Shown: piece by piece, positions 1 to 44,158 of the stretch | Numbering within the stretch: position 1 is the stretch's first letter | Layout: each line of letters begins with the position of its first letter | Virus record (IMG/VR): IMGVR_UViG_3300020125_000141 | Location: 1 to 44,158 of that record | DNA length: 44,158 bases | Reading direction: 5' to 3' (one strand) | Origin: a virus | Position numbers and translations under genes: made by a program | The notes under the pieces: generated by a model | What the model was told of the DNA's origin: nothing | Databases searched by the model: none | The model's input: the letters and a program-made list of their open reading frames with translations, nothing else

Positions 1-127
1 AGAGCCCCACCAGATTGAGAAGCCACAGGCAGACAGCAATCACCAAAACCACGATGATGATTGTCTTGAACGGCTCCGGCACGCGCGGCAGTACGTAGGT
101 GCTGAAGAGCCACCACACGAGCGCCAA
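1..127. repeat. Terminal direct repeat, left copy
   Basis: These 127 bases are identical to 44032-44158. The repeat has no transposon-like features and lies inside one small gene. The simplest reading is an assembly overlap (k = 127) of a circular or circularly permuted genome. A genuine 127-bp terminal redundancy is the alternative. Confidence 0.95.
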
Positions 128-163
128 GACCAGAAGCACAACGACAATTCCGATAACGCTCAT
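1..163 (-). CDS. Small two-TM membrane protein, 5' part (continues across the contig junction)
   Basis: The ATG is at 163. The frame runs to base 1 and continues at 44031 down to a TGA at 43985, giving a 69-residue protein when the genome is closed. Two hydrophobic helices (about residues 3-17 and 35-53) flank a short charged loop with a PRVPEPF segment; the tail is polar. This resembles small Thivi_2564-type membrane proteins of unknown function. It lies between the tail tube gene and the tail chaperone gene, so a holin-like or tail-linked role is possible but unproven. No signal peptide cleavage site is evident. Confidence 0.7.
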   Translation of the reverse strand, partial: MSVIGIVVVLLVLALVWWLFSTYVLPRVPEPFKTIIIVVLVIAVCLWLLNLVGL

Positions 164-173
164 GATGGACTCC

Positions 174-635
174 TTACGCCGGGAACACCGGGCTTCCAGT
201 GCCCTCGAACGTGACGTTGGCTTCGATGACTCCCGCGACGGTCGCCATGATCGAAAACGTACTGATGTACGCCGTGAAAAACCACTTCGTCGCCGCGGGA
301 TCGGGGAAGACGAGACGCAGCGGAATCGGCGAGCCCGCAACGGTCGGTGTGCCGTTGATGCCCCGGCCCGTGAACAGGCTCAGCAAGCTCTTGTGTCCGG
401 CATCGCTGGGGATGAAAAACAGCTTGAAGGTGAGCTTGCCGTTGTCGAGCAACGTGGTCAGCTTTTCGCGCCACGGGTTGCCGGTCGAATGGCTTGTCAC
501 ATCCACCACCGTCGCCGCGAGCGCGAAGCCGTTGATGTCCCCGACGTTCGCAATCGTGGTGTAGGTCTCGGGCGAGTTGCCGTCTCCCAACTGAAGCAGG
601 GTGTTTATACTCGGCTGTGCAATGGCGGTGCTCAT
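174..635 (-). CDS. Tail tube protein
   Basis: 153 residues with the size, beta-rich composition and position expected of a siphovirus major tail protein, which polymerises into the tube around the tape measure. It follows the tail-completion gene and precedes the small membrane gene and tail chaperones, the usual order once the circle is closed. A good ribosome site (AAGGAG, 8 bases before ATG) supports the start. Segments such as DVTSHSTGN and the C-terminal VTFEGTGSPVF are typical of lambda gpV-like tube domains. The assignment rests on fold-like features and synteny. Confidence 0.8.
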   Translation of the reverse strand: MSTAIAQPSINTLLQLGDGNSPETYTTIANVGDINGFALAATVVDVTSHSTGNPWREKLTTLLDNGKLTFKLFFIPSDAGHKSLLSLFTGRGINGTPTVAGSPIPLRLVFPDPAATKWFFTAYISTFSIMATVAGVIEANVTFEGTGSPVFPA

Positions 636-647
636 GAGAAGTTCTCC

Positions 648-1091
648 TTACTGGAATTGGTAGCAGCACATGAAATCGAGCGCTGCTCTAAAAAGCGGTT
701 GCCTCGGTTGCGGTTCGACCCACTGCCGCCTGCCGACAAGAATGTTAGGTGCCTGCCTGACCACCAGCGGACTGCTGGGCAGATCGTAGCAACTGAATGT
801 CTGCATCGCCAGGATGATTGCTCGACACAGGTTCTCCCGAATGAGTGAAGCATTGGCGCCGTCGCACCACACTGAAATGCTGATCCGTGCCCACCCAACG
901 CTAGCCTGGGTTCCACCTGGAGTCTGCTGAGTGTAATAGGGCCTGTCTGAAATACGCTCGATGACTCCGCACGGATAGCTTGGAGGGTTTTGAGGGATCT
1001 GGTCTGGATAGAGCTGAGTGCCAACGATAGCAGATACACCAGCATCAGCGAGTAGGCCAGTCCGAATTTGTTGCTCCATTGCGAGCGCCAC
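648..1091 (-). CDS. Tail completion protein (DUF3168/Gp17-like)
   Basis: About 147 residues. The N-terminus (LLADAGVSAIVGTQLYPDQIP) followed by a central RISISVWCDGA strand is the pattern of the DUF3168 family, which caps the tail tube at the head-tail interface. I chose the GTG at 1091 because a GGGAGG ribosome site lies about 9 bases upstream; an in-frame ATG at 1079 is the alternative. It starts just after the HK97-gp10-like gene. Confidence 0.8.
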   Translation of the reverse strand: MALAMEQQIRTGLLADAGVSAIVGTQLYPDQIPQNPPSYPCGVIERISDRPYYTQQTPGGTQASVGWARISISVWCDGANASLIRENLCRAIILAMQTFSCYDLPSSPLVVRQAPNILVGRRQWVEPQPRQPLFRAALDFMCCYQFQ

Positions 1092-1094
1092 ATC

Positions 1095-1574
1095 TCAGGC
1101 CCTCCCCCGCTTGAATCCCGACGCCGCGGCGATTGCTTCGAACATCTGATCCTTGATGAGTTGCTTCGCCTCTTCCTTCTTCGCGTCACCCGCTGGCCGC
1201 ATGAACGGCTGCGCCGCTTGGTGATACGTCCGTCCCAACCGATCCGTGCCCATGAAGCCGAACTCAATGCGCCGCGCGTAAGGCGGCGAGAATCCGTACT
1301 CGTTCAGGCTGGGATACGCCGGAGACACCACCACAACTTGTTTTTCATCGCGGTCAACTACTTGCGAGAATCCGCCCGAGCTGGACGGCTCAACGTGTAT
1401 GGCATCGCGCAAGCGTCCGGTATCCACCGGAACGAGTACCCGCGCTTCCTCGGCGATGAGTTCGGCGGCCGCCGGAACCGCAAGCCGCAGCTCGCTCACA
1501 GCGGCTTTGACCATGTAGGCCGCGCTGAGCGAAACCTTGTCCATGCCGCGAAGTTGTACAGTGATGAAGCTCAT
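1095..1574 (-). CDS. HK97 gp10-like head-tail joining protein
   Basis: 159 residues. The central pattern, ARVLVPVDTGRLRDAI then a long strand region and a C-terminal helical RPAGDAKKEEAKQLIKDQ, is characteristic of the HK97 gp10 family. The family acts in minor tail or head-tail joining. The ATG at 1574 overlaps the upstream stop in an ATGA, indicating translational coupling. It sits between the head-closure-like gene and the DUF3168 gene, as in many siphophages. Confidence 0.85.
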   Translation of the reverse strand: MSFITVQLRGMDKVSLSAAYMVKAAVSELRLAVPAAAELIAEEARVLVPVDTGRLRDAIHVEPSSSGGFSQVVDRDEKQVVVVSPAYPSLNEYGFSPPYARRIEFGFMGTDRLGRTYHQAAQPFMRPAGDAKKEEAKQLIKDQMFEAIAAASGFKRGRA

Positions 1575-1984
1575 AGGCTGTACAGCCTCAGCGAAAGCCG
1601 CGTCATCTGTTTTTGGCTGTCCGGTTCCACCGTGCCCGGCGTAATCTCGTACAGCGTCCCGTCGACGTTGACCACGAAGCGCATCAGGATCGCCGGATAG
1701 TAGTTGTCCAGCAACAGATGCCACTGCCGAGCTTCGGTGAAGTGATCCGGCAATCTCGCACCGCTCGGGGAAGGATTCAGCATGTGCTCCGGTGCAATCT
1801 GACAGGCGATGTCTTGCAAGCCCGTGACGGGCACCAGCGTCGTCAGGTCCGGCTGCCCCATCGCGTTGACCGAGGGATTCGCGCCTCCCGGCCTGTCGAA
1901 GAAACTGGCCAGCGAAGAGAGCAGCCCCGTCTGCACTGCGTCCGGCATCACCTGATTCAGTTCCGCGAGCAGCGATTGATTCAT
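1571..1984 (-). CDS. Putative head-closure (stopper) protein
   Basis: 137 residues. Its position between the connector-like gene and the gp10-like gene is where SPP1 gp16-type stopper proteins occur. The C-terminal half (PAILMRFVVNVDGTLYEI followed by RLSLRLYSL) looks like the small beta-barrel of that group. The ATG follows the upstream stop by only one base. I infer the function from synteny and general shape, not from a diagnostic motif. Confidence 0.6.
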   Translation of the reverse strand: MNQSLLAELNQVMPDAVQTGLLSSLASFFDRPGGANPSVNAMGQPDLTTLVPVTGLQDIACQIAPEHMLNPSPSGARLPDHFTEARQWHLLLDNYYPAILMRFVVNVDGTLYEITPGTVEPDSQKQMTRLSLRLYSL

Positions 1985-2440
1985 CTACGCCCCGCTCTCG
2001 CGCTGCACAGTCGCCCAGAAGCGATCCCTGAAACTCCAGCCGCCGTCGCGCTGTACTTGCTCGATAATCATGAACGCGCCGGAATTGTCCTCGACGTCCC
2101 GGTACTCTTGCGCCGTTTCGCGCAACTGAATCGCAGCGTCGGAGCTGTCCAGCTTCACGTCCAAGAGTTGCTTGATCGAGGCAAGCCGCGATTTGTTCGC
2201 AGCCAGCGAGTCCAACAAAAGAGCTGCTACCCGCAGGTACGAAACAGGCGTCGACGGAAGATTCCGTCCGGCTGGCCCCGAGTAAAACATCCCGCTCTGA
2301 AACTGCGCTGCCTGGATCTGATACCCGGCCAAAATCTCCGAGTCCTCGAAGACGTGGTTCACGCTCTGAGTGTCGGAGATGAGCAGCCGAATGAAATCGA
2401 TCTGGTTCTGGGAGCCGTCGCAACTGTTGTAGCTGAACAT
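1985..2440 (-). CDS. Putative head-tail connector/adaptor
   Basis: About 151 residues from the ATG at 2440, which begins MFSYNSCDGSQNQIDFIR. Helical connector proteins of the HK97 gp6/SPP1 gp15 type share this style of start (IDFIRLLISDT...DSEIL), long helices and this position just after the capsid gene. An earlier in-frame ATG at 2479 would add 13 residues but gives a poorer N-terminus. It ends one base before the next start. Confidence 0.6.
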   Translation of the reverse strand: MFSYNSCDGSQNQIDFIRLLISDTQSVNHVFEDSEILAGYQIQAAQFQSGMFYSGPAGRNLPSTPVSYLRVAALLLDSLAANKSRLASIKQLLDVKLDSSDAAIQLRETAQEYRDVEDNSGAFMIIEQVQRDGGWSFRDRFWATVQRESGA

Positions 2441-2505
2441 AGAGTAGGAGCGCTGCCACGCCCATCCCCCGCAGAACATTCGTAGCAGCGCTCATTGGGA
2501 GAATC

Positions 2506-3870
2506 CTAAGTGCCCGATCCGTTGGACGCCACGGTTACGCGGCCTTCGATTTGTCCACCGCCGATGACCGAGATGATCTTCAAGTCGGTGTCCATCGTGT
2601 CGAAGTTGCCAAGCATCGGATCGACGCCGCCGCCAGGTCGCATCGTGGTAGGAGCGCGCTGGAAAAGCTGAGGCGTCTCGTAGCCGCTCAAGAAACCGAC
2701 TTCGATAGCGGGCCGCGGTTGAGCGTCGGGCTCAACGAAAATGGCCCACATGGTTTTGCCGATGCTGCCCGAGGTCGCGATCAGCGGAATGTACGGATCG
2801 AGAATCGGGTCCATGCGCTGAACCATCCAAGGCCGGACGTTCAGGATTTGCAACGGATAGGCGTGGCCGGCATCGGCCTGAGTGTTGGGCGAGCCACCCT
2901 GATTCTGTACGAACACGTTCAAACCGTTCATTGCGTTCTGAACGGTGCCTTCGAGTGCCGGGCCGTAGACCAAGCGAAGCCGCCCGGTAATCATGATCGG
3001 ATCACCGCCTGCGTCGCGCTGGGACATCAGGATATTGATCGCGTCGATGAGCCCTTGCGTGGACAGCGGAGGATTATTCGCACTCGCGCCATTCGCGATA
3101 TTGATGATGTTTTTGTACGCCGAGGTGTACAGCGAAGCATGCGGACCATTCGCGTCCACGTAGAGCTTCGTGTAGAACTGATTGATGCCGCGGTTGGCTG
3201 CGAGAGCGAGCCGGTTGGCCCGATCCTTGAAGATGCCGAGGTCATCGTTCACCATCGCCGCCCAGTTCACCGATGCGCCGGCCTGACCGAGCAACGGCTG
3301 ATAGGTGATGGCCGAAGTGTCCTTCGCGTTGGTGATCGAGGCGTTCTTTTGCGGAACGGGCCCGACCATCGCGCGCTGCGGAAACGGTTCGGCGGGATCG
3401 CGATAAGTCAGCGGAGTCACGCCGCCGTCCAACAGGTAGCGCTTGACCACGCGGAAGTCACGCAAGGTGACGTTTTTCGCGATGTTTTTGATGTCCAGCG
3501 GGAAGCCGGTAAAGATCGAGTAGTACGCCCGATCCAACACGTCGACCGTCAGGGCTTGGTAGTCCGTCACGGCCATGGTCTCTTGCAGGGTCACAACGCG
3601 GCCCGGCTGGCTGAAGGCGTTGCCGTACAGCCCTGGATACTTTTCTGCGAGGTAGCGGACGAAAACCTCACGTTGCGGATTCATCGCTTCCTTGATGAGT
3701 TCCGGAGACTCACGCCCGCGGATGACATCAGCATAGAGCCGTGCCGCTTCCTGAACGCGCCGTTCGTGGACGGAGCCCGCTTGCCGGCGTGCGGCAAAGA
3801 ATCCGCGCAACTCGGGGTGGTTCTCAACTGAGCCGCCAGAAAATTCGTGTGTGAATTCCATGTCGCGCAT
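2506..3870 (-). CDS. Major capsid protein (HK97-fold)
   Basis: 454 residues from the ATG at 3870, which has GGAG 9 bases upstream; a TTG at 3885 is in frame but less likely. The N-terminal 70 residues are charged and helical (possible delta-domain). The body has the alternating strand/helix composition and the late GYETPQLFQRAP segment of large capsid proteins that follow a protease/scaffold and a DUF2190-like gene. It forms the icosahedral shell. No Cys pair or crosslink motif was recognised. Position after the protease and before the connectors is strong context. Confidence 0.88.
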   Translation of the reverse strand: MRDMEFTHEFSGGSVENHPELRGFFAARRQAGSVHERRVQEAARLYADVIRGRESPELIKEAMNPQREVFVRYLAEKYPGLYGNAFSQPGRVVTLQETMAVTDYQALTVDVLDRAYYSIFTGFPLDIKNIAKNVTLRDFRVVKRYLLDGGVTPLTYRDPAEPFPQRAMVGPVPQKNASITNAKDTSAITYQPLLGQAGASVNWAAMVNDDLGIFKDRANRLALAANRGINQFYTKLYVDANGPHASLYTSAYKNIINIANGASANNPPLSTQGLIDAINILMSQRDAGGDPIMITGRLRLVYGPALEGTVQNAMNGLNVFVQNQGGSPNTQADAGHAYPLQILNVRPWMVQRMDPILDPYIPLIATSGSIGKTMWAIFVEPDAQPRPAIEVGFLSGYETPQLFQRAPTTMRPGGGVDPMLGNFDTMDTDLKIISVIGGGQIEGRVTVASNGSGT

Positions 3871-3871
3871 T

Positions 3872-4369
3872 TTACTGTTCTCCAATCAGGACGCTGGGCA
3901 AGCCAGTCGTGCCAGTCGTCACGCCCGGATCACTCGGGTCAATCGTGCCGAAGAAAGTGCCGCCCGTGTTCGCGTCCAGCGTGAACCCGGTGGTTACGTT
4001 GGTCGCCGAGTCGAGCGTCCCGCCATCGGCGTACACCTTGTCTCCGGGTTTCAACGTGTGGCCGGTCTGCGGACTGATGACGGTCGCGCCCAGCACGCTG
4101 AGGAAAAACGAGCCGTTCATCAGGAAGACCGCGCCAAGTTCAATCGATTGGTAGTCGTTGAGCGCCACGGCCGGAACGGTTCCGAGTAGAACCGGGTCAC
4201 CAGCCTTAACCGTCGACGGGCAAAGCGCAAAGCGCCGGCTGGTCGGTGTGCCGGTTTTGTCCTGGTTCGTCATTCCGAACAGCACCCCGGTCGCAGCGAC
4301 GAACAAAATCGCCAGAACGGTAACGACCAGCGGATGGGAAACGATGAGCAATGCAAGGATCGGAGTCAC
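3872..4369 (-). CDS. Capsid decoration-like protein (DUF2190-like)
   Basis: About 165 residues from a GTG at 4369 with AGGTGG 6 bases upstream, starting right after the protease stop. After a hydrophobic N-terminus the body contains KAGDPVLLG, GSFFLSVLGATV, GDKVYADGGTLD and VTTGFTLDANTGGTFFGT, a pattern I associate with DUF2190 capsid-surface proteins. The gene lies between the protease and the major capsid gene, the standard position for a decoration or stabilisation protein. The roughly 35-residue hydrophobic N-terminus is unusual for that family; if MTNQDKTG is the true start it would be untranslated. Confidence 0.75.
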   Translation of the reverse strand: MTPILALLIVSHPLVVTVLAILFVAATGVLFGMTNQDKTGTPTSRRFALCPSTVKAGDPVLLGTVPAVALNDYQSIELGAVFLMNGSFFLSVLGATVISPQTGHTLKPGDKVYADGGTLDSATNVTTGFTLDANTGGTFFGTIDPSDPGVTTGTTGLPSVLIGEQ

Positions 4370-4370
4370 G

Positions 4371-4868
4371 TTAGGCCACCTGTTCCCTTCCGCCCCGCGC
4401 CGCAACTTTCGCAGCTTCAGGGCTCAAACCGATAGCCTCCCAAGAGTCGGCGGAGGCTTCGCGCAATTGCTTCGCCGCGCGCTTCTCTTCCTTGCGCGCT
4501 TCTTTCAGCTTTTTGCGCTCTTCCTTCGACGGCACGATCTCAATGCCCGTACCCATTCCGGTCACACGGCCCGCGCCGGTCGCAACGCCGATCACGCTGC
4601 CGATGCGCTTGGCTTCGGCTATGACCAACTCGCCGAACTTTGGCACGTCCAGCGCGCCGTCCTTCAGCGGGAGATCGCGCAGCGAGTTCTCCACGATGAG
4701 CTGCTTGGCGGATTCGTGCAACGACACGGTTTTCAGCACACGATTGGCCTCGACCATCGCGTCACCTCGTAGCGCGCGCTGTTGTAGCCCGGCAACCGGA
4801 GCGGTAACCGCGGCCACCGCTTGGGTGACGGCCGTTTCCACCAATTGCTTGATTTCTTCTGCGGTCAT
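4371..4868 (-). CDS. Nested in-frame scaffold protein
   Basis: An ATG at 4868 lies in frame inside the protease gene and is preceded by a near-perfect AGGAGG (4874-4879), the strongest ribosome site in the head module. The product would be 165 residues, MTAEEIKQLVETAV onward, helical and Lys/Glu-rich near the C-terminus. This reproduces the lambda C/Nu3 arrangement, in which the scaffold is the independently translated end of the protease gene. The sequence shows the start signal; its use is inferred. Confidence 0.7.
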   Translation of the reverse strand: MTAEEIKQLVETAVTQAVAAVTAPVAGLQQRALRGDAMVEANRVLKTVSLHESAKQLIVENSLRDLPLKDGALDVPKFGELVIAEAKRIGSVIGVATGAGRVTGMGTGIEIVPSKEERKKLKEARKEEKRAAKQLREASADSWEAIGLSPEAAKVAARGGREQVA

Positions 4869-6068
4869 ATCGACCTCCTGTTGAGTTGCGCCAGAGGCGC
4901 TTTCCGTCAAAATCATTCCCCCGGCCCCGGCCTGGGTTACCACGTCCACACTGGTCGCGTGGGTCAATTCCTTCAGCACCGGAAGGCCATCGCGCTTCTG
5001 TCCGGATTCGGCTATTCCGCTCGCCCGAATCGACATCCCGACGTGGGGGGCTTTCTCTTCAACCATCTGCCCGTGATCGGCGAACACCTTCATCCGTGCG
5101 TACAGGCCCGGCCCCTTGGCGTGGGCTTCGTGGTACGTCGCGCCCGTGGTCAGAACGCCAGCGAGGTTCTTTACGTCGCCCTCGGGCCGCGCCGCTTCCT
5201 CGGCTTGCGTCGGATGGTTCAGATAAACTTGTGTTCCGGCCTTGAAAACATTGGGCCCGTCGCGCTTCAGCACTTCGGATGGGTAGAACGCGCTCGAACC
5301 TTTGCCGGGAGCGATAAGCTTGATCTCGTAATCGGCCCTTGCCTCTTGCAGTACAATGGTTTCCAGAGTTTGCGCCCCTTCCACCAGTACTAACTCCCCA
5401 GAGGTTCCACGTGGAACATTGGCCTCAGTAGTGTCACTACCGCTTTGCCAAGCTTTCGGCAGGTACTTCCCCCAACCCTTTTTCTTTGCAATCCGAATGA
5501 TACTGGCCTTGAGCGCCGCCGTGCCCTTGTTGTCGCTCCCGGCCCTCCCCATAGACCGAACCGCCGCCATAACGTCGCCCGGCTTCAGTATCGGGAAGCT
5601 CTTGCCCTTGCCGGCGAAGTCTCCGGAGCCCGCTGCGTCACGTTCAGCCTTAGAAACGAACCGTTCGGTCAACACCATGCGCCGCATCCACGCCGGCATT
5701 GCCTTGGCTTCCTGCGTTTCCGTGTCGGTCATCCCGGCGTAGTGGTCCGATTCATCGGCCTCTTCGTCGTACACCGTCCGCGGCACCACGTTCAGCGCTT
5801 GATCGTCATCAATCGCGCACGTTCGCTTGCCGTTCACCATGCCGATTTCGTATGGCGCCCGCCACGTCTCGCCGTTGCAGCAGTAGATCACGTCTCCCGA
5901 TTCGCCGTCTCCGATCACATCGCGCACGTAGGCGTACTCGCCGGGAAACATATCGCGGAGTTCGTCTTGGAGTGCCGCACAGGTATCGGAGGCGGTTAAT
6001 TCGAGCGTAGCGGAGGCTTCGCGGATGAGTTGCTTACGGAACGCTTTCTTGTGTTCGGCGGTGAGCAC
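4371..6068 (-). CDS. Prohead protease with C-terminal scaffold domain
   Basis: 565 residues from a GTG at 6068 (no ribosome site evident; an ATG at 5951 is an alternative). Three parts are visible. Residues about 1-210 include a region (AERDAAGSGDFAGKGKSFPI... AALKASIIRIAKKKGW) like that placed before phage proteases. Residues about 215-395 are protease-like, with NHPT and HVGMSIRASG as likely His and Ser active-site neighbourhoods of a serine prohead protease. The C-terminal part is a charged, coiled scaffold with Lys/Glu-rich heptads. The protein should trim the prohead before packaging. Its last 165 residues can also be made separately from a strong internal start (see nested scaffold). 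Confidence 0.8.
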   Translation of the reverse strand: MLTAEHKKAFRKQLIREASATLELTASDTCAALQDELRDMFPGEYAYVRDVIGDGESGDVIYCCNGETWRAPYEIGMVNGKRTCAIDDDQALNVVPRTVYDEEADESDHYAGMTDTETQEAKAMPAWMRRMVLTERFVSKAERDAAGSGDFAGKGKSFPILKPGDVMAAVRSMGRAGSDNKGTAALKASIIRIAKKKGWGKYLPKAWQSGSDTTEANVPRGTSGELVLVEGAQTLETIVLQEARADYEIKLIAPGKGSSAFYPSEVLKRDGPNVFKAGTQVYLNHPTQAEEAARPEGDVKNLAGVLTTGATYHEAHAKGPGLYARMKVFADHGQMVEEKAPHVGMSIRASGIAESGQKRDGLPVLKELTHATSVDVVTQAGAGGMILTESASGATQQEVDMTAEEIKQLVETAVTQAVAAVTAPVAGLQQRALRGDAMVEANRVLKTVSLHESAKQLIVENSLRDLPLKDGALDVPKFGELVIAEAKRIGSVIGVATGAGRVTGMGTGIEIVPSKEERKKLKEARKEEKRAAKQLREASADSWEAIGLSPEAAKVAARGGREQVA

Positions 6069-6073
6069 GTTTT

Positions 6074-6125
6074 GTGCAATCGTTGCACTGAAACCGGAAC
6101 GCTGGCAAATAATTCCATTGGAATT
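6074..6125. promoter_or_regulatory. Two perfect dyads in a divergent control region
   Basis: GTGCAA-TCG-TTGCAC (6074-6088) and AATTCCA-T-TGGAATT (6111-6125) lie between the divergent protease gene (start 6068) and the plus-strand gene starting at 6142. The second dyad ends 3 bases before a TATACT box. Both look like operator sites for dimeric regulators. Neither matches the GCGCAATTGCGC palindrome found elsewhere in this genome. Confidence 0.55.
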
Positions 6126-6128
6126 CGG

Positions 6129-6134
6129 TATACT
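6129..6134 (+). promoter_or_regulatory. -10 box of a leaderless plus-strand promoter
   Basis: TATACT lies 7 bases before the ATG at 6142, so the transcript would begin at or near the start codon. No good -35 hexamer is present at 16-18 bases; instead the dyad at 6111-6125 occupies the spacer, suggesting activation or repression by a bound protein. Confidence 0.5.
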
Positions 6135-6141
6135 GCCCTTG

Positions 6142-6378
6142 ATGCCCGATTGCTCACTTTGCCACGATGAGCCCGCCGCAACCAACCATCGCTGGTGCCT
6201 GAAGTGCAAAAACGCCAACGAAAAGGAACGCCGCCGAATGGTTGTCGAGAGAGCTTATAACCGCGGCGCCGAGACGATGCGCAGCACTGCGGTTGAGACA
6301 TTCGTTCGAATCGGCAGAGGCGGGATGACGGGCTTGACAGCCGCGGAGATTGTCCGTGGGCTGGCGCTAGATCACTGA
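6142..6378 (+). CDS. Small zinc-ribbon-like protein, plus strand
   Basis: 78 residues. Two CxxC pairs (CSLCHDEPAATNHRWCLKC) form a likely zinc site, followed by a basic stretch (KNANEKERRRMVVERAYNRG) and a helical C-terminus. It is the only plus-strand gene in the head module and has its own promoter-like sequence with dyads. Its end overlaps the antisense end of the 6367-6753 gene by a few bases. A DNA-binding regulator is plausible; the family was not recognised. Confidence 0.6.
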   Translation: MPDCSLCHDEPAATNHRWCLKCKNANEKERRRMVVERAYNRGAETMRSTAVETFVRIGRGGMTGLTAAEIVRGLALDH

Positions 6379-6753
6379 GCGTACTGAATAATCAGCGTGT
6401 CGCCGGACTGCACCACGTAGAAGATCGAGTTCAAGCCGTAGCCTGGTGCATTCGCTCCCGGCGTTCCGATGTAGGGATACATTCAGCGAACTTCCTGGAG
6501 GCAACGGAACACCGCGCGACGTACTCACGTTTGAGTCGCCTACTCTTGGACAAGCTGAAATCGCCCCGCTTCCGCAGTTCGTTGTCGTGTTGGTTGCGGG
6601 CGCGATGAAGATGATCCAGCGCGCGCGCTGCGCTGTGGCAGTGACCGCGTGCGCCGCGCCGTCGCCTGAGATCGTCGCCGGTGAGACGACGGGTGTCTGC
6701 GCTTGGAGCACGAATCCGAAAAGCGCGATAACGAAAATCTGGATGGTCTTCAT
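6367..6753 (-). CDS. Sec-exported small protein, probably frameshifted
   Basis: The ATG at 6753 overlaps the upstream stop (ATGA). The N-terminus MKTIQIFVIALFGFVLQAQ is a clear Sec signal peptide. The mature part is Thr/Ala-rich with a probable disulphide pair (NCGSGAISACP). The frame read here ends in an Arg-rich tail unlike the rest. In another frame, 6482-6372 encodes a sensible continuation starting YPYIGTPGANAPGYG and ending in DTLIIQYAQ. A one-base frame change near 6483-6490 would join them, giving about 124 residues. Mutation, assembly error or programmed shift cannot be separated from sequence alone. Confidence 0.55.
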   Translation of the reverse strand: MKTIQIFVIALFGFVLQAQTPVVSPATISGDGAAHAVTATAQRARWIIFIAPATNTTTNCGSGAISACPRVGDSNVSTSRGVPLPPGSSLNVSLHRNAGSECTRLRLELDLLRGAVRRHADYSVRSVI

Positions 6754-7313
6754 AGGAGCCTTTCTAAAACGATGTAGAGATCGTACTGGCCGGTTGCCGA
6801 GTATGTGGTGGCGTAGGTGATGTGCGCACTTCCGTCGTGGTGAATCATCTTGCAACCGGTCACATTAGCCGAAGTTGTGGAGGGAGTTACGGCATTTGCC
6901 GTCAAAGTCACGCTTTGTATTCCGTAACTTACGGCAGATCCGCTTGGAACCCATGTAAACGTAAGTGCATTAACGGCACCCGTGCCGCTTTGACCGCTTG
7001 TCGTCTGAAGTTCATCGCAAATTCGGTATACCCCAGCCGGTGCCTGCACTCCATTGCACAGTAGGTTCGTGGCGGTGATGCTGGCCGATTGACCGGTGAG
7101 CGCCACAGTGGTGCAGATCGTTGGAAGTGTTCCCACCGTCACGGGCGTCACGTTCGATGTCGCCGTGGGCGTGCTGGTCGCATTCGCCCACGTGAACCAC
7201 GCCGGACCAGATACGGCCGTTACCGTCCCGGCGTTGCCCGATCCACCGCTCGGAGGCGTGTATTGAGCTAACGCTAGTCCGCAAGCGAACAGGAGAATCA
7301 GAAGTTTCCGCAT
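6750..7313 (-). CDS. Sec-exported fibre-like protein
   Basis: 187 residues. Sec signal peptide MRKLLILLFACGLALAQ, then GTVTAVSGPAWFTWANATST, a motif style common in phage tail-fibre beta repeats, and a Ser/Thr-rich beta domain with two likely Cys pairs. The true start is the ATG at 7313; upstream in-frame sequence overlaps the minor head gene. It lies 7 bases after the minor head gene stop. Fibre proteins seldom carry signal peptides, so export to the periplasm or cell surface, rather than assembly in the virion, is possible. Confidence 0.65.
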   Translation of the reverse strand: MRKLLILLFACGLALAQYTPPSGGSGNAGTVTAVSGPAWFTWANATSTPTATSNVTPVTVGTLPTICTTVALTGQSASITATNLLCNGVQAPAGVYRICDELQTTSGQSGTGAVNALTFTWVPSGSAVSYGIQSVTLTANAVTPSTTSANVTGCKMIHHDGSAHITYATTYSATGQYDLYIVLERLL

Positions 7314-7320
7314 GAGCGGA

Positions 7321-8436
7321 TTATACACCCTCTGGAACTTGTCGGTATTCCAGTGAGCATCGACAGTTCGGATGCGCCGGAGGTTCCATGTCCCCTGAGT
7401 CGAACGGGCTCTCTTCATCGATGAATCCATCCGCCGCGTTGCCATCGCAAATCTCACACGCATCCGGTTGCACTTGCCAAGACTTTTCCACGGGCCCATT
7501 GCCGCCGCGCCAGATCCCCGCAAACGCGCTCATGCCGTCGTGATAGGCCCGTGAGACTTCGTACTCCGCGATCATCGACGCTCGTTCTGAACTGTGGTCG
7601 GCGTCCGTCCAGTCGATCTCCTGATTCGCCAGCGCCGCCGTGCGTATGGGGTCCGGAAGCCTCGGCAGCGGGTACGCTTTGCGCTTCGCCTCCGTCACGC
7701 TCACACTCACGGGACCCAGTTCCTTCATCGCCTGACGCGCGCCCGCGGTGAATGCCTTAGCTGTTACTTTCGCGTATACCGCATCGAAGGGCGAAGTCGC
7801 GCGCTTGAACCGCCGGCGCACAGCCCGCGCCATCGTCGCGACCAGCGGATCTATCACCCGCGCTTTCGAGGGAATGCCAAGATGTTCGAGCATGGCTATC
7901 GCAATGTCTGCCGCCTCCTGTAAGGGATTCTCTACAGATTTCGGATCTTTTCCCACTAGGTGTGCCGCGAGTTTCGGCGTCACGTACCAGCGGAAACGAT
8001 GCCGCGGCTCCTCTGTCTTCGTCGGATTGGTGTTGATGTACATCACCGCGGAGTGCTCGAAGTCGATGCGATCCGTGATGCCGAACGCCACCGCCGCGAC
8101 AAGCTTTTCAATCAGCGGGCCGTGCGTGACGATGTGGACGGTATCGAATTCGCCGCGCGCTTTGTTGATCGCCGCCCATGCCGCCGATGGATCGCCGTCC
8201 GGGTCCAGCTCTGCCAGGTGAACTATCGGCGTGTCCTTGCGCTGCATTCGCTCGGCGGTCTCGATCGCGCGCTTGAAGGTGCTGGTGATGATGATGTCGG
8301 CTTTGACATTGGCGCGCTTCAGGAACTTGCGCATCACCTTCGTCTGCTTTTTGCCGATCTTGTTTATCGGTCGCTCGGAGTCATCGCGTGGGCCTTCATC
8401 TGTCAAGGCATGACGCTGTATGTACCATTTGGCCAT
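7321..8436 (-). CDS. Minor head protein fused to a SixA-like histidine phosphatase
   Basis: 371 residues with two domains. Residues 1-150 match the histidine phosphatase superfamily, SixA type: R8-H9 in YIQRHA, D-S-ERPI-G-KQ spacing, TSTFKRAIETAERM, and the second catalytic His105 in VHIVTHGP. Residues about 170-371 match phage head-morphogenesis (Mu gpF-like) proteins, ending in a zinc motif with C327, C330, H355, C358 and C360 (PPAHPNCRC). Minor head proteins join the portal region and may enter the host with DNA. The Gly of the usual RHG triad is Ala here, as tolerated in some members. The domains are continuous in one frame. Confidence 0.82.
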   Translation of the reverse strand: MAKWYIQRHALTDEGPRDDSERPINKIGKKQTKVMRKFLKRANVKADIIITSTFKRAIETAERMQRKDTPIVHLAELDPDGDPSAAWAAINKARGEFDTVHIVTHGPLIEKLVAAVAFGITDRIDFEHSAVMYINTNPTKTEEPRHRFRWYVTPKLAAHLVGKDPKSVENPLQEAADIAIAMLEHLGIPSKARVIDPLVATMARAVRRRFKRATSPFDAVYAKVTAKAFTAGARQAMKELGPVSVSVTEAKRKAYPLPRLPDPIRTAALANQEIDWTDADHSSERASMIAEYEVSRAYHDGMSAFAGIWRGGNGPVEKSWQVQPDACEICDGNAADGFIDEESPFDSGDMEPPAHPNCRCSLEYRQVPEGV

Positions 8437-8781
8437 CTAGCGTAGCGGCTTCGTCCTAGGAAGTTGAATCGGCAATAGCTTCAGATCGATCTCGTACTGG
8501 TCAAACCCACTCTGTACATTCATGCTGCTAACGTAGGCGGTAAATTTCCATTCAGTTCCGTTTCCGTCGTCTGCGCGTATGCTCACAGTGGTGTTGGCGG
8601 CCTTGCGGCAGTACATGATCTTCATCAGGTCATTGGGATTTGTGCTCAAGTCGGTGTCTTGAATCTCGACCTTTGGAACTTCGATCAACTTCGCGGTGGC
8701 ATCAGGGACTAGCAGCCCACCAGCAACCGGCACAACTGTAGCGCCGATGCCAAAGTACTTGAGAAAGTCTCTACGTTCCAT
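8437..8781 (-). CDS. Tat-exported protein of unknown function
   Basis: 114 residues. The N-terminus MERRDFLKYFGIGATVVPV is a textbook twin-arginine signal (RRDFLK) followed by a hydrophobic stretch and an AxA-like site. The mature region is beta-rich (SIRADDGNGTEWKFTAYVSSM). It has its own promoter with a GCGCAATTGCGC palindrome, and the -10 box is 8 bases from the ATG. It lies between the KTSC and minor head genes. Tat substrates fold before export, so a periplasmic or surface role during infection, such as exclusion or lysis timing, is possible. No family recognised. Confidence 0.7.
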   Translation of the reverse strand: MERRDFLKYFGIGATVVPVAGGLLVPDATAKLIEVPKVEIQDTDLSTNPNDLMKIMYCRKAANTTVSIRADDGNGTEWKFTAYVSSMNVQSGFDQYEIDLKLLPIQLPRTKPLR

Positions 8782-8789
8782 AGGCTCCT

Positions 8790-8807
8790 ATAATAGCGCA
8801 ATTGCGC
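8790..8807 (-). promoter_or_regulatory. Palindrome site A and -10 box
   Basis: GCGCAATTGCGC (8796-8807) abuts TATTAT (8790-8795, minus strand), which is 8 bases before the ATG at 8781. Unlike the other copies, the palindrome touches the -10 box rather than covering a -35 box. It lies in a 29-base gap between two genes. Confidence 0.7.
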
Positions 8808-8810
8808 CAA

Positions 8811-9212
8811 TCAGAACACCGCAATCAGCGGGACTGGCGACCAGTGGCGAATGTCTCCAACCTGCTTTGGCTTCCAGGTGCAGCCGCATTCCGGACATTC
8901 CCACGATTCCGCGGTCGCCAGCTTTCCTGCGCTCATGGCCTTGTGGAGATGCTTACCGCAACACGAATCGGGGTCGTAGGTCTGGAGCGCAAACTGATCG
9001 GCGGATACCTCATGCATCCGTGCCAGCCGACCGTTCGCAAGATGCCGCGCTACAAACGTGCCTTTGCTCGGAGCGTTGAGCAGCGCCAAATACAAATCGT
9101 AGGAGATATCCGCCCACTCGTACAGCTTGCCGTCTCGGAACTCCACTCGCAGCGTTGTGCCTTCGTGGCCGATACGCGCGACATTCGAGGATTGAACTGC
9201 GACCATCAGCAT
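8811..9212 (-). CDS. KTSC-domain protein with Cys-rich C-terminus
   Basis: 133 residues. The first about 65 residues (AVQSSNVARIGHEGTTLRVEF, DGKLYEWADIS, LLNAPSKGTFVARHL) fit the KTSC domain, a small beta fold often encoded near phage head genes. The C-terminal half has CC and CPECGCTW, a possible zinc ribbon, ending in a SPVPL segment. The start overlaps the portal stop (TAATG). Role unknown. Confidence 0.75.
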   Translation of the reverse strand: MLMVAVQSSNVARIGHEGTTLRVEFRDGKLYEWADISYDLYLALLNAPSKGTFVARHLANGRLARMHEVSADQFALQTYDPDSCCGKHLHKAMSAGKLATAESWECPECGCTWKPKQVGDIRHWSPVPLIAVF

Positions 9213-11110
9213 TACGCCGCTCCCATCCTAAGCAGCCGCTTGCTCTCTTCAATCAGCCGCTCGATAGCTTTCTTAGTCGCCGCGACAGCTGGACCAGCCG
9301 GAGTAGCTATCGGTACAGGCTCTGGCGCCGGAGGCTCAATCGTGCGGTCGGCTTCGTAGGTGGCCTCGGGATACGCTTCCTCGATTAGTTCGTCGCCATT
9401 CTCCACACCGAGTTGATCGTAGAGCAGCCGGACGCCCGCGCGCTCATCGATACCCACGACGGTACCGGACAGGTTCCCCAGCGTCATTGCTTCGACTGTG
9501 GACTTCACCAGCAACGCCACGTCGCCCTCTACGATGTTCGGGAAGTTTACACGGATCTCAATGTCGGTAGACTTGTCCGGAGTTGCCTCGTACACCCATT
9601 GGCCGTTGGGCTTCTGCTTTCGGCTCGCCTCGCGGATCTGGATGGACTCGATATTGCGCTTCGCCTCTCTGAGCTTCCCTGACGCCGCTTTCCCGCTAAC
9701 GCCCAAAACGTACTCCGCGATGATGAGCAAGTCTTCGCGCCACGCTTCCTGCTTTTCGATGAAGTTCAGCTCGGTCGGCCGATCCAAGCTCGTAGCGGTC
9801 GCCAAGTTCGACGTGTTCATGTCGCTCAAGAAAGTCTCAGGCACACCCACCACCATGCAGCACATAAGCTTGTACTGCCGGACTTCCTCGGGATCTCCAC
9901 CAGCGCCCTTCGTGTTGAACGCTTCGAGCTTAGTGCCTGGTCCGCTGGCGAATGTACCTCCTGCAACCGTCGGCGGGTTCGTATCCCACAGGCTTGATCC
10001 CACGGAAACGTTGGTCTGTAATTGCTGTTTTGCACCTTCCAACGCCTGTTGCCCACCCTTCGTGGTCAACGTCATGGCGATTTGCGCGAGCGCCTGGCGA
10101 ACCGTGAGACATGCTTCAAGGAAGCGTCGTGCAGCTCGCGCCCAGTCCAACGCCGGGTAAACCATCGGACAACCGAACGTCCACTGCGCAACCTCGCCGG
10201 ACTTTCGGTGATGGATGTGGCAGTCCCACATCACTTCAATACCGTTGATCTCCGCTGGCTTTTCGTCAGGATCGTACCCGAGCGCCGGGTAGTATCGCTC
10301 AATCGGTTCTGTGCTCTTGGCTCCCGTCACCGTGTTGAAAACCTTGGCCGTCCAGCAGCGCTTGTAGAACCAGGGTTTCTCCGCGTCTTCAGGGTCGCAC
10401 TCGATATCCTGGATTTCCGTTGCGTCGATCAGCCGGCACTCAACTAAACCCTTGTCCACGGTATCGGCGAACAACGCGAAGAATAAATTGCCGTCGTAAT
10501 ACTTGCGCCGCTCGTGTTTCGCCAGCGCGATCCTTCCTAGCGTCTTGCGGTTCCGCGCGAAAAACTCCTTCAGTACTTCATTGGCGTCCATGTCGGAGCT
10601 GGTCACCTCGACGCCGCGGGCGAACACGTAGGCCGCCGCTACGTCGATGAGCCGGCGGATGATTGGATTCTTGACGTAGTAGAGCCGGGATATCAGGATG
10701 ATTTGCTGGATGCCCCACCGGGAGAACTCCAACCAACTCATGTTGACCTCGCGCCGCCATTCGACGTTTTGCAGCGCCAGCTCGATATCGCCGAACGCGC
10801 CCTGTCCGATCAGAGGAACCGATTCCTTGAGTCCGAGCGCACGGTCACGGATGCGGCCTAACGCCTGTTGCGCCTCGCGGGGCCCAATTGCCTGTCGCCA
10901 CGGACCAGGCCCGCTCATCAGACGCGCCTCGATCCACTCCGCAGCGAAGTCCATATAATCGCCGAATCGATCGCGCTCTTGTTGCTCTGGTAATAGCTTC
11001 AGAAGTAGGCGATTCTCCGCGCGAAGGTCGGAGATGGTGGCCTGTGGGTCGGTTTGAGGTTTGAGGCGATTAACGCACCAGATGAGGAAAGAGAGGATGC
11101 GGCGTTTCAT
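9212..11110 (-). CDS. Portal protein
   Basis: 632 residues from the ATG at 11110 (a GTG one codon earlier is also possible). It forms the dodecameric channel through which DNA is packaged and ejected. Typical features include a helical N-terminus, the wing region with NPIIRRLIDVAAAYVFARGVEV, and the late block ETFLSDMNTSNLATATSLDRPTEL followed by LLYDQLGVENGDELIEE. Position upstream of the minor head protein is standard. Its separation from terminase by about 7 kb of glycan genes is unusual. Confidence 0.9.
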   Translation of the reverse strand: MKRRILSFLIWCVNRLKPQTDPQATISDLRAENRLLLKLLPEQQERDRFGDYMDFAAEWIEARLMSGPGPWRQAIGPREAQQALGRIRDRALGLKESVPLIGQGAFGDIELALQNVEWRREVNMSWLEFSRWGIQQIILISRLYYVKNPIIRRLIDVAAAYVFARGVEVTSSDMDANEVLKEFFARNRKTLGRIALAKHERRKYYDGNLFFALFADTVDKGLVECRLIDATEIQDIECDPEDAEKPWFYKRCWTAKVFNTVTGAKSTEPIERYYPALGYDPDEKPAEINGIEVMWDCHIHHRKSGEVAQWTFGCPMVYPALDWARAARRFLEACLTVRQALAQIAMTLTTKGGQQALEGAKQQLQTNVSVGSSLWDTNPPTVAGGTFASGPGTKLEAFNTKGAGGDPEEVRQYKLMCCMVVGVPETFLSDMNTSNLATATSLDRPTELNFIEKQEAWREDLLIIAEYVLGVSGKAASGKLREAKRNIESIQIREASRKQKPNGQWVYEATPDKSTDIEIRVNFPNIVEGDVALLVKSTVEAMTLGNLSGTVVGIDERAGVRLLYDQLGVENGDELIEEAYPEATYEADRTIEPPAPEPVPIATPAGPAVAATKKAIERLIEESKRLLRMGAA

Positions 11111-11131
11111 CACGCCAAGCTTATCACTGAT

Positions 11132-11599
11132 TTAGGGCGTGCGCACCCATCGCTGCTTTTTGCTGCACTTCTGATCCCTCCGCCCCTCCCTCGATTTCCA
11201 GCCGTAGCCCCAGACTTCTTTGGTCATGCCGAATCGCGCCCAGCCGTCCGCGTCGTAGATCGTGCCTTTGTGCCCTTCGGTCGGGTCGCTGTAGGAGAGC
11301 AGCAACCGGATTCCAGGAAGCCAAGTACGGACATAACGCCGCATCATCGCGAGGCCGTGACTCTCGGTGTTCTTTGGCGCTTCATCCACGAAGTACACGC
11401 GATGCAATTGCAAAATGATATCGGCGTCGTATTCTTTCGGTGCGGGCCGTCCAAGCAACATCGCGCCCACAAGCTCGCGGCCCTCGGTGAACTCAAGCAC
11501 GAAGATGAAGCCAGGCGGACAGGATTGCAGGTAGTGGTGCATGGCGATCCACTTCGAGGTAGCACGCGACTCTGAAGGCTGGCAGCGACGGATGTTCAT
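11132..11599 (-). CDS. Mom-like DNA-modification acyltransferase (GNAT fold)
   Basis: 155 residues. Diagnostic blocks are HHYL (21-24), GAMLLGRPAP (45-54), HRVYFVDEAPKNTES (66-80) and LLSYSDPTEGHKGTIYDADGW (100-120), with the R-V-DEAP-N and SY-DP-GH-G-IY patterns of Mom-family proteins. In phage Mu, Mom modifies adenines in DNA and blocks host restriction. The ATG overlaps the upstream glycosyltransferase stop (ATGA), making it the last gene of the cassette before the portal. A more general GNAT function is the alternative. Confidence 0.75.
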   Translation of the reverse strand: MNIRRCQPSESRATSKWIAMHHYLQSCPPGFIFVLEFTEGRELVGAMLLGRPAPKEYDADIILQLHRVYFVDEAPKNTESHGLAMMRRYVRTWLPGIRLLLSYSDPTEGHKGTIYDADGWARFGMTKEVWGYGWKSREGRRDQKCSKKQRWVRTP

Positions 11600-12474
11600 A
11601 CAACTCCGAACAGATCTAGCCCAGCGAACTTCTCGCGCCCGTGCTCAGCTACCAGCCGCCTGCATTCCGCTTCCTGCCACAATTCAGCATCCAGGTGCAG
11701 ATGCTTATTCGCAAGCTCCATGTATGGCGCCCACCACTCTATCGGCACTTGCGCGAAGGTCCACGGCTCACGCGGCTTGATTGCCAGCGAGTAGAGATCG
11801 TCAATCTTTCGCACGTCCTTTTCTGGCCAACGCAAACGCTCGGTGATTTTGTAGTGTGCGTGCTTTGCGATCAGCCTCCGCTCGCTGGCGCCCCACATGT
11901 GCATCACGCCGCCCTGCCCCTGCTGAATCGGTCGATACGGCGTGAGGGTCATTCCTTGCGGCTCACGTTGGTGGAAGGTATCGCCAGCCCAGCGCAAGCG
12001 TGGGTCGTCCGCAAACGCTACCGAGACGATGCGGTTTCCCCAGACGGCGTTTGAGTGATAGCGGTCGATGCCGCCGCGCAAGTTGTACAGCGGAAGTTGG
12101 AGGATTGTTGCTGGCTGGCTGTGTTGCGGAATCTCGCCGCTTGCGCGCACGAGGTAGGGCATCTGCTGAATCAGATTGCCCGTCAGGATCTCATCGGCGT
12201 CGATGATGGCGATGTGGGTCGCGCGATGGTGGCGCGCATAGTCAAGCATCCACTGTCTGTGCTGCATCTCGTCCCATTGAGGCTCCGCGTAAACCGAGAG
12301 GTGAACGCGATCCTCGCCTACTTCTTCGCGAACGGCTTGCGCGATATCCTCGCTCGCATCCGTGCAGGCGTGCAGGAAAACGACAACCTCATCGCACCAC
12401 ATCAGCGCCACGCGCAGCGACAAGCCGAGTACCCAGTCTTCGTTTCGCACCGACATACAGGCGATCAGTTTCAT
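11596..12474 (-). CDS. Glycosyltransferase, family 2-like
   Basis: About 292 residues from the ATG at 12474 (GGAG 8 bases upstream). The N-terminus MKLIACMSVRNEDWVLGLSL and the DxD-type motif IDADE (91-95) are those of GT2-like enzymes that recognise a donor nucleotide sugar and metal. A His/Trp-rich region follows (about 165-215). The acceptor is unknown. It lies between the methyltransferases and the Mom-like gene in a coupled operon. A 9-codon mini-ORF starting at 12500 overlaps its start. Confidence 0.8.
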   Translation of the reverse strand: MKLIACMSVRNEDWVLGLSLRVALMWCDEVVVFLHACTDASEDIAQAVREEVGEDRVHLSVYAEPQWDEMQHRQWMLDYARHHRATHIAIIDADEILTGNLIQQMPYLVRASGEIPQHSQPATILQLPLYNLRGGIDRYHSNAVWGNRIVSVAFADDPRLRWAGDTFHQREPQGMTLTPYRPIQQGQGGVMHMWGASERRLIAKHAHYKITERLRWPEKDVRKIDDLYSLAIKPREPWTFAQVPIEWWAPYMELANKHLHLDAELWQEAECRRLVAEHGREKFAGLDLFGVV

Positions 12475-12496
12475 GCAAAGTTCTCCAACTCGGGGT

Positions 12497-12586
12497 TCAT
12501 GAATGACAGCAGCCTCCAGCCTGCACACACAAAAAGGTCAACAGCAACAGCAACGCGGCCACCAGCACTTGATCGGTGTGCTTCAT
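12497..12586 (-). CDS. 29-residue membrane or lipoprotein-like peptide
   Basis: Starts with an ATGA overlap on the FkbM-like gene stop. The peptide MKHTDQVLVAALLLLLTFLC has a single hydrophobic helix followed by VQAGGCCHS. Its length and Cys content recall small anchor peptides or lysis-type lipoproteins, though the LTFLC pattern is only lipobox-like. The overlap on both sides (next ATG at 12500) argues that it is translated. Confidence 0.5.
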   Translation of the reverse strand: MKHTDQVLVAALLLLLTFLCVQAGGCCHS

Positions 12587-13188
12587 CCGAGCACCGTGTC
12601 CCAGTGGCCGATCCAATCGCCCTGTTTGGTTACCTCGTGCTGGATCACGCGATAGCCCAGCTTGGCGAAGAGATCGGCATAGTAGATTTCGGTTCTGTTT
12701 GGTCCGCTGGGTGTACCGTCGTGAAACTCCACGCTGATCTGCCGCGCGATCCCATAATGATGCTGTGGCCATTTTTCGAGTATCTGGAATTCCGAGCCCT
12801 CGCAGTCCAACTTTATGAGGTCGAAATGAAATACCTGACAGCAGTTCATCAACTCCAAGATGCTGATGCAGTCCACACGTATAATCTTCGCGTCGTAGTA
12901 TGGGCTGTCGTCTTCACGGAGCATGTTGCCCTCTCCTGTCGAATAGCTCGCGTACCACGCCCGTGTGCGAACATCGCCCACCAATGCGTAGCGCAGAAAC
13001 GTGACGTTCGGGTGCTGCATCGGCTCAATCGCCGGGTCCGGGTCCAGCGCGATAACGCGGGCTTTCGGCCTCAGCGCGAGAATGCCGCGGGTGAAATCGA
13101 AGTTGCGGGAGCCGACATCGAGGATAACGGCGCGCTCTGGTAGGAGCGATTCGTCAAACGTGTGGCCGCAGATCGTGGTGAGGTTCAT
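12583..13188 (-). CDS. FkbM-like methyltransferase
   Basis: 201 residues. Rossmann SAM-binding start VILDVGSRNFDFTRG (21-35), an acidic turn VIALDPDP (about 45-52), and FDLIKLDCEGSE (about 121-132), the FkbM signature. These enzymes O-methylate sugars and other hydroxyls. The ATG overlaps the TylF-like stop (ATGA). Substrate unknown; the surrounding glycosyltransferases suggest a glycan. Confidence 0.8.
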   Translation of the reverse strand: MNLTTICGHTFDESLLPERAVILDVGSRNFDFTRGILALRPKARVIALDPDPAIEPMQHPNVTFLRYALVGDVRTRAWYASYSTGEGNMLREDDSPYYDAKIIRVDCISILELMNCCQVFHFDLIKLDCEGSEFQILEKWPQHHYGIARQISVEFHDGTPSGPNRTEIYYADLFAKLGYRVIQHEVTKQGDWIGHWDTVLG

Positions 13189-13823
13189 TTGGTGGGAATC
13201 CTCCAGTACACCGGCGCCGGGACAACCGTTTCCATCACGGCCTTTCGGCATCCGCTGAGGTTCCAGTCGTCTACAATGACCCAGCCGCCCGGCGAGACCA
13301 GCGGGTACAAGTGCTCCATCACCGGCTTGGTGGATTCGTAGAGATCGCCATCGAGACGTAACAGCGCAATGGCGCGAATGTACATCGCTTGACATTCGAC
13401 CGATCCGAGAGCCGCATCGCGAATCGATGTCTTGAACATCCCTGGATGGTAGATCAGCAGCTCATCCGGGATGCCCCAGCGCTTCATGTTGGCCTTCACG
13501 TCCACAAGTGAGCACGCCGATTCGCCGGCCGGTACGCCTTGCAGTTCGTGGTCATGCTCGCCGGCGGCCGGGATGCCTTCAAAGCTATCGAACAGGTGGA
13601 CGCGTGGCATCTCCGCCATCGCGTAATCGTTCACCGTTGCGATGTGGTCCATGATGGCCCGCGCCATGATCGCGCACTGTGCGCCTGCGTAGACTCCGCA
13701 CTCAACGAAGTCTCCGGGCACGCCACGCGCCAGCACCGCCCGTGCGATGTCGTAGGTCGCCTCGAAGGTCTCGGTGTGGCCGAGTCCGGACATGCGCACG
13801 TTGTCAAACCATTCGCGGTTCAT
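13185..13823 (-). CDS. TylF/MycF-like O-methyltransferase
   Basis: 212 residues. Motifs GDFVECGVYAGAQC (SAM loop), VHLFDSFEGIPA, LDGDLYESTKPVMEHLYP and GGWVIVDDW match the macrocin O-methyltransferase family, where paired Asp residues (DGD, DDW) bind metal. It probably methylates a sugar hydroxyl. The ATG shares one base with the upstream stop (TAATG). Confidence 0.87.
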   Translation of the reverse strand: MNREWFDNVRMSGLGHTETFEATYDIARAVLARGVPGDFVECGVYAGAQCAIMARAIMDHIATVNDYAMAEMPRVHLFDSFEGIPAAGEHDHELQGVPAGESACSLVDVKANMKRWGIPDELLIYHPGMFKTSIRDAALGSVECQAMYIRAIALLRLDGDLYESTKPVMEHLYPLVSPGGWVIVDDWNLSGCRKAVMETVVPAPVYWRIPTK

Positions 13824-14608
13824 TAGACATTCCTCCATCGGCTCCCGGCCAGGTCGCTCCGGTCACCAGTGCAATACTCCTGGTGGAAGAGCTGCGGGTA
13901 TTTATCCTCTTCGAGTCCGCAATTCGGCGACACCGGCCAGCCGAACTGACACGCCTCCCGATGCAGCGGTATCCCGTACTTCGAAGCCAGTAGCGTCAAC
14001 ACGCTTTGTTCGTTCGAGTGCCGCGCGAACTCGGGAAACTCCGGCGCATACTTCGATGGCTCCAGGCTCTGACACATCGGATTCACCGAGTATGTGAGCC
14101 ATTCGCACAGGAACTGCCACGCGCGATAGTCCCCAACCTTGAACGTGCTGAATCTTCCGCAAGCATGCCGCGCGTTCCAGTGCTTCTCTTCGTCCAGCCC
14201 CATCGCTACGCAGCAATCGCGCCGGGTGAAGCGCTTGTTCGGATTGCCTTGGGATTCGAAGAGGCAGATGCCATCACGCTCGGCGAATTGGAAGATGGGC
14301 GAGAGGTCGGCAATGGGGTAGGTGTCGGCGTCCACGTACAGGACCGTGTTGTGATGCAGCGCGATGAAAGCCTTGTACCACTCTTCCAGGATTATCATCG
14401 GCTTCCACGCGCACCAGCCGAAACCAAACTTCTTGTCGGTCTCCCATAGGAACGAGTTGAGCTTGCGGAAGTCAGGCACTTTCTCGACCAGCCAGCGGTC
14501 ATCGTAGACGCGCACTTCATCTGCTCCGAACCGTGGACCGTCTCTGACGATGCGCTCGGTTGTCGCGTCATACGCTCGCCCTCCGAAGGTGATGAGGATT
14601 CGGCTCAT
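13823..14608 (-). CDS. Glycosyltransferase with VDADT motif
   Basis: 261 residues from the ATG at 14608. The motif LYVDADTYP (90-98) is a DxD metal/nucleotide-sugar site in the GT8-like or nucleotide-diphospho-sugar transferase style. The flanking FGFGWCAWKP and NEQSVLTLLASKYGIPL are also seen in such enzymes. It probably transfers a hexose; linkage and acceptor are unknown. ATGA overlap with the DUF7694-like gene. Confidence 0.78.
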   Translation of the reverse strand: MSRILITFGGRAYDATTERIVRDGPRFGADEVRVYDDRWLVEKVPDFRKLNSFLWETDKKFGFGWCAWKPMIILEEWYKAFIALHHNTVLYVDADTYPIADLSPIFQFAERDGICLFESQGNPNKRFTRRDCCVAMGLDEEKHWNARHACGRFSTFKVGDYRAWQFLCEWLTYSVNPMCQSLEPSKYAPEFPEFARHSNEQSVLTLLASKYGIPLHREACQFGWPVSPNCGLEEDKYPQLFHQEYCTGDRSDLAGSRWRNV

Positions 14609-14973
14609 ATGGATTTGCCGATCCCGTCCACTTCGGCGCTGAACTCCGGTAGTACTTGCCCGTCCGCTTCGTCCCAACGCGCCCAAAGGTGCAGGCAGTG
14701 ATTGTGGATGTTGACGTACTGTTCGCGAGGCGGCCAGATTGAGTAGGCGTAGCGATCTTCACCGATGAACGCGCGCTTAACCTTCGCCATGTCCTCATGT
14801 GTCGGCGTCCAACTTTTGCGCGATACGCTTACATGGAGCCACGGAAATCCGTTGGCCTTAACCTCGCAATCGACGATCACGCGCAAACCGCCGCCGATCT
14901 CGCGAAGCGCGTAACCGTCGCCCCATGGCTGGATCAGCTCGAAACCTTCTGGGCAGGAGAATTGCCAGTTCAT
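14605..14973 (-). CDS. DUF7694-like protein
   Basis: 122 residues. The pattern WLHVSVSRKSWTPTHEDM, a VKRAFIGEDRYA helix, then YVNIHNHCLHLW resembles DUF7694, small proteins found in phages. Function unknown. It is coupled by ATGA overlaps on both sides in the glycan cassette, so it is expected to be made with the transferases. Confidence 0.65.
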   Translation of the reverse strand: MNWQFSCPEGFELIQPWGDGYALREIGGGLRVIVDCEVKANGFPWLHVSVSRKSWTPTHEDMAKVKRAFIGEDRYAYSIWPPREQYVNIHNHCLHLWARWDEADGQVLPEFSAEVDGIGKSI

Positions 14974-15626
14974 CTTCGCACCAGAACCACGTTCGTCCCA
15001 TTGGCCATCGTCGCGGCATAGCCGCGCGCCGTGGCTGCGCTCAATATCTCGGCAAGCCGGTTGTCATGCTCGCAGCAAATTGCGTGCGGCTCCCACTGCA
15101 GCTCCATCATGCGGAGAAACAGGCCGACCGATACGCCCTCCGCGTCGATATTGATGAAGTCGAAGCCCCCGAACTGATTCGAGATTTGCTCCAGCGTGAT
15201 TGCCGGCGAAAGCATCGTCCCGTAGAAGCCGCCCTTGTCGGCCCACACTTCAAAGTTGCCCTCGTCGCTAGTCGACACCGCATCGTCGGTGACGTGCAAC
15301 TTCACCAAGCCCGCCTCCAGCGAGACGCACGCGCCGATGATCTGCACATCGAAACGGTGTTGGATTGGTGCGGATGGGTTCAGCAAACTGGGGCGGTCCA
15401 CATGTCCGTATTCCTTCACGAGCCCCAGCAGCGGACCCGGCGAAGGCTCGATCAACACTGCGCTCGCCCCCATCTCAATCAGCGCACGACTGTTCGATTT
15501 GTCTGTGGCGTGATACGCTCCGATGTCCAACACGCGATAGTGTCGGCCATGCGCTGGGTCAGGTGCGTACTCATCGAACGCCGCAAGGATAGCGGCCTGC
15601 TCGCCAAATTGCGAATAGTCTGTCAT
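14970..15626 (-). CDS. FkbM-like methyltransferase
   Basis: 218 residues. YRVLDIGAYHATDKSNSRAL is the SAM-binding loop, AVLIEPSPG the acidic turn and FDFINIDAEGVSVG the FkbM-type catalytic region. It is only distantly similar to the second FkbM-like protein of the cassette (12583-13188), so it is not a recent duplicate. It could methylate a sugar or an amino acid side chain. Overlaps its neighbours in ATGA. Confidence 0.8.
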   Translation of the reverse strand: MTDYSQFGEQAAILAAFDEYAPDPAHGRHYRVLDIGAYHATDKSNSRALIEMGASAVLIEPSPGPLLGLVKEYGHVDRPSLLNPSAPIQHRFDVQIIGACVSLEAGLVKLHVTDDAVSTSDEGNFEVWADKGGFYGTMLSPAITLEQISNQFGGFDFINIDAEGVSVGLFLRMMELQWEPHAICCEHDNRLAEILSAATARGYAATMANGTNVVLVRR

Positions 15627-16489
15627 GGTATCGGCTGATGGCCAGGGAAGCCCAGCCGTTTCCTTTCTGTGAATATGGCCTTGTACTTCGCCCAGTGCGC
15701 CTGCGAGTTCGCCTCGATCAGGTGTTCTGGAATGTCGCGCTTCACTGCGTCAGAATCCAGCGCATCGGACTCGCGCTGAAAGTGTCTGTGAAGGTGGATG
15801 AGGTCTGGACGCTGCCAGAGAACGCCCATCGCTTTCGTTACCTCGAACATTTCCTCGTCACCGAAGCAATGAGTGTACTCTGGCCAAAATGGGCCGCGCC
15901 CGCCGTACATCCGCCGGCAGAACTCGCGCCCCATCCACGGTGAGCCACAGATACGATCGATGGAGCCGCCGGCGAACCGATCGCCAGTGGGCTGCATCAC
16001 GCCGAAGGTGGGCGAAGATCGCGATAGCGGCGTACCGCGCGCGGGCCAGTTCAGATTAGCAAACCGTTCCGAGCACTGCCGCGCGATTTCTTCCGCCGTG
16101 TGGTTCAGGTCCGGCTCTACGTCGTCACCCCCCGTGACGAACCATTCGGCTTGCGGATCTTCCTTCATCACCTCGACGATGAGCGCGTTCACGGCCTGCG
16201 CGTAACCGGGGTATTCGTTGAAGTGCGGATAATACTGACGCCCTCCCGGATCAAGAGGCCCACGAAGTTCAAGCGGCCCGTTAGTCGGCTTCGCGTCGTA
16301 TTTCGGTGCGTACTGGCCGCCACCGCATAGCATCAGGTCTCCACGCGACTTTCGCGAATACAGCGGAACTCCAGGCGGATTCCAGTCCACGAACAGGGCG
16401 ATCTTGTAGCCGCGTTCTCGCCAGAGCTTTAGGACGCGCTCGGCTTCCTCTGCTGGCCGCGCACTCGGAATACAGAACCACACGCTCAT
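15623..16489 (-). CDS. Putative glycosyltransferase
   Basis: 288 residues. The N-terminus MSVWFCIPSARPAEEAERVL and FVTGGDDVEPD (117-127) give a GT-A-like fold with an acidic DD site. A C-terminal FGDEEMFEVTKAMGVLWQRPDL segment is typical of GT2-type acceptor-side helices. Donor and acceptor unknown. ATGA overlap on both ends. Confidence 0.72.
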   Translation of the reverse strand: MSVWFCIPSARPAEEAERVLKLWRERGYKIALFVDWNPPGVPLYSRKSRGDLMLCGGGQYAPKYDAKPTNGPLELRGPLDPGGRQYYPHFNEYPGYAQAVNALIVEVMKEDPQAEWFVTGGDDVEPDLNHTAEEIARQCSERFANLNWPARGTPLSRSSPTFGVMQPTGDRFAGGSIDRICGSPWMGREFCRRMYGGRGPFWPEYTHCFGDEEMFEVTKAMGVLWQRPDLIHLHRHFQRESDALDSDAVKRDIPEHLIEANSQAHWAKYKAIFTERKRLGFPGHQPIP

Positions 16490-16662
16490 TGGTTGGTCCG
16501 TTTTACCGCATCCCAGTCACGCACAAGCTGGGCCATGATTTTCTTGTCGTCAACGTGCATATGCGGCGATTGGCTGAGGTTGAAACAGACATTCGCCATT
16601 TGCGCTCCGACGCGCCGTAACTCAGTAACTTCAGTTGCCAACTCTGCTTTCGTGGCTTTCAT
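16486..16662 (-). CDS. Small helical protein in the glycan operon
   Basis: 58 residues, MKATKAELATEVTELRRVG onward, mostly helical and probably a short coiled coil. The start overlaps the GT2 stop and its stop overlaps the next GT start, both ATGA. No family recognised; perhaps an oligomerisation or adaptor partner. Confidence 0.6.
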   Translation of the reverse strand: MKATKAELATEVTELRRVGAQMANVCFNLSQSPHMHVDDKKIMAQLVRDWDAVKRTNQ

Positions 16663-17510
16663 AGCGCCATTATCTCCCGTAATTTCGAATCCCACGCCGG
16701 TACTCTTGTCCAGTCCGTACTGGGCTCGGTGATGCTTGCGCAGGTGTTCCCACCGTGTATTTCGGCGACCATCATCGGCTGCGCGTGAGGTTCGATGGCT
16801 GAATCGTCGCCGTGCTGACAAGCATTGGTTTGGTATTCACGCCAGCACGTCTCGCACTCGTAATCGGGCATCCTCAGCGATGACACGCTGCGCACCTTCA
16901 GTCCCAATACCCAACTGTCCTTGATGTGCGCCGAATCGTCACAGCCTTTGTTGGTGTCCGGGAATGGCTTCCTCTCCCAGGTCTTCCGCCAGTACATCAG
17001 CGACGTGCCCAACGCGTAGTTCGGCTTGTGATTGTTGTGCAGCCACGCCTCGCCTTTGTGTTGCGCGCCTTCGAGGAACTCTCCGTATTCGACGCCGCAT
17101 TTATCTTCCGGGCAACGAGGTAACCATGTGCCGCCCTCAGCGAATCGGCATGATTTCCAGAAGAGCATGTCAGAATATCCCACCGCATCCGCGCCGCTCT
17201 CCTGAAGGAATTGCACTTGCTCTGCTAAACGAGTCGGTGCGCTCACATCGTCCGAATCCCAATGTGCGATTATCTCGTCTTCCTTCGGCGTCAGAGCATT
17301 TGCTGCGTTGCGCAGCGCTCCGATACTGCCACGCTCTCCCAGAACGCTCCAGCCGCCATATGTGCGCTTGTACGGCGTCGTGCCTGTATCGTAAATGAGC
17401 AATCGCTTGTCCCGGTAAGTCTGCGCCATGAAACTCTTCACGGCGCGGTCCGTCTGGGCCTGGCGATCTGCTGTGAGGCAGATGCAGCACACGCGGGGAT
17501 TCGTTGACAT
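16659..17510 (-). CDS. Glycosyltransferase family 2, first gene of the cassette
   Basis: 283 residues from the ATG at 17510; earlier in-frame starts would read through the promoter. CICLTADRQAQTDRAVKSF is the GT2 N-terminus and IAHWDSDDVS (81-90) the DxD motif. A Cys-rich C-terminal region (CETCWREYQTNAC) may bind zinc. It opens the coupled operon that runs to the Mom-like gene, from a palindrome-controlled promoter 9 bases upstream. Confidence 0.85.
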   Translation of the reverse strand: MSTNPRVCCICLTADRQAQTDRAVKSFMAQTYRDKRLLIYDTGTTPYKRTYGGWSVLGERGSIGALRNAANALTPKEDEIIAHWDSDDVSAPTRLAEQVQFLQESGADAVGYSDMLFWKSCRFAEGGTWLPRCPEDKCGVEYGEFLEGAQHKGEAWLHNNHKPNYALGTSLMYWRKTWERKPFPDTNKGCDDSAHIKDSWVLGLKVRSVSSLRMPDYECETCWREYQTNACQHGDDSAIEPHAQPMMVAEIHGGNTCASITEPSTDWTRVPAWDSKLREIMAL

Positions 17511-17519
17511 TGCTCTAGG

Positions 17520-17549
17520 AGTGTAGCACCTAAATGCGCAATTGCGCAA
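17520..17549 (-). promoter_or_regulatory. Promoter and palindrome site B (glycan cassette)
   Basis: On the minus strand TTGCGC (17544-17549) is followed by an 18-base spacer and TACACT (17520-17525), 9 bases before the ATG at 17510. The palindrome TGCGCAATTGCGCA (17535-17548) covers the -35 region. A protein bound there would block polymerase. Confidence 0.78.
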
Positions 17550-17622
17550 CCGTACCAAAGACCTAGGACTATTCGGCAAAACGGGCCATTGCGACATCCA
17601 GGAAGACTTGTGAAAATGGATA

Positions 17623-18045
17623 GTGAGATCTCCTACTGAGCTAGCGTGGGCTGCGGGAATTGTGGACGGAGAAGGCTGTATTGACATTCACCGGTTTCGT
17701 CAGAGATTCGGCCACTACGAGTTTGGACACTGCTTGGCTATTCGCGTAAAGATGACTCACCGGCAAACGGTCGAACGTGTTGCCGCAATCATCGGTGTTG
17801 GAACTGTACTACCGCGCGTTACGCGACCACATAGAGCGGCCTACGAATGGCGCTGCACGGCACAGAATGCATTGTTTGCTCTGAAATTGTTGCGGCCATA
17901 CTTGGTTACAAAGGCCAATGAGGCAGAGATCGGCATAGAGTACATGGCTCGCTGTTGGCAAGGTCCAGCCAAAGTATTGTCTCCGGAAATGTACAACGAA
18001 CGGATTTGGTATTACCGTTCCATGCAGGAAGCCAAAAGAGCCTGA
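17623..18045 (+). CDS. LAGLIDADG-type homing endonuclease-like protein
   Basis: 140 residues from a GTG at 17623. LAWAAGIVDGEGCIDI fits the LAGLIDADG motif with its catalytic acidic residue. The following RVKMTHRQTVERVAAIIGVG and YEWRCTAQNALFALKLLRPYL continue the domain. A single motif implies a homodimer. It is a free-standing plus-strand gene ending 8 bases from the convergent terminase stop, so it may be a mobile invader; the terminase gene itself is not split. Confidence 0.78.
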   Translation: MRSPTELAWAAGIVDGEGCIDIHRFRQRFGHYEFGHCLAIRVKMTHRQTVERVAAIIGVGTVLPRVTRPHRAAYEWRCTAQNALFALKLLRPYLVTKANEAEIGIEYMARCWQGPAKVLSPEMYNERIWYYRSMQEAKRA

Positions 18046-18053
18046 TTTCCCAG

Positions 18054-19421
18054 CTATACCGGGCTGATCTCCTGCCATCCGCCCACCGGAATCCGATAGC
18101 TCTCTGCCTCTGGGTCCAGAAACTCCGTAATCCCCCACACGAGCGCGTCCATCCGGTCAGGCGATTTCTCTTCTGAGTCCGGCGTGTACTGGCACATCTG
18201 GTCTTCGAGCTTTGGAAAGAATCCGACGTGATGCACTCGCCCCTGCTCGTATAGTGCCGCGACAGGCTCCGCGCGTACCATCTTGCCGCGAGACGCCCGC
18301 ACCGCTCGAAACGGTATCTGTGAATCCACTACGCGAATGTTGCGCTCCACCAGATCCCCGCCGTTGTTCACCTCGCCAATGATGCGGTCGGCTTTCCACT
18401 TCCGAAATGCCTCGATCGCGATATTGGCCCAGCCGAGCGGAGACTCCCGGCATGTCCTGTCATCCAGCACAATTACGTGCTGACTTCGCGTCTGTGCTAC
18501 CACGATAATCCCGGTTTCGTCCGATTCATCCGTGCTCGATACCGCGGGGTCGATAGCGACGACGATCCGCAACACCAGATCCCAGCGCACCGATGCCAGC
18601 GTGATTCGCGCGTCGTCTATCACCTTCCGCGTCCAGAGTGCGCCGGGAACGTCTTCGAGCAGTTCGGCCTCGAGTTCCTGCCGGCCGAGCCGCGTCCCTT
18701 CGTACTTGCGGGTGATGCTCTGCAGGAAGCCGGGCGCCAGGTTGCCTTCGTTCTCCCGCGTCGAACCCCGAGTGACTACAGTGAGCGGATCGGCGATGAT
18801 GTCCTTGAGCAGCTTTATCGGCTTCGGCGTGGTCGTGATGACGCCGCGGGGATCGGCTCCCACGCGAAACCCGAAGATGAGATTGTCCCAAGCGTCTTGT
18901 CCGAAGCGCCATGCTGCCAGCTCGTCAGCCCAGTAAGCCTCGCACTGCGGGCCGCGTAGCCGTTCTGGTTCATCGGCCGAGAACGTGATGGCCACAGCGC
19001 CGGTGTGGAAGGTGATCAGCCGCTTGGATGGCTCGTAGTGCGGCCGCTGCTCGTAGGGGAAACAGTTGATTATCCCGCTCGGCCCCTGAACCATGACGTC
19101 GCGGGCGTCCGCGGCAGTGGGAGCAATTAAGTGTATCCTGCGATACCCTTCGTTGACCCACTCCCGGACCGTCTCAGCGCCTACCCGTGTCTTACCCCAG
19201 CCGCGGCCAGCTTGTACCAGCCAATGCCGCCAGTCTGTGCGTTCCTGGGCCGCGCCTGGCGTTCCTGGGCGCAATTGCTTGGGCCTGGCCCAGACTTCGC
19301 GCCAGTTCGTCCAGAAGATGCGGGCTTCTTCCTCACTCAGCCGACTTATCAGTTCTTGCCCGACCTCGGGCGGCTCGGATGCTATCAATTCGGCTAGTGA
19401 TAAGTTCCTTGAATCCAACAT
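18054..19421 (-). CDS. terL: Terminase large subunit
   Basis: 455 residues. ATPase: Walker A AGRGWGKT (71-78), Walker B AYWADE (162-167) and the coupling TTTPKP motif (about 197-202). Nuclease: D291 (VVAIDPA), E350 (RIIGEV) and D425 (PDRMDA) form the RNase H-like metal site. It drives DNA packaging and cuts the concatemer. The gene overlaps the end of the small subunit-like gene by 89 bases and is convergent with the LAGLIDADG gene. Confidence 0.95.
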   Translation of the reverse strand: MLDSRNLSLAELIASEPPEVGQELISRLSEEEARIFWTNWREVWARPKQLRPGTPGAAQERTDWRHWLVQAGRGWGKTRVGAETVREWVNEGYRRIHLIAPTAADARDVMVQGPSGIINCFPYEQRPHYEPSKRLITFHTGAVAITFSADEPERLRGPQCEAYWADELAAWRFGQDAWDNLIFGFRVGADPRGVITTTPKPIKLLKDIIADPLTVVTRGSTRENEGNLAPGFLQSITRKYEGTRLGRQELEAELLEDVPGALWTRKVIDDARITLASVRWDLVLRIVVAIDPAVSSTDESDETGIIVVAQTRSQHVIVLDDRTCRESPLGWANIAIEAFRKWKADRIIGEVNNGGDLVERNIRVVDSQIPFRAVRASRGKMVRAEPVAALYEQGRVHHVGFFPKLEDQMCQYTPDSEEKSPDRMDALVWGITEFLDPEAESYRIPVGGWQEISPV

Positions 19422-19755
19422 TTAGCGCAATGTCCCCGCCATCCTTGCCCGAGTGCTCAAACTTCTGGGTTTCCTTCCATCCGGCCCGGCACTTCAGCGA
19501 GAAGCATACTGCCCACGCTTCGCCTCTGCAGGCCGCCTGAAACGCCACGTTACCCACGATAGAGTTGGCCAGCGCCTCGGCAGTATCTAACTCGCGGCGA
19601 AAGTGCTTGCGCAATGTCTTCGGGTCAATCCCGTCCTTGCCGATGCATGTGGCGATGACCTCATGCACAAATCCGCAGGCCGCCATAGATCGAACGGTAT
19701 TCCGATCCGCATCGGTCGGTTTGTAGGCGGGCTGTCCTCGTTTTCTTTTATGCAC
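19333..19755 (-). CDS. Terminase small subunit-like protein
   Basis: 140 residues from a GTG at 19755. A basic N-terminus (MHKRKRGQPAYKPT), a helix-turn-helix (NTVRSMAACGFVHEVIATCIG... TLRKHFRREL) and an oligomerisation helix are those of small terminases that recognise the packaging site. It directly precedes terL. Confidence 0.8.
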   Translation of the reverse strand: MHKRKRGQPAYKPTDADRNTVRSMAACGFVHEVIATCIGKDGIDPKTLRKHFRRELDTAEALANSIVGNVAFQAACRGEAWAVCFSLKCRAGWKETQKFEHSGKDGGDIALNVGFKELITSRIDSIRAARGRARTDKSAE

Positions 19756-20212
19756 GGGAAGTATTTAACGCGTCCTTCAGTCGCCCGGCCAGAGAGAGCA
19801 GTGATTTCTTGACCATCACTCTCGTAATATAGCGCTTTCCTTGATTTGGCTCGCCGGCTATCACGTAGCCCTGTCGCTCGAACCACGGCACGGCGCTATC
19901 GATGACACGGGCAAAGTTGACTTGCAGATAGTCGAGCACTCGTGCTCCCATACCGTGAGAGCGATGTGCTGGGAGCACATTGAGTACGAGCAAAACGTTG
20001 AGGGCTGGATTGACGATGGATACTGCCACATCCTCAGCGGCGAACGTGTAAAGCGTCACGCCGCCGTTGCGAGCACAAATCTTGACAAGATTGCGCCCAA
20101 TGAAAGTCGGGTGCTTCCCTCGATCTAGGATTTTCTTGATGCGCGCGTAGCAGTCGCCGCCGACTTGGATCGGCTGGACTTCTTGGGCGCAGCGACATGT
20201 CTGTTTCCGCAT
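19748..20212 (-). CDS. GNAT-like acetyltransferase
   Basis: About 154 residues from the ATG at 20212 (a GTG at 20218 is also in frame). The core NVLLVLNVLPAHRSHGMGARVLDYL contains the R-x-x-G-x-G acetyl-CoA loop, followed by AVPWFERQGYVIAGE. The N-terminus overlaps the ParB-like gene by about 88 bases. A role in acylating a protein or modified base is possible; note the Mom-like gene elsewhere. Confidence 0.72.
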   Translation of the reverse strand: MRKQTCRCAQEVQPIQVGGDCYARIKKILDRGKHPTFIGRNLVKICARNGGVTLYTFAAEDVAVSIVNPALNVLLVLNVLPAHRSHGMGARVLDYLQVNFARVIDSAVPWFERQGYVIAGEPNQGKRYITRVMVKKSLLSLAGRLKDALNTSRA

Positions 20213-20721
20213 TTGCACACACAGTTCGGTATTCCCGCGCTTGCGCCCGATCCTGAATTCATGGCGTCAGGCAATCGTAACTCATCGAGCCTGAGTTTCA
20301 GGGTGTTGTCAAACTCGATAATTCCTCGAAGCAGATCTCCCTCCAGGTGCAGCGTCTTTAGTGTCGGCGTATCGAGATCGGCAAGAAAAGGAGCAAGCAG
20401 TTCTGGTGTCGGCTCGCCATGCACAGTGTTCATGTTCACCGCGATTCGGGCCGCGCGCCTGTCGTCGCACGGGTGCACCAACACACAGGATATCTCGATG
20501 CCTCCGACATCGCGCTGCGCCATCACACGATGATTGCCGCTCAAAATCTCATAAATCGGCCCTGCCCTGCGCACCACGATGGGCGCGAGAAATCCGTCGC
20601 GGGAGATGGAACGCTTGAGCGCCTCACTCTGTGACTCGGAGAGATACTGGGGGTTACGCTTGAGCGGGCGCAGCTTACTGAGCGGGATTGTGAGCAGCGT
20701 CGTTTTCGGGGATGACAGCAA
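20125..20721 (-). CDS. ParB-like nuclease-domain protein
   Basis: 198 residues from a TTG at 20721; the start is uncertain. IPLSKLRPLKRNPQYLSES, FLAPIVVRR and YEILSGNHRVMAQRDVG form the ParB N-terminal/sulfiredoxin fold with the G-x-H-R nucleotide-binding motif. The C-terminus is Cys-containing (CVCKCGN) then Lys/Ser-rich and may bind DNA. Phage ParB-like proteins near terminase genes often have uncertain roles in DNA modification or nicking. Confidence 0.78.
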   Translation of the reverse strand: MLSSPKTTLLTIPLSKLRPLKRNPQYLSESQSEALKRSISRDGFLAPIVVRRAGPIYEILSGNHRVMAQRDVGGIEISCVLVHPCDDRRAARIAVNMNTVHGEPTPELLAPFLADLDTPTLKTLHLEGDLLRGIIEFDNTLKLRLDELRLPDAMNSGSGASAGIPNCVCKCGNRHVAAPKKSSRSKSAATATRASRKS

Positions 20722-20974
20722 ACCGCAATCTTACCATGGGCGCGCTCGTGTCGGAGTAACATGCCGCGACTTGGCCAACGCGCGTGCTCTCCAGTTGATC
20801 GACCTGGACCGCTTCATGCGCCGTGATAACCAGCCGAGCGAAGATGCGGGAAGGCCCCACGCACGCCTGCACCACAGAGCCGACGCGTGGCAATCGCTTC
20901 GCCGGGCGAATCGTGTCTGTCTTTTCGCCCGAGAGGATCGGCGCTCGATAGATCTGCTTGAAAAATAAGAGCAT
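20675..20974 (-). CDS. ASCH-domain (PUA-like) protein
   Basis: 99 residues. MLLFFKQIYRAPILSGEKT followed by DTIRP and VGSVVQACVGPSRIFARLVI matches the ASCH fold, implicated in RNA or modified nucleic-acid binding. It is the first gene of the ASCH-ParB-GNAT-terminase unit. The -10 box is 5 bases before the ATG, so the mRNA is likely leaderless. Confidence 0.75.
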   Translation of the reverse strand: MLLFFKQIYRAPILSGEKTDTIRPAKRLPRVGSVVQACVGPSRIFARLVITAHEAVQVDQLESTRVGQVAACYSDTSAPMVRLRFAVIPENDAAHNPAQ

Positions 20975-20979
20975 ACCTG

Positions 20980-21008
20980 ATTATAGAAAACGGCCATTTC
21001 CCCTACAA
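20980..21008 (-). promoter_or_regulatory. Consensus promoter for the packaging operon
   Basis: TTGTAG (21003-21008), 17-base spacer and a perfect TATAAT (20980-20985) on the minus strand. It lies only 5 bases before the ATG at 20974. Confidence 0.72.
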
Positions 21009-21034
21009 GGGTACCAAAGTACTGATTCCACTAA

Positions 21035-21064
21035 GATGTACGCCTTGTCTGCGCAATTGCGCAA
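21035..21064 (-). promoter_or_regulatory. Palindrome site C with possible upstream promoter
   Basis: TGCGCAATTGCGCA (21050-21063) lies just after the stop of the collagen-like gene. TTGCGC is followed 18 bases later by TACATC (21035-21040), a weaker -10 with no ATG close by. Site C is about 75 bases upstream of the packaging gene start and may set a second promoter. Confidence 0.55.
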
Positions 21065-21415
21065 CTACGGCTTGTCTTCGAAAGTCACTTTGCCGCGTTG
21101 TCCAGCTTCGCCTTGAGGTCCAGCATCGCCCTGTGGACCTTGAGCTCCGGTTGCTCCGACCGCGGCCTCATGACCGACCTTCAAACCTTTGGCAAATTCT
21201 GCTTCCCCCGTGACCTTGACCAGCGCATCCTTGATCGAGTTGGTGTTTTTCTCCAGCATGACGATGTTCTCTTTCGTCTCGCGAAGGTGCTCCTCGTTCC
21301 GTTCCGCTCGCCTGTCAGCGCGCCGCGCCGTGATGAAGGTCAACAAGCCCAACACGATAGTCGGAATACCGGTGCTCGCTGCAACTATAGCCGCTATCTC
21401 CACAGCGTCAGTCAT
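21065..21415 (-). CDS. Membrane coiled-coil protein with collagen-like tail
   Basis: 116 residues from the ATG at 21415. One N-terminal transmembrane helix (IAAIVAASTGIPTIVLGLL), a charged coiled coil (ADRRAERNEEHLRETKE...), and about eight Gly-X-Y triplets (GATGAQGPQGDAGPQGEAG) near the C-terminus. This topology recalls spanin-like or holin-linked proteins but the collagen tail is unusual. Divergent from the plus-strand membrane gene. Confidence 0.68.
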   Translation of the reverse strand: MTDAVEIAAIVAASTGIPTIVLGLLTFITARRADRRAERNEEHLRETKENIVMLEKNTNSIKDALVKVTGEAEFAKGLKVGHEAAVGATGAQGPQGDAGPQGEAGQRGKVTFEDKP

Positions 21416-21441
21416 GCGGATATTGTGCCACACTCAGTCAG

Positions 21442-22053
21442 ATGAAATGGCTCCTTGCTGCCGCCGAGATTTCGGTTGTGCTCGCGCTCTGGCGCCGCGG
21501 TCTGCTTCGCGAGCTTCCCGCCCTCGCATGGTTCAGCGCATTCGCCGCACTTTCGGCCGCATCCTACAGCCCTTGGGATTACGCCTGGTTCGCCGTGATG
21601 TCCATTCCCTCCGTGATCTTGCGTTGCTGGTGCTTCGCTGAATTCCTGAACCTGTTGCTCATATCTCGATACCGGTCGCTTTGTAGCCTCATCGTCGCGG
21701 CGTCCTGTATCGGAGCGCTTGCCGCCTTCACCATCATCTGTTTCATGGAACGCGATTACAGACTAAGCGTGATGATTGCGATTGACTGCGATGTCGTGAT
21801 CGCCGCAGGCTTCTGGACGATGATGCTCTCTTTGGCTTTCTTCGGCGGCATGCGCCGCGGCTGGCGTCGACGCGCTGCTGTGGCGTTTGGTCTATCGTTG
21901 GCCGCTACCGCGCTTGGAAGAATCTGGGCTGGGGAATGGGAGCCTGCGAATAACTTGGCGATGCTGGTGCGCGCCGGGTGCTTCCTATGGCTGGTGCAGA
22001 TAGTGCTTCAGCCATTGATAGCCGAACCAGCCGACCGCTACAACCGCGGCTAG
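21442..22053 (+). CDS. Multi-pass membrane protein
   Basis: 203 residues with about six hydrophobic helices separated by short basic loops (for example MRRGWRRR). No enzyme motif was seen. It is divergent from the collagen-like membrane gene by 26 bases; a CACACT -10-like box with an upstream TGn lies 7 bases before the ATG. It could be a holin-like or superinfection-exclusion protein. Confidence 0.6.
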   Translation: MKWLLAAAEISVVLALWRRGLLRELPALAWFSAFAALSAASYSPWDYAWFAVMSIPSVILRCWCFAEFLNLLLISRYRSLCSLIVAASCIGALAAFTIICFMERDYRLSVMIAIDCDVVIAAGFWTMMLSLAFFGGMRRGWRRRAAVAFGLSLAATALGRIWAGEWEPANNLAMLVRAGCFLWLVQIVLQPLIAEPADRYNRG

Positions 22054-22092
22054 GATCACTTCCCACCAGTGGGTGTTAGGCAGATTCCGCAT
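21985..22092 (-). CDS. Possible 35-residue membrane peptide, antisense to the gene above
   Basis: MRNLPNTHWWEVILAAVVAV with a single hydrophobic helix and a short basic tail. It starts inside the end of the spanin-like gene and runs antisense through the last 69 bases of the plus-strand membrane gene. No good ribosome site. Weak support; the hydrophobic pattern and strand make it worth noting. Confidence 0.33.
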   Translation of the reverse strand: MRNLPNTHWWEVILAAVVAVGWFGYQWLKHYLHQP

Positions 22093-22384
22093 TGAGCCTG
22101 TCAGCCAGTTTATTGATCCGATACCGAAGGTCGCCCTGGGTTCGCCTGAGTTCGGCGCATTCTTCCCGCCGATGATCGATGGATTGCTGCATCCGGGCGA
22201 ACTGCTCACTGCTGGATATTTTAAGACTCGCGATTCCCTCATTTGCCACCCTCAGTTGGTCTGTCAAATATTCGACTGTCCCGGGCGTCAAACGTTTCGC
22301 GCGCCGGTCCAGCAATCGCACCACATAAAACAGCACGCCCAACGCGATGCTGGTCAAAGATTCTTCGGCAGGATCGAATGTCAT
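22076..22384 (-). CDS. Membrane-anchored coiled-coil protein
   Basis: 102 residues. A hydrophobic N-terminal segment (LTSIALGVLFYVVRLL) is followed by a long charged helix (about residues 35-100). This is the general form of inner-membrane spanins, but no partner o-spanin was identified. Function unknown. Confidence 0.5.
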   Translation of the reverse strand: MTFDPAEESLTSIALGVLFYVVRLLDRRAKRLTPGTVEYLTDQLRVANEGIASLKISSSEQFARMQQSIDHRREECAELRRTQGDLRYRINKLADRLNAESA

Positions 22385-22405
22385 TCGCGTGCCATTCGCT
22401 AACCG

Positions 22406-22588
22406 TTACGGATTCGGCGGCCCACCCGGAGGCGTCGGCGGGTCGCTGGTCGCCGTGCCATCGTTGGCCCAGTCGAGCAACTGCTTCCCATACGTGACCG
22501 CTGGATGATCGGGAAACTGCTCCATCAGACGGTCGAGCTTTTCGGTCTTCGCCTTCGATAAACGCTTTTTGGATGGCTCCTGTGGCAT
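22406..22588 (-). CDS. Small hypothetical protein
   Basis: 60 residues with a strong GGAGG ribosome site 6 bases before the ATG. Basic, helical N-terminus and a Pro/Gly-rich C-terminus (DPPTPPGGPPNP). No family recognised. Confidence 0.6.
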   Translation of the reverse strand: MPQEPSKKRLSKAKTEKLDRLMEQFPDHPAVTYGKQLLDWANDGTATSDPPTPPGGPPNP

Positions 22589-22650
22589 CGTCGGCCTCCC
22601 GCTGTCAAGCGTACCACGGAATTACGCCGTAAGTGTGAGCATTTATGCTC

Positions 22651-22848
22651 TTATCGCCAAGCGTCTTCAAGTTCGTCTTCGGTCGCTAACTCTGCCGGTT
22701 GCGGCTTGATCTGCTCGGCTACGTCGTCGCGATGCTCCCGAGCCCAGCGTAACTCAAATTCAAGCGCTTCCTGGATTGTCATAGGCTTCGGAGCATGGCG
22801 TTTGACGAAAGCCTCGATCAGTTGTTTCTTGGTGGAGAACCGTTGCAT
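22651..22848 (-). CDS. Small helical hypothetical protein
   Basis: 65 residues from the ATG at 22848, with GAGGAAG 8 bases upstream. It is rich in Glu, Ala and Arg and probably one long helix hairpin. A GAGCAT-TT-ATGCTC dyad lies just after the stop (22637-22650). Confidence 0.58.
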   Translation of the reverse strand: MQRFSTKKQLIEAFVKRHAPKPMTIQEALEFELRWAREHRDDVAEQIKPQPAELATEDELEDAWR

Positions 22849-22850
22849 GG

Positions 22851-23075
22851 CTAAACTTCCTCGTGGATTAGATTGAAACGAATGCCCTCGGCCTGCAGGA
22901 ACGCAGCCATCTGTGAAGAGTAGCGGCACACGTTTACCGCGTTTCCATAGCGGTAATCATGCCGGGAGACCGGGAGCCATTGCGGATAAACGCGCGGCTT
23001 CTGATCTAGATACAGGCCCAGGTAATTCTGCCATTCCTGGATCACGATGTATTCAGGCTTCGGTGTGTCTTTCAT
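22851..23075 (-). CDS. Small hypothetical protein
   Basis: 74 residues, Tyr/Trp-rich (QEWQNYLGLYL), perhaps a small globular domain. It overlaps the next upstream frame by 22 bases and ends 3 bases before the following start. No family recognised. Confidence 0.55.
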   Translation of the reverse strand: MKDTPKPEYIVIQEWQNYLGLYLDQKPRVYPQWLPVSRHDYRYGNAVNVCRYSSQMAAFLQAEGIRFNLIHEEV

Positions 23076-23223
23076 GCTTCCATCTTGCGCCTGAAGCGTG
23101 AAGACGTAAATCGGCTTTAAGCCTTAGTACTAGCTCGGTTTCCGTACCCTCTTTCGCCTTCTCTTCAATTATTTTCACTCTTGCGGCATTTTCATGTTGA
23201 CAGAATCTTGGTTTTGCCGCCAT
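23053..23223 (-). CDS. Small hypothetical protein
   Basis: 56 residues, basic with a helical middle (ARVKIIEEKAKEGTE). Its ATG lies inside the promoter of the divergent plus-strand island. No ribosome site is obvious and it may be weakly expressed. Confidence 0.4.
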   Translation of the reverse strand: MAAKPRFCQHENAARVKIIEEKAKEGTETELVLRLKADLRLHASGARWKHERHTEA

Positions 23224-23226
23224 ACT
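23197..23226 (+). promoter_or_regulatory. Sigma70-type promoter of the plus-strand island
   Basis: Perfect TTGACA (23197-23202), 18-base spacer and CATACT (23221-23226). It would produce a leader of about 45 bases containing the dyad at 23247-23262. Confidence 0.62.
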
Positions 23227-23246
23227 ACATACAGATAGAAACTGAC

Positions 23247-23262
23247 GCTGGTAGTAACCAGC
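23247..23262. promoter_or_regulatory. Dyad in the leader of the plus-strand island
   Basis: GCTGGT-AGTA-ACCAGC, a 6-4-6 inverted repeat, between the promoter and the ribosome site (AAAGAGG). It could be an operator or an mRNA hairpin. Confidence 0.5.
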
Positions 23263-23278
23263 AAGAAAGAGGCCCTTG

Positions 23279-23485
23279 ATGGCAACCGAAAAGCAAGTCC
23301 GGTACACGATGTACCTCCTCTCCACGCGCGGATTTTCCACGCGCTACATGAATGCACAATTTAAGGCGCTCGGGGCGACGATGCGCGAACGCAGCGGAAT
23401 GGTCCAGGACTGGGTAGCATCTCGCGGATTCCGCGAAATCTCCAGCCTAATCGATAACCTCAAAGCAATGTCGGAGGTGCGGTAA
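23279..23485 (+). CDS. Small plus-strand protein (ATEKQ type)
   Basis: 68 residues, beginning MATEKQVRYTMYLLSTRGFS, with AAAGAGG upstream. The ATxKQ start and LGA core recall small helical proteins common on plasmids and phages, without a known function. The stop overlaps the next start (TAATG). Confidence 0.62.
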   Translation: MATEKQVRYTMYLLSTRGFSTRYMNAQFKALGATMRERSGMVQDWVASRGFREISSLIDNLKAMSEVR

Positions 23486-23856
23486 TGGCCGATCCCCTCA
23501 CCATCACAATGACCAACCGCCCACCAGTGAAAATTGACAAGGACAAATGGCCCGTGATCGCCTCCTCGAAAAGTTTTCAGGGCGAGCATGAGTTCCAAGC
23601 CAATTGGAAAAAGAAACTCACCGTCAGACAACACGCCGATGGGCGCACGATTATCTATGGGGTATACGAATCCTCGTATCGCGACAGCAGAGATCGGCGG
23701 GCTGGCGAAATGGTGCAATCGGATGGCACCACGGCGGATCTAGTGGGCGATACCGCCCCCATCATTGAGGCGATCATCCGCGTCGCCGGCTATCTTGAGT
23801 TTGATCGGCAATTGGCAGATGAGTGTATCGCGGATCTACCCGCAGTGGAGATCTAG
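23485..23856 (+). CDS. Conserved-looking hypothetical protein
   Basis: 123 residues. MADPLTITMTNRPPVKI, a DKWPVIA segment and VRQHADGRTIIYGVYESS appear to be a conserved accessory-gene family often found beside ATxKQ proteins. Function unknown. Translationally coupled to the gene above. Confidence 0.62.
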   Translation: MADPLTITMTNRPPVKIDKDKWPVIASSKSFQGEHEFQANWKKKLTVRQHADGRTIIYGVYESSYRDSRDRRAGEMVQSDGTTADLVGDTAPIIEAIIRVAGYLEFDRQLADECIADLPAVEI

Positions 23857-23877
23857 CCTGCATACTAGCCTGCATAC
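23854..23877 (+). repeat. Tandem 12-bp duplication
   Basis: TAGCCTGCATAC occurs twice in tandem (23854-23865 and 23866-23877), starting at the stop codon of the preceding gene. It probably arose by slippage. Confidence 0.9.
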
Positions 23878-23951
23878 CGGGCATTCTCACGTGGTGCGGA
23901 TGCCAGCACGACTGGAGGATCTGCCGCGCCCGCGTACAGATTGGCACCACG

Positions 23952-24077
23952 ATGGCCAAGCCTAAGCAATGGGGCGGCAAACGCCCCGGCTCCGGCCGCA
24001 AGCCCGTTGGACCGCGCTGCGCGTGCGGTGCGATGTCGCTCAAGCGAGCGCTCGGCAAACGCCACAAGTGTAAGTGA
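23952..24077 (+). CDS. Small basic Cys-containing protein
   Basis: 41 residues, MAKPKQWGGKRPGSGRKPVG, with CAC and a final HKCK. The GGKRPGSGRKP segment is a widespread nucleic-acid-binding-like motif in phage proteins. No ribosome site found. It ends just before a GC-rich hairpin. Confidence 0.5.
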   Translation: MAKPKQWGGKRPGSGRKPVGPRCACGAMSLKRALGKRHKCK

Positions 24078-24081
24078 TTGT

Positions 24082-24112
24082 GGGCCTACCGCTCGGAGGA
24101 AACAGTAGGCCC
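24082..24112 (+). terminator. Hairpin between convergent genes
   Basis: GGGCCTAC (24082-24089) pairs perfectly with GTAGGCCC (24105-24112) across a 15-base loop. There is no U tract, so termination is plausible but not canonical. Confidence 0.5.
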
Positions 24113-24146
24113 GTCGGAATGAAGGAACCTCGAACGATTCAGCTTA

Positions 24147-24491
24147 CTACGGAGTCGCCGGCGGTGCAAGGGGCTTTGCCGCTGCCTGAAGAGCCTGGAG
24201 AGCCTTTTCGCTCTCCTGCAGCATATTCAACGCTTTCACGATCTTCGTGACCTCGGCCGATACCGCCGCCTGGTCGATTCCGGGATGGGCCTCAGCCGTC
24301 GCCTGCGTCACCACGTCGTTTTTCTGAGCGCCCGCGCCCGCCGCGGGAAACGCCGCTTCGAGGATACCGATGAAGCTGAGTGCGGTTGCGAACGCCGAGC
24401 CAGCCGTTCCGGGAATTGCCGATGCCGCTTTCTGAACAACGGGATTGCTGGCGACATGCAAAAAGCTTTTGAATGCTGATAAGAAGCTCAT
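24147..24491 (-). CDS. Ala-rich helical hypothetical protein
   Basis: 114 residues, MSFLSAFKSFLHVASNPVVQ onward, helical with a possible amphipathic N-terminus and a Pro-rich end. Its promoter has a -10 box 7 bases from the ATG, so it is likely leaderless. No family recognised; it follows the replication block. Confidence 0.58.
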   Translation of the reverse strand: MSFLSAFKSFLHVASNPVVQKAASAIPGTAGSAFATALSFIGILEAAFPAAGAGAQKNDVVTQATAEAHPGIDQAAVSAEVTKIVKALNMLQESEKALQALQAAAKPLAPPATP

Positions 24492-24498
24492 GCAGGAG

Positions 24499-24507
24499 AG
24501 TGTATCA
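24499..24507 (-). promoter_or_regulatory. Extended -10 promoter of a leaderless gene
   Basis: TGA-TACACT (minus strand, -10 box 24499-24504) lies 7 bases before the ATG at 24491. The TGn extension may replace a -35 box. Confidence 0.55.
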
Positions 24508-24723
24508 CACCGCTCGCTCCAACACTTGGGCCTTCCTCGCCCAGATTATCCACTCGCTGAGTAGGACGATCTTCCACTGTCTCTGATACCCGTTGTCTCG
24601 GTAAAATCCAACCCAACCGCCGTGGGCGCGCTCAACTTCACGAATCACACAGCCGCCACTAGCAGTCTTGAATTCTCGGCTGATCGAATCTCCTGGTTTC
24701 GGATCAATGCGCGGGTCTCTCAC
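24505..24723 (-). CDS. Small hypothetical protein
   Basis: 72 residues with a Trp-rich middle (GGWVGFYRDNGYQRQWKIV). It overlaps the HNH gene by 4 bases (ATGA). No family recognised. Confidence 0.55.
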   Translation of the reverse strand: MRDPRIDPKPGDSISREFKTASGGCVIREVERAHGGWVGFYRDNGYQRQWKIVLLSEWIIWARKAQVLERAV

Positions 24724-25274
24724 AGCGCCTTAGCCTCCTCTTCGCATAACAGATTCATTTGCACTTCCGCTGCTTCGGGTGTGGGTTCTGGTTTTGGCTT
24801 CGCCATCCGCTTCCTCAGCGCCGCTGTCTCGGCTTTGTGGCACGGAATGCAGAGCGTGCGGAGGTTTTCTAATCCGTTGCCCCCGCCTTCTATCACCGGA
24901 ATGATGTGATCGCAGTCCCAGAATTTACCCGTGGATCGACCCTCTGGAATGCCGTGAGACCGAAGCCAGTCTCTTTCTGGCGATGTCATCGGCATACAGC
25001 CGAATAATCGATCATGCTGCGCGCTGAGGGCTTCCGTGTCGATCTCGCAAAGTGCGCACTTTCCTTTGTCCCTCTGCCACACCGCCGCGCAAATCACGCC
25101 CCAGTCAGCCGCCAAGCGATAATCACTCACGCACTGATTCGAGCACCAAGAGCGCCGCCGTCCTTCGACTTCCTTGCCACACCAACTGCACAGGCCCCGA
25201 CCATTCAGATTTTTACGCCCGATGAAGCCACGCGCCGCCAGAATCTCACCGCCAGTTGGAAAACGTGCGCTCAA
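24720..25274 (-). CDS. HNH endonuclease
   Basis: 184 residues from a TTG at 25274. Zinc knuckle CSWCGKEVEGRRRSWCSNQC, then WDCDHIIPVIEGGGNGLENL and LCIPCHKAETA, the beta-beta-alpha metal HNH core. A free nuclease of this kind may be involved in packaging, recombination or homing. The TTG start overlaps the upstream stop (TTGA). Confidence 0.82.
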   Translation of the reverse strand: MSARFPTGGEILAARGFIGRKNLNGRGLCSWCGKEVEGRRRSWCSNQCVSDYRLAADWGVICAAVWQRDKGKCALCEIDTEALSAQHDRLFGCMPMTSPERDWLRSHGIPEGRSTGKFWDCDHIIPVIEGGGNGLENLRTLCIPCHKAETAALRKRMAKPKPEPTPEAAEVQMNLLCEEEAKAL

Positions 25275-25444
25275 GCTTTAGCCTCCTCTTTCTCTCGCAA
25301 GTATTCCGCTCTCCGCGCTTTCTGTCGCTCGATTTGTGCCATACGCCGTTTACCGTGCTGCCATCCGCCGCGCCGATCCTTCCGCAGATCCGGGAGGTAC
25401 AGGTCCGCTGCCTCTCCGAGCTTGCGACGTGTCCGCGGGCTCAT
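25271..25444 (-). CDS. Small basic helical protein
   Basis: 57 residues, MSPRTRRKLGEAADLYLPDL then a charged helical end (RQKARRAEYLREKEEAKA). ATGA overlap with the previous gene and TTGA overlap with the HNH gene show it is part of the operon. A DNA- or RNA-binding role is possible. Confidence 0.6.
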   Translation of the reverse strand: MSPRTRRKLGEAADLYLPDLRKDRRGGWQHGKRRMAQIERQKARRAEYLREKEEAKA

Positions 25445-25629
25445 CTCAGCCGCTTCGCCTCCACTTTGTACACGCGATACTGCGCCGCGTAGTACAGATC
25501 GGTCGGTGGAGCTTTCACTTCGGCCAAATGCTTGTCCGCTTCCGCCTTGTCGTCATGCACTATGTCCGGACGGTCGCGCGCAATCTCATCGGCTTCTTTC
25601 TGGCTCACGGCTACTACGTAACCAGTCAT
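25441..25629 (-). CDS. Small hypothetical protein
   Basis: 62 residues, MTGYVVAVSQKEADEIARDR onward, with a beta-alpha start and a second half rich in Tyr and basic residues. ATGA overlaps on both sides. No family recognised. Confidence 0.57.
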   Translation of the reverse strand: MTGYVVAVSQKEADEIARDRPDIVHDDKAEADKHLAEVKAPPTDLYYAAQYRVYKVEAKRLR

Positions 25630-25856
25630 AGCTTCTGCGCCCTCCCTTTTCCCTGCGATCTGTGCAATGCCTTTACTTCAGCGTCCGAAAGTTCGAGCCA
25701 TAATCCGGCAGTGTGCTTCGATTCGGCGATGTTTGCGCCACACGTCCCGCACACGTTCAGGTCTTTCGCCGACACCGCACCGCTCCGATGCAAGATAGCT
25801 GGATGGTGCAACTCAACTCCCACCTTTTCGTGAGCCGCGATTTGGTTATCCGTCAT
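25626..25856 (-). CDS. Small protein with one CxxC and a His
   Basis: 76 residues, with NVCGTCGANIAESKHTAGLW as a partial zinc-ribbon-like site. A 12-codon mini-ORF (25891-25853) overlaps its start. No family recognised. Confidence 0.55.
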   Translation of the reverse strand: MTDNQIAAHEKVGVELHHPAILHRSGAVSAKDLNVCGTCGANIAESKHTAGLWLELSDAEVKALHRSQGKGRAQKL

Positions 25857-25887
25857 TTCTGCGCCCTCCCGAGCGCCGCCGCTTCGC

Positions 25888-26097
25888 TCATCGCCGCTCG
25901 TTTATCCAGGCTTGTGCCGTGCCCTCTTCGTCCGGCAAGAGAAACGGCGGTTTTGCGCGTGATCGGTCCACTGCCGCAACACGCTGCGCGTGATCAGCAC
26001 GTCCGCACAATTCGGTTACCTGCTTCGCGTTTAGCGGCACACCTTCCGGCATGACGATGTGCTCCAAATGCACCATCAGTTTTGAGTTTACGGTCAT
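25888..26097 (-). CDS. Small hypothetical protein
   Basis: 69 residues from the ATG at 26097, with an ATGA overlap on the upstream gene. The sequence ends in LPDEEGTAQAWINERR. No family recognised. Confidence 0.55.
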   Translation of the reverse strand: MTVNSKLMVHLEHIVMPEGVPLNAKQVTELCGRADHAQRVAAVDRSRAKPPFLLPDEEGTAQAWINERR

Positions 26098-26303
26098 CGC
26101 GCCCCTTTCGCCTGCTCTCGCAACGCCACGCACTCGCGCATTGTTTCCACCAGCACGAGTGTTTTCTCGCGTTCCTTTTCCAGCCACCATACCCGATATC
26201 GAGCTAGCCAATCTGGACCCTCTGCTCTGCGCCGCTCTGAATTCCCACATGTCAGCGCCTCTATCAAATCAGCGGCCTCTTCAAGCAATTCTTCGGCTGT
26301 CAT
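26094..26303 (-). CDS. Small helical protein
   Basis: 69 residues from the ATG at 26303 (one-base overlap, TGATG, with the initiator stop). Two helices with acidic (MTAEELLEEAADLIEAL) then basic faces. No family recognised. Confidence 0.58.
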   Translation of the reverse strand: MTAEELLEEAADLIEALTCGNSERRRAEGPDWLARYRVWWLEKEREKTLVLVETMRECVALREQAKGAR

Positions 26304-26944
26304 CACCCATTTCCTTTCGTCTGCCGCCTGATCCAATTCTCACCCGTCGCTGGCTTCCGCCGCATCCCGACCTCGCGCGCAATCTCCACGATCAGCCCCC
26401 AACTCTTCGCCCGCTGAAGAGCCGGTCGCGCCCGCTCTACAAACACCGCCCAATTCTCCGCCGTCTGCAAGAGTCCCGCAACCCGCTGTATCGTGCCTTC
26501 GTCGGGCCGGACTCCTTCCCTCAGTTTCTCACCGCGGAAGTTGACGTAAGCCCCCAGTTCGATGCCTTCCATGTTTTCCCTCACAGTGCTGAGGATTGCT
26601 GGCTGTGCCTCTTCAGCCAGTTCTAAGTACTCAGTACCTACACTCTTAGGGCGGTCGCAATCACGGGCCATTTTTCGCGAATCACGGGCCAAAACCGGTC
26701 GATCACGGGCCACTTTTAAATCACGGGCCAAAATCCAATCTACTGCGTTGAGCACCTTGATCTTAGACGGCGTTCCGTTTCCCCCACCCAGACATTCTAT
26801 CCACTGGATTTTCACAAGTTGTTTGATCGCCCGGCGAACACTTCTCTCAGATCGCCGGACGGCCTTAGCCAGCCGCGCACGGGTCGGACGCTCTTCGTTG
26901 ATGCCAGTTAGGAATGCCATACAGCGGAGTGCCAGCGGACTCAA
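26303..26944 (-). CDS. Replication initiator-like protein with winged helix
   Basis: 213 residues from a TTG at 26944 (TTGA overlap); an ATG at 26920 is the alternative. Residues about 20-55 (RARLAKAVRRSERSVRRAIKQLV then a short wing) form a winged helix. Residues 73-95 contain four ARD triplets, encoded by the four iterons. The C-terminal half is helical and Arg-rich. Lambda O protein shows the same plan: the initiator binds iterons within its own gene. Function is inferred from this plan and the fold. Confidence 0.68.
   Translation of the reverse strand: MSPLALRCMAFLTGINEERPTRARLAKAVRRSERSVRRAIKQLVKIQWIECLGGGNGTPSKIKVLNAVDWILARDLKVARDRPVLARDSRKMARDCDRPKSVGTEYLELAEEAQPAILSTVRENMEGIELGAYVNFRGEKLREGVRPDEGTIQRVAGLLQTAENWAVFVERARPALQRAKSWGLIVEIAREVGMRRKPATGENWIRRQTKGNG
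26660..26730. repeat. Four 11-bp iterons, candidate replication origin
   Basis: ATCACGGGCCA occurs exactly four times, starting at 26660, 26681, 26702 and 26720 (spacing 21, 21, 18). They lie inside the initiator-like gene in the same orientation. About two helical turns separate each, as expected for an initiator array. Short AT-rich runs lie between them. Confidence 0.8.
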
Positions 26945-27375
26945 GCGGCTTCCCTCCCGTGAAACTTAGTGTGGCAAACTTCGCAAAGGGTTATCAGGTC
27001 CCGAAGATGCAGTTGCTCTTCGCCGCGATGCTCGTAGGTACGATGGTGAACATGCAGACTCTGATTCGAGCAACAGAGCATGCACATATACCCATCGCGG
27101 AATAAAACCTTTTCACGGACCTCCTGCCAGTGACCGGTGAGCAGATAATCAGGGTAGGGCATGCTAGAGAGGGTGGCGACCGTCTCCGGTTTCTTCCGGT
27201 GCGGCATCACACCGGCCCGCTCAAAAGCACGAATGTGGGTATCTACGAGTTCAGGACTCAACCCCAGAAGTAGATGGATCGCGATTTTCTCGCGCGCTGG
27301 ATGGTACTCAGCCTGCTCGTAGACAATCTCAAGAATGTTTATTGCTCTTCGGACGCTGTCCGTGAGACTCGCCAT
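26941..27375 (-). CDS. HNH endonuclease with helical N-terminus
   Basis: 144 residues. N-terminal helices (about 1-70), then WQEVREKVLFRDGYMCMLC and LHVHHRTYEHRGEE... LITLCEVCHTKFH, an HNH core with two CxxC-type zinc pairs. A GGAGG ribosome site precedes the ATG. It precedes the initiator; an anchor nuclease or homing role is possible. Confidence 0.8.
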   Translation of the reverse strand: MASLTDSVRRAINILEIVYEQAEYHPAREKIAIHLLLGLSPELVDTHIRAFERAGVMPHRKKPETVATLSSMPYPDYLLTGHWQEVREKVLFRDGYMCMLCCSNQSLHVHHRTYEHRGEEQLHLRDLITLCEVCHTKFHGREAA

Positions 27376-27459
27376 AAATCCTCCACCAAGGATTCTCGCG
27401 GGGGCCGTGTGGTGGCACGACCCGGAGTCCGCGAGGCATCAGATTTACCGGACAGCCCC

Positions 27460-27489
27460 ATAATACCAGAGGTCTCCCCTAAACTTCAA
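27460..27489 (-). promoter_or_regulatory. Promoter for the replication-initiator operon
   Basis: TTGAAG (27484-27489), 18-base spacer and TATTAT (27460-27465) on the minus strand, with a leader of about 80 bases and a GGAGG site before the HNH gene. This promoter is not associated with the palindrome. Confidence 0.6.
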
Positions 27490-27493
27490 CTCC

Positions 27494-27649
27494 TCAGTTC
27501 TTGGCCTCGTTACCGCACTGCTTTTGCATCGCTAAGAAATCGAGCCAGAAGGCCAGCTCAGCGAGACAGTTTTCGCAACAGAAGAAATCGAATCCCTCCT
27601 GTGGCTCGCCACGCGACTCGCAATCTTTACAGACACACTTCTGTATCAT
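27494..27649 (-). CDS. Small Cys-rich protein (zinc-ribbon-like)
   Basis: 51 residues. CVCKDC and FFCCENC give six Cys, enough for a zinc site. It starts at the ATG at 27649 with GGAGA 8 bases upstream. Role unknown; part of the early operon. Confidence 0.6.
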   Translation of the reverse strand: MIQKCVCKDCESRGEPQEGFDFFCCENCLAELAFWLDFLAMQKQCGNEAKN

Positions 27650-27662
27650 GCAAGCGTCTCCC

Positions 27663-27857
27663 CTACTCCGCAAGCCCCTCCCGCTCCAGTCTCCGCTGCC
27701 GGCCTGCCGCCAAAGCATTCAGCGCATCGCGACGCCTCTGCCTGAGCATCTGATGGTATGCGGCGGCGCGAATCTGGGCACGAGATTTCCGCCCCCGAGG
27801 CCATTTGACGCGCTTGGGCACATAGAGAGAGCCGATAGCGTAGGGACGGCTTTTCAT
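27663..27857 (-). CDS. Small basic protein
   Basis: 64 residues from the ATG at 27857 (ATGA overlap), Arg-rich (KRVKWPRGRKSRAQIR, RQRRRDAL). Probably nucleic-acid-binding. No family recognised. Confidence 0.58.
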   Translation of the reverse strand: MKSRPYAIGSLYVPKRVKWPRGRKSRAQIRAAAYHQMLRQRRRDALNALAAGRQRRLEREGLAE

Positions 27858-28372
27858 TGCTTTGGCACCAGGATAGTGATTTTGGTGCTGGTCGGGTCGA
27901 TGACCTCCGCCTGTGAGCATTCCTGTCTTCCGGGGCATTCCACCAAATCGATAACAGAGAGGCATCCGGTAATCGCCACTCCGTTGCGGAGCACTCGGAG
28001 GCAGGCTACTGGCGGGATCGCCGGCGGGGGGGTTGGCGGGCCGCTAATGCACTCGAACGGCTTGGATGAGCCCTGAACGTATGGCGAGTCCTGGAAGTAG
28101 TAGGCTAGCCACTTGCCGGGCGTGGTGGCAAGGGTGGCCGAAACCCCGGACTGAACCGGGCCCGCCTGCATGGTTGCGATGTCGAAGCCGGGCGCCGGGA
28201 ACTTCAAGGGCATGGTGTGGCCATCGGCCGCCGGCTCGATGCGGACGAAGATGTTCGGATGCTGGGGGTCCACTACCGTCACTGTGGCGGAGGTGCCGGG
28301 AGCTGGGCAACTCACCTGGATCTGTCCGAACACTGGACAGGCAAGAAGGAAAGCGAGCAGTGCGCGGGTCAT
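27854..28372 (-). CDS. Sec-exported protein
   Basis: 172 residues. MTRALLAFLLACPVFGQ is a Sec signal peptide. The mature domain is beta-rich and Pro-rich with several Cys (probably disulphides), including a GPPTPPPAIPP linker. An exported protein in the early operon suggests action in the periplasm or on the cell surface, such as exclusion. No family recognised. Confidence 0.62.
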   Translation of the reverse strand: MTRALLAFLLACPVFGQIQVSCPAPGTSATVTVVDPQHPNIFVRIEPAADGHTMPLKFPAPGFDIATMQAGPVQSGVSATLATTPGKWLAYYFQDSPYVQGSSKPFECISGPPTPPPAIPPVACLRVLRNGVAITGCLSVIDLVECPGRQECSQAEVIDPTSTKITILVPKQ

Positions 28373-28584
28373 CGGCTCTCCATTATTGGGCGCATGATCC
28401 CGCCAAAAAGATCACACCTGCGATTCATGCAGACTCCCAACTTGCCCAACGATCCCTTGCAGCTTGGGCACTGCTTTTTATTGGCAGTTGCCTTACCGCT
28501 GGAGCCTTTGGCTTTGGAGCGGTTGATTCCAGCCTGTAATGGCTCATCAGATCCTTGAAAATAAATCCGTGGGTTTAGAATCAT
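28369..28584 (-). CDS. Zinc-ribbon-like protein
   Basis: 71 residues. A flexible Lys/Ser-rich middle, then CPSCKGSLGKLGVCMNRRC, a short CxxC...CxxxxC site. ATGA overlaps on both sides. No family recognised. Confidence 0.6.
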   Translation of the reverse strand: MILNPRIYFQGSDEPLQAGINRSKAKGSSGKATANKKQCPSCKGSLGKLGVCMNRRCDLFGGIMRPIMESR

Positions 28585-28769
28585 CGTTTACATCCGCTCT
28601 CCCTCGCCACCCTCAGGCACTCCTGCTCATTCACCCCGCGCGATAGCAGCAGGGTGTAGATTTCGTCGGGCGTCTCCTGATGCGCCACTTGCCGATGGCA
28701 TCTGCATTGCACATCTGCACATTTCTCGTCACCGTAGCACCCACAAAAAGGGCATTCTAGGTAGCTCAT
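28581..28769 (-). CDS. Zinc-ribbon-like protein
   Basis: 62 residues from the ATG at 28769. LECPFCGCYGDEKCADVQC followed by RCHRQVAH provides Cys and His ligands. Overlaps both neighbours in ATGA. No family recognised. Confidence 0.6.
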   Translation of the reverse strand: MSYLECPFCGCYGDEKCADVQCRCHRQVAHQETPDEIYTLLLSRGVNEQECLRVARESGCKR

Positions 28770-29116
28770 CGCCGATGCGACTCCTTCATGATGGGCAACT
28801 CCTCCCGATGGAAGTGGGTGGATGGCTGGGCCTCGCCGGTTTCGAGCACCAAAGGCCCGATGATCTTGGCGCACCAGTGGGATTCCCCTCCAGCAATGCG
28901 ATGCACGCCCTTGACTGGTATAGATCCAGCCATGCATAGCCCGCAGAAAGGTTCCGTGGGCTTATCGGGAGTGCTTGGCTCAGCGGAATTGCACGCAAGA
29001 CAGGGGATCTTACAGGATTCGTCACAAGTGCCCATAGCTGGCCACCAAGTACCCGTCTTGGCACAGAGATACTTGCGGCCACCACACGCCGAACAATCGT
29101 CCTCGTATCGGCTCAT
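28766..29116 (-). CDS. Cys-rich protein with several zinc sites
   Basis: 116 residues with CSACGGRKYLCAKTG, CDESCKIPCLAC and CGLC, plus a W-C near the C-terminus. Two zinc sites are likely. ATGA overlaps on both sides. No family recognised. Confidence 0.58.
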   Translation of the reverse strand: MSRYEDDCSACGGRKYLCAKTGTWWPAMGTCDESCKIPCLACNSAEPSTPDKPTEPFCGLCMAGSIPVKGVHRIAGGESHWCAKIIGPLVLETGEAQPSTHFHREELPIMKESHRR

Positions 29117-29598
29117 CGGATATCCTTTCGCTCATCCCACCAGGTTAACGCGAGTGCAAGTGCCGCCCATGCATCGCCAGCCACGCCGAACAGCGGCCCT
29201 GGATTCGCCTTCCGACCAATTGCCGCTTCCTTGCCACCAAACCGATCGATGATGGCTTGCCGGATGTTCGGGTCTTTCGCCCGCATCGAGCCACAGAGGT
29301 GCATCTTCACTTCCGCGCGCTTCATCAGTGCACATTTCTCGGCGCCGTAGGCTTCCATGAACCGCCCGATCCACACGCACGTGTCAAAAACTTCCGCGCC
29401 CGCCGGCATTCCCGTACCATAGTGCCCGATCATCTCAATCACGCATGGATCGGGATCGGGCGAGATTCGATTCTTCAATACCTGAAGCGTGTTGATAACC
29501 TCCCAATTCTCCGCGTAGTCCTTTCGGACGATCCGCTCGCCGTCCCAGATCAGCATGGCGCTGCTCACGGGACCGGGATCAATCGCGATGACGCTCAT
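29113..29598 (-). CDS. RuvC-like Holliday junction resolvase
   Basis: 161 residues. D7 (AIDPGP), E55 (VIEMIG) and D142 (GDAWAA) match the RuvC acidic triad, with the usual RNase H strand order. It resolves branched DNA during replication and packaging. Phage relatives are often encoded with SSB and the Gp157-like protein. Confidence 0.82.
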   Translation of the reverse strand: MSVIAIDPGPVSSAMLIWDGERIVRKDYAENWEVINTLQVLKNRISPDPDPCVIEMIGHYGTGMPAGAEVFDTCVWIGRFMEAYGAEKCALMKRAEVKMHLCGSMRAKDPNIRQAIIDRFGGKEAAIGRKANPGPLFGVAGDAWAALALALTWWDERKDIR

Positions 29599-29801
29599 CT
29601 TCCTTGACCCATCCAGCGGCTCAAAGCTTTACTCGCGCACGATTCCGAACAGATGTGTTCAACACCGTCCTGATCGGCCAAGTCGTCGTCCCAGTCCATC
29701 AGTATGAAGTGGTCCGTAGTCTTGTCCCGCAAACGCCAGTGGTTCGTTGCGCCCTTGTCCGCGCCGCAATAATCACACGTGTAAGGGCTTGAGCGTTTCA
29801 T
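29595..29801 (-). CDS. Zinc-ribbon-like protein
   Basis: 68 residues. CDYCGADKG near the start and ICSESCASKA near the end form a two-pair zinc site. ATGA overlaps on both sides. No family recognised. Confidence 0.6.
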   Translation of the reverse strand: MKRSSPYTCDYCGADKGATNHWRLRDKTTDHFILMDWDDDLADQDGVEHICSESCASKALSRWMGQGR

Positions 29802-29938
29802 ACGCGGTCGTCTCCGATGTCGTCTTTATCCTCAGGGTCGCAGTCGTGAATACAATCCTCTGCTTCCAGATCGTTGTCGTGATCTTCGATATCGCCATTG
29901 CAAGTACATGCTTGGCCGCATTCAGGACAGGTGTGCAT
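29798..29938 (-). CDS. Acidic Cys-rich small protein
   Basis: 46 residues. MHTCPECGQACTCNG begins a Cys-rich site, followed by a highly acidic tail (about 17 Asp/Glu). The tail could mimic DNA or bind metals. ATG overlaps the upstream stop (TGATG). Confidence 0.57.
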   Translation of the reverse strand: MHTCPECGQACTCNGDIEDHDNDLEAEDCIHDCDPEDKDDIGDDRV

Positions 29939-30141
29939 CACTTCGTCTCCAAGAGGCTCGGCTGCTCTGCCTTCCGCTTCGTGCCCTTGTCGCTTCTCTC
30001 CCGGCGCCGCGGCTGCGCTTCCATGCGCGCTTGGATGATTCCCTCGCAGACATGGAAGGTGTCCCGCGCCTGGTCCAGATCCGTGCGGGCGAACCACATG
30101 CGGATGTCCCGCTCATCGGGCTGTACTCGTACCTCAGCCAT
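29938..30141 (-). CDS. Small hypothetical protein
   Basis: 67 residues. MAEVRVQPDERDIRMWFART then a basic C-terminus (RRRERSDKGTKRKAEQ). Overlaps the upstream gene by 8 bases. No family recognised. Confidence 0.55.
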   Translation of the reverse strand: MAEVRVQPDERDIRMWFARTDLDQARDTFHVCEGIIQARMEAQPRRRERSDKGTKRKAEQPSLLETK

Positions 30142-30484
30142 TGTCGGCTTCCTCGGCTGTATCCTCTGCCTGCTCGCGAGAGATTAACCGAAGTTGGTCT
30201 TCGGCTTCTTTCGCCGCCGCCTTGCTCGGAGGCGTGATCTCGATGTTGATAGGCGATTTCTTGACGGCGTGCAAAAGCTGGTGCATTTCGGCTTCCGCGT
30301 CGAGCATCGTAATCGCGAAGCTCACCAGCATCTGCTCATCGTCTTTGTGCCGCTTGATGTTGACTCCGGACAATCGCAGCGGTCGGATGAACACGCCTTT
30401 GTCGGTCTTCGTAAGTGCGTCACCTCCGAATTTACCGGACCAGCTTCGGAAGTTCGCGTTAATCAAACGGATTTTCTTTGCCAC
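30134..30484 (-). CDS. Hypothetical replication-module protein
   Basis: 116 residues, beta-rich N-terminus (KIRLINANFRSWSGKFGGDA) and a helical acidic C-terminus. It lies directly after the Gp157-like gene. Function unknown, perhaps recombination-associated. Confidence 0.57.
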   Translation of the reverse strand: MAKKIRLINANFRSWSGKFGGDALTKTDKGVFIRPLRLSGVNIKRHKDDEQMLVSFAITMLDAEAEMHQLLHAVKKSPINIEITPPSKAAAKEAEDQLRLISREQAEDTAEEADNG

Positions 30485-30516
30485 TTAGGACCTCTCCCTC
30501 TGCGCTGTTAGCGCTC

Positions 30517-31290
30517 TCACTCTACTACGAGTCGTACACAGTCGCTGATAAGCTCACACCCCGGCACTGCACCGCGCACCTTGCCTGTGCCGCCACATGC
30601 AGTACATTTCTCGACTGGCTTATCGCCCGGCAATTGCAATTCGCGAGCAACTGTTACCAGTCCAGTGCAGTCGCATCTATCGCACGGCTCCGAGCGCTTG
30701 AGTTCAGCCAGTATTTCGCTCTTCATCGGCTCCTGCTTGCTATTGATTCCGATGAAATCCTTGTACGCTTCGGCCTCGTACATTTCCAGCGCGTCCAGAA
30801 TTGACTCCATGAGCTTGTGCGGCACAGTGAGCGTGTGCTTCGTGTAGTCATCCGGCAAAAGAAGCGGTTGCCGGATCTCAACTGATGGCGGATTCTTGCG
30901 AAGGCTCAGCGTCGATGTCTCGCCCTCCAACTTCTTAGCTCCGGTCGCCTGCAAACGGAATTGCAGCGCCTCGATAACGCGCCCCTCCAGCCAATCGTGC
31001 CGCTTCTGCCAGGTCCGCGCCCGCTCGTTCAGTCGATCACGCTCTTTCTTCGCGACTTCCGCGCGGGCTTCCATCTCCATCAGGACATGCGCCACGCCGT
31101 CTACTTTTTGCAACTCGCGGCCAAGGACCGCCTGTATCTGCTCATCGCACGCCTTCAGCGATTCGGATATTTCGGCGGGCGTCATGTCGGGATCGGCTTC
31201 GATTTCGTCTCGGAAGGCGAGTAGCTCGACAATCGAGGTCTCGATACCGTACAGCGTCAAGTCTTGCGGTTTATGCTGGGTGTCGGTCAT
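30517..31290 (-). CDS. Gp157-like protein with DnaJ-type zinc motif
   Basis: 257 residues. Long helical N-terminus and LEGETSTLSLRKNPPSVEI match siphovirus Gp157-family proteins. The C-terminal CDRCDCTGLV...CTACGGTGKV is a DnaJ-like (CxxCxG) zinc finger. Gp157 proteins have been linked to phage resistance in lactococci and are common beside SSB; the fused zinc finger is unusual. Confidence 0.75.
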   Translation of the reverse strand: MTDTQHKPQDLTLYGIETSIVELLAFRDEIEADPDMTPAEISESLKACDEQIQAVLGRELQKVDGVAHVLMEMEARAEVAKKERDRLNERARTWQKRHDWLEGRVIEALQFRLQATGAKKLEGETSTLSLRKNPPSVEIRQPLLLPDDYTKHTLTVPHKLMESILDALEMYEAEAYKDFIGINSKQEPMKSEILAELKRSEPCDRCDCTGLVTVARELQLPGDKPVEKCTACGGTGKVRGAVPGCELISDCVRLVVE

Positions 31291-31454
31291 TTCTTCGCTT
31301 CTTCCATGTGCTCAGAATCCTTTTGCTCTTCCTCCCACCGCCGAAAGTCCTCATCAACCATTGCCGAGCATTCCTTACACAGTAATTTTCCTTCGTATTG
31401 CCAAGGTCCTATGCCAGAACGTTCGCATCTGCCTGATGGGTTTCCACACTTCAT
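31287..31454 (-). CDS. Small zinc-ribbon protein
   Basis: 55 residues. CGNPSGRCERS and CKEC form a two-pair zinc site, with an acidic helical end (RRWEEEQKDSEHMEEA). Starts one base after the SSB stop, with GAGG inside the SSB end. ATGA overlap with the Gp157-like gene. Confidence 0.62.
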   Translation of the reverse strand: MKCGNPSGRCERSGIGPWQYEGKLLCKECSAMVDEDFRRWEEEQKDSEHMEEAKK

Positions 31455-31455
31455 A

Positions 31456-31977
31456 TCAAAAGGGAACATCCTCATCGCTTGGCATCCACGGTTCGCTTCC
31501 GTCCTGCACTGTCTGATCTTCCGGTGCGCGGTCGATGACGCGGATATAGTCCCGTTGCTTGATCGCCTGCATCGACTTGGGTAGCCGCATGATGCTCGTG
31601 ATGTTCGCATAGGTCGAGCCGTCCTTCACGGCGTGGATGACGTTCAGCAGGCACGGCGCACCGATGACCGTTTCGACGTCGAAGCCCTCAAGCTCCTCAG
31701 GAGTGAACGCTCTTCCGCGCCACGATTCGAGGTCTTTGCGCAAGCTGGCCTTTTCGTGCAGGCTCAGTGTGTAGCGCTTCTGAACGATGTAGGGCTTGTT
31801 GTCGCCCATCACTTCCTCGATCTGCCACACGACGCGGATCTTATGCTGCTTTTTGTGTTCCTTGCCGAAGTTGACCTCCAAAATCCCGAGGTCTACCACA
31901 TCCACGCACACCGAGGAGTGCGTACCTGCCGGAGCCGGAATGAAATTACCGCCGCCAGCCTTCGCTATAATCGCCAT
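31456..31977 (-). CDS. ssb: Single-stranded DNA-binding protein (phage type)
   Basis: 173 residues. The beta-rich N-terminal region (AKAGGGNFIPAPAGTHSSVC, VVWQIEEVMGDNKPYIV) fits a phage OB-fold SSB, and the C-terminus ends SDEDVPF, the acidic tip with which SSBs recruit partners. It would coat ssDNA during replication and recombination. It lies between a basic small protein and a zinc-ribbon protein in the early operon. Confidence 0.72.
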   Translation of the reverse strand: MAIIAKAGGGNFIPAPAGTHSSVCVDVVDLGILEVNFGKEHKKQHKIRVVWQIEEVMGDNKPYIVQKRYTLSLHEKASLRKDLESWRGRAFTPEELEGFDVETVIGAPCLLNVIHAVKDGSTYANITSIMRLPKSMQAIKQRDYIRVIDRAPEDQTVQDGSEPWMPSDEDVPF

Positions 31978-32198
31978 AATTCACCTAATTCCCTTTCGTC
32001 TTCCATCATTTCGGCATGCTGCCACGCCCGCGCTTGCCGCTTACGCATCGGAATCAGCGCCGGATCGCCAGCGCGAAACTCGCCATCCCACAGCCACTGA
32101 TCGGCAAATGACTCCTCGCGCGAGAGCAGGGAACCTGACCGGGCAGACGGATTATCGAGCCGATCAGAAGATACGTTTGCTCTCGCGCCAGTAGTCAT
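31965..32198 (-). CDS. Small hypothetical protein
   Basis: 77 residues from the ATG at 32198 (ATGA overlap). Ser/Arg-rich N-terminus, and a WLWDGEF segment followed by a helical basic end. It overlaps the SSB start by 13 bases. No family recognised. Confidence 0.55.
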   Translation of the reverse strand: MTTGARANVSSDRLDNPSARSGSLLSREESFADQWLWDGEFRAGDPALIPMRKRQARAWQHAEMMEDERELGELWRL

Positions 32199-32611
32199 AA
32201 ATCGATTGTGCTCTCGCTCTCTGGGACTGGCAATCCCGCTTTCGTACCGTTTTCCTTGAGATATTGGGCATAGTACTGTGCTGCCAACACCTTCATGTCC
32301 ACGCGATACTTGTCTTCGAATTCCTTGCGATTGAAGTCGTATTCGCGATGATGCTTTCTCCCGAGCGGTACACACGACGAGTCGGGACCCTTACTACTGG
32401 CCCCATTATTTTCGGTGTGCGCCGGATCTACCGGAATGCAACCGTAAAAATCCACTTTCGTAGCGTCTGTCTCTGCCATCTTCTTGCAAACCACGCAATG
32501 TTGACGCTTGAGCCAACGCCGGTACTTCGGATCGCGCATCGGCCCGCGCCTCGGCTTGCGCCGCTTCTTAACGGGTGATCTCTTGAGAAGGGTGAAGGGA
32601 TCGCTTTTCAT
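32195..32611 (-). CDS. HNH-like nuclease
   Basis: 138 residues from the ATG at 32611. Very basic N-terminus (KKRRKPRRGPMR), then HCVVCKK, DPAHTENNGASSKGPDSSC and VPLGRKHHREYD, a compact His/Cys zinc site like DUF1364/NinG-type recombination nucleases. It may act on branched DNA. Confidence 0.68.
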   Translation of the reverse strand: MKSDPFTLLKRSPVKKRRKPRRGPMRDPKYRRWLKRQHCVVCKKMAETDATKVDFYGCIPVDPAHTENNGASSKGPDSSCVPLGRKHHREYDFNRKEFEDKYRVDMKVLAAQYYAQYLKENGTKAGLPVPESESTIDL

Positions 32612-32805
32612 CGTTTGGCATCCCTCTGCGCTGTCCGATAGCCTCGCACCCATGCGATTTCAATGCAGCCGTGAACGTACTTGCGCAACTTCTCTGGGAT
32701 AGCGATGGTGGTTCCGTTACCCGTGTATTGCTCCAGCGCGAACAACTTATCAGACCTTGCCGCACTCTTCCACAGATCTCGCCGCTTCGGCTTATCCGGC
32801 TTCAC
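32608..32805 (-). CDS. Small hypothetical protein
   Basis: 65 residues, MKPDKPKRRDLWKSAARSDK onward, basic. Overlaps both neighbours in ATGA. No family recognised. Confidence 0.55.
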   Translation of the reverse strand: MKPDKPKRRDLWKSAARSDKLFALEQYTGNGTTIAIPEKLRKYVHGCIEIAWVRGYRTAQRDAKR

Positions 32806-33095
32806 GATTGCTCCTCTGCCATCTTGATCGCCGCGTCAGCGCGGGCGATAGCTTCATCCGAAACGGCGAAGCGTGCCTGGCTACGGAGGTACTTCAATTC
32901 CTTTACCAGCGCTTCATGAGCATTCACCGCCCGCACGATCAGGCGGGCGTGCGCCTCTCCAGTGATTGTTGGTGCGCACTTCGCGATCTGAACCGGATTG
33001 TGCGACGAATCGATGATGATGTGAGGAGCATCGGCTTCTATCTGCAATGGCAGAGTCGGCCCCGCTGTCGGCTTCGTGCTCTCGTTTGCGCTCAT
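32802..33095 (-). CDS. Small hypothetical protein
   Basis: 97 residues from the ATG at 33095 with GGGAG 7 bases upstream; earlier in-frame starts would overlap the previous gene. Beta then helical. No family recognised. Confidence 0.56.
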   Translation of the reverse strand: MSANESTKPTAGPTLPLQIEADAPHIIIDSSHNPVQIAKCAPTITGEAHARLIVRAVNAHEALVKELKYLRSQARFAVSDEAIARADAAIKMAEEQS

Positions 33096-33111
33096 GGGCG
33101 GTCTCCCTTCG

Positions 33112-33312
33112 CTATTCATCTGCATCGAATCCTCCACACTTCCAGCATCTTGCTGGCTGTGCTACCATCCCCGCTTCCTGAGTCTCACGGTCCCCACCTG
33201 GTGAGCCGTGGTCGGAGCAAAAATTCCGCTCACAGTTATCACAGGAATAGATTCCGTGGCGCTGGCAGTCCGAAGGATGCTCGCACTTCGGCACAACTAC
33301 AGACATCGGCAT
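33112..33312 (-). CDS. Zinc-ribbon-like protein
   Basis: 66 residues. CEHPSDCQRHGIYSCDNC and CSDH then CWKCGGF give enough ligands for two zinc ions. It overlaps the upstream stop (TAATG). No family recognised. Confidence 0.62.
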   Translation of the reverse strand: MPMSVVVPKCEHPSDCQRHGIYSCDNCERNFCSDHGSPGGDRETQEAGMVAQPARCWKCGGFDADE

Positions 33313-33755
33313 TACGGTTTCAGCGGCCTCCTGACCGCAGTGCGGATCGGCTGCAGTCTCAGATCGCCAATAGAACTATACTCCTCAGCGATCAGGAGTG
33401 CTACGGCGCGCATTGCTTGTGACTCCGAATGGCAAGCTGGCAGCGCGTGAGCTTCACCGCCGCAAAAATACACCGTTGGGCGAAAGCGCCCATCCTCCAG
33501 ACGTTGGACTTCAATCGTATGGCGCTTCGTCGGCTGAGACTGTGGCCGCGTGGCCTCCAGCGTCTTTGGTGGGCTTACCAGCCGCGTAATCAGGCTCTCG
33601 TCGATGTCCGGCTCATCGCCATCGCCCGTCACTGTGTACCAGCCCTGTATCGCGGTGGGTGGGTTGCTTTCGATGATCGTGGCTTCGTGCTCGATCTCAC
33701 GGTGCTCATCGTCCATGTAGGTGATGCGTGCGCCAAGTGGCAATGTGGGGGTCAT
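33312..33755 (-). CDS. Hypothetical protein
   Basis: 147 residues. An SH3-like N-terminal part (GARITYMDDEHREIEHEATI) and a C-terminal helical domain. ATG overlaps the upstream stop (TGATG). No family recognised. Confidence 0.57.
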   Translation of the reverse strand: MTPTLPLGARITYMDDEHREIEHEATIIESNPPTAIQGWYTVTGDGDEPDIDESLITRLVSPPKTLEATRPQSQPTKRHTIEVQRLEDGRFRPTVYFCGGEAHALPACHSESQAMRAVALLIAEEYSSIGDLRLQPIRTAVRRPLKP

Positions 33756-33895
33756 CAGTCGGCCCTCCCGTTGCAGTCGTAGCAGAAGTAAACTTCGGTG
33801 CGATAGCCGGTTGAGTTGTCCTCATCAATCGCTACGCCGATGTTCGTGCCGCCGCAGTGTGCGCAAGTGATTTCGGTTTCGATTACATCTTCCAT
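33755..33895 (-). CDS. 46-residue zinc-ribbon protein, first early gene
   Basis: CAHCGGTNIG and YFCYDCNG form a CxxC...CxxC ribbon. The ATG at 33895 is 6 bases from the -10 box, so the mRNA is leaderless. It opens the early operon, which suggests a regulator or an early host-takeover protein. Confidence 0.68.
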   Translation of the reverse strand: MEDVIETEITCAHCGGTNIGVAIDEDNSTGYRTEVYFCYDCNGRAD

Positions 33896-33901
33896 ATCTC
33901 A

Positions 33902-33929
33902 AGTATAGCCTAATTGCGCAATTGCGCAA
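33902..33929 (-). promoter_or_regulatory. Promoter and palindrome site D (early operon)
   Basis: TTGCGC (33924-33929), 16-base spacer and TATACT (33902-33907) on the minus strand, 6 bases before the ATG. TTGCGCAATTGCGCAA (33914-33929) is a perfect 16-bp palindrome covering the -35 box. Confidence 0.8.
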
Positions 33930-33988
33930 GAACCAGCTTACCTGAGATTAGTTGGGATTTCGCCCTACAGTGGAATGGTAAGAAAGTA

Positions 33989-34261
33989 CTACCCTGGAGG
34001 TGGTGCGATTGTGCGCGATCCTGACGGAATGCTTCGCCAGCCGTAGTTGTCGCGTGCCGTGGCTATCTTGCGCTCACGCCATTCTGTGCCCGGCGTGCCG
34101 TTCGGGAATCCACCCTTTGCGGCAAAGGCGTTGCACTGCTTCGTAATCTGATCACGCATATAGTCCTTGAGCGGCTGGCCCCGGAAGTCAGGCGGAATAT
34201 CTGTACCACCGTCCGGTAGGATCAGGTGGGAGCCGTGAGAGTAGAGCAGGACTTCAGCCAT
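33989..34261 (-). CDS. Small hypothetical protein
   Basis: 90 residues, MAEVLLYSHGSHLILPDGGT onward. No family recognised. The ATG is at 34261, 55 bases after the stop of the previous gene. Confidence 0.5.
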   Translation of the reverse strand: MAEVLLYSHGSHLILPDGGTDIPPDFRGQPLKDYMRDQITKQCNAFAAKGGFPNGTPGTEWRERKIATARDNYGWRSIPSGSRTIAPPPG

Positions 34262-34315
34262 GCCGCTCCGTCGCCAGCGGCCTCAGCGCCTCAGCAAATA
34301 CCAACGCTTCGTGCT

Positions 34316-34561
34316 TTACGTCGTAACCTGGTGCGCTTCCGCAATCCGCCGGCTGAGCTGCCGCATTACTAGCCGCGTCTCCGGGATGCGCTCCAGATCC
34401 GCCTTGAGCCTCGCCGCGCCCTCCGCTGTCATGTACTCCAAGCCCGGCATCAACTCGCTGTGTTCGGCCTCGCGTGCCATCGCCAGCAGCTCCGGCGGAC
34501 GAACGCCGTACCGCTTTGCGAGAAAGCGGATGTGGTCCAGCGTGTTGCGGTTGGCCTGCAT
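34316..34561 (-). CDS. Small hypothetical helical protein
   Basis: 81 residues. Helical with a Met-rich N-terminal part, similar in style to DNA-binding or adaptor proteins. It is preceded by the terminator hairpin at 34595-34626. A reading frame with credible composition (KHEALVFAEALRPLATERHG) continues beyond the stop in another frame. Confidence 0.5.
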   Translation of the reverse strand: MQANRNTLDHIRFLAKRYGVRPPELLAMAREAEHSELMPGLEYMTAEGAARLKADLERIPETRLVMRQLSRRIAEAHQVTT

Positions 34562-34594
34562 GACGTGTCACTCACTACCCCCATGATACAAAAT

Positions 34595-34626
34595 GGCCCG
34601 GCCTCAATCCACTGAAAAGCCGGGCC
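34595..34626 (-). terminator. Rho-independent-like terminator
   Basis: GGCCCGGC (34595-34602) and GCCGGGCC (34619-34626) form an 8-bp GC stem with a 16-base loop. On the minus strand it is followed by ATTTTGTAT, a short U-rich tail. It lies between the genes at 34760-35251 and 34316-34561. Confidence 0.62.
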
Positions 34627-34759
34627 GCATCAAACTCCACTCGAAACTTCACGCCGGAGCCGTTTCCAAAATGTTCCAATCGCCGCGGGCGACGATCAGA
34701 CTACGGCTCCGGCGCTTTCCCCTGATAGTCCTCCCCCCGGATTCCCACCAGGGAGAAAC

Positions 34760-35251
34760 CTACTGCGGCGGAAACAGAACGACGATTGCGCCGGTGTTAA
34801 CGCCCATTACTTCGCCGTCCACGATGACCTGAACCTCGTTATTGATCTCGCCGGTCTTCGCGTTCACCCACACCGGCGTGCTCTGGCTGTCGATGGTGCG
34901 GTGAACCTGAAGCTCAACTTCCGCGATACCGCCCTCTGCCGCCCCGCCGAACGAAGGATCGTTCTCGCGCGGATGGCCTTGCAGCCAATGTGTCAGCGCC
35001 GCTCGATCCGTTGTACCAGTCTGCGAGCACGGCCCGTCTGCGTCAAATGTGATGACGCCCAAGCCGTTGAAGTTGCCACCATTGAACCACGCGGCCGCGG
35101 TGTCGTCATTCCGGCGAAGGACACGATAGCCTGCTACCACTCCCCCTTCATCTCCAAAAAGCCGCTCGGCTTCGGTCAAGCCAGCGGCGTCGATGCTGCG
35201 GGCTTTCTGCCGCGCGGCCATCACTAACTTTGCTGCTTTCGGATCTGCCAT
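34760..35251 (-). CDS. Hypothetical protein
   Basis: 163 residues with AAAGGAG before the ATG. Mixed alpha/beta with GVVAGYRVLRRNDDTAAAWF and GNFNGLGVITFDADG. No motif recognised. It is the last gene before the terminator. Confidence 0.57.
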   Translation of the reverse strand: MADPKAAKLVMAARQKARSIDAAGLTEAERLFGDEGGVVAGYRVLRRNDDTAAAWFNGGNFNGLGVITFDADGPCSQTGTTDRAALTHWLQGHPRENDPSFGGAAEGGIAEVELQVHRTIDSQSTPVWVNAKTGEINNEVQVIVDGEVMGVNTGAIVVLFPPQ

Positions 35252-35268
35252 TTCGTTCTCCTTTGGAA

Positions 35269-35457
35269 TTAAGCCGTCCGTCGCTGGTCCGGCTGTAGCT
35301 GCTTGCGAAACTTCGGATCGGGTAAACTCTTCATCACAATCTTGAGCCCGAGCGCGACCATCGAGGATACCGAAGTACCGTGCTGGTTCGCTGCGCGCGT
35401 AAGCTCGGCGCGAAATCCCGGCTCAACAAATCCACTGACCTTGACGGACCGTTTCAT
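35269..35457 (-). CDS. Ribbon-helix-helix DNA-binding protein
   Basis: 62 residues from the ATG at 35457 (an earlier in-frame start would read through the promoter). KRSVKVSGFVEPGFRAELTR and HGTSVSSMVALGLKIV fit an Arc/MetJ-like ribbon-helix-helix dimer. Its own promoter carries a GCGCAATTGCGC palindrome, so it is the best candidate for the regulator of the palindrome regulon. Confidence 0.72.
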   Translation of the reverse strand: MKRSVKVSGFVEPGFRAELTRAANQHGTSVSSMVALGLKIVMKSLPDPKFRKQLQPDQRRTA

Positions 35458-35465
35458 GCTTGATA

Positions 35466-35494
35466 AGTGTACATGGTTTTGCGCAATTGCGCAA
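35466..35494 (-). promoter_or_regulatory. Promoter and palindrome site E
   Basis: TTGCGC (35489-35494), 17-base spacer and TACACT (35466-35471) on the minus strand, 8 bases before the ATG of the ribbon-helix-helix gene. The 16-bp palindrome TTGCGCAATTGCGCAA is at 35479-35494. Confidence 0.8.
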
Positions 35495-35497
35495 GTG

Positions 35498-35722
35498 CTA
35501 CTCGGCGGGCGCAATCCATCGTTGCTCCCAAGCCTTGAGTGCATGGTCCGCCCGTTCGGCAATTTGCTCTACGGTCTGGACGTTCGCCCGCTCTGTGCTC
35601 AGTTCTGCGCAGAACGCCTGTTCCCAGAACTCGCGCGCCTCTCGTGTGTTGCCGAACCGTGGCCGCGTCGTCACCGCGCCGCCTGTGCCGAACTTCTCGC
35701 CTGATTCGATTGTAGGATTCAT
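35498..35722 (-). CDS. Small hypothetical protein with palindrome promoter
   Basis: 74 residues from the ATG at 35722. Helical (TVEQIAERADHALKAWEQRW). It follows the tail hub stop and is driven by its own promoter. No family recognised. Confidence 0.55.
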   Translation of the reverse strand: MNPTIESGEKFGTGGAVTTRPRFGNTREAREFWEQAFCAELSTERANVQTVEQIAERADHALKAWEQRWIAPAE

Positions 35723-35729
35723 GCGGGTG

Positions 35730-35758
35730 AGTTTATCAGCTTTGGCGCAATTGCGCAA
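35730..35758 (-). promoter_or_regulatory. Promoter and palindrome site F
   Basis: TTGCGC (35753-35758), 17-base spacer and TAAACT (35730-35735) on the minus strand, 7 bases before the ATG at 35722. GCGCAATTGCGC lies at 35745-35756, just after the tail hub stop. Confidence 0.78.
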
Positions 35759-38602
35759 CTAGAGCGAAACCGAAGCCGTCAGTGTGACACTCGCATCCTT
35801 ACCGGGACTTGCGGTTGAAGAGCGCTGCATCAGGATCTGCACCACATCTCCCGCGAATGCTCGCGTGGGGTTCGGGAAAAAGAACGTCATGGGCGTTTGG
35901 CCGCCAGCCGGGAACACCGGCACGCCTGAGGTGAACGCACCGTTCCCATTGATGAGCACCTGTACGCCCCAGCCCTCGGTTTGCGGAGGCGTGGCGAACG
36001 AAACGGTAATCGAGATGAACAACACGCTCGCGGCCTGGATGACGTACAGTTGCGCTTGGATGCCGCCCTGTACGCCTGGATTGGTGATTCCCGCATAGCT
36101 CGGAGCGATTAGCCAAGTGTGCTGCTCGCGATTCGATGGAGACGGCAACGCCGCGGCCTTATTCACGGCGTTGAAAAACGCGAGCCAATCGGCCGGATTC
36201 GCCCCCGAGGTCGCGACAACCTGATACCTCAAATACGTCTTGTCGACGTCGGTGATGGTTACCGTGGTGATGAGGTAGAAGGCGTCCGGGACAAGCGGAT
36301 TGCTGGTATTGATTCGGATGAGTTGTCCGGCCCGCAGCCCGTCGCGGTTTGTAGAGAATTGCACCTCTCGCGGAATGCCCGAAGATCCGAACCGCGTCAA
36401 CAATCCCTGTGCATAGGCTTGGAGCGCCGCGGGGTCAGTGATGTCCTTCGCCTGGTCTACCGCATCGTAGATTCCAGAGTTGCCCTCGATCGCCGCACGC
36501 ACCGCGATCTGCGTCAAGTCCTGAGCGAAGATGACGGGCGGAACCTGCGACGGGTAGCACACCTCGAGGGTGTCGCTCGAGGTGATCGGCGCATGGGTCG
36601 GGTTTTGGAACACGCCGGCTCCGTTCGGGTCAACCCAGTACCAATCGTAGGGAATGGTTCCATCGGCAACGTGCCCGGCGATCTGCGTCAGACCCTTGAC
36701 CACCTGGGGATTGCCGTTCAGTGTGACCGTTGGTGTCGCCGTCATCACGTACAACGTCACGAAGCCGGTTCGGGTGCCGTCCGGCGGCTGTGGAGCGTTT
36801 CGAAAAGGTCCGGGGATCGCCACCGAGAAGATGTCGCACCACAGCCCGATCGCTTGGGTGTTCGAGACCACGAATTCACGGTTGCGGTACTTGCCGCGGT
36901 ACGTCCGGCTGCTCAAGCTTTCGGCCAGCCAGTTGCCGTCATTGTCCTGAATCGAGAACGGCGCCGCCCCGAGGCCAGTAGTATGGGGAAAGAACCTCAG
37001 CACCTTGTAAGGGTCGACCTTGTAATCCCAGCCCGTCATCGCGGCCAACTGGTCAAATACCGCGCGTGTCATGATCCAGTTGAAAGTGAGCGGACCAAGC
37101 GCCGTGCCGGGGTCACCATCCGACGAATCGTAAACCAGTCCGTCGCCGGCGAAATTGGTTTGGATGATTTCCGAAACGATGATGGAGAGAGAATTGCCCA
37201 GCGCCAGGCTGTAGTATTTACCCACCGCGCGCCGGTCGAATAGTTCTGAGAAGTCCGTTAGTTTCAAGTTGATAACGGTGTCATGGATGGCCTGCCAGGC
37301 CACCTCGCTCGCCTCTTCGACGGATCCGCCGAACAGCCGGACGCCGTGGAAGTAGAACAGAAACTCCTGACCGACAGCCGGATGGAGCAATCCTGCCGGG
37401 TCTCTGAGCGTAGCCGTGGCGGTGGTAGGGCCGGTCATGGGGTCCGTGATAGTCAAGACGCCACCCGTTGTAGCTCCCTGTGGAGCCCCGCTGCTGATCG
37501 GCACGGCCAAAAGCAGCGGCGTGATGTCGACGCCGCCAAGGAACACTTGGAAATTGCGAATCAGGAGCGCTGGCTGGCCCACGCTCGCCTTGGACGGTAT
37601 GCCGTACTGGATCGTAATGCCAGGGTTTGTGGTCAGGCTGGGAGTGCCAACAAAGGCAGAAGACGGCACGCCGGCCGATAACGTGATGTTGGGTGCAACG
37701 GCTAGCGCTGGGCTGCCCACGATAGCGCCGCTCGGGACGCCGCCGCTGCACATCGTGATTCCCTGATTGCCGTCTATGTTGAGTTGGAGGCCACAACCGA
37801 ACGCCACAGAGGAAGGAACGCCGGCCGCTATGGTGATCTGGAGTGGCGTGGCGCCGGCAGTCCCGGTCCAGATCCGACGATATGGCTGGTAAATCGAGTT
37901 CGGCTCCTGCCAGAGCCTCTGAACCTCAGCATCGGCAAGTTGCCGCGCCCATTTCGCCGCCATCCCGATAGAGCCGTTGATAAATCGGCCAGAGCCGAAT
38001 ATCGAACCGCCGCCGATCCGCGCGCGACGGGCGGAATTGCCCGGAACGAAAGAGCCGAAATTGTTGGCCTGGTAAACGCGGATTCCGTCAACATAAAACC
38101 GAGCTCCGCCATCCTTACCGTTTGTCCAGGCGAGTTGATGCCAGCCCACCGCGAGCGTTACTCCTGGAATTGGATCGGTCGAACCGCTCTGATAGTAGAT
38201 TGCCAGCGCACCAGTGCTCTGAACGAACATGGACATATTGAACGCGCCAGCGTCTTCCTCGCCGTATACCAGTCCGTAGGCTTCAGAGCTTGAATTCCAC
38301 AACAGATTGACGACAATCGAAAACGAATCGGTTGTGCCAATTCCCGCGTCATTGAAGCTCGGATTGGCCGGTACCTCAATCCAGCTTGTCGAGCCATCGA
38401 GCGCCACACCGACGCCGTTTGGTGTTGAGCGCCAGCCGGGCCCGTGGAAGATTCCAGGATTCAGTCCATCCGCGCTGTGAATGACGCTGCCCGCGCCTTC
38501 GCTGCACGGCAATAGCAGCACGAGATTCTGGCCGTAAGGCCCACCGGCGGAATGCGCCGGAAACGGCGTGGACAGCCGCGGCGTTTTCGGCAACAGGATC
38601 AT
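35759..38602 (-). CDS. Tail hub/host-specificity protein with LamG domain
   Basis: 947 residues. Residues about 25-235 form a LamG/concanavalin-like lectin domain (AYGLVYGEEDAGAF, GARFYVDGIRVYQAN). Residues about 254-350 hold four imperfect repeats built on GxPSxAxVGxPxL. Residues about 350-760 resemble siphovirus tail-hub domains (GGVDITPLLL, DYKVDPYKVLRFF). A beta-rich C-terminus (about 830-947) ends the protein. It likely forms the tail tip and contacts the receptor through the lectin domain. Confidence 0.75.
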   Translation of the reverse strand: MILLPKTPRLSTPFPAHSAGGPYGQNLVLLLPCSEGAGSVIHSADGLNPGIFHGPGWRSTPNGVGVALDGSTSWIEVPANPSFNDAGIGTTDSFSIVVNLLWNSSSEAYGLVYGEEDAGAFNMSMFVQSTGALAIYYQSGSTDPIPGVTLAVGWHQLAWTNGKDGGARFYVDGIRVYQANNFGSFVPGNSARRARIGGGSIFGSGRFINGSIGMAAKWARQLADAEVQRLWQEPNSIYQPYRRIWTGTAGATPLQITIAAGVPSSVAFGCGLQLNIDGNQGITMCSGGVPSGAIVGSPALAVAPNITLSAGVPSSAFVGTPSLTTNPGITIQYGIPSKASVGQPALLIRNFQVFLGGVDITPLLLAVPISSGAPQGATTGGVLTITDPMTGPTTATATLRDPAGLLHPAVGQEFLFYFHGVRLFGGSVEEASEVAWQAIHDTVINLKLTDFSELFDRRAVGKYYSLALGNSLSIIVSEIIQTNFAGDGLVYDSSDGDPGTALGPLTFNWIMTRAVFDQLAAMTGWDYKVDPYKVLRFFPHTTGLGAAPFSIQDNDGNWLAESLSSRTYRGKYRNREFVVSNTQAIGLWCDIFSVAIPGPFRNAPQPPDGTRTGFVTLYVMTATPTVTLNGNPQVVKGLTQIAGHVADGTIPYDWYWVDPNGAGVFQNPTHAPITSSDTLEVCYPSQVPPVIFAQDLTQIAVRAAIEGNSGIYDAVDQAKDITDPAALQAYAQGLLTRFGSSGIPREVQFSTNRDGLRAGQLIRINTSNPLVPDAFYLITTVTITDVDKTYLRYQVVATSGANPADWLAFFNAVNKAAALPSPSNREQHTWLIAPSYAGITNPGVQGGIQAQLYVIQAASVLFISITVSFATPPQTEGWGVQVLINGNGAFTSGVPVFPAGGQTPMTFFFPNPTRAFAGDVVQILMQRSSTASPGKDASVTLTASVSL

Positions 38603-38603
38603 G

Positions 38604-39080
38604 CTAGGCTACCTGGGCTTCGACTCCCTGATACCAAGACGTTGCTGTGGTTCCATCGAACGTTCCGCCTGATTTGTTCTCCACCACAATCCCCCAATGA
38701 TCCGGGAGAATGCCGCCGAATGCCGCCGCAACAGAGAAGGGCCCGCCGTCGTAGACTACAGAGTTCGCCACCATGTTGATAACGCCGATGAGCCGGAGGT
38801 TTGGCGGGCTTGTGAGCGTCTGCCCGGCATCCGTGCCGCTCACGCCGTCAGAGTACGTAGTCCCTCCGTCCGCAGTGCCGTAGGCGTACACGTTGACGTA
38901 GCCAGCCGTTAGCGTTCCAGAGCCACCGCTTTTCAGTTTCAGGAACACCAGCGCATCAAGGAAGAGATTTGTGGTGTTGTCGATGGCGGCAGAGCCGCGC
39001 TGCCCGTTGTTCGCCAAGCTGGTGAGCGTGCAGGTGATCGCCTGATTATTTGTCCCGTATTTCGATTGGACTGTGCTCAT
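38604..39080 (-). CDS. Tail structural protein
   Basis: 158 residues, beta-rich and Gly/Thr-rich (SGGSGTLTAGYVNVYAYG). It lies between the hub and the next tail gene, 1 base after the hub start. Probably a tail or baseplate component. Confidence 0.62.
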   Translation of the reverse strand: MSTVQSKYGTNNQAITCTLTSLANNGQRGSAAIDNTTNLFLDALVFLKLKSGGSGTLTAGYVNVYAYGTADGGTTYSDGVSGTDAGQTLTSPPNLRLIGVINMVANSVVYDGGPFSVAAAFGGILPDHWGIVVENKSGGTFDGTTATSWYQGVEAQVA

Positions 39081-39083
39081 GGC

Positions 39084-39497
39084 TTATATCTTCCCGATCT
39101 TGTTCGCGTCGTTTGACCACGCCAGATTGATATCGGCTCCCGTTGGCACAGCAGGGATGCCAGCGCCAGTGTCGATGTACATGATGAGTCGCGACGTGCC
39201 CGCTACTCCGGTGTCCTGATAGATCACCAGTGCTCCAATTGTCGAACCGCTGACCGCGACAAACGCGGTGTCGGCAGCATCGAGTACGCCGGCAGTGTCG
39301 GTCTTACTCCCGAGGTTCGCCGTTGTCGAGACGATATCGGCGCCTGCGATGGCGGAAAGAAACTGGTCGGTCGCCAAGTTCACGACGTAGTGACCGCCGC
39401 CCGTGCGCACAGCCGCTACCTTGATGTTGTCGGTGAGCCAAGCGATTTCGCCAGCAGCAAAGCTCTGTAATGCGTGATCGTAAAATGCGTTTGCCAT
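39084..39497 (-). CDS. Tail structural protein
   Basis: 137 residues, beginning MANAFYDHALQSFAAGEIAW, a pattern I associate with short phage tail proteins located after the tape measure. Beta-rich with DTGVAGTSRLIMYIDTGAG near the C-terminus. Confidence 0.68.
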   Translation of the reverse strand: MANAFYDHALQSFAAGEIAWLTDNIKVAAVRTGGGHYVVNLATDQFLSAIAGADIVSTTANLGSKTDTAGVLDAADTAFVAVSGSTIGALVIYQDTGVAGTSRLIMYIDTGAGIPAVPTGADINLAWSNDANKIGKI

Positions 39498-39504
39498 AAT
39501 TCTC

Positions 39505-42500
39505 CTATGTGACCTTCACGCCCATCGCCTGGAGCGTGTTGACGATATCGCGCGCCACTGCCGCGCCGCCGCCGCCTGTGATGTTCACGTTCATGTTGAC
39601 CGTTCCGGGCCCCTGCAATCCTTGCCCGCCGCTCATCGAAATCAAACTATTGTAACCGCCCGGCCCGCTCGGAGTCGTCACGTTCGGCAACGCCGCGGGA
39701 TGCGTGGGCAATAGCGTTGTCGAATTCGCGCCCATCACCACCGCCGCGGCTGCCTGGACGGCCGGCACAACCGCTTCCACTAGCGTGCTGATCCCACTGA
39801 CCACCGCTGCCGCCGCCTGAATGGTCGGTGTCACCGCCTCGATAGTGGAATTGATCCCGCTCACCGCCGCCGCCGTCGTGCTGCTGATGCTTGTCGCCGC
39901 CGTCGCAATGGTCGCCGCCGCTGTTGTCGCGGTGTTCGCCAGCGCAGACGTCGCGCTCGTCAATCCAGTAGTGGCTACTGTCACGCCACCCACAGCACCG
40001 CCCAGCAACCCCATCGGCCCCAGACTATCGGCGAACGCCTGCTGTGCGGCTACGACTTGCGCAAGCATCGCGTTGATTTGATCCTGTGTGGCGGTTCCAG
40101 AATTCAACAGCGCGTTGTACTGGGCCATCAGCGCATCCACGCTATCGGCAAGGCTAGTGCCTGTTCCCTTCACCGCCGCTGTGGTGGCTGCGGTATTGGA
40201 CGCAATGGTTTCTAGGATAGGCGAAGTAATCGCTACCGGAGTCGCCGCCGCGGTTCCGCCGCCGGAATGTTTCCCCGGTATCGTGACGGTGACGAATTGC
40301 GAATTGTACCAATCGATGAATGCTTGCAGGCCGCCCGGTATGGTGTTCTGTGAAATGATCTGGCCGGCCTCTCCACGCTGCGTGATGACATCGCCGGGCT
40401 TGCCCTGGAAGGTTCCACCGCCGCCCTGACCGAAACCCGCAACCCTAAAGCTATTGGAGAGTGCATCCATCGCCGCAAGATCCGCTTCCATGCTTGTAGT
40501 CGCGGCATCGGCGGCTTCCTTGATGTTCTCCATCGCCTTGGCAACGCCCTGGGCCTGAACTGCGGCCGCCGCTGCTTTCTCACTGGTCGTTTGAAAGACT
40601 GTTCCGAGTTCGGTTTGAGCCGCAGATGCGCCCTTTGTAGCCGCAGTGTTGTCGCTGGTCGATCCCGTCAAGACCTCTATGCCGAGCGCCGCCGCTCTCG
40701 CCTTCTCTCCGGTGTCTTGCAGGTTCGAGCCCAATACCTCGATGGCCTTCGCCGCTTCCGGCACTGGCCCGAATATCACGTGCCATGCGCCGGAAGTATC
40801 CTTCACCAACTGCGTTACGGCGGCTCCGACCTTTCCAGCCGCATCCGCCGCATCCTGCAATTGCTTTTGCAGTTTGCCCATTTCGGTGAGCTGATCGCGA
40901 GTCGGCCCAGTCGCCTGATTCATCGCCACGCCGAGCGCATCAATTTTATCCTTGATGTTCGACCAGGCTTGCTCTGCCGCGAGCTGCCGAAGTTGAGTTC
41001 GTGCGGTCTCCAACTGGCCCCACGTTTGCAGCATGTCGGTGGTAGCGCCGTCGATCTCCACCATTTTCAATTTCAGGTTGTTCAGTTCGTTGTCTACATC
41101 GGTAAGCGAACTCTTGACGGTCTTGCCCGTGTCTTCGAACGCCTTGGCCGCCTCTGCGAGATTTGTCGGGATGATTTTCAGCGTGAGGCTAGCTTTATCG
41201 ATCAGCGCCTGGATGCTGTCTGCGACTTTCTTCGCCGCATCCGCCGCCACTTTCGCCGCGGGGTCCATCGCGTACAGCGCCGCGTTGTAAGCTTCCTGTG
41301 CGGCTTTCAGTTGCCCAGCCGAGGCGTTTCCCTCCGCATAGGCTGTCTTCACGTTGTTCAGAACAATCAGCGCCTCTTGAGCTGCCGCTTTCTGTTCATG
41401 GAACGCTTCGACTACGTTCTCCAGATTGACGCTGAAGTATTTCGTGGTGTCGATGAGTTCCTTTATCCCAGCTATCACGTCATGCTGAATTTGGTTGTGC
41501 CGCTTCAGCGCGTCGGTGGCGAGGTCTACGTCCTTGCCCATCAATTCGAATTCGACGGCCCCAGCATGGACATATTCTGTGGTTCCCAAGCTGATGATCG
41601 CCGAACTCGCACGGGCGAAATCACTCAAGGAAATGGTAGACTTGCCGGTCTCTGTGTCCACCAGATGAAATCCGATGCCCAAGCCCTGAATAGCACCATC
41701 CAGCGCCTTCAGCCCTTCGGATGCTGCACCCGAGGCCACCGCCGCAAGATCGCTGAGCGCGCTTATCGATCCCGTGATGACACTGGTCAGTACCGGACCA
41801 AGTGCGCTACCCAATTCCTTCGATGCGCTTACCAACTGCTCAATCGCCGGCAGAGCCGAGGTCTGCACTTCAGTCATGATGCTCTTGAGCATCGATGCGA
41901 TTGCTTCGCCGATCGGCTCTAGCGCGAACAGAATCTCGTTGCTGAGTTGTTTGAACTGGCCGGAGAGTGACGCCACCAACGCCGCGGCCGTGCCCTGGTA
42001 CTTCTGCAATGCCGAAATCAGGACATCGAGCCGCCCGGCTGGGTCGAGGGATTCGAACATCGCCTTCGCGTTGGCCGCCGTGGTTCCCTCAGCCTTCGCG
42101 ACATCCTGCATCGAGAGTCCAAGCGTGGCCAACTGGCGCCCGGCGAGCGTGCCAGCTTCGCTCATCCGCTCAAGGGAGTTCGTCACCATCACGAGGTTCA
42201 CGCCCGTGGCCGCGGCTGCGTTCGCCGCTGATTGCAACGCCGCGTTGGTGGATGTAGTGGAAAATCCCATCGCGATCATGCGCTGATTCGCAGAGACCAA
42301 TTCAGGGAAGGACAGGGCTTCAGATACTGCCAAGCTCTTGAGTCGGTCGATTTGATCGTTCGCCACCTCCACGCTTCCAGTGAGTGCGGTGAGCGCTAGC
42401 GTGGATTTTTCGATCATTGCGAACGTTCCCACGCTGGCTTCGCCCAAGTCCTTTAGAGCCGTTGCAGCCGCTTCGATGCCAATCTGTATGCCTGTGAATG

Positions 42501-42900
42501 CCCCGGCGAACTTGCCGATGTTGCCCAATGAGAGCGATGTCTGTTCGGCTGCATCACCCGCACCCTTGAGCGCCGGCGTGAGCGAGTTCCAGCCTTCCGC
42601 TGCCGACCGTGCCGATTGATTGGCGTTCTGTGCCGATTCGCTGAGCTTCTTTATGGCGTCGTCAACCGCCGCGCTGTCACTCGCGGCCTTCGACGCTTGC
42701 CCCGCCATCGTGCCGAGCGCATCACCAGCTTGAACGGAGGCGCTGACAGTCTTTTGTAGTGAGGCGTCGAGGCCGGCAAAAGTGTCCGTCGTCGCACTTG
42801 TGATTCCAGCCGCCGCCGCAGGGATACCAGCGAGCGCATCCTGAAGCGGTGAGATGTCCCCGCCTACGACTACTAAGAGATCGTCCAATTCACCGGCCAT
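39505..42900 (-). CDS. Tape measure protein
   Basis: 1131 residues. Ala- and Ser-rich helices with repeated spacing, a hydrophobic central part, and C-terminal repeats of the type PTIQAAAAVVSG. It is in the standard position between chaperones and tail tip. At about 0.15 nm per residue this would measure a tail near 170 nm. No peptidase or lysozyme motif was seen. Confidence 0.9.
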   Translation of the reverse strand: MAGELDDLLVVVGGDISPLQDALAGIPAAAAGITSATTDTFAGLDASLQKTVSASVQAGDALGTMAGQASKAASDSAAVDDAIKKLSESAQNANQSARSAAEGWNSLTPALKGAGDAAEQTSLSLGNIGKFAGAFTGIQIGIEAAATALKDLGEASVGTFAMIEKSTLALTALTGSVEVANDQIDRLKSLAVSEALSFPELVSANQRMIAMGFSTTSTNAALQSAANAAAATGVNLVMVTNSLERMSEAGTLAGRQLATLGLSMQDVAKAEGTTAANAKAMFESLDPAGRLDVLISALQKYQGTAAALVASLSGQFKQLSNEILFALEPIGEAIASMLKSIMTEVQTSALPAIEQLVSASKELGSALGPVLTSVITGSISALSDLAAVASGAASEGLKALDGAIQGLGIGFHLVDTETGKSTISLSDFARASSAIISLGTTEYVHAGAVEFELMGKDVDLATDALKRHNQIQHDVIAGIKELIDTTKYFSVNLENVVEAFHEQKAAAQEALIVLNNVKTAYAEGNASAGQLKAAQEAYNAALYAMDPAAKVAADAAKKVADSIQALIDKASLTLKIIPTNLAEAAKAFEDTGKTVKSSLTDVDNELNNLKLKMVEIDGATTDMLQTWGQLETARTQLRQLAAEQAWSNIKDKIDALGVAMNQATGPTRDQLTEMGKLQKQLQDAADAAGKVGAAVTQLVKDTSGAWHVIFGPVPEAAKAIEVLGSNLQDTGEKARAAALGIEVLTGSTSDNTAATKGASAAQTELGTVFQTTSEKAAAAAVQAQGVAKAMENIKEAADAATTSMEADLAAMDALSNSFRVAGFGQGGGGTFQGKPGDVITQRGEAGQIISQNTIPGGLQAFIDWYNSQFVTVTIPGKHSGGGTAAATPVAITSPILETIASNTAATTAAVKGTGTSLADSVDALMAQYNALLNSGTATQDQINAMLAQVVAAQQAFADSLGPMGLLGGAVGGVTVATTGLTSATSALANTATTAAATIATAATSISSTTAAAVSGINSTIEAVTPTIQAAAAVVSGISTLVEAVVPAVQAAAAVVMGANSTTLLPTHPAALPNVTTPSGPGGYNSLISMSGGQGLQGPGTVNMNVNITGGGGAAVARDIVNTLQAMGVKVT

Positions 42901-43136
42901 CAGTTTGCCTCGTAATCATCGCCAGCCCAGATCGGCTTGCGTGTACGCGATTTGTCTTCAGGCGGTTCGGCTGTTGTTGACATTTCCACCGGCGGAGCAA
43001 CCTGCATTCCGGTTGTGCGGATGTTCCAGTTCTCTACCAACTTCGTCGCGCAATCGCCGATAGGGCAGACAGTAACGCCGGGTTCGAACCATTGCCAGTG
43101 TACCGGACAATACAGCCGCTTGGGTTCGTCTGCCAT
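42900..43136 (-). CDS. Small Cys-containing protein between chaperone and tape measure
   Basis: 78 residues. LYCPVHWQWFEPGVTVCPIG suggests a zinc site, followed by a low-complexity tail. TGATG overlaps on both sides. No family recognised. Confidence 0.58.
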   Translation of the reverse strand: MADEPKRLYCPVHWQWFEPGVTVCPIGDCATKLVENWNIRTTGMQVAPPVEMSTTAEPPEDKSRTRKPIWAGDDYEAN

Positions 43137-43645
43137 CAGTTCGGTCGCGTGATCGGCTCCTTTGTCTGAATCACCTGCCCGTGCCGGTAGTTGTTGGTGA
43201 ACTCTCTAACAGTATGCATCATTTGTTCAGTTTGCGGATGGGCCAAAATCGGCTCGACGGGTAAACCGGCTTCGATTCTTGCCAGCCGATCCTCTGCCCA
43301 CTTCCGGCCGGCCGCAAGCTCTTCGGCGGTTGGGAAGTGGTAGGGCTCACCGAGAGAGGGAAAAAGGTCACCGACCTGAATCACCCGTGAGCCTGATTCC
43401 CGGAGGTAGTTGAACACTCGAAGGGTCAACGGCGCTATGCGGGCGTCGGCCATCTTCTGCTCGCGCTGCTCGCGGGCTTCGTGGCGCTTCCACAGCCGGC
43501 GGATCATCGCGGGAGTCATCCGCCAGAACTCCGCGGCAGTCAGGCCCAGCTCAATCACTCCCGCCGCGAATAAATCGCACCAGTATTCTACTGGATCGTG
43601 GGCGGTTTCTCGTCCTTCGGTTTGTCCGGGAACGCTGTCTTCCAC
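43136..43645 (-). CDS. Tail assembly chaperone, downstream frame
   Basis: Up to 169 residues. LGLTAAEFWRMTPAMIRRLW is typical of the T part of siphovirus chaperones. The frame is -1 relative to the upstream chaperone and overlaps its last 58 bases. The only independent start is a GTG at 43645 without a ribosome site. It is therefore probably expressed as a frameshift fusion, but I see no canonical slippery heptamer. Confidence 0.7.
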   Translation of the reverse strand: MEDSVPGQTEGRETAHDPVEYWCDLFAAGVIELGLTAAEFWRMTPAMIRRLWKRHEAREQREQKMADARIAPLTLRVFNYLRESGSRVIQVGDLFPSLGEPYHFPTAEELAAGRKWAEDRLARIEAGLPVEPILAHPQTEQMMHTVREFTNNYRHGQVIQTKEPITRPN

Positions 43646-43956
43646 TGGGCCATAGCTTTTGATATCGAGTCGTTCACCGCTTTGACGACATCGGCGGAAT
43701 CGCCAAGGTCCATCTTCGAAAGCGCTTCAGCGGTCGGCCAGGCGTCGGGAGTCTCTTCAAATTCGTGAGCGATGGCCTGATGGAGAATGGCGAACGCGCG
43801 CTCCAGGTTGGCGCCGAGGTTCGCCGCGGATGCTCCGATGTCGATACCGTCCTTGTTCAGTTGGATGACATCGAACGACCGAAGTTTGATTTCAACGTCT
43901 TTGCCCGCGATCTTGAGATGCGGGTAACTCTGTGGGTCGGTAGTGGCGTGGTCCAT
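43588..43956 (-). CDS. Tail assembly chaperone, upstream frame
   Basis: 122 residues. IAGKDVEIKLRSFDVIQLNK is in the style of G-type chaperones, which bind the tape measure during tail assembly. It is the first gene of the tail module. It has no clear ribosome site; a weak TAGCAT box lies upstream. Confidence 0.7.
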   Translation of the reverse strand: MDHATTDPQSYPHLKIAGKDVEIKLRSFDVIQLNKDGIDIGASAANLGANLERAFAILHQAIAHEFEETPDAWPTAEALSKMDLGDSADVVKAVNDSISKAMAQWKTAFPDKPKDEKPPTIQ

Positions 43957-43984
43957 ATCGGACCAATGCTACCACAGACGAGAA

Positions 43985-44158
43985 TCACCTATTCCACAGA
44001 GGCTTCGAAAGATTGGTTCCGCCCGGCCCGAAGAGCCCCACCAGATTGAGAAGCCACAGGCAGACAGCAATCACCAAAACCACGATGATGATTGTCTTGA
44101 ACGGCTCCGGCACGCGCGGCAGTACGTAGGTGCTGAAGAGCCACCACACGAGCGCCAA
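43985..44158 (-). CDS. Small two-TM membrane protein, 3' part
   Basis: C-terminal portion of the gene that starts at 163 in the left copy. The bases 44032-44158 repeat 1-127; the unique end (44031-43985) encodes FGPGGTNLSKPLWNR and the TGA stop. Confidence 0.7.
   Translation of the reverse strand: MALVWWLFSTYVLPRVPEPFKTIIIVVLVIAVCLWLLNLVGLFGPGGTNLSKPLWNR
44032..44158. repeat. Terminal direct repeat, right copy
   Basis: Exact copy of 1-127. See the left copy. Confidence 0.95.

Follow-up and report, generated by a model that had tools for sequence, protein, structure and literature searches.

SixA-type phosphatases form a class of enzymes that take phosphate off the histidines of signalling proteins. 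A gene in the phage DNA described here appears to join such an enzyme to a minor head protein, which raises the question of what a signalling phosphatase would do in a phage, and in which cell it would do it. The window, by which is meant the whole stretch of 44,158 nucleotides that was analyzed, is a single IMG/VR record, and it is probably a complete circular assembly of about 44 kb because its first and last 127 bases (1-127 and 44032-44158) form an exact repeat.

The fusion gene and its two parts

The reading frame, strand, coordinates and motifs given for this gene in a preliminary description were all reproduced (Table 1). The gene belongs to the minus-strand head operon, and its position by the portal gene and ahead of the protease and capsid genes is that of MuF genes. 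Its start codon directly follows the stop of the upstream gene. The N-terminus of that upstream gene (MERRDFLKYFGIGATVVPVAGG) resembles a Tat signal, which is unusual among head genes. A longer reading of the downstream gene has no family match in Pfam or PHROG. TerL is separated from the portal by an island (11132-17687) with a Mom-like DNA modification gene, two glycosyltransferase-like and two methyltransferase-like genes. The window also carries a 12-bp palindrome, GCGCAATTGCGC, in six exact copies and one near copy against 0.55 expected, which is possibly an operator. One copy lies immediately upstream of the pair formed by the Tat-like gene and the SixA-MuF gene, and in two relatives (L131 and L132) an exact copy follows the SixA-zinc reading frame.

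Table 1. Positions of features in the window and in the corresponding slot of related phages
Feature	Position or phages	Strand	Basis or remarks
SixA-MuF fusion gene	7321..8436	(-)	371 aa; ATG at 8436, stop 7321-7323
SixA-type histidine phosphatase domain, residues 1-160	7957..8436	(-)	Pfam, NCBIfam, AlphaFold2 model, PDB matches
R8-H9, predicted phosphate-binding Arg and nucleophile His (SixA R7/H8)	8410..8415	(-)	alignment to SixA; 19/19 phage domains
R56, second active-site Arg	8269..8271	(-)	aligned with SixA SPFLRA; invariant 19/19
H105, second active-site His	8122..8124	(-)	aligned with SixA ISHLP; invariant 19/19
MuF-like helical region and C-terminal module, residues 166-371	7324..7941	(-)	Pfam, PHROG, model, BLASTP
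Putative zinc module C-x2-C ... H-P-x-C-x-C, residues 327-360	7357..7458	(-)	nearly invariant in alignments of relatives
Portal protein	9212..11113	(-)	PHROG 10963, E=3e-54
KTSC-domain protein	8811..9212	(-)	Pfam KTSC, E=1.9e-12; adjoins slot in many relatives
Small gene directly upstream of SixA-MuF, Tat-like N-terminus	8437..8781	(-)	sequence
Downstream gene, signal-peptide-like start MRKLLILLFACGLALAQ	6750..7313	(-)	sequence
Head maturation protease, far side of slot	4371..6218	(-)	PHROG 15531, E=1.2e-32
Major capsid protein	2506..3885	(-)	Pfam PF25209, E=4.8e-15
TerL	18054-19421	(-)	head operon
Neck	1095-2495	(-)	head operon
Tape measure	39505-42900		head operon
GCGCAATTGCGC palindrome copies	8796-8807, 13364-13375, 17536-17547, 21051-21062, 33916-33927, 35481-35492, 35745-35756		
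SixA-MuF fusion	window, L004, L005, L008, L015, L026, L027, L118, L121, L122, L125		L027 reading frame extends off contig start; L004 and L125 near-copies from different metagenomes
SixA with zinc module inserted before last strand	L029 (6004-6819), L031, L130 (388-1233), L136 (4998-5840), L140		
SixA then zinc module	L131 and identical copies L132-L135, L142		
SixA alone	L128, L129		42.7 and 44.9 kb records
MuF alone	other relatives		
MuF with circularly permuted phosphatase inside	L013, L018, L024		
Permuted PhoE/CobC-type phosphatase	L013:10964-11578, L018:2812-3438 (also L144), L024:3610-4224, L145:4995-5642		
Intein-like inserts	L006:9960-11792, L017:10904-12571, L021:4174-6102, L024:3058-4926, L121:4998-7022		

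As judged from sequence comparison, a complete SixA-type histidine phosphatase domain with intact predicted catalytic residues takes up residues 1-160. Pfam His_Phos_1 (PF00300) matches residues 5-77 (E=1.1e-7, 32.2 bits against a curated cut-off of 21.7), and the NCBIfam sixA profile (TIGR00249) aligns its positions 3-154 of 154 with residues 4-154 (E=6.7e-16) at 58.5 bits, below the equivalog cut-off of 74.5. Because this cut-off is missed, the domain is called SixA-type rather than SixA itself, and the identity of its substrate is not secured. Among 60 Acidobacteriota genomes, 54 contain a sixA match (E <= 0.001), of which only 10 are above the equivalog cut-off. The best PDB match by phmmer is E. 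coli SixA (1ujb, residues 5-154). The AlphaFold2 model of the fusion protein (mean pLDDT 82.7, above 90 throughout residues 1-110 and 60-79 over residues 111-150) matches the same structure with a Z of 20.2 over 150 residues at 2.5 Å, and its N-terminal domain has the predicted minimal fold of about 160 residues, without a cap, as in SixA. Other structural matches include MutT1, in which a histidine phosphatase domain is fused to a nucleotide hydrolase. A viral fold library returned giant-virus and phage histidine phosphatases and several MuF or minor-capsid entries; two "minor capsid" matches of 226 and 227 aa, not assignable to one domain, were left out.

The preliminary description had held that R8-H9 and H105 fit a phosphohistidine phosphatase, and had named degeneracy of the domain across homologues as grounds for refutation. 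In the alignment with SixA, its catalytic residues fall opposite R8-H9, R56 and H105. The R-H pair, the second Arg and the second His are present in all 19 phage SixA domains, so that this refuting condition fails. Only 14 of about 160 positions are invariant in these domains, and they include R8, H9, R56, H105 and H128; by our arithmetic, the chance that all four catalytic residues would be invariant if invariant sites fell randomly is about 4e-5. H128 is replaced by Lys in the few bacterial proteins aligned, which may reflect a changed substrate. The SixA domain is under purifying selection: dN/dS (Nei-Gojobori) is 0.10-0.29 in the group of L004, L005, L015 and L125, with the near-identical pair left out, and 0.10-0.37 in more diverged pairs, where the values are rough as synonymous sites are near saturation.

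The C-terminal part is, by its sequence, a diverged MuF-like minor head protein. It is filed as diverged because Phage_Mu_F (PF04233) matches residues 282-362 with E=0.0012 and 20.0 bits, below the curated cut-off of 29.6. Several PHROG head-morphogenesis and minor-head profiles match it, a single BLASTP comparison with the MuF protein of a related phage, L003, gives E=2e-18, and the homologues in L003, L006, L007 and L009 pass the Pfam cut-off. The helical part is shorter than in fused relatives. About 55 residues at the C-terminus make up a compact module (W...C-x2-C...SGD..PPAHPNCRC), which recurs alone in other relatives and in which the pattern of C327, C330, H355, C358 and C360 constitutes a putative metal site. 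The gpF-like half with a zinc motif, as proposed earlier, thus stands as a diverged MuF relative with the expected residue pattern, below the family cut-off and with the zinc putative.

Arrangements in related phages and origin of the domain

Relatives were collected from IMG/VR by scans with the portal, the fusion, the SixA domain and the permuted domain described below, and a contig reached by several scans was counted once (e.g. L008=L025=L119). The portal and alignments were needed for this, as the whole protein, used as a single sequence in a pattern scan of viral contigs, gave no match. SixA-MuF was found in 11 phages, including the window. The fusion is real and not due to chance, because ten other phages have it in the same gene slot. 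An assembly artefact is ruled out as well, the 11 contigs coming from many metagenomes.

Eight further phages, which the preliminary description did not cover, have SixA in the same portal-to-protease slot, either alone, with the zinc module inside it or with a C-terminal zinc module. In every phage with both flanks on record, SixA follows the portal/KTSC genes and precedes the protease. Neither a MuF nor a zinc module was found anywhere in the 42.7 and 44.9 kb records of L128 and L129, where SixA is alone. In the records examined of the MuF-only relatives, neither His_Phos_1 nor SixA gave a match. Nor was a stand-alone SixA, which would have linked the two halves as a gene-fusion "Rosetta stone", found elsewhere in them. 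SixA is therefore an accessory domain, not a shared assembly factor. In L029, L130 and L136, the zinc module is nested in the SixA domain directly before its last strand (HWLVTP). This nesting suggests that the module is independent and movable.

The distribution of SixA-MuF requires a single change on the portal and protease trees alike, and none of 500 shuffles gave a value as low; both trees were quick ones, with support of 73 and 94. A further tree, which includes 31 bacterial proteins, places the phage SixA domains in one clade (98/92) nested among bacterial SixA, and the MuF-fused domains form one clade (99/98) as well. The bacteria sampled represent two phyla and a few others, from which the donor is not identifiable. 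The simplest reading of these trees is that a bacterial SixA gene was captured once and later joined to other parts in different ways: an ancestor of this group of uncultivated phages would have taken up the gene in the head slot, between the portal and the head protease, and one branch would then have fused it to MuF.

Possible function and its alternatives

The fusion to a portal-associated head protein suggests that the virion carries the enzyme and passes it into the host along with the DNA. The best explanation, to which we assign a probability of about 0.4, is that the protein carries an active SixA-type phosphatase as N-terminal cargo on a portal-associated MuF-like protein, and that this cargo is delivered by the virion and acts on a phosphohistidine protein of the host; activity, virion incorporation, delivery and target are what we infer. 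The MuF/zinc part would anchor the protein at the portal vertex, in one copy or a few, and the SixA-MuF protein would leave the virion together with the DNA. Once in the host cytoplasm, the phosphatase would strip phosphate from a phosphohistidine protein, such as a PTS-type carrier or an HPt domain, and the dephosphorylation would set the state of a host phosphorelay early in infection. The delivery step is based on work on SPP1 gp7 and on proposals for MuF effectors (PMC5576092, PMC5512222). SixA dephosphorylates NPr of the PTS-Ntr, an action on the HPt domain of ArcB has been reported, and H8 is essential (PMC6282199, PMC7948535). More tentatively, the phage clade might deliver a protein-phosphohistidine phosphatase at DNA entry, resetting PTS or phosphorelay signalling, with a slot that has been repeatedly rearranged (free, MuF-fused, zinc module nested). 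If true, this would be host takeover by removing, not adding, a modification.

The main difficulty for delivery is the free SixA in the same slot of L128 and L129, which counts against the best explanation. As these phages keep SixA in the slot without MuF, tethering to MuF is not required for the SixA role, and the phosphatase may instead be active in the cell that produces the phage. Made late with the head genes, the enzyme would act, while heads are assembled, on a phosphoprotein or metabolite of host or phage, and MuF would merely fix its stoichiometry or location. The head-operon position in all cases and the free SixA agree with this proposal, but it does not account for SixA having been joined repeatedly to MuF or the zinc module, in three arrangements, and we regard it as somewhat unlikely. 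Two further points count against the best explanation: the enzyme is N-terminal to MuF, the reverse of the order in known MuF toxins, and, to our knowledge, the entry of MuF proteins in general into cells is not proven.

Delivery by the virion might also serve a different substrate, a nucleotide or small phospho-metabolite (e.g. an immune or alarmone messenger). In favour of this are the small substrates of histidine phosphatases outside SixA, the structural match to MutT1 and the missed equivalog cut-off; against it, sequence, profile and fold each give SixA as the best match. The nucleotide messenger that the preliminary description had allowed for is less favoured given the minimal 160-residue fold without a cap, and such a substrate is improbable. 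A PADLOC search gave no match, which says little on this point. There is little to recommend a purely structural recruitment, in which the domain is now a part of head assembly and catalysis is irrelevant: the slot itself is structural and the permuted phosphatase in the MuF of other relatives has lost two active-site residues, but the catalytic residues are all kept in 19 of 19 SixA-type domains, and the domain is missing from other phages that share the head module. It is very improbable that the gene is an auxiliary metabolic gene for central carbon metabolism. A 2025 review tables sixA among such genes of soil viruses, as not validated, citing Trubl et al. (PMC12713726), whose 2018 main text does not mention sixA (PMC6172770). 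The head-protein fusion and the fixed head slot speak against a metabolic role, and SixA is a regulatory phosphatase, not an enzyme of carbon metabolism.

Known systems and a second phosphatase in the slot

E. coli SixA (1ujb/1ujc; TIGR00249) resembles the phage domain in sequence and fold over the whole domain, in R7/H8, the second Arg and His, and in its minimal size, whereas the phage domain is fused to MuF, scores below the equivalog cut-off, forms its own clade and has the invariant H128. With MuF proteins (PF04233; SPP1 gp7, Mu gpF) the window protein shares the C-terminal conserved region, the portal-adjacent slot and kin that pass the Pfam cut-off, but it is itself below that cut-off, has a shortened helical part and carries an N-terminal enzyme. 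In MuF polymorphic toxins and polyvalent proteins, MuF is likewise joined to an enzyme that is expected to act in the recipient cell (PMC5576092, PMC5512222). In the toxins, however, the enzyme is C-terminal to MuF, and in the window it precedes MuF. The toxins are borne by temperate phages or prophages; the bacterial-genome pattern scan found no prophage copies of SixA-MuF, and no integrase was seen among the subset of ORFs scanned. PHROG 12933, a phage family of unknown function with 197 positions, matches residues 4-64, only part of the domain, and we know of no head fusion for it.

Partial matches to the phosphatase half or the MuF half were found in 50,697 cultured phage records, none covering both, and the fused gene was not found in 84,980 species of bacteria and archaea examined by pattern scan. 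The open-licence literature (subscription papers being outside its scope) contained no report of a SixA or other histidine phosphatase joined to MuF, or of a circularly permuted histidine phosphatase. Phosphatases are unmentioned in the main texts of PMC5576092 and PMC5512222, and SixA in that of PMC5512222. A search of 396 Acidobacteriota genomes with the portal, meant to trace the host through a provirus, gave one weak match (28%). The earlier statement that the fusion has no common phage precedent therefore holds, within these searches, for SixA as cargo, but not for MuF joined to other enzymes, which is established (PMC5512222, PMC5576092), nor for sixA in viral gene lists (PMC12713726). 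SixA is thus a new cargo on a known type of carrier.

MuF fusions are a recognized, little-tested route for phage proteins into cells. Known partners are ADP-ribosyltransferases, predicted RNases and RelA/SpoT domains, and a signalling eraser like a SixA-type phosphatase would be a new class of MuF cargo. With such a cargo, one active-site mutant would suffice for a direct test of host phosphorelay or PTS control at DNA entry. The fusion also shows that a "sixA" entry in a list of viral genes may belong to a head protein instead of being a metabolic gene.

Some MuF zinc motifs carry intein-like inserts at one site, between HPNC (or a variant) and the next C; the Pfam intein-splicing match is below cut-off for L006, L017 and L021, and L024 and L121 are called by sequence alone. 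A second histidine phosphatase, of PhoE/CobC type, is circularly permuted, with the RHG-motif strand at the C-terminal end: query residues 190-201 align with PhoE 4-15 and residues 6-146 with PhoE 17-160. Its fold model is of low confidence (pLDDT 67.5), and its activity is doubtful because the RHG motif now reads QHG and Ser stands in place of the second catalytic His. This permuted phosphatase lies inside MuF in three phages and is free in L145.

Follow-up and report, generated by a model that had tools for sequence, protein, structure and literature searches.

A repeated palindrome joined to promoter boxes defines a candidate ribbon-helix-helix regulon in an uncultured phage group

The 44,158-nt stretch of viral DNA analysed here (the window) carries six exact copies of the 12-bp palindrome GCGCAATTGCGC, designated A to F, which raises the question of what such a site does in a phage genome and which protein, if any, reads it. 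A sequence-only reading had proposed that the copies are a shared operator controlling most of the transcription units. Below, the sites, their promoters, their occurrence in relatives and the candidate regulator are considered in turn.

The palindrome and its promoters

All six copies were confirmed as exact and at the positions first reported, and their frequency is indeed far above chance, with six copies against a mean of 0.00 in 100 dinucleotide shuffles. GCGCAATTGCGC is the sole 12-bp palindrome with more than one copy in the window, and none of 100 first-order Markov (Markov-1) simulations produced a 12-bp palindrome in more than two copies. Degenerate copies show no excess in the window (12 with up to two mismatches, 6.6 expected). 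The sites had been described as non-coding, and all six do lie outside called genes, in a non-coding share of at most ~17% on a rough gene map. The genes of the window are nearly all on the minus strand, and a minus-strand unit lies downstream of every one of the six sites (Table 1). The palindrome can be read as two abutting 8-bp palindromic boxes, TTGCGCAA, with relaxed outer bases. No Rfam RNA element was found in the window, and in the literature GCGCAATTGCGC and TTGCGCAA turn up only in papers on unrelated topics.

At B, C, D, E and F, the two T that flank the palindrome and its first GCGC together form a left TTGCGC, a -35 box located 16-18 nt from a -10 box (distances on the minus strand and -10 sequences in Table 1). 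The right-half TTGCGC had earlier been taken as the -35 box at this spacing; it sits only 8-10 nt from the -10 box, and that register was off by 8 nt. The gap between -10 box and ATG is only 9, 6, 8 and 7 nt at B, D, E and F, respectively, and leaderless mRNAs are therefore predicted from these four promoters.

The two remaining sites depart from this pattern. At site A the layout is different (class II), with the palindrome directly abutting a -10 box and the ATG 8 nt further on. An SD-like AGGAGCC is present between the TATTAT and the ATG at this site. Site C is not leaderless, the gene start being 60 nt further on. Between the C operator and the gene lies a second, operator-free promoter-like sequence, which may bypass operator C, so that the terminase unit is perhaps controlled only in part by this site. 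The first gene of this unit (20675-20974) had been named as an ASCH gene; it matched no Pfam family, ASCH included.

Table 1 Operators, promoter-like sequences and associated genes in the window
Feature	Position	Strand	Details
Operator A (class II)	8796-8807	-	abuts -10 TATTAT (8795-8790); ATG 8781
Tat-signal-like protein gene behind A	8437-8781	-	head gene next
Operator/promoter B	17520-17549	-	TTGCGC (17549-17544)-N18-TACACT (17525-17520); palindrome 17536-17547
Glycosyltransferase gene behind B	ATG 17510	-	first of glycan/methyltransferase cassette
Operator/promoter C	21035-21064	-	TTGCGC-N18-TACATC; palindrome 21051-21062
Unit behind C		-	20974 gene, ParB-like gene (20125-20721), terminase
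Second promoter-like sequence at C	20980-21008	-	TTGTAG-N17-TATAAT; 5 nt to ATG 20974
Operator/promoter D	33902-33929	-	TTGCGC-N16-TATACT; palindrome 33916-33927; ATG 33895
46-aa zinc-ribbon-like gene	33755-33895	-	first gene of early unit, behind D
Operator/promoter E	35466-35494	-	TTGCGC-N17-TACACT; palindrome 35481-35492; ATG 35457
62-aa RHH protein gene	35269-35457	-	behind E; protein sequence MKRSVKVSGFVEPG...
Operator/promoter F	35730-35758	-	TTGCGC-N17-TAAACT; palindrome 35745-35756; ATG 35722
74-aa gene behind F	35498-35722	-	no function assigned

The element and the RHH gene in relatives

IMG/VR searches with the portal, terminase and capsid proteins yielded ~30 diverged relatives. 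One species, phage R (contigs L039, L040, L042 and L051), carries the exact palindrome three times, including a copy ahead of a glycosyltransferase homolog in the layout of B and another ahead of a PAPS-reductase-like gene in the abutting layout of A. The distant relative L087 has one more exact copy, again in the abutting layout. Most other relatives are without the exact palindrome, and several have a degenerate form, TTGCGCAAnTGCGC, in the same promoter geometry. Geometry-matched sites with up to two mismatches numbered 17, a count that includes the five exact sites of the window and R, versus 0-2 for control palindromes. Most of the 24 viral matches to the first motif pattern look like chance.

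Statistics for the 8-bp box were collected over the motif-bearing genomes (window, R, G035, G045, G036, G059 and G039). TTGCGCAA is their commonest 8-bp palindrome with four G/C, at 50 copies, the runner-up having 20. Among 100 strand readings of the box, 25 have a TANNNT 14-16 nt further on, whereas the remaining palindromes of this class together give 12 in 636. The commonest distance is exactly 15 nt, a value found in 21 of the 25 cases (21 of the 50 places, over seven genomes), corresponding to a 17-nt spacer between the -35 and -10 boxes. Relatives without an ortholog of the RHH protein have TTGACA, TTGACG or TTGACT at their leaderless promoters, and a search for repeated palindromes in motif-free relatives returned only coding-DNA repeats or low-copy ones.

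The gene behind E encodes the 62-aa protein that had been put forward as a candidate regulator. Its best Pfam family is PF20605 (Antitox_RHH; E = 0.036, below the curated cut-off), and its best ortholog matches Pfam RHH with E = 7.6e-5, likewise below the curated cut-off. The strand of RHH proteins forms only in the dimer, and an isolated monomer has a free N-terminus. The AlphaFold2 monomer model shows such a free N-terminus, then helices at 13-26 and 30-44. The predicted fold thus comprises the N-terminal strand region and two helices that characterise RHH proteins (MetJ/Arc/CopG). The best solved-structure matches to the model were ORF56, CopG and Arc, with E values no better than ~0.7, a usual result for models this short. 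Orthologs were found in six other phages (G035, G045, G036, G059, G039 and G065), each behind the element, the first five behind TTGCGC-type promoters; across the seven proteins the strand, V-K/R-V-S(C), is largely conserved. Among viral contigs, a search with the window protein gave no confirmed relative, and one with a closer three-row RHH alignment gave only already known genomes; among cultured phage records, none carries the regulator.

To avoid circularity, a motif-blind search with PF20605 was run through 18 genomes. It matched in four, with scores below the curated cut-off, and every match was exactly the RHH gene. TTGCGCAA reached at least twice its expectation in 7/7 carriers of the RHH gene versus 1/10 other genomes (Fisher p = 0.0004). 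These counts are partly non-independent, with G035 almost duplicating G045 and the portal tree showing some clustering of the motif-bearing set. The first RHH seeds came via the motif; the PF20605 and G065 tests did not. G044 has five TTGCGCAA and no RHH ortholog detected on its 29-kb, maybe incomplete, contig. The contigs of phage R (L039/L051) do not cover the expected RHH-gene region, and no longer contig exists for its upstream end. Phages without the RHH gene mostly lack the element.

An independent syntenic comparison was provided by G065 (40.6 kb), which was brought in by a scan for the operator plus promoter pattern alone. This genome is colinear with the window, at amino acid identities of 58-60% for the portal and 57% for the terminase. 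Of the six sites, five (A, B, C, D and E) have the element at the syntenic place in G065, and the abutting layout of A is kept (L153:18537-). The operators are 86% identical between the two phages over 14 bp, against flank identities of 27% (60 bp upstream) and 32% (26 bp downstream). The gene behind E in G065 is an RHH ortholog (E = 2.3e-12), detected with an HMM profile that predates the discovery of this genome. Together with the orthologs behind the element and the co-occurrence, this lends the RHH protein strong comparative support as the putative regulator. The zinc-ribbon protein encoded behind D had been named as a second candidate; in G065 a different gene follows D, and the protein was therefore dropped.

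A repressor model and its alternatives

The proposal starts from the recurrence of the site, its promoter geometry, the phylogenetic footprint and the RHH orthologs behind the element in seven phages; from these we infer binding by the RHH protein, repression rather than activation, and the timing of control. We consider it probable that the palindrome serves a phage regulon as its operator, with an autoregulated RHH repressor and operators dispersed over early and late promoters. The RHH protein would most likely bind the palindrome as a dimer or a pair of dimers, the two abutting TTGCGCAA boxes acting as MetJ-type tandem boxes. The first box would double as the -35 hexamer of a sigma70-type promoter and the second would fill the spacer, so that bound RHH protein would block RNA polymerase. 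Occlusion would take place at its own promoter (E), the early unit (D), the glycan cassette (B) and the small gene (F), and in part at the terminase unit (C). The Tat/head unit (A) would be blocked by an operator that fills the spacer beside the -10 box. A repressor fits both layouts, because it can work over the -35 and spacer and also against the -10. The shared-operator regulon suggested by the sequence-only reading is largely upheld by the comparative evidence, with its -35 register, zinc-ribbon regulator and lambda- or Mu-type switch set aside.

As to the last of these, tyrosine integrase (PF00589) and serine resolvase (PF00239) domains were not found in the window or in its motif-bearing relatives other than G065, nearly all units lie on one strand, and no second repressor was recognised. 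Since no integrase was found, a lambda-type switch is not supported. The gene content does not point to a temperate life style with immunity; plasmid-like maintenance remains compatible with it. With the integrase missing, the likeliest roles of the RHH protein would be to damp viral transcription homeostatically or to delay it, an effect relieved as replicating genomes titrate the protein, or to serve in plasmid-like maintenance; either could explain why a genome-wide repressor goes together with the lack of an integrase.

The alternative that survives best, though we think it unlikely, is activation or sigma appropriation, in which the RHH protein or some other factor of the phage would stand in for a poor -35 box, like MotA at T4 middle promoters. 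The -35 box is TTGCGC and not TTGACA, and class I sites are very uniform in geometry, with 15 nt separating TTGCGCAA from the -10 in 21/25 matches; such spacing would, however, equally follow from TTGCGC being the -35 box in its own right. At A in the window and in G065, and also in R and L087, the element lies directly against the -10, a shift of 8-10 nt that would be incompatible with a fixed activator contact. In addition, SvtR, which has been studied best among viral RHH proteins of this kind, is a repressor of its own promoter (PMC5569661).

Little credence is given to a host transcription factor whose regulon the phage borrows, although the exact palindrome is common to otherwise diverged phages (window, R and L087). 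When 84,980 species genomes were scanned for the promoter form in full, 15 matches turned up, spread across unrelated phyla, about the number estimated for chance, in a collection that may not include the true host, and the element tracks a phage gene. Slightly less credible still is that TTGCGC is merely the -35 preferred by a host sigma factor, with no regulator involved. Such a preference would suit its position exactly at -35 with 17-nt spacing, but leaves the second half-site, the six exact 12-bp palindromes and the class II sites unexplained, and relatives use TTGACA or TTGACG at equivalent leaderless promoters.

The match to Antitox_RHH as best Pfam family suggests an ordinary antitoxin with an operator that became dispersed, which we regard as very improbable: G065 contains no match to the gene that comes next in the window (34760-35251), so that no conserved toxin partner is seen, and the conserved operators stand over unrelated phage units. 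Least probable of all are partition or packaging sites, bound for instance by the protein with a ParB-like N-terminal domain encoded beside site C; partition sites are often dispersed palindromes, but no ParA match was present among the proteins scanned, the C-terminal half of the ParB-like protein has no DNA-binding domain recognisable by inspection, and every site keeps one of two defined layouts relative to a promoter -10.

Building on the repressor model, a wider picture is offered tentatively, as possible rather than likely. A non-integrating lineage of uncultured phages may be run by a single RHH protein of 60-70 aa, with the operator fused into the -35 of leaderless early and late promoters and with copy number timing the programme via titration. 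Relatives with other RHH genes behind other leaderless promoters would then form a family of interchangeable specificities.

Comparison with known systems

The analysis yields a complete candidate regulon (regulator, operator and promoters) from sequence alone for an uncultured phage group, and this candidate passed the independent syntenic test in G065. If the model is true, it describes a minimal global viral regulator, with a single element serving as operator and -35 box of leaderless mRNAs, and the paired regulators and operators of the relatives would offer a natural set for studies of RHH-DNA specificity. In the open-licence literature, the combination of an RHH regulator, a -35-fused operator, leaderless promoters and early plus late units was not found for integrase-free bacteriophages.

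Its parts have precedents. Many copies of one site, including one at the promoter of the candidate regulator itself, make up a dispersed-operator arrangement, of which phage P1 C1, with 22 dispersed operators (PMC8546580), is an example: there too a single repressor acts through operators dispersed over the genome on scattered units that include its own gene. P1 C1 differs in its 17-bp asymmetric operators, its modifiers Coi and Lxc and its temperate plasmid-prophage, compared with the 12-14-bp palindromes and 62-aa RHH protein here. The stoperators of cluster A mycobacteriophages (L5/Bxb1 type), whose site motif co-varies with the repressor across relatives (PMC6550527), likewise combine a single repressor with many near-identical sites, one at the repressor's own promoter. 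However, stoperators are 13-bp asymmetric, transcription-oriented sites in temperate phages, read by an HTH repressor that also acts on elongation, whereas the sites here are few, exactly palindromic and fixed to the -35 and -10 boxes of promoters.

P22 Arc/Mnt and CopG/MetJ share with the present case the strand-helix-helix fold, autoregulation, and promoter-covering operators built as palindromes or tandem boxes; they differ in having one or few local operators, and there is no close sequence relationship. In SvtR and AvtR of archaeal viruses, a small, autoregulated, virus-encoded RHH protein acts at several viral sites; for AvtR, eight sites in the viral genome are conserved in homologous genes of related viruses (PMC5569661). 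Those viruses are rod-shaped or filamentous and have archaeal TATA/BRE promoters, and a shared sequence family is not established. Given its symmetry, fold and missing temperate genes, the candidate regulon does not belong with the P1 C1 or stoperator systems and appears most like that of SvtR/AvtR.

Promoter elements in other phages

Exact copies of the 12-bp palindrome abut -10 boxes in relatives (table). In relatives lacking this ribbon-helix-helix (RHH) protein, different small genes, one of them RHH-like (L104:9928), follow TTGAC-type predicted leaderless promoters (L104:9928 and L110:7864), in which the -10 box is overlaid by inverted repeats of differing sequence (for example, like AGCTAACT-GATAT-AGTTAGCT at L110:7864). 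These differing repeats suggest that such relatives use operators of other specificities.

A separate promoter-region element, about GCGTTACAGCGTGGTAAGAT, is common to three genomes, 5' of predicted leaderless ATGs. At L027:10670, in an unrelated viral contig, a consensus TTGACA/TATAAT promoter lies between two related palindromes, TTGCGCAGCTGCGC and GCGCAATTGCGCAA.

Coordinates of promoter elements and cassette genes
Feature	Location	Strand	Context
Exact palindrome abutting -10 box	L039:14631 (phage R)		5' of PAPS-reductase-like gene (MVINYCGLSGGKDSS...)
Exact palindrome abutting -10 box	L087:3131		5' of small HNH-like gene
Element about GCGTTACAGCGTGGTAAGAT	L114:8006, L117:8741, L043:11470		Genomes G047, G050, G001
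Glycan/methyltransferase cassette	window 11596-17510	-	Between terminase and portal
Mom family protein gene	window 11132-11599	-	Pfam E=1.6e-19

Insert in the phage R terminase gene

In phage R, a related species, an insert of ~930 bp (L039:2388-3319), perhaps an intein or an intron with an endonuclease, interrupts the gene for the large terminase subunit.

Glycan/methyltransferase cassette

The cassette encodes two glycosyltransferases, one TylF-type and one FkbM-type methyltransferase and a DUF7694 protein, and parts of it are also kept in the 40.6-kb colinear relative G065. It ends with a gene of the family of Mom, the DNA modification protein of Mu type.
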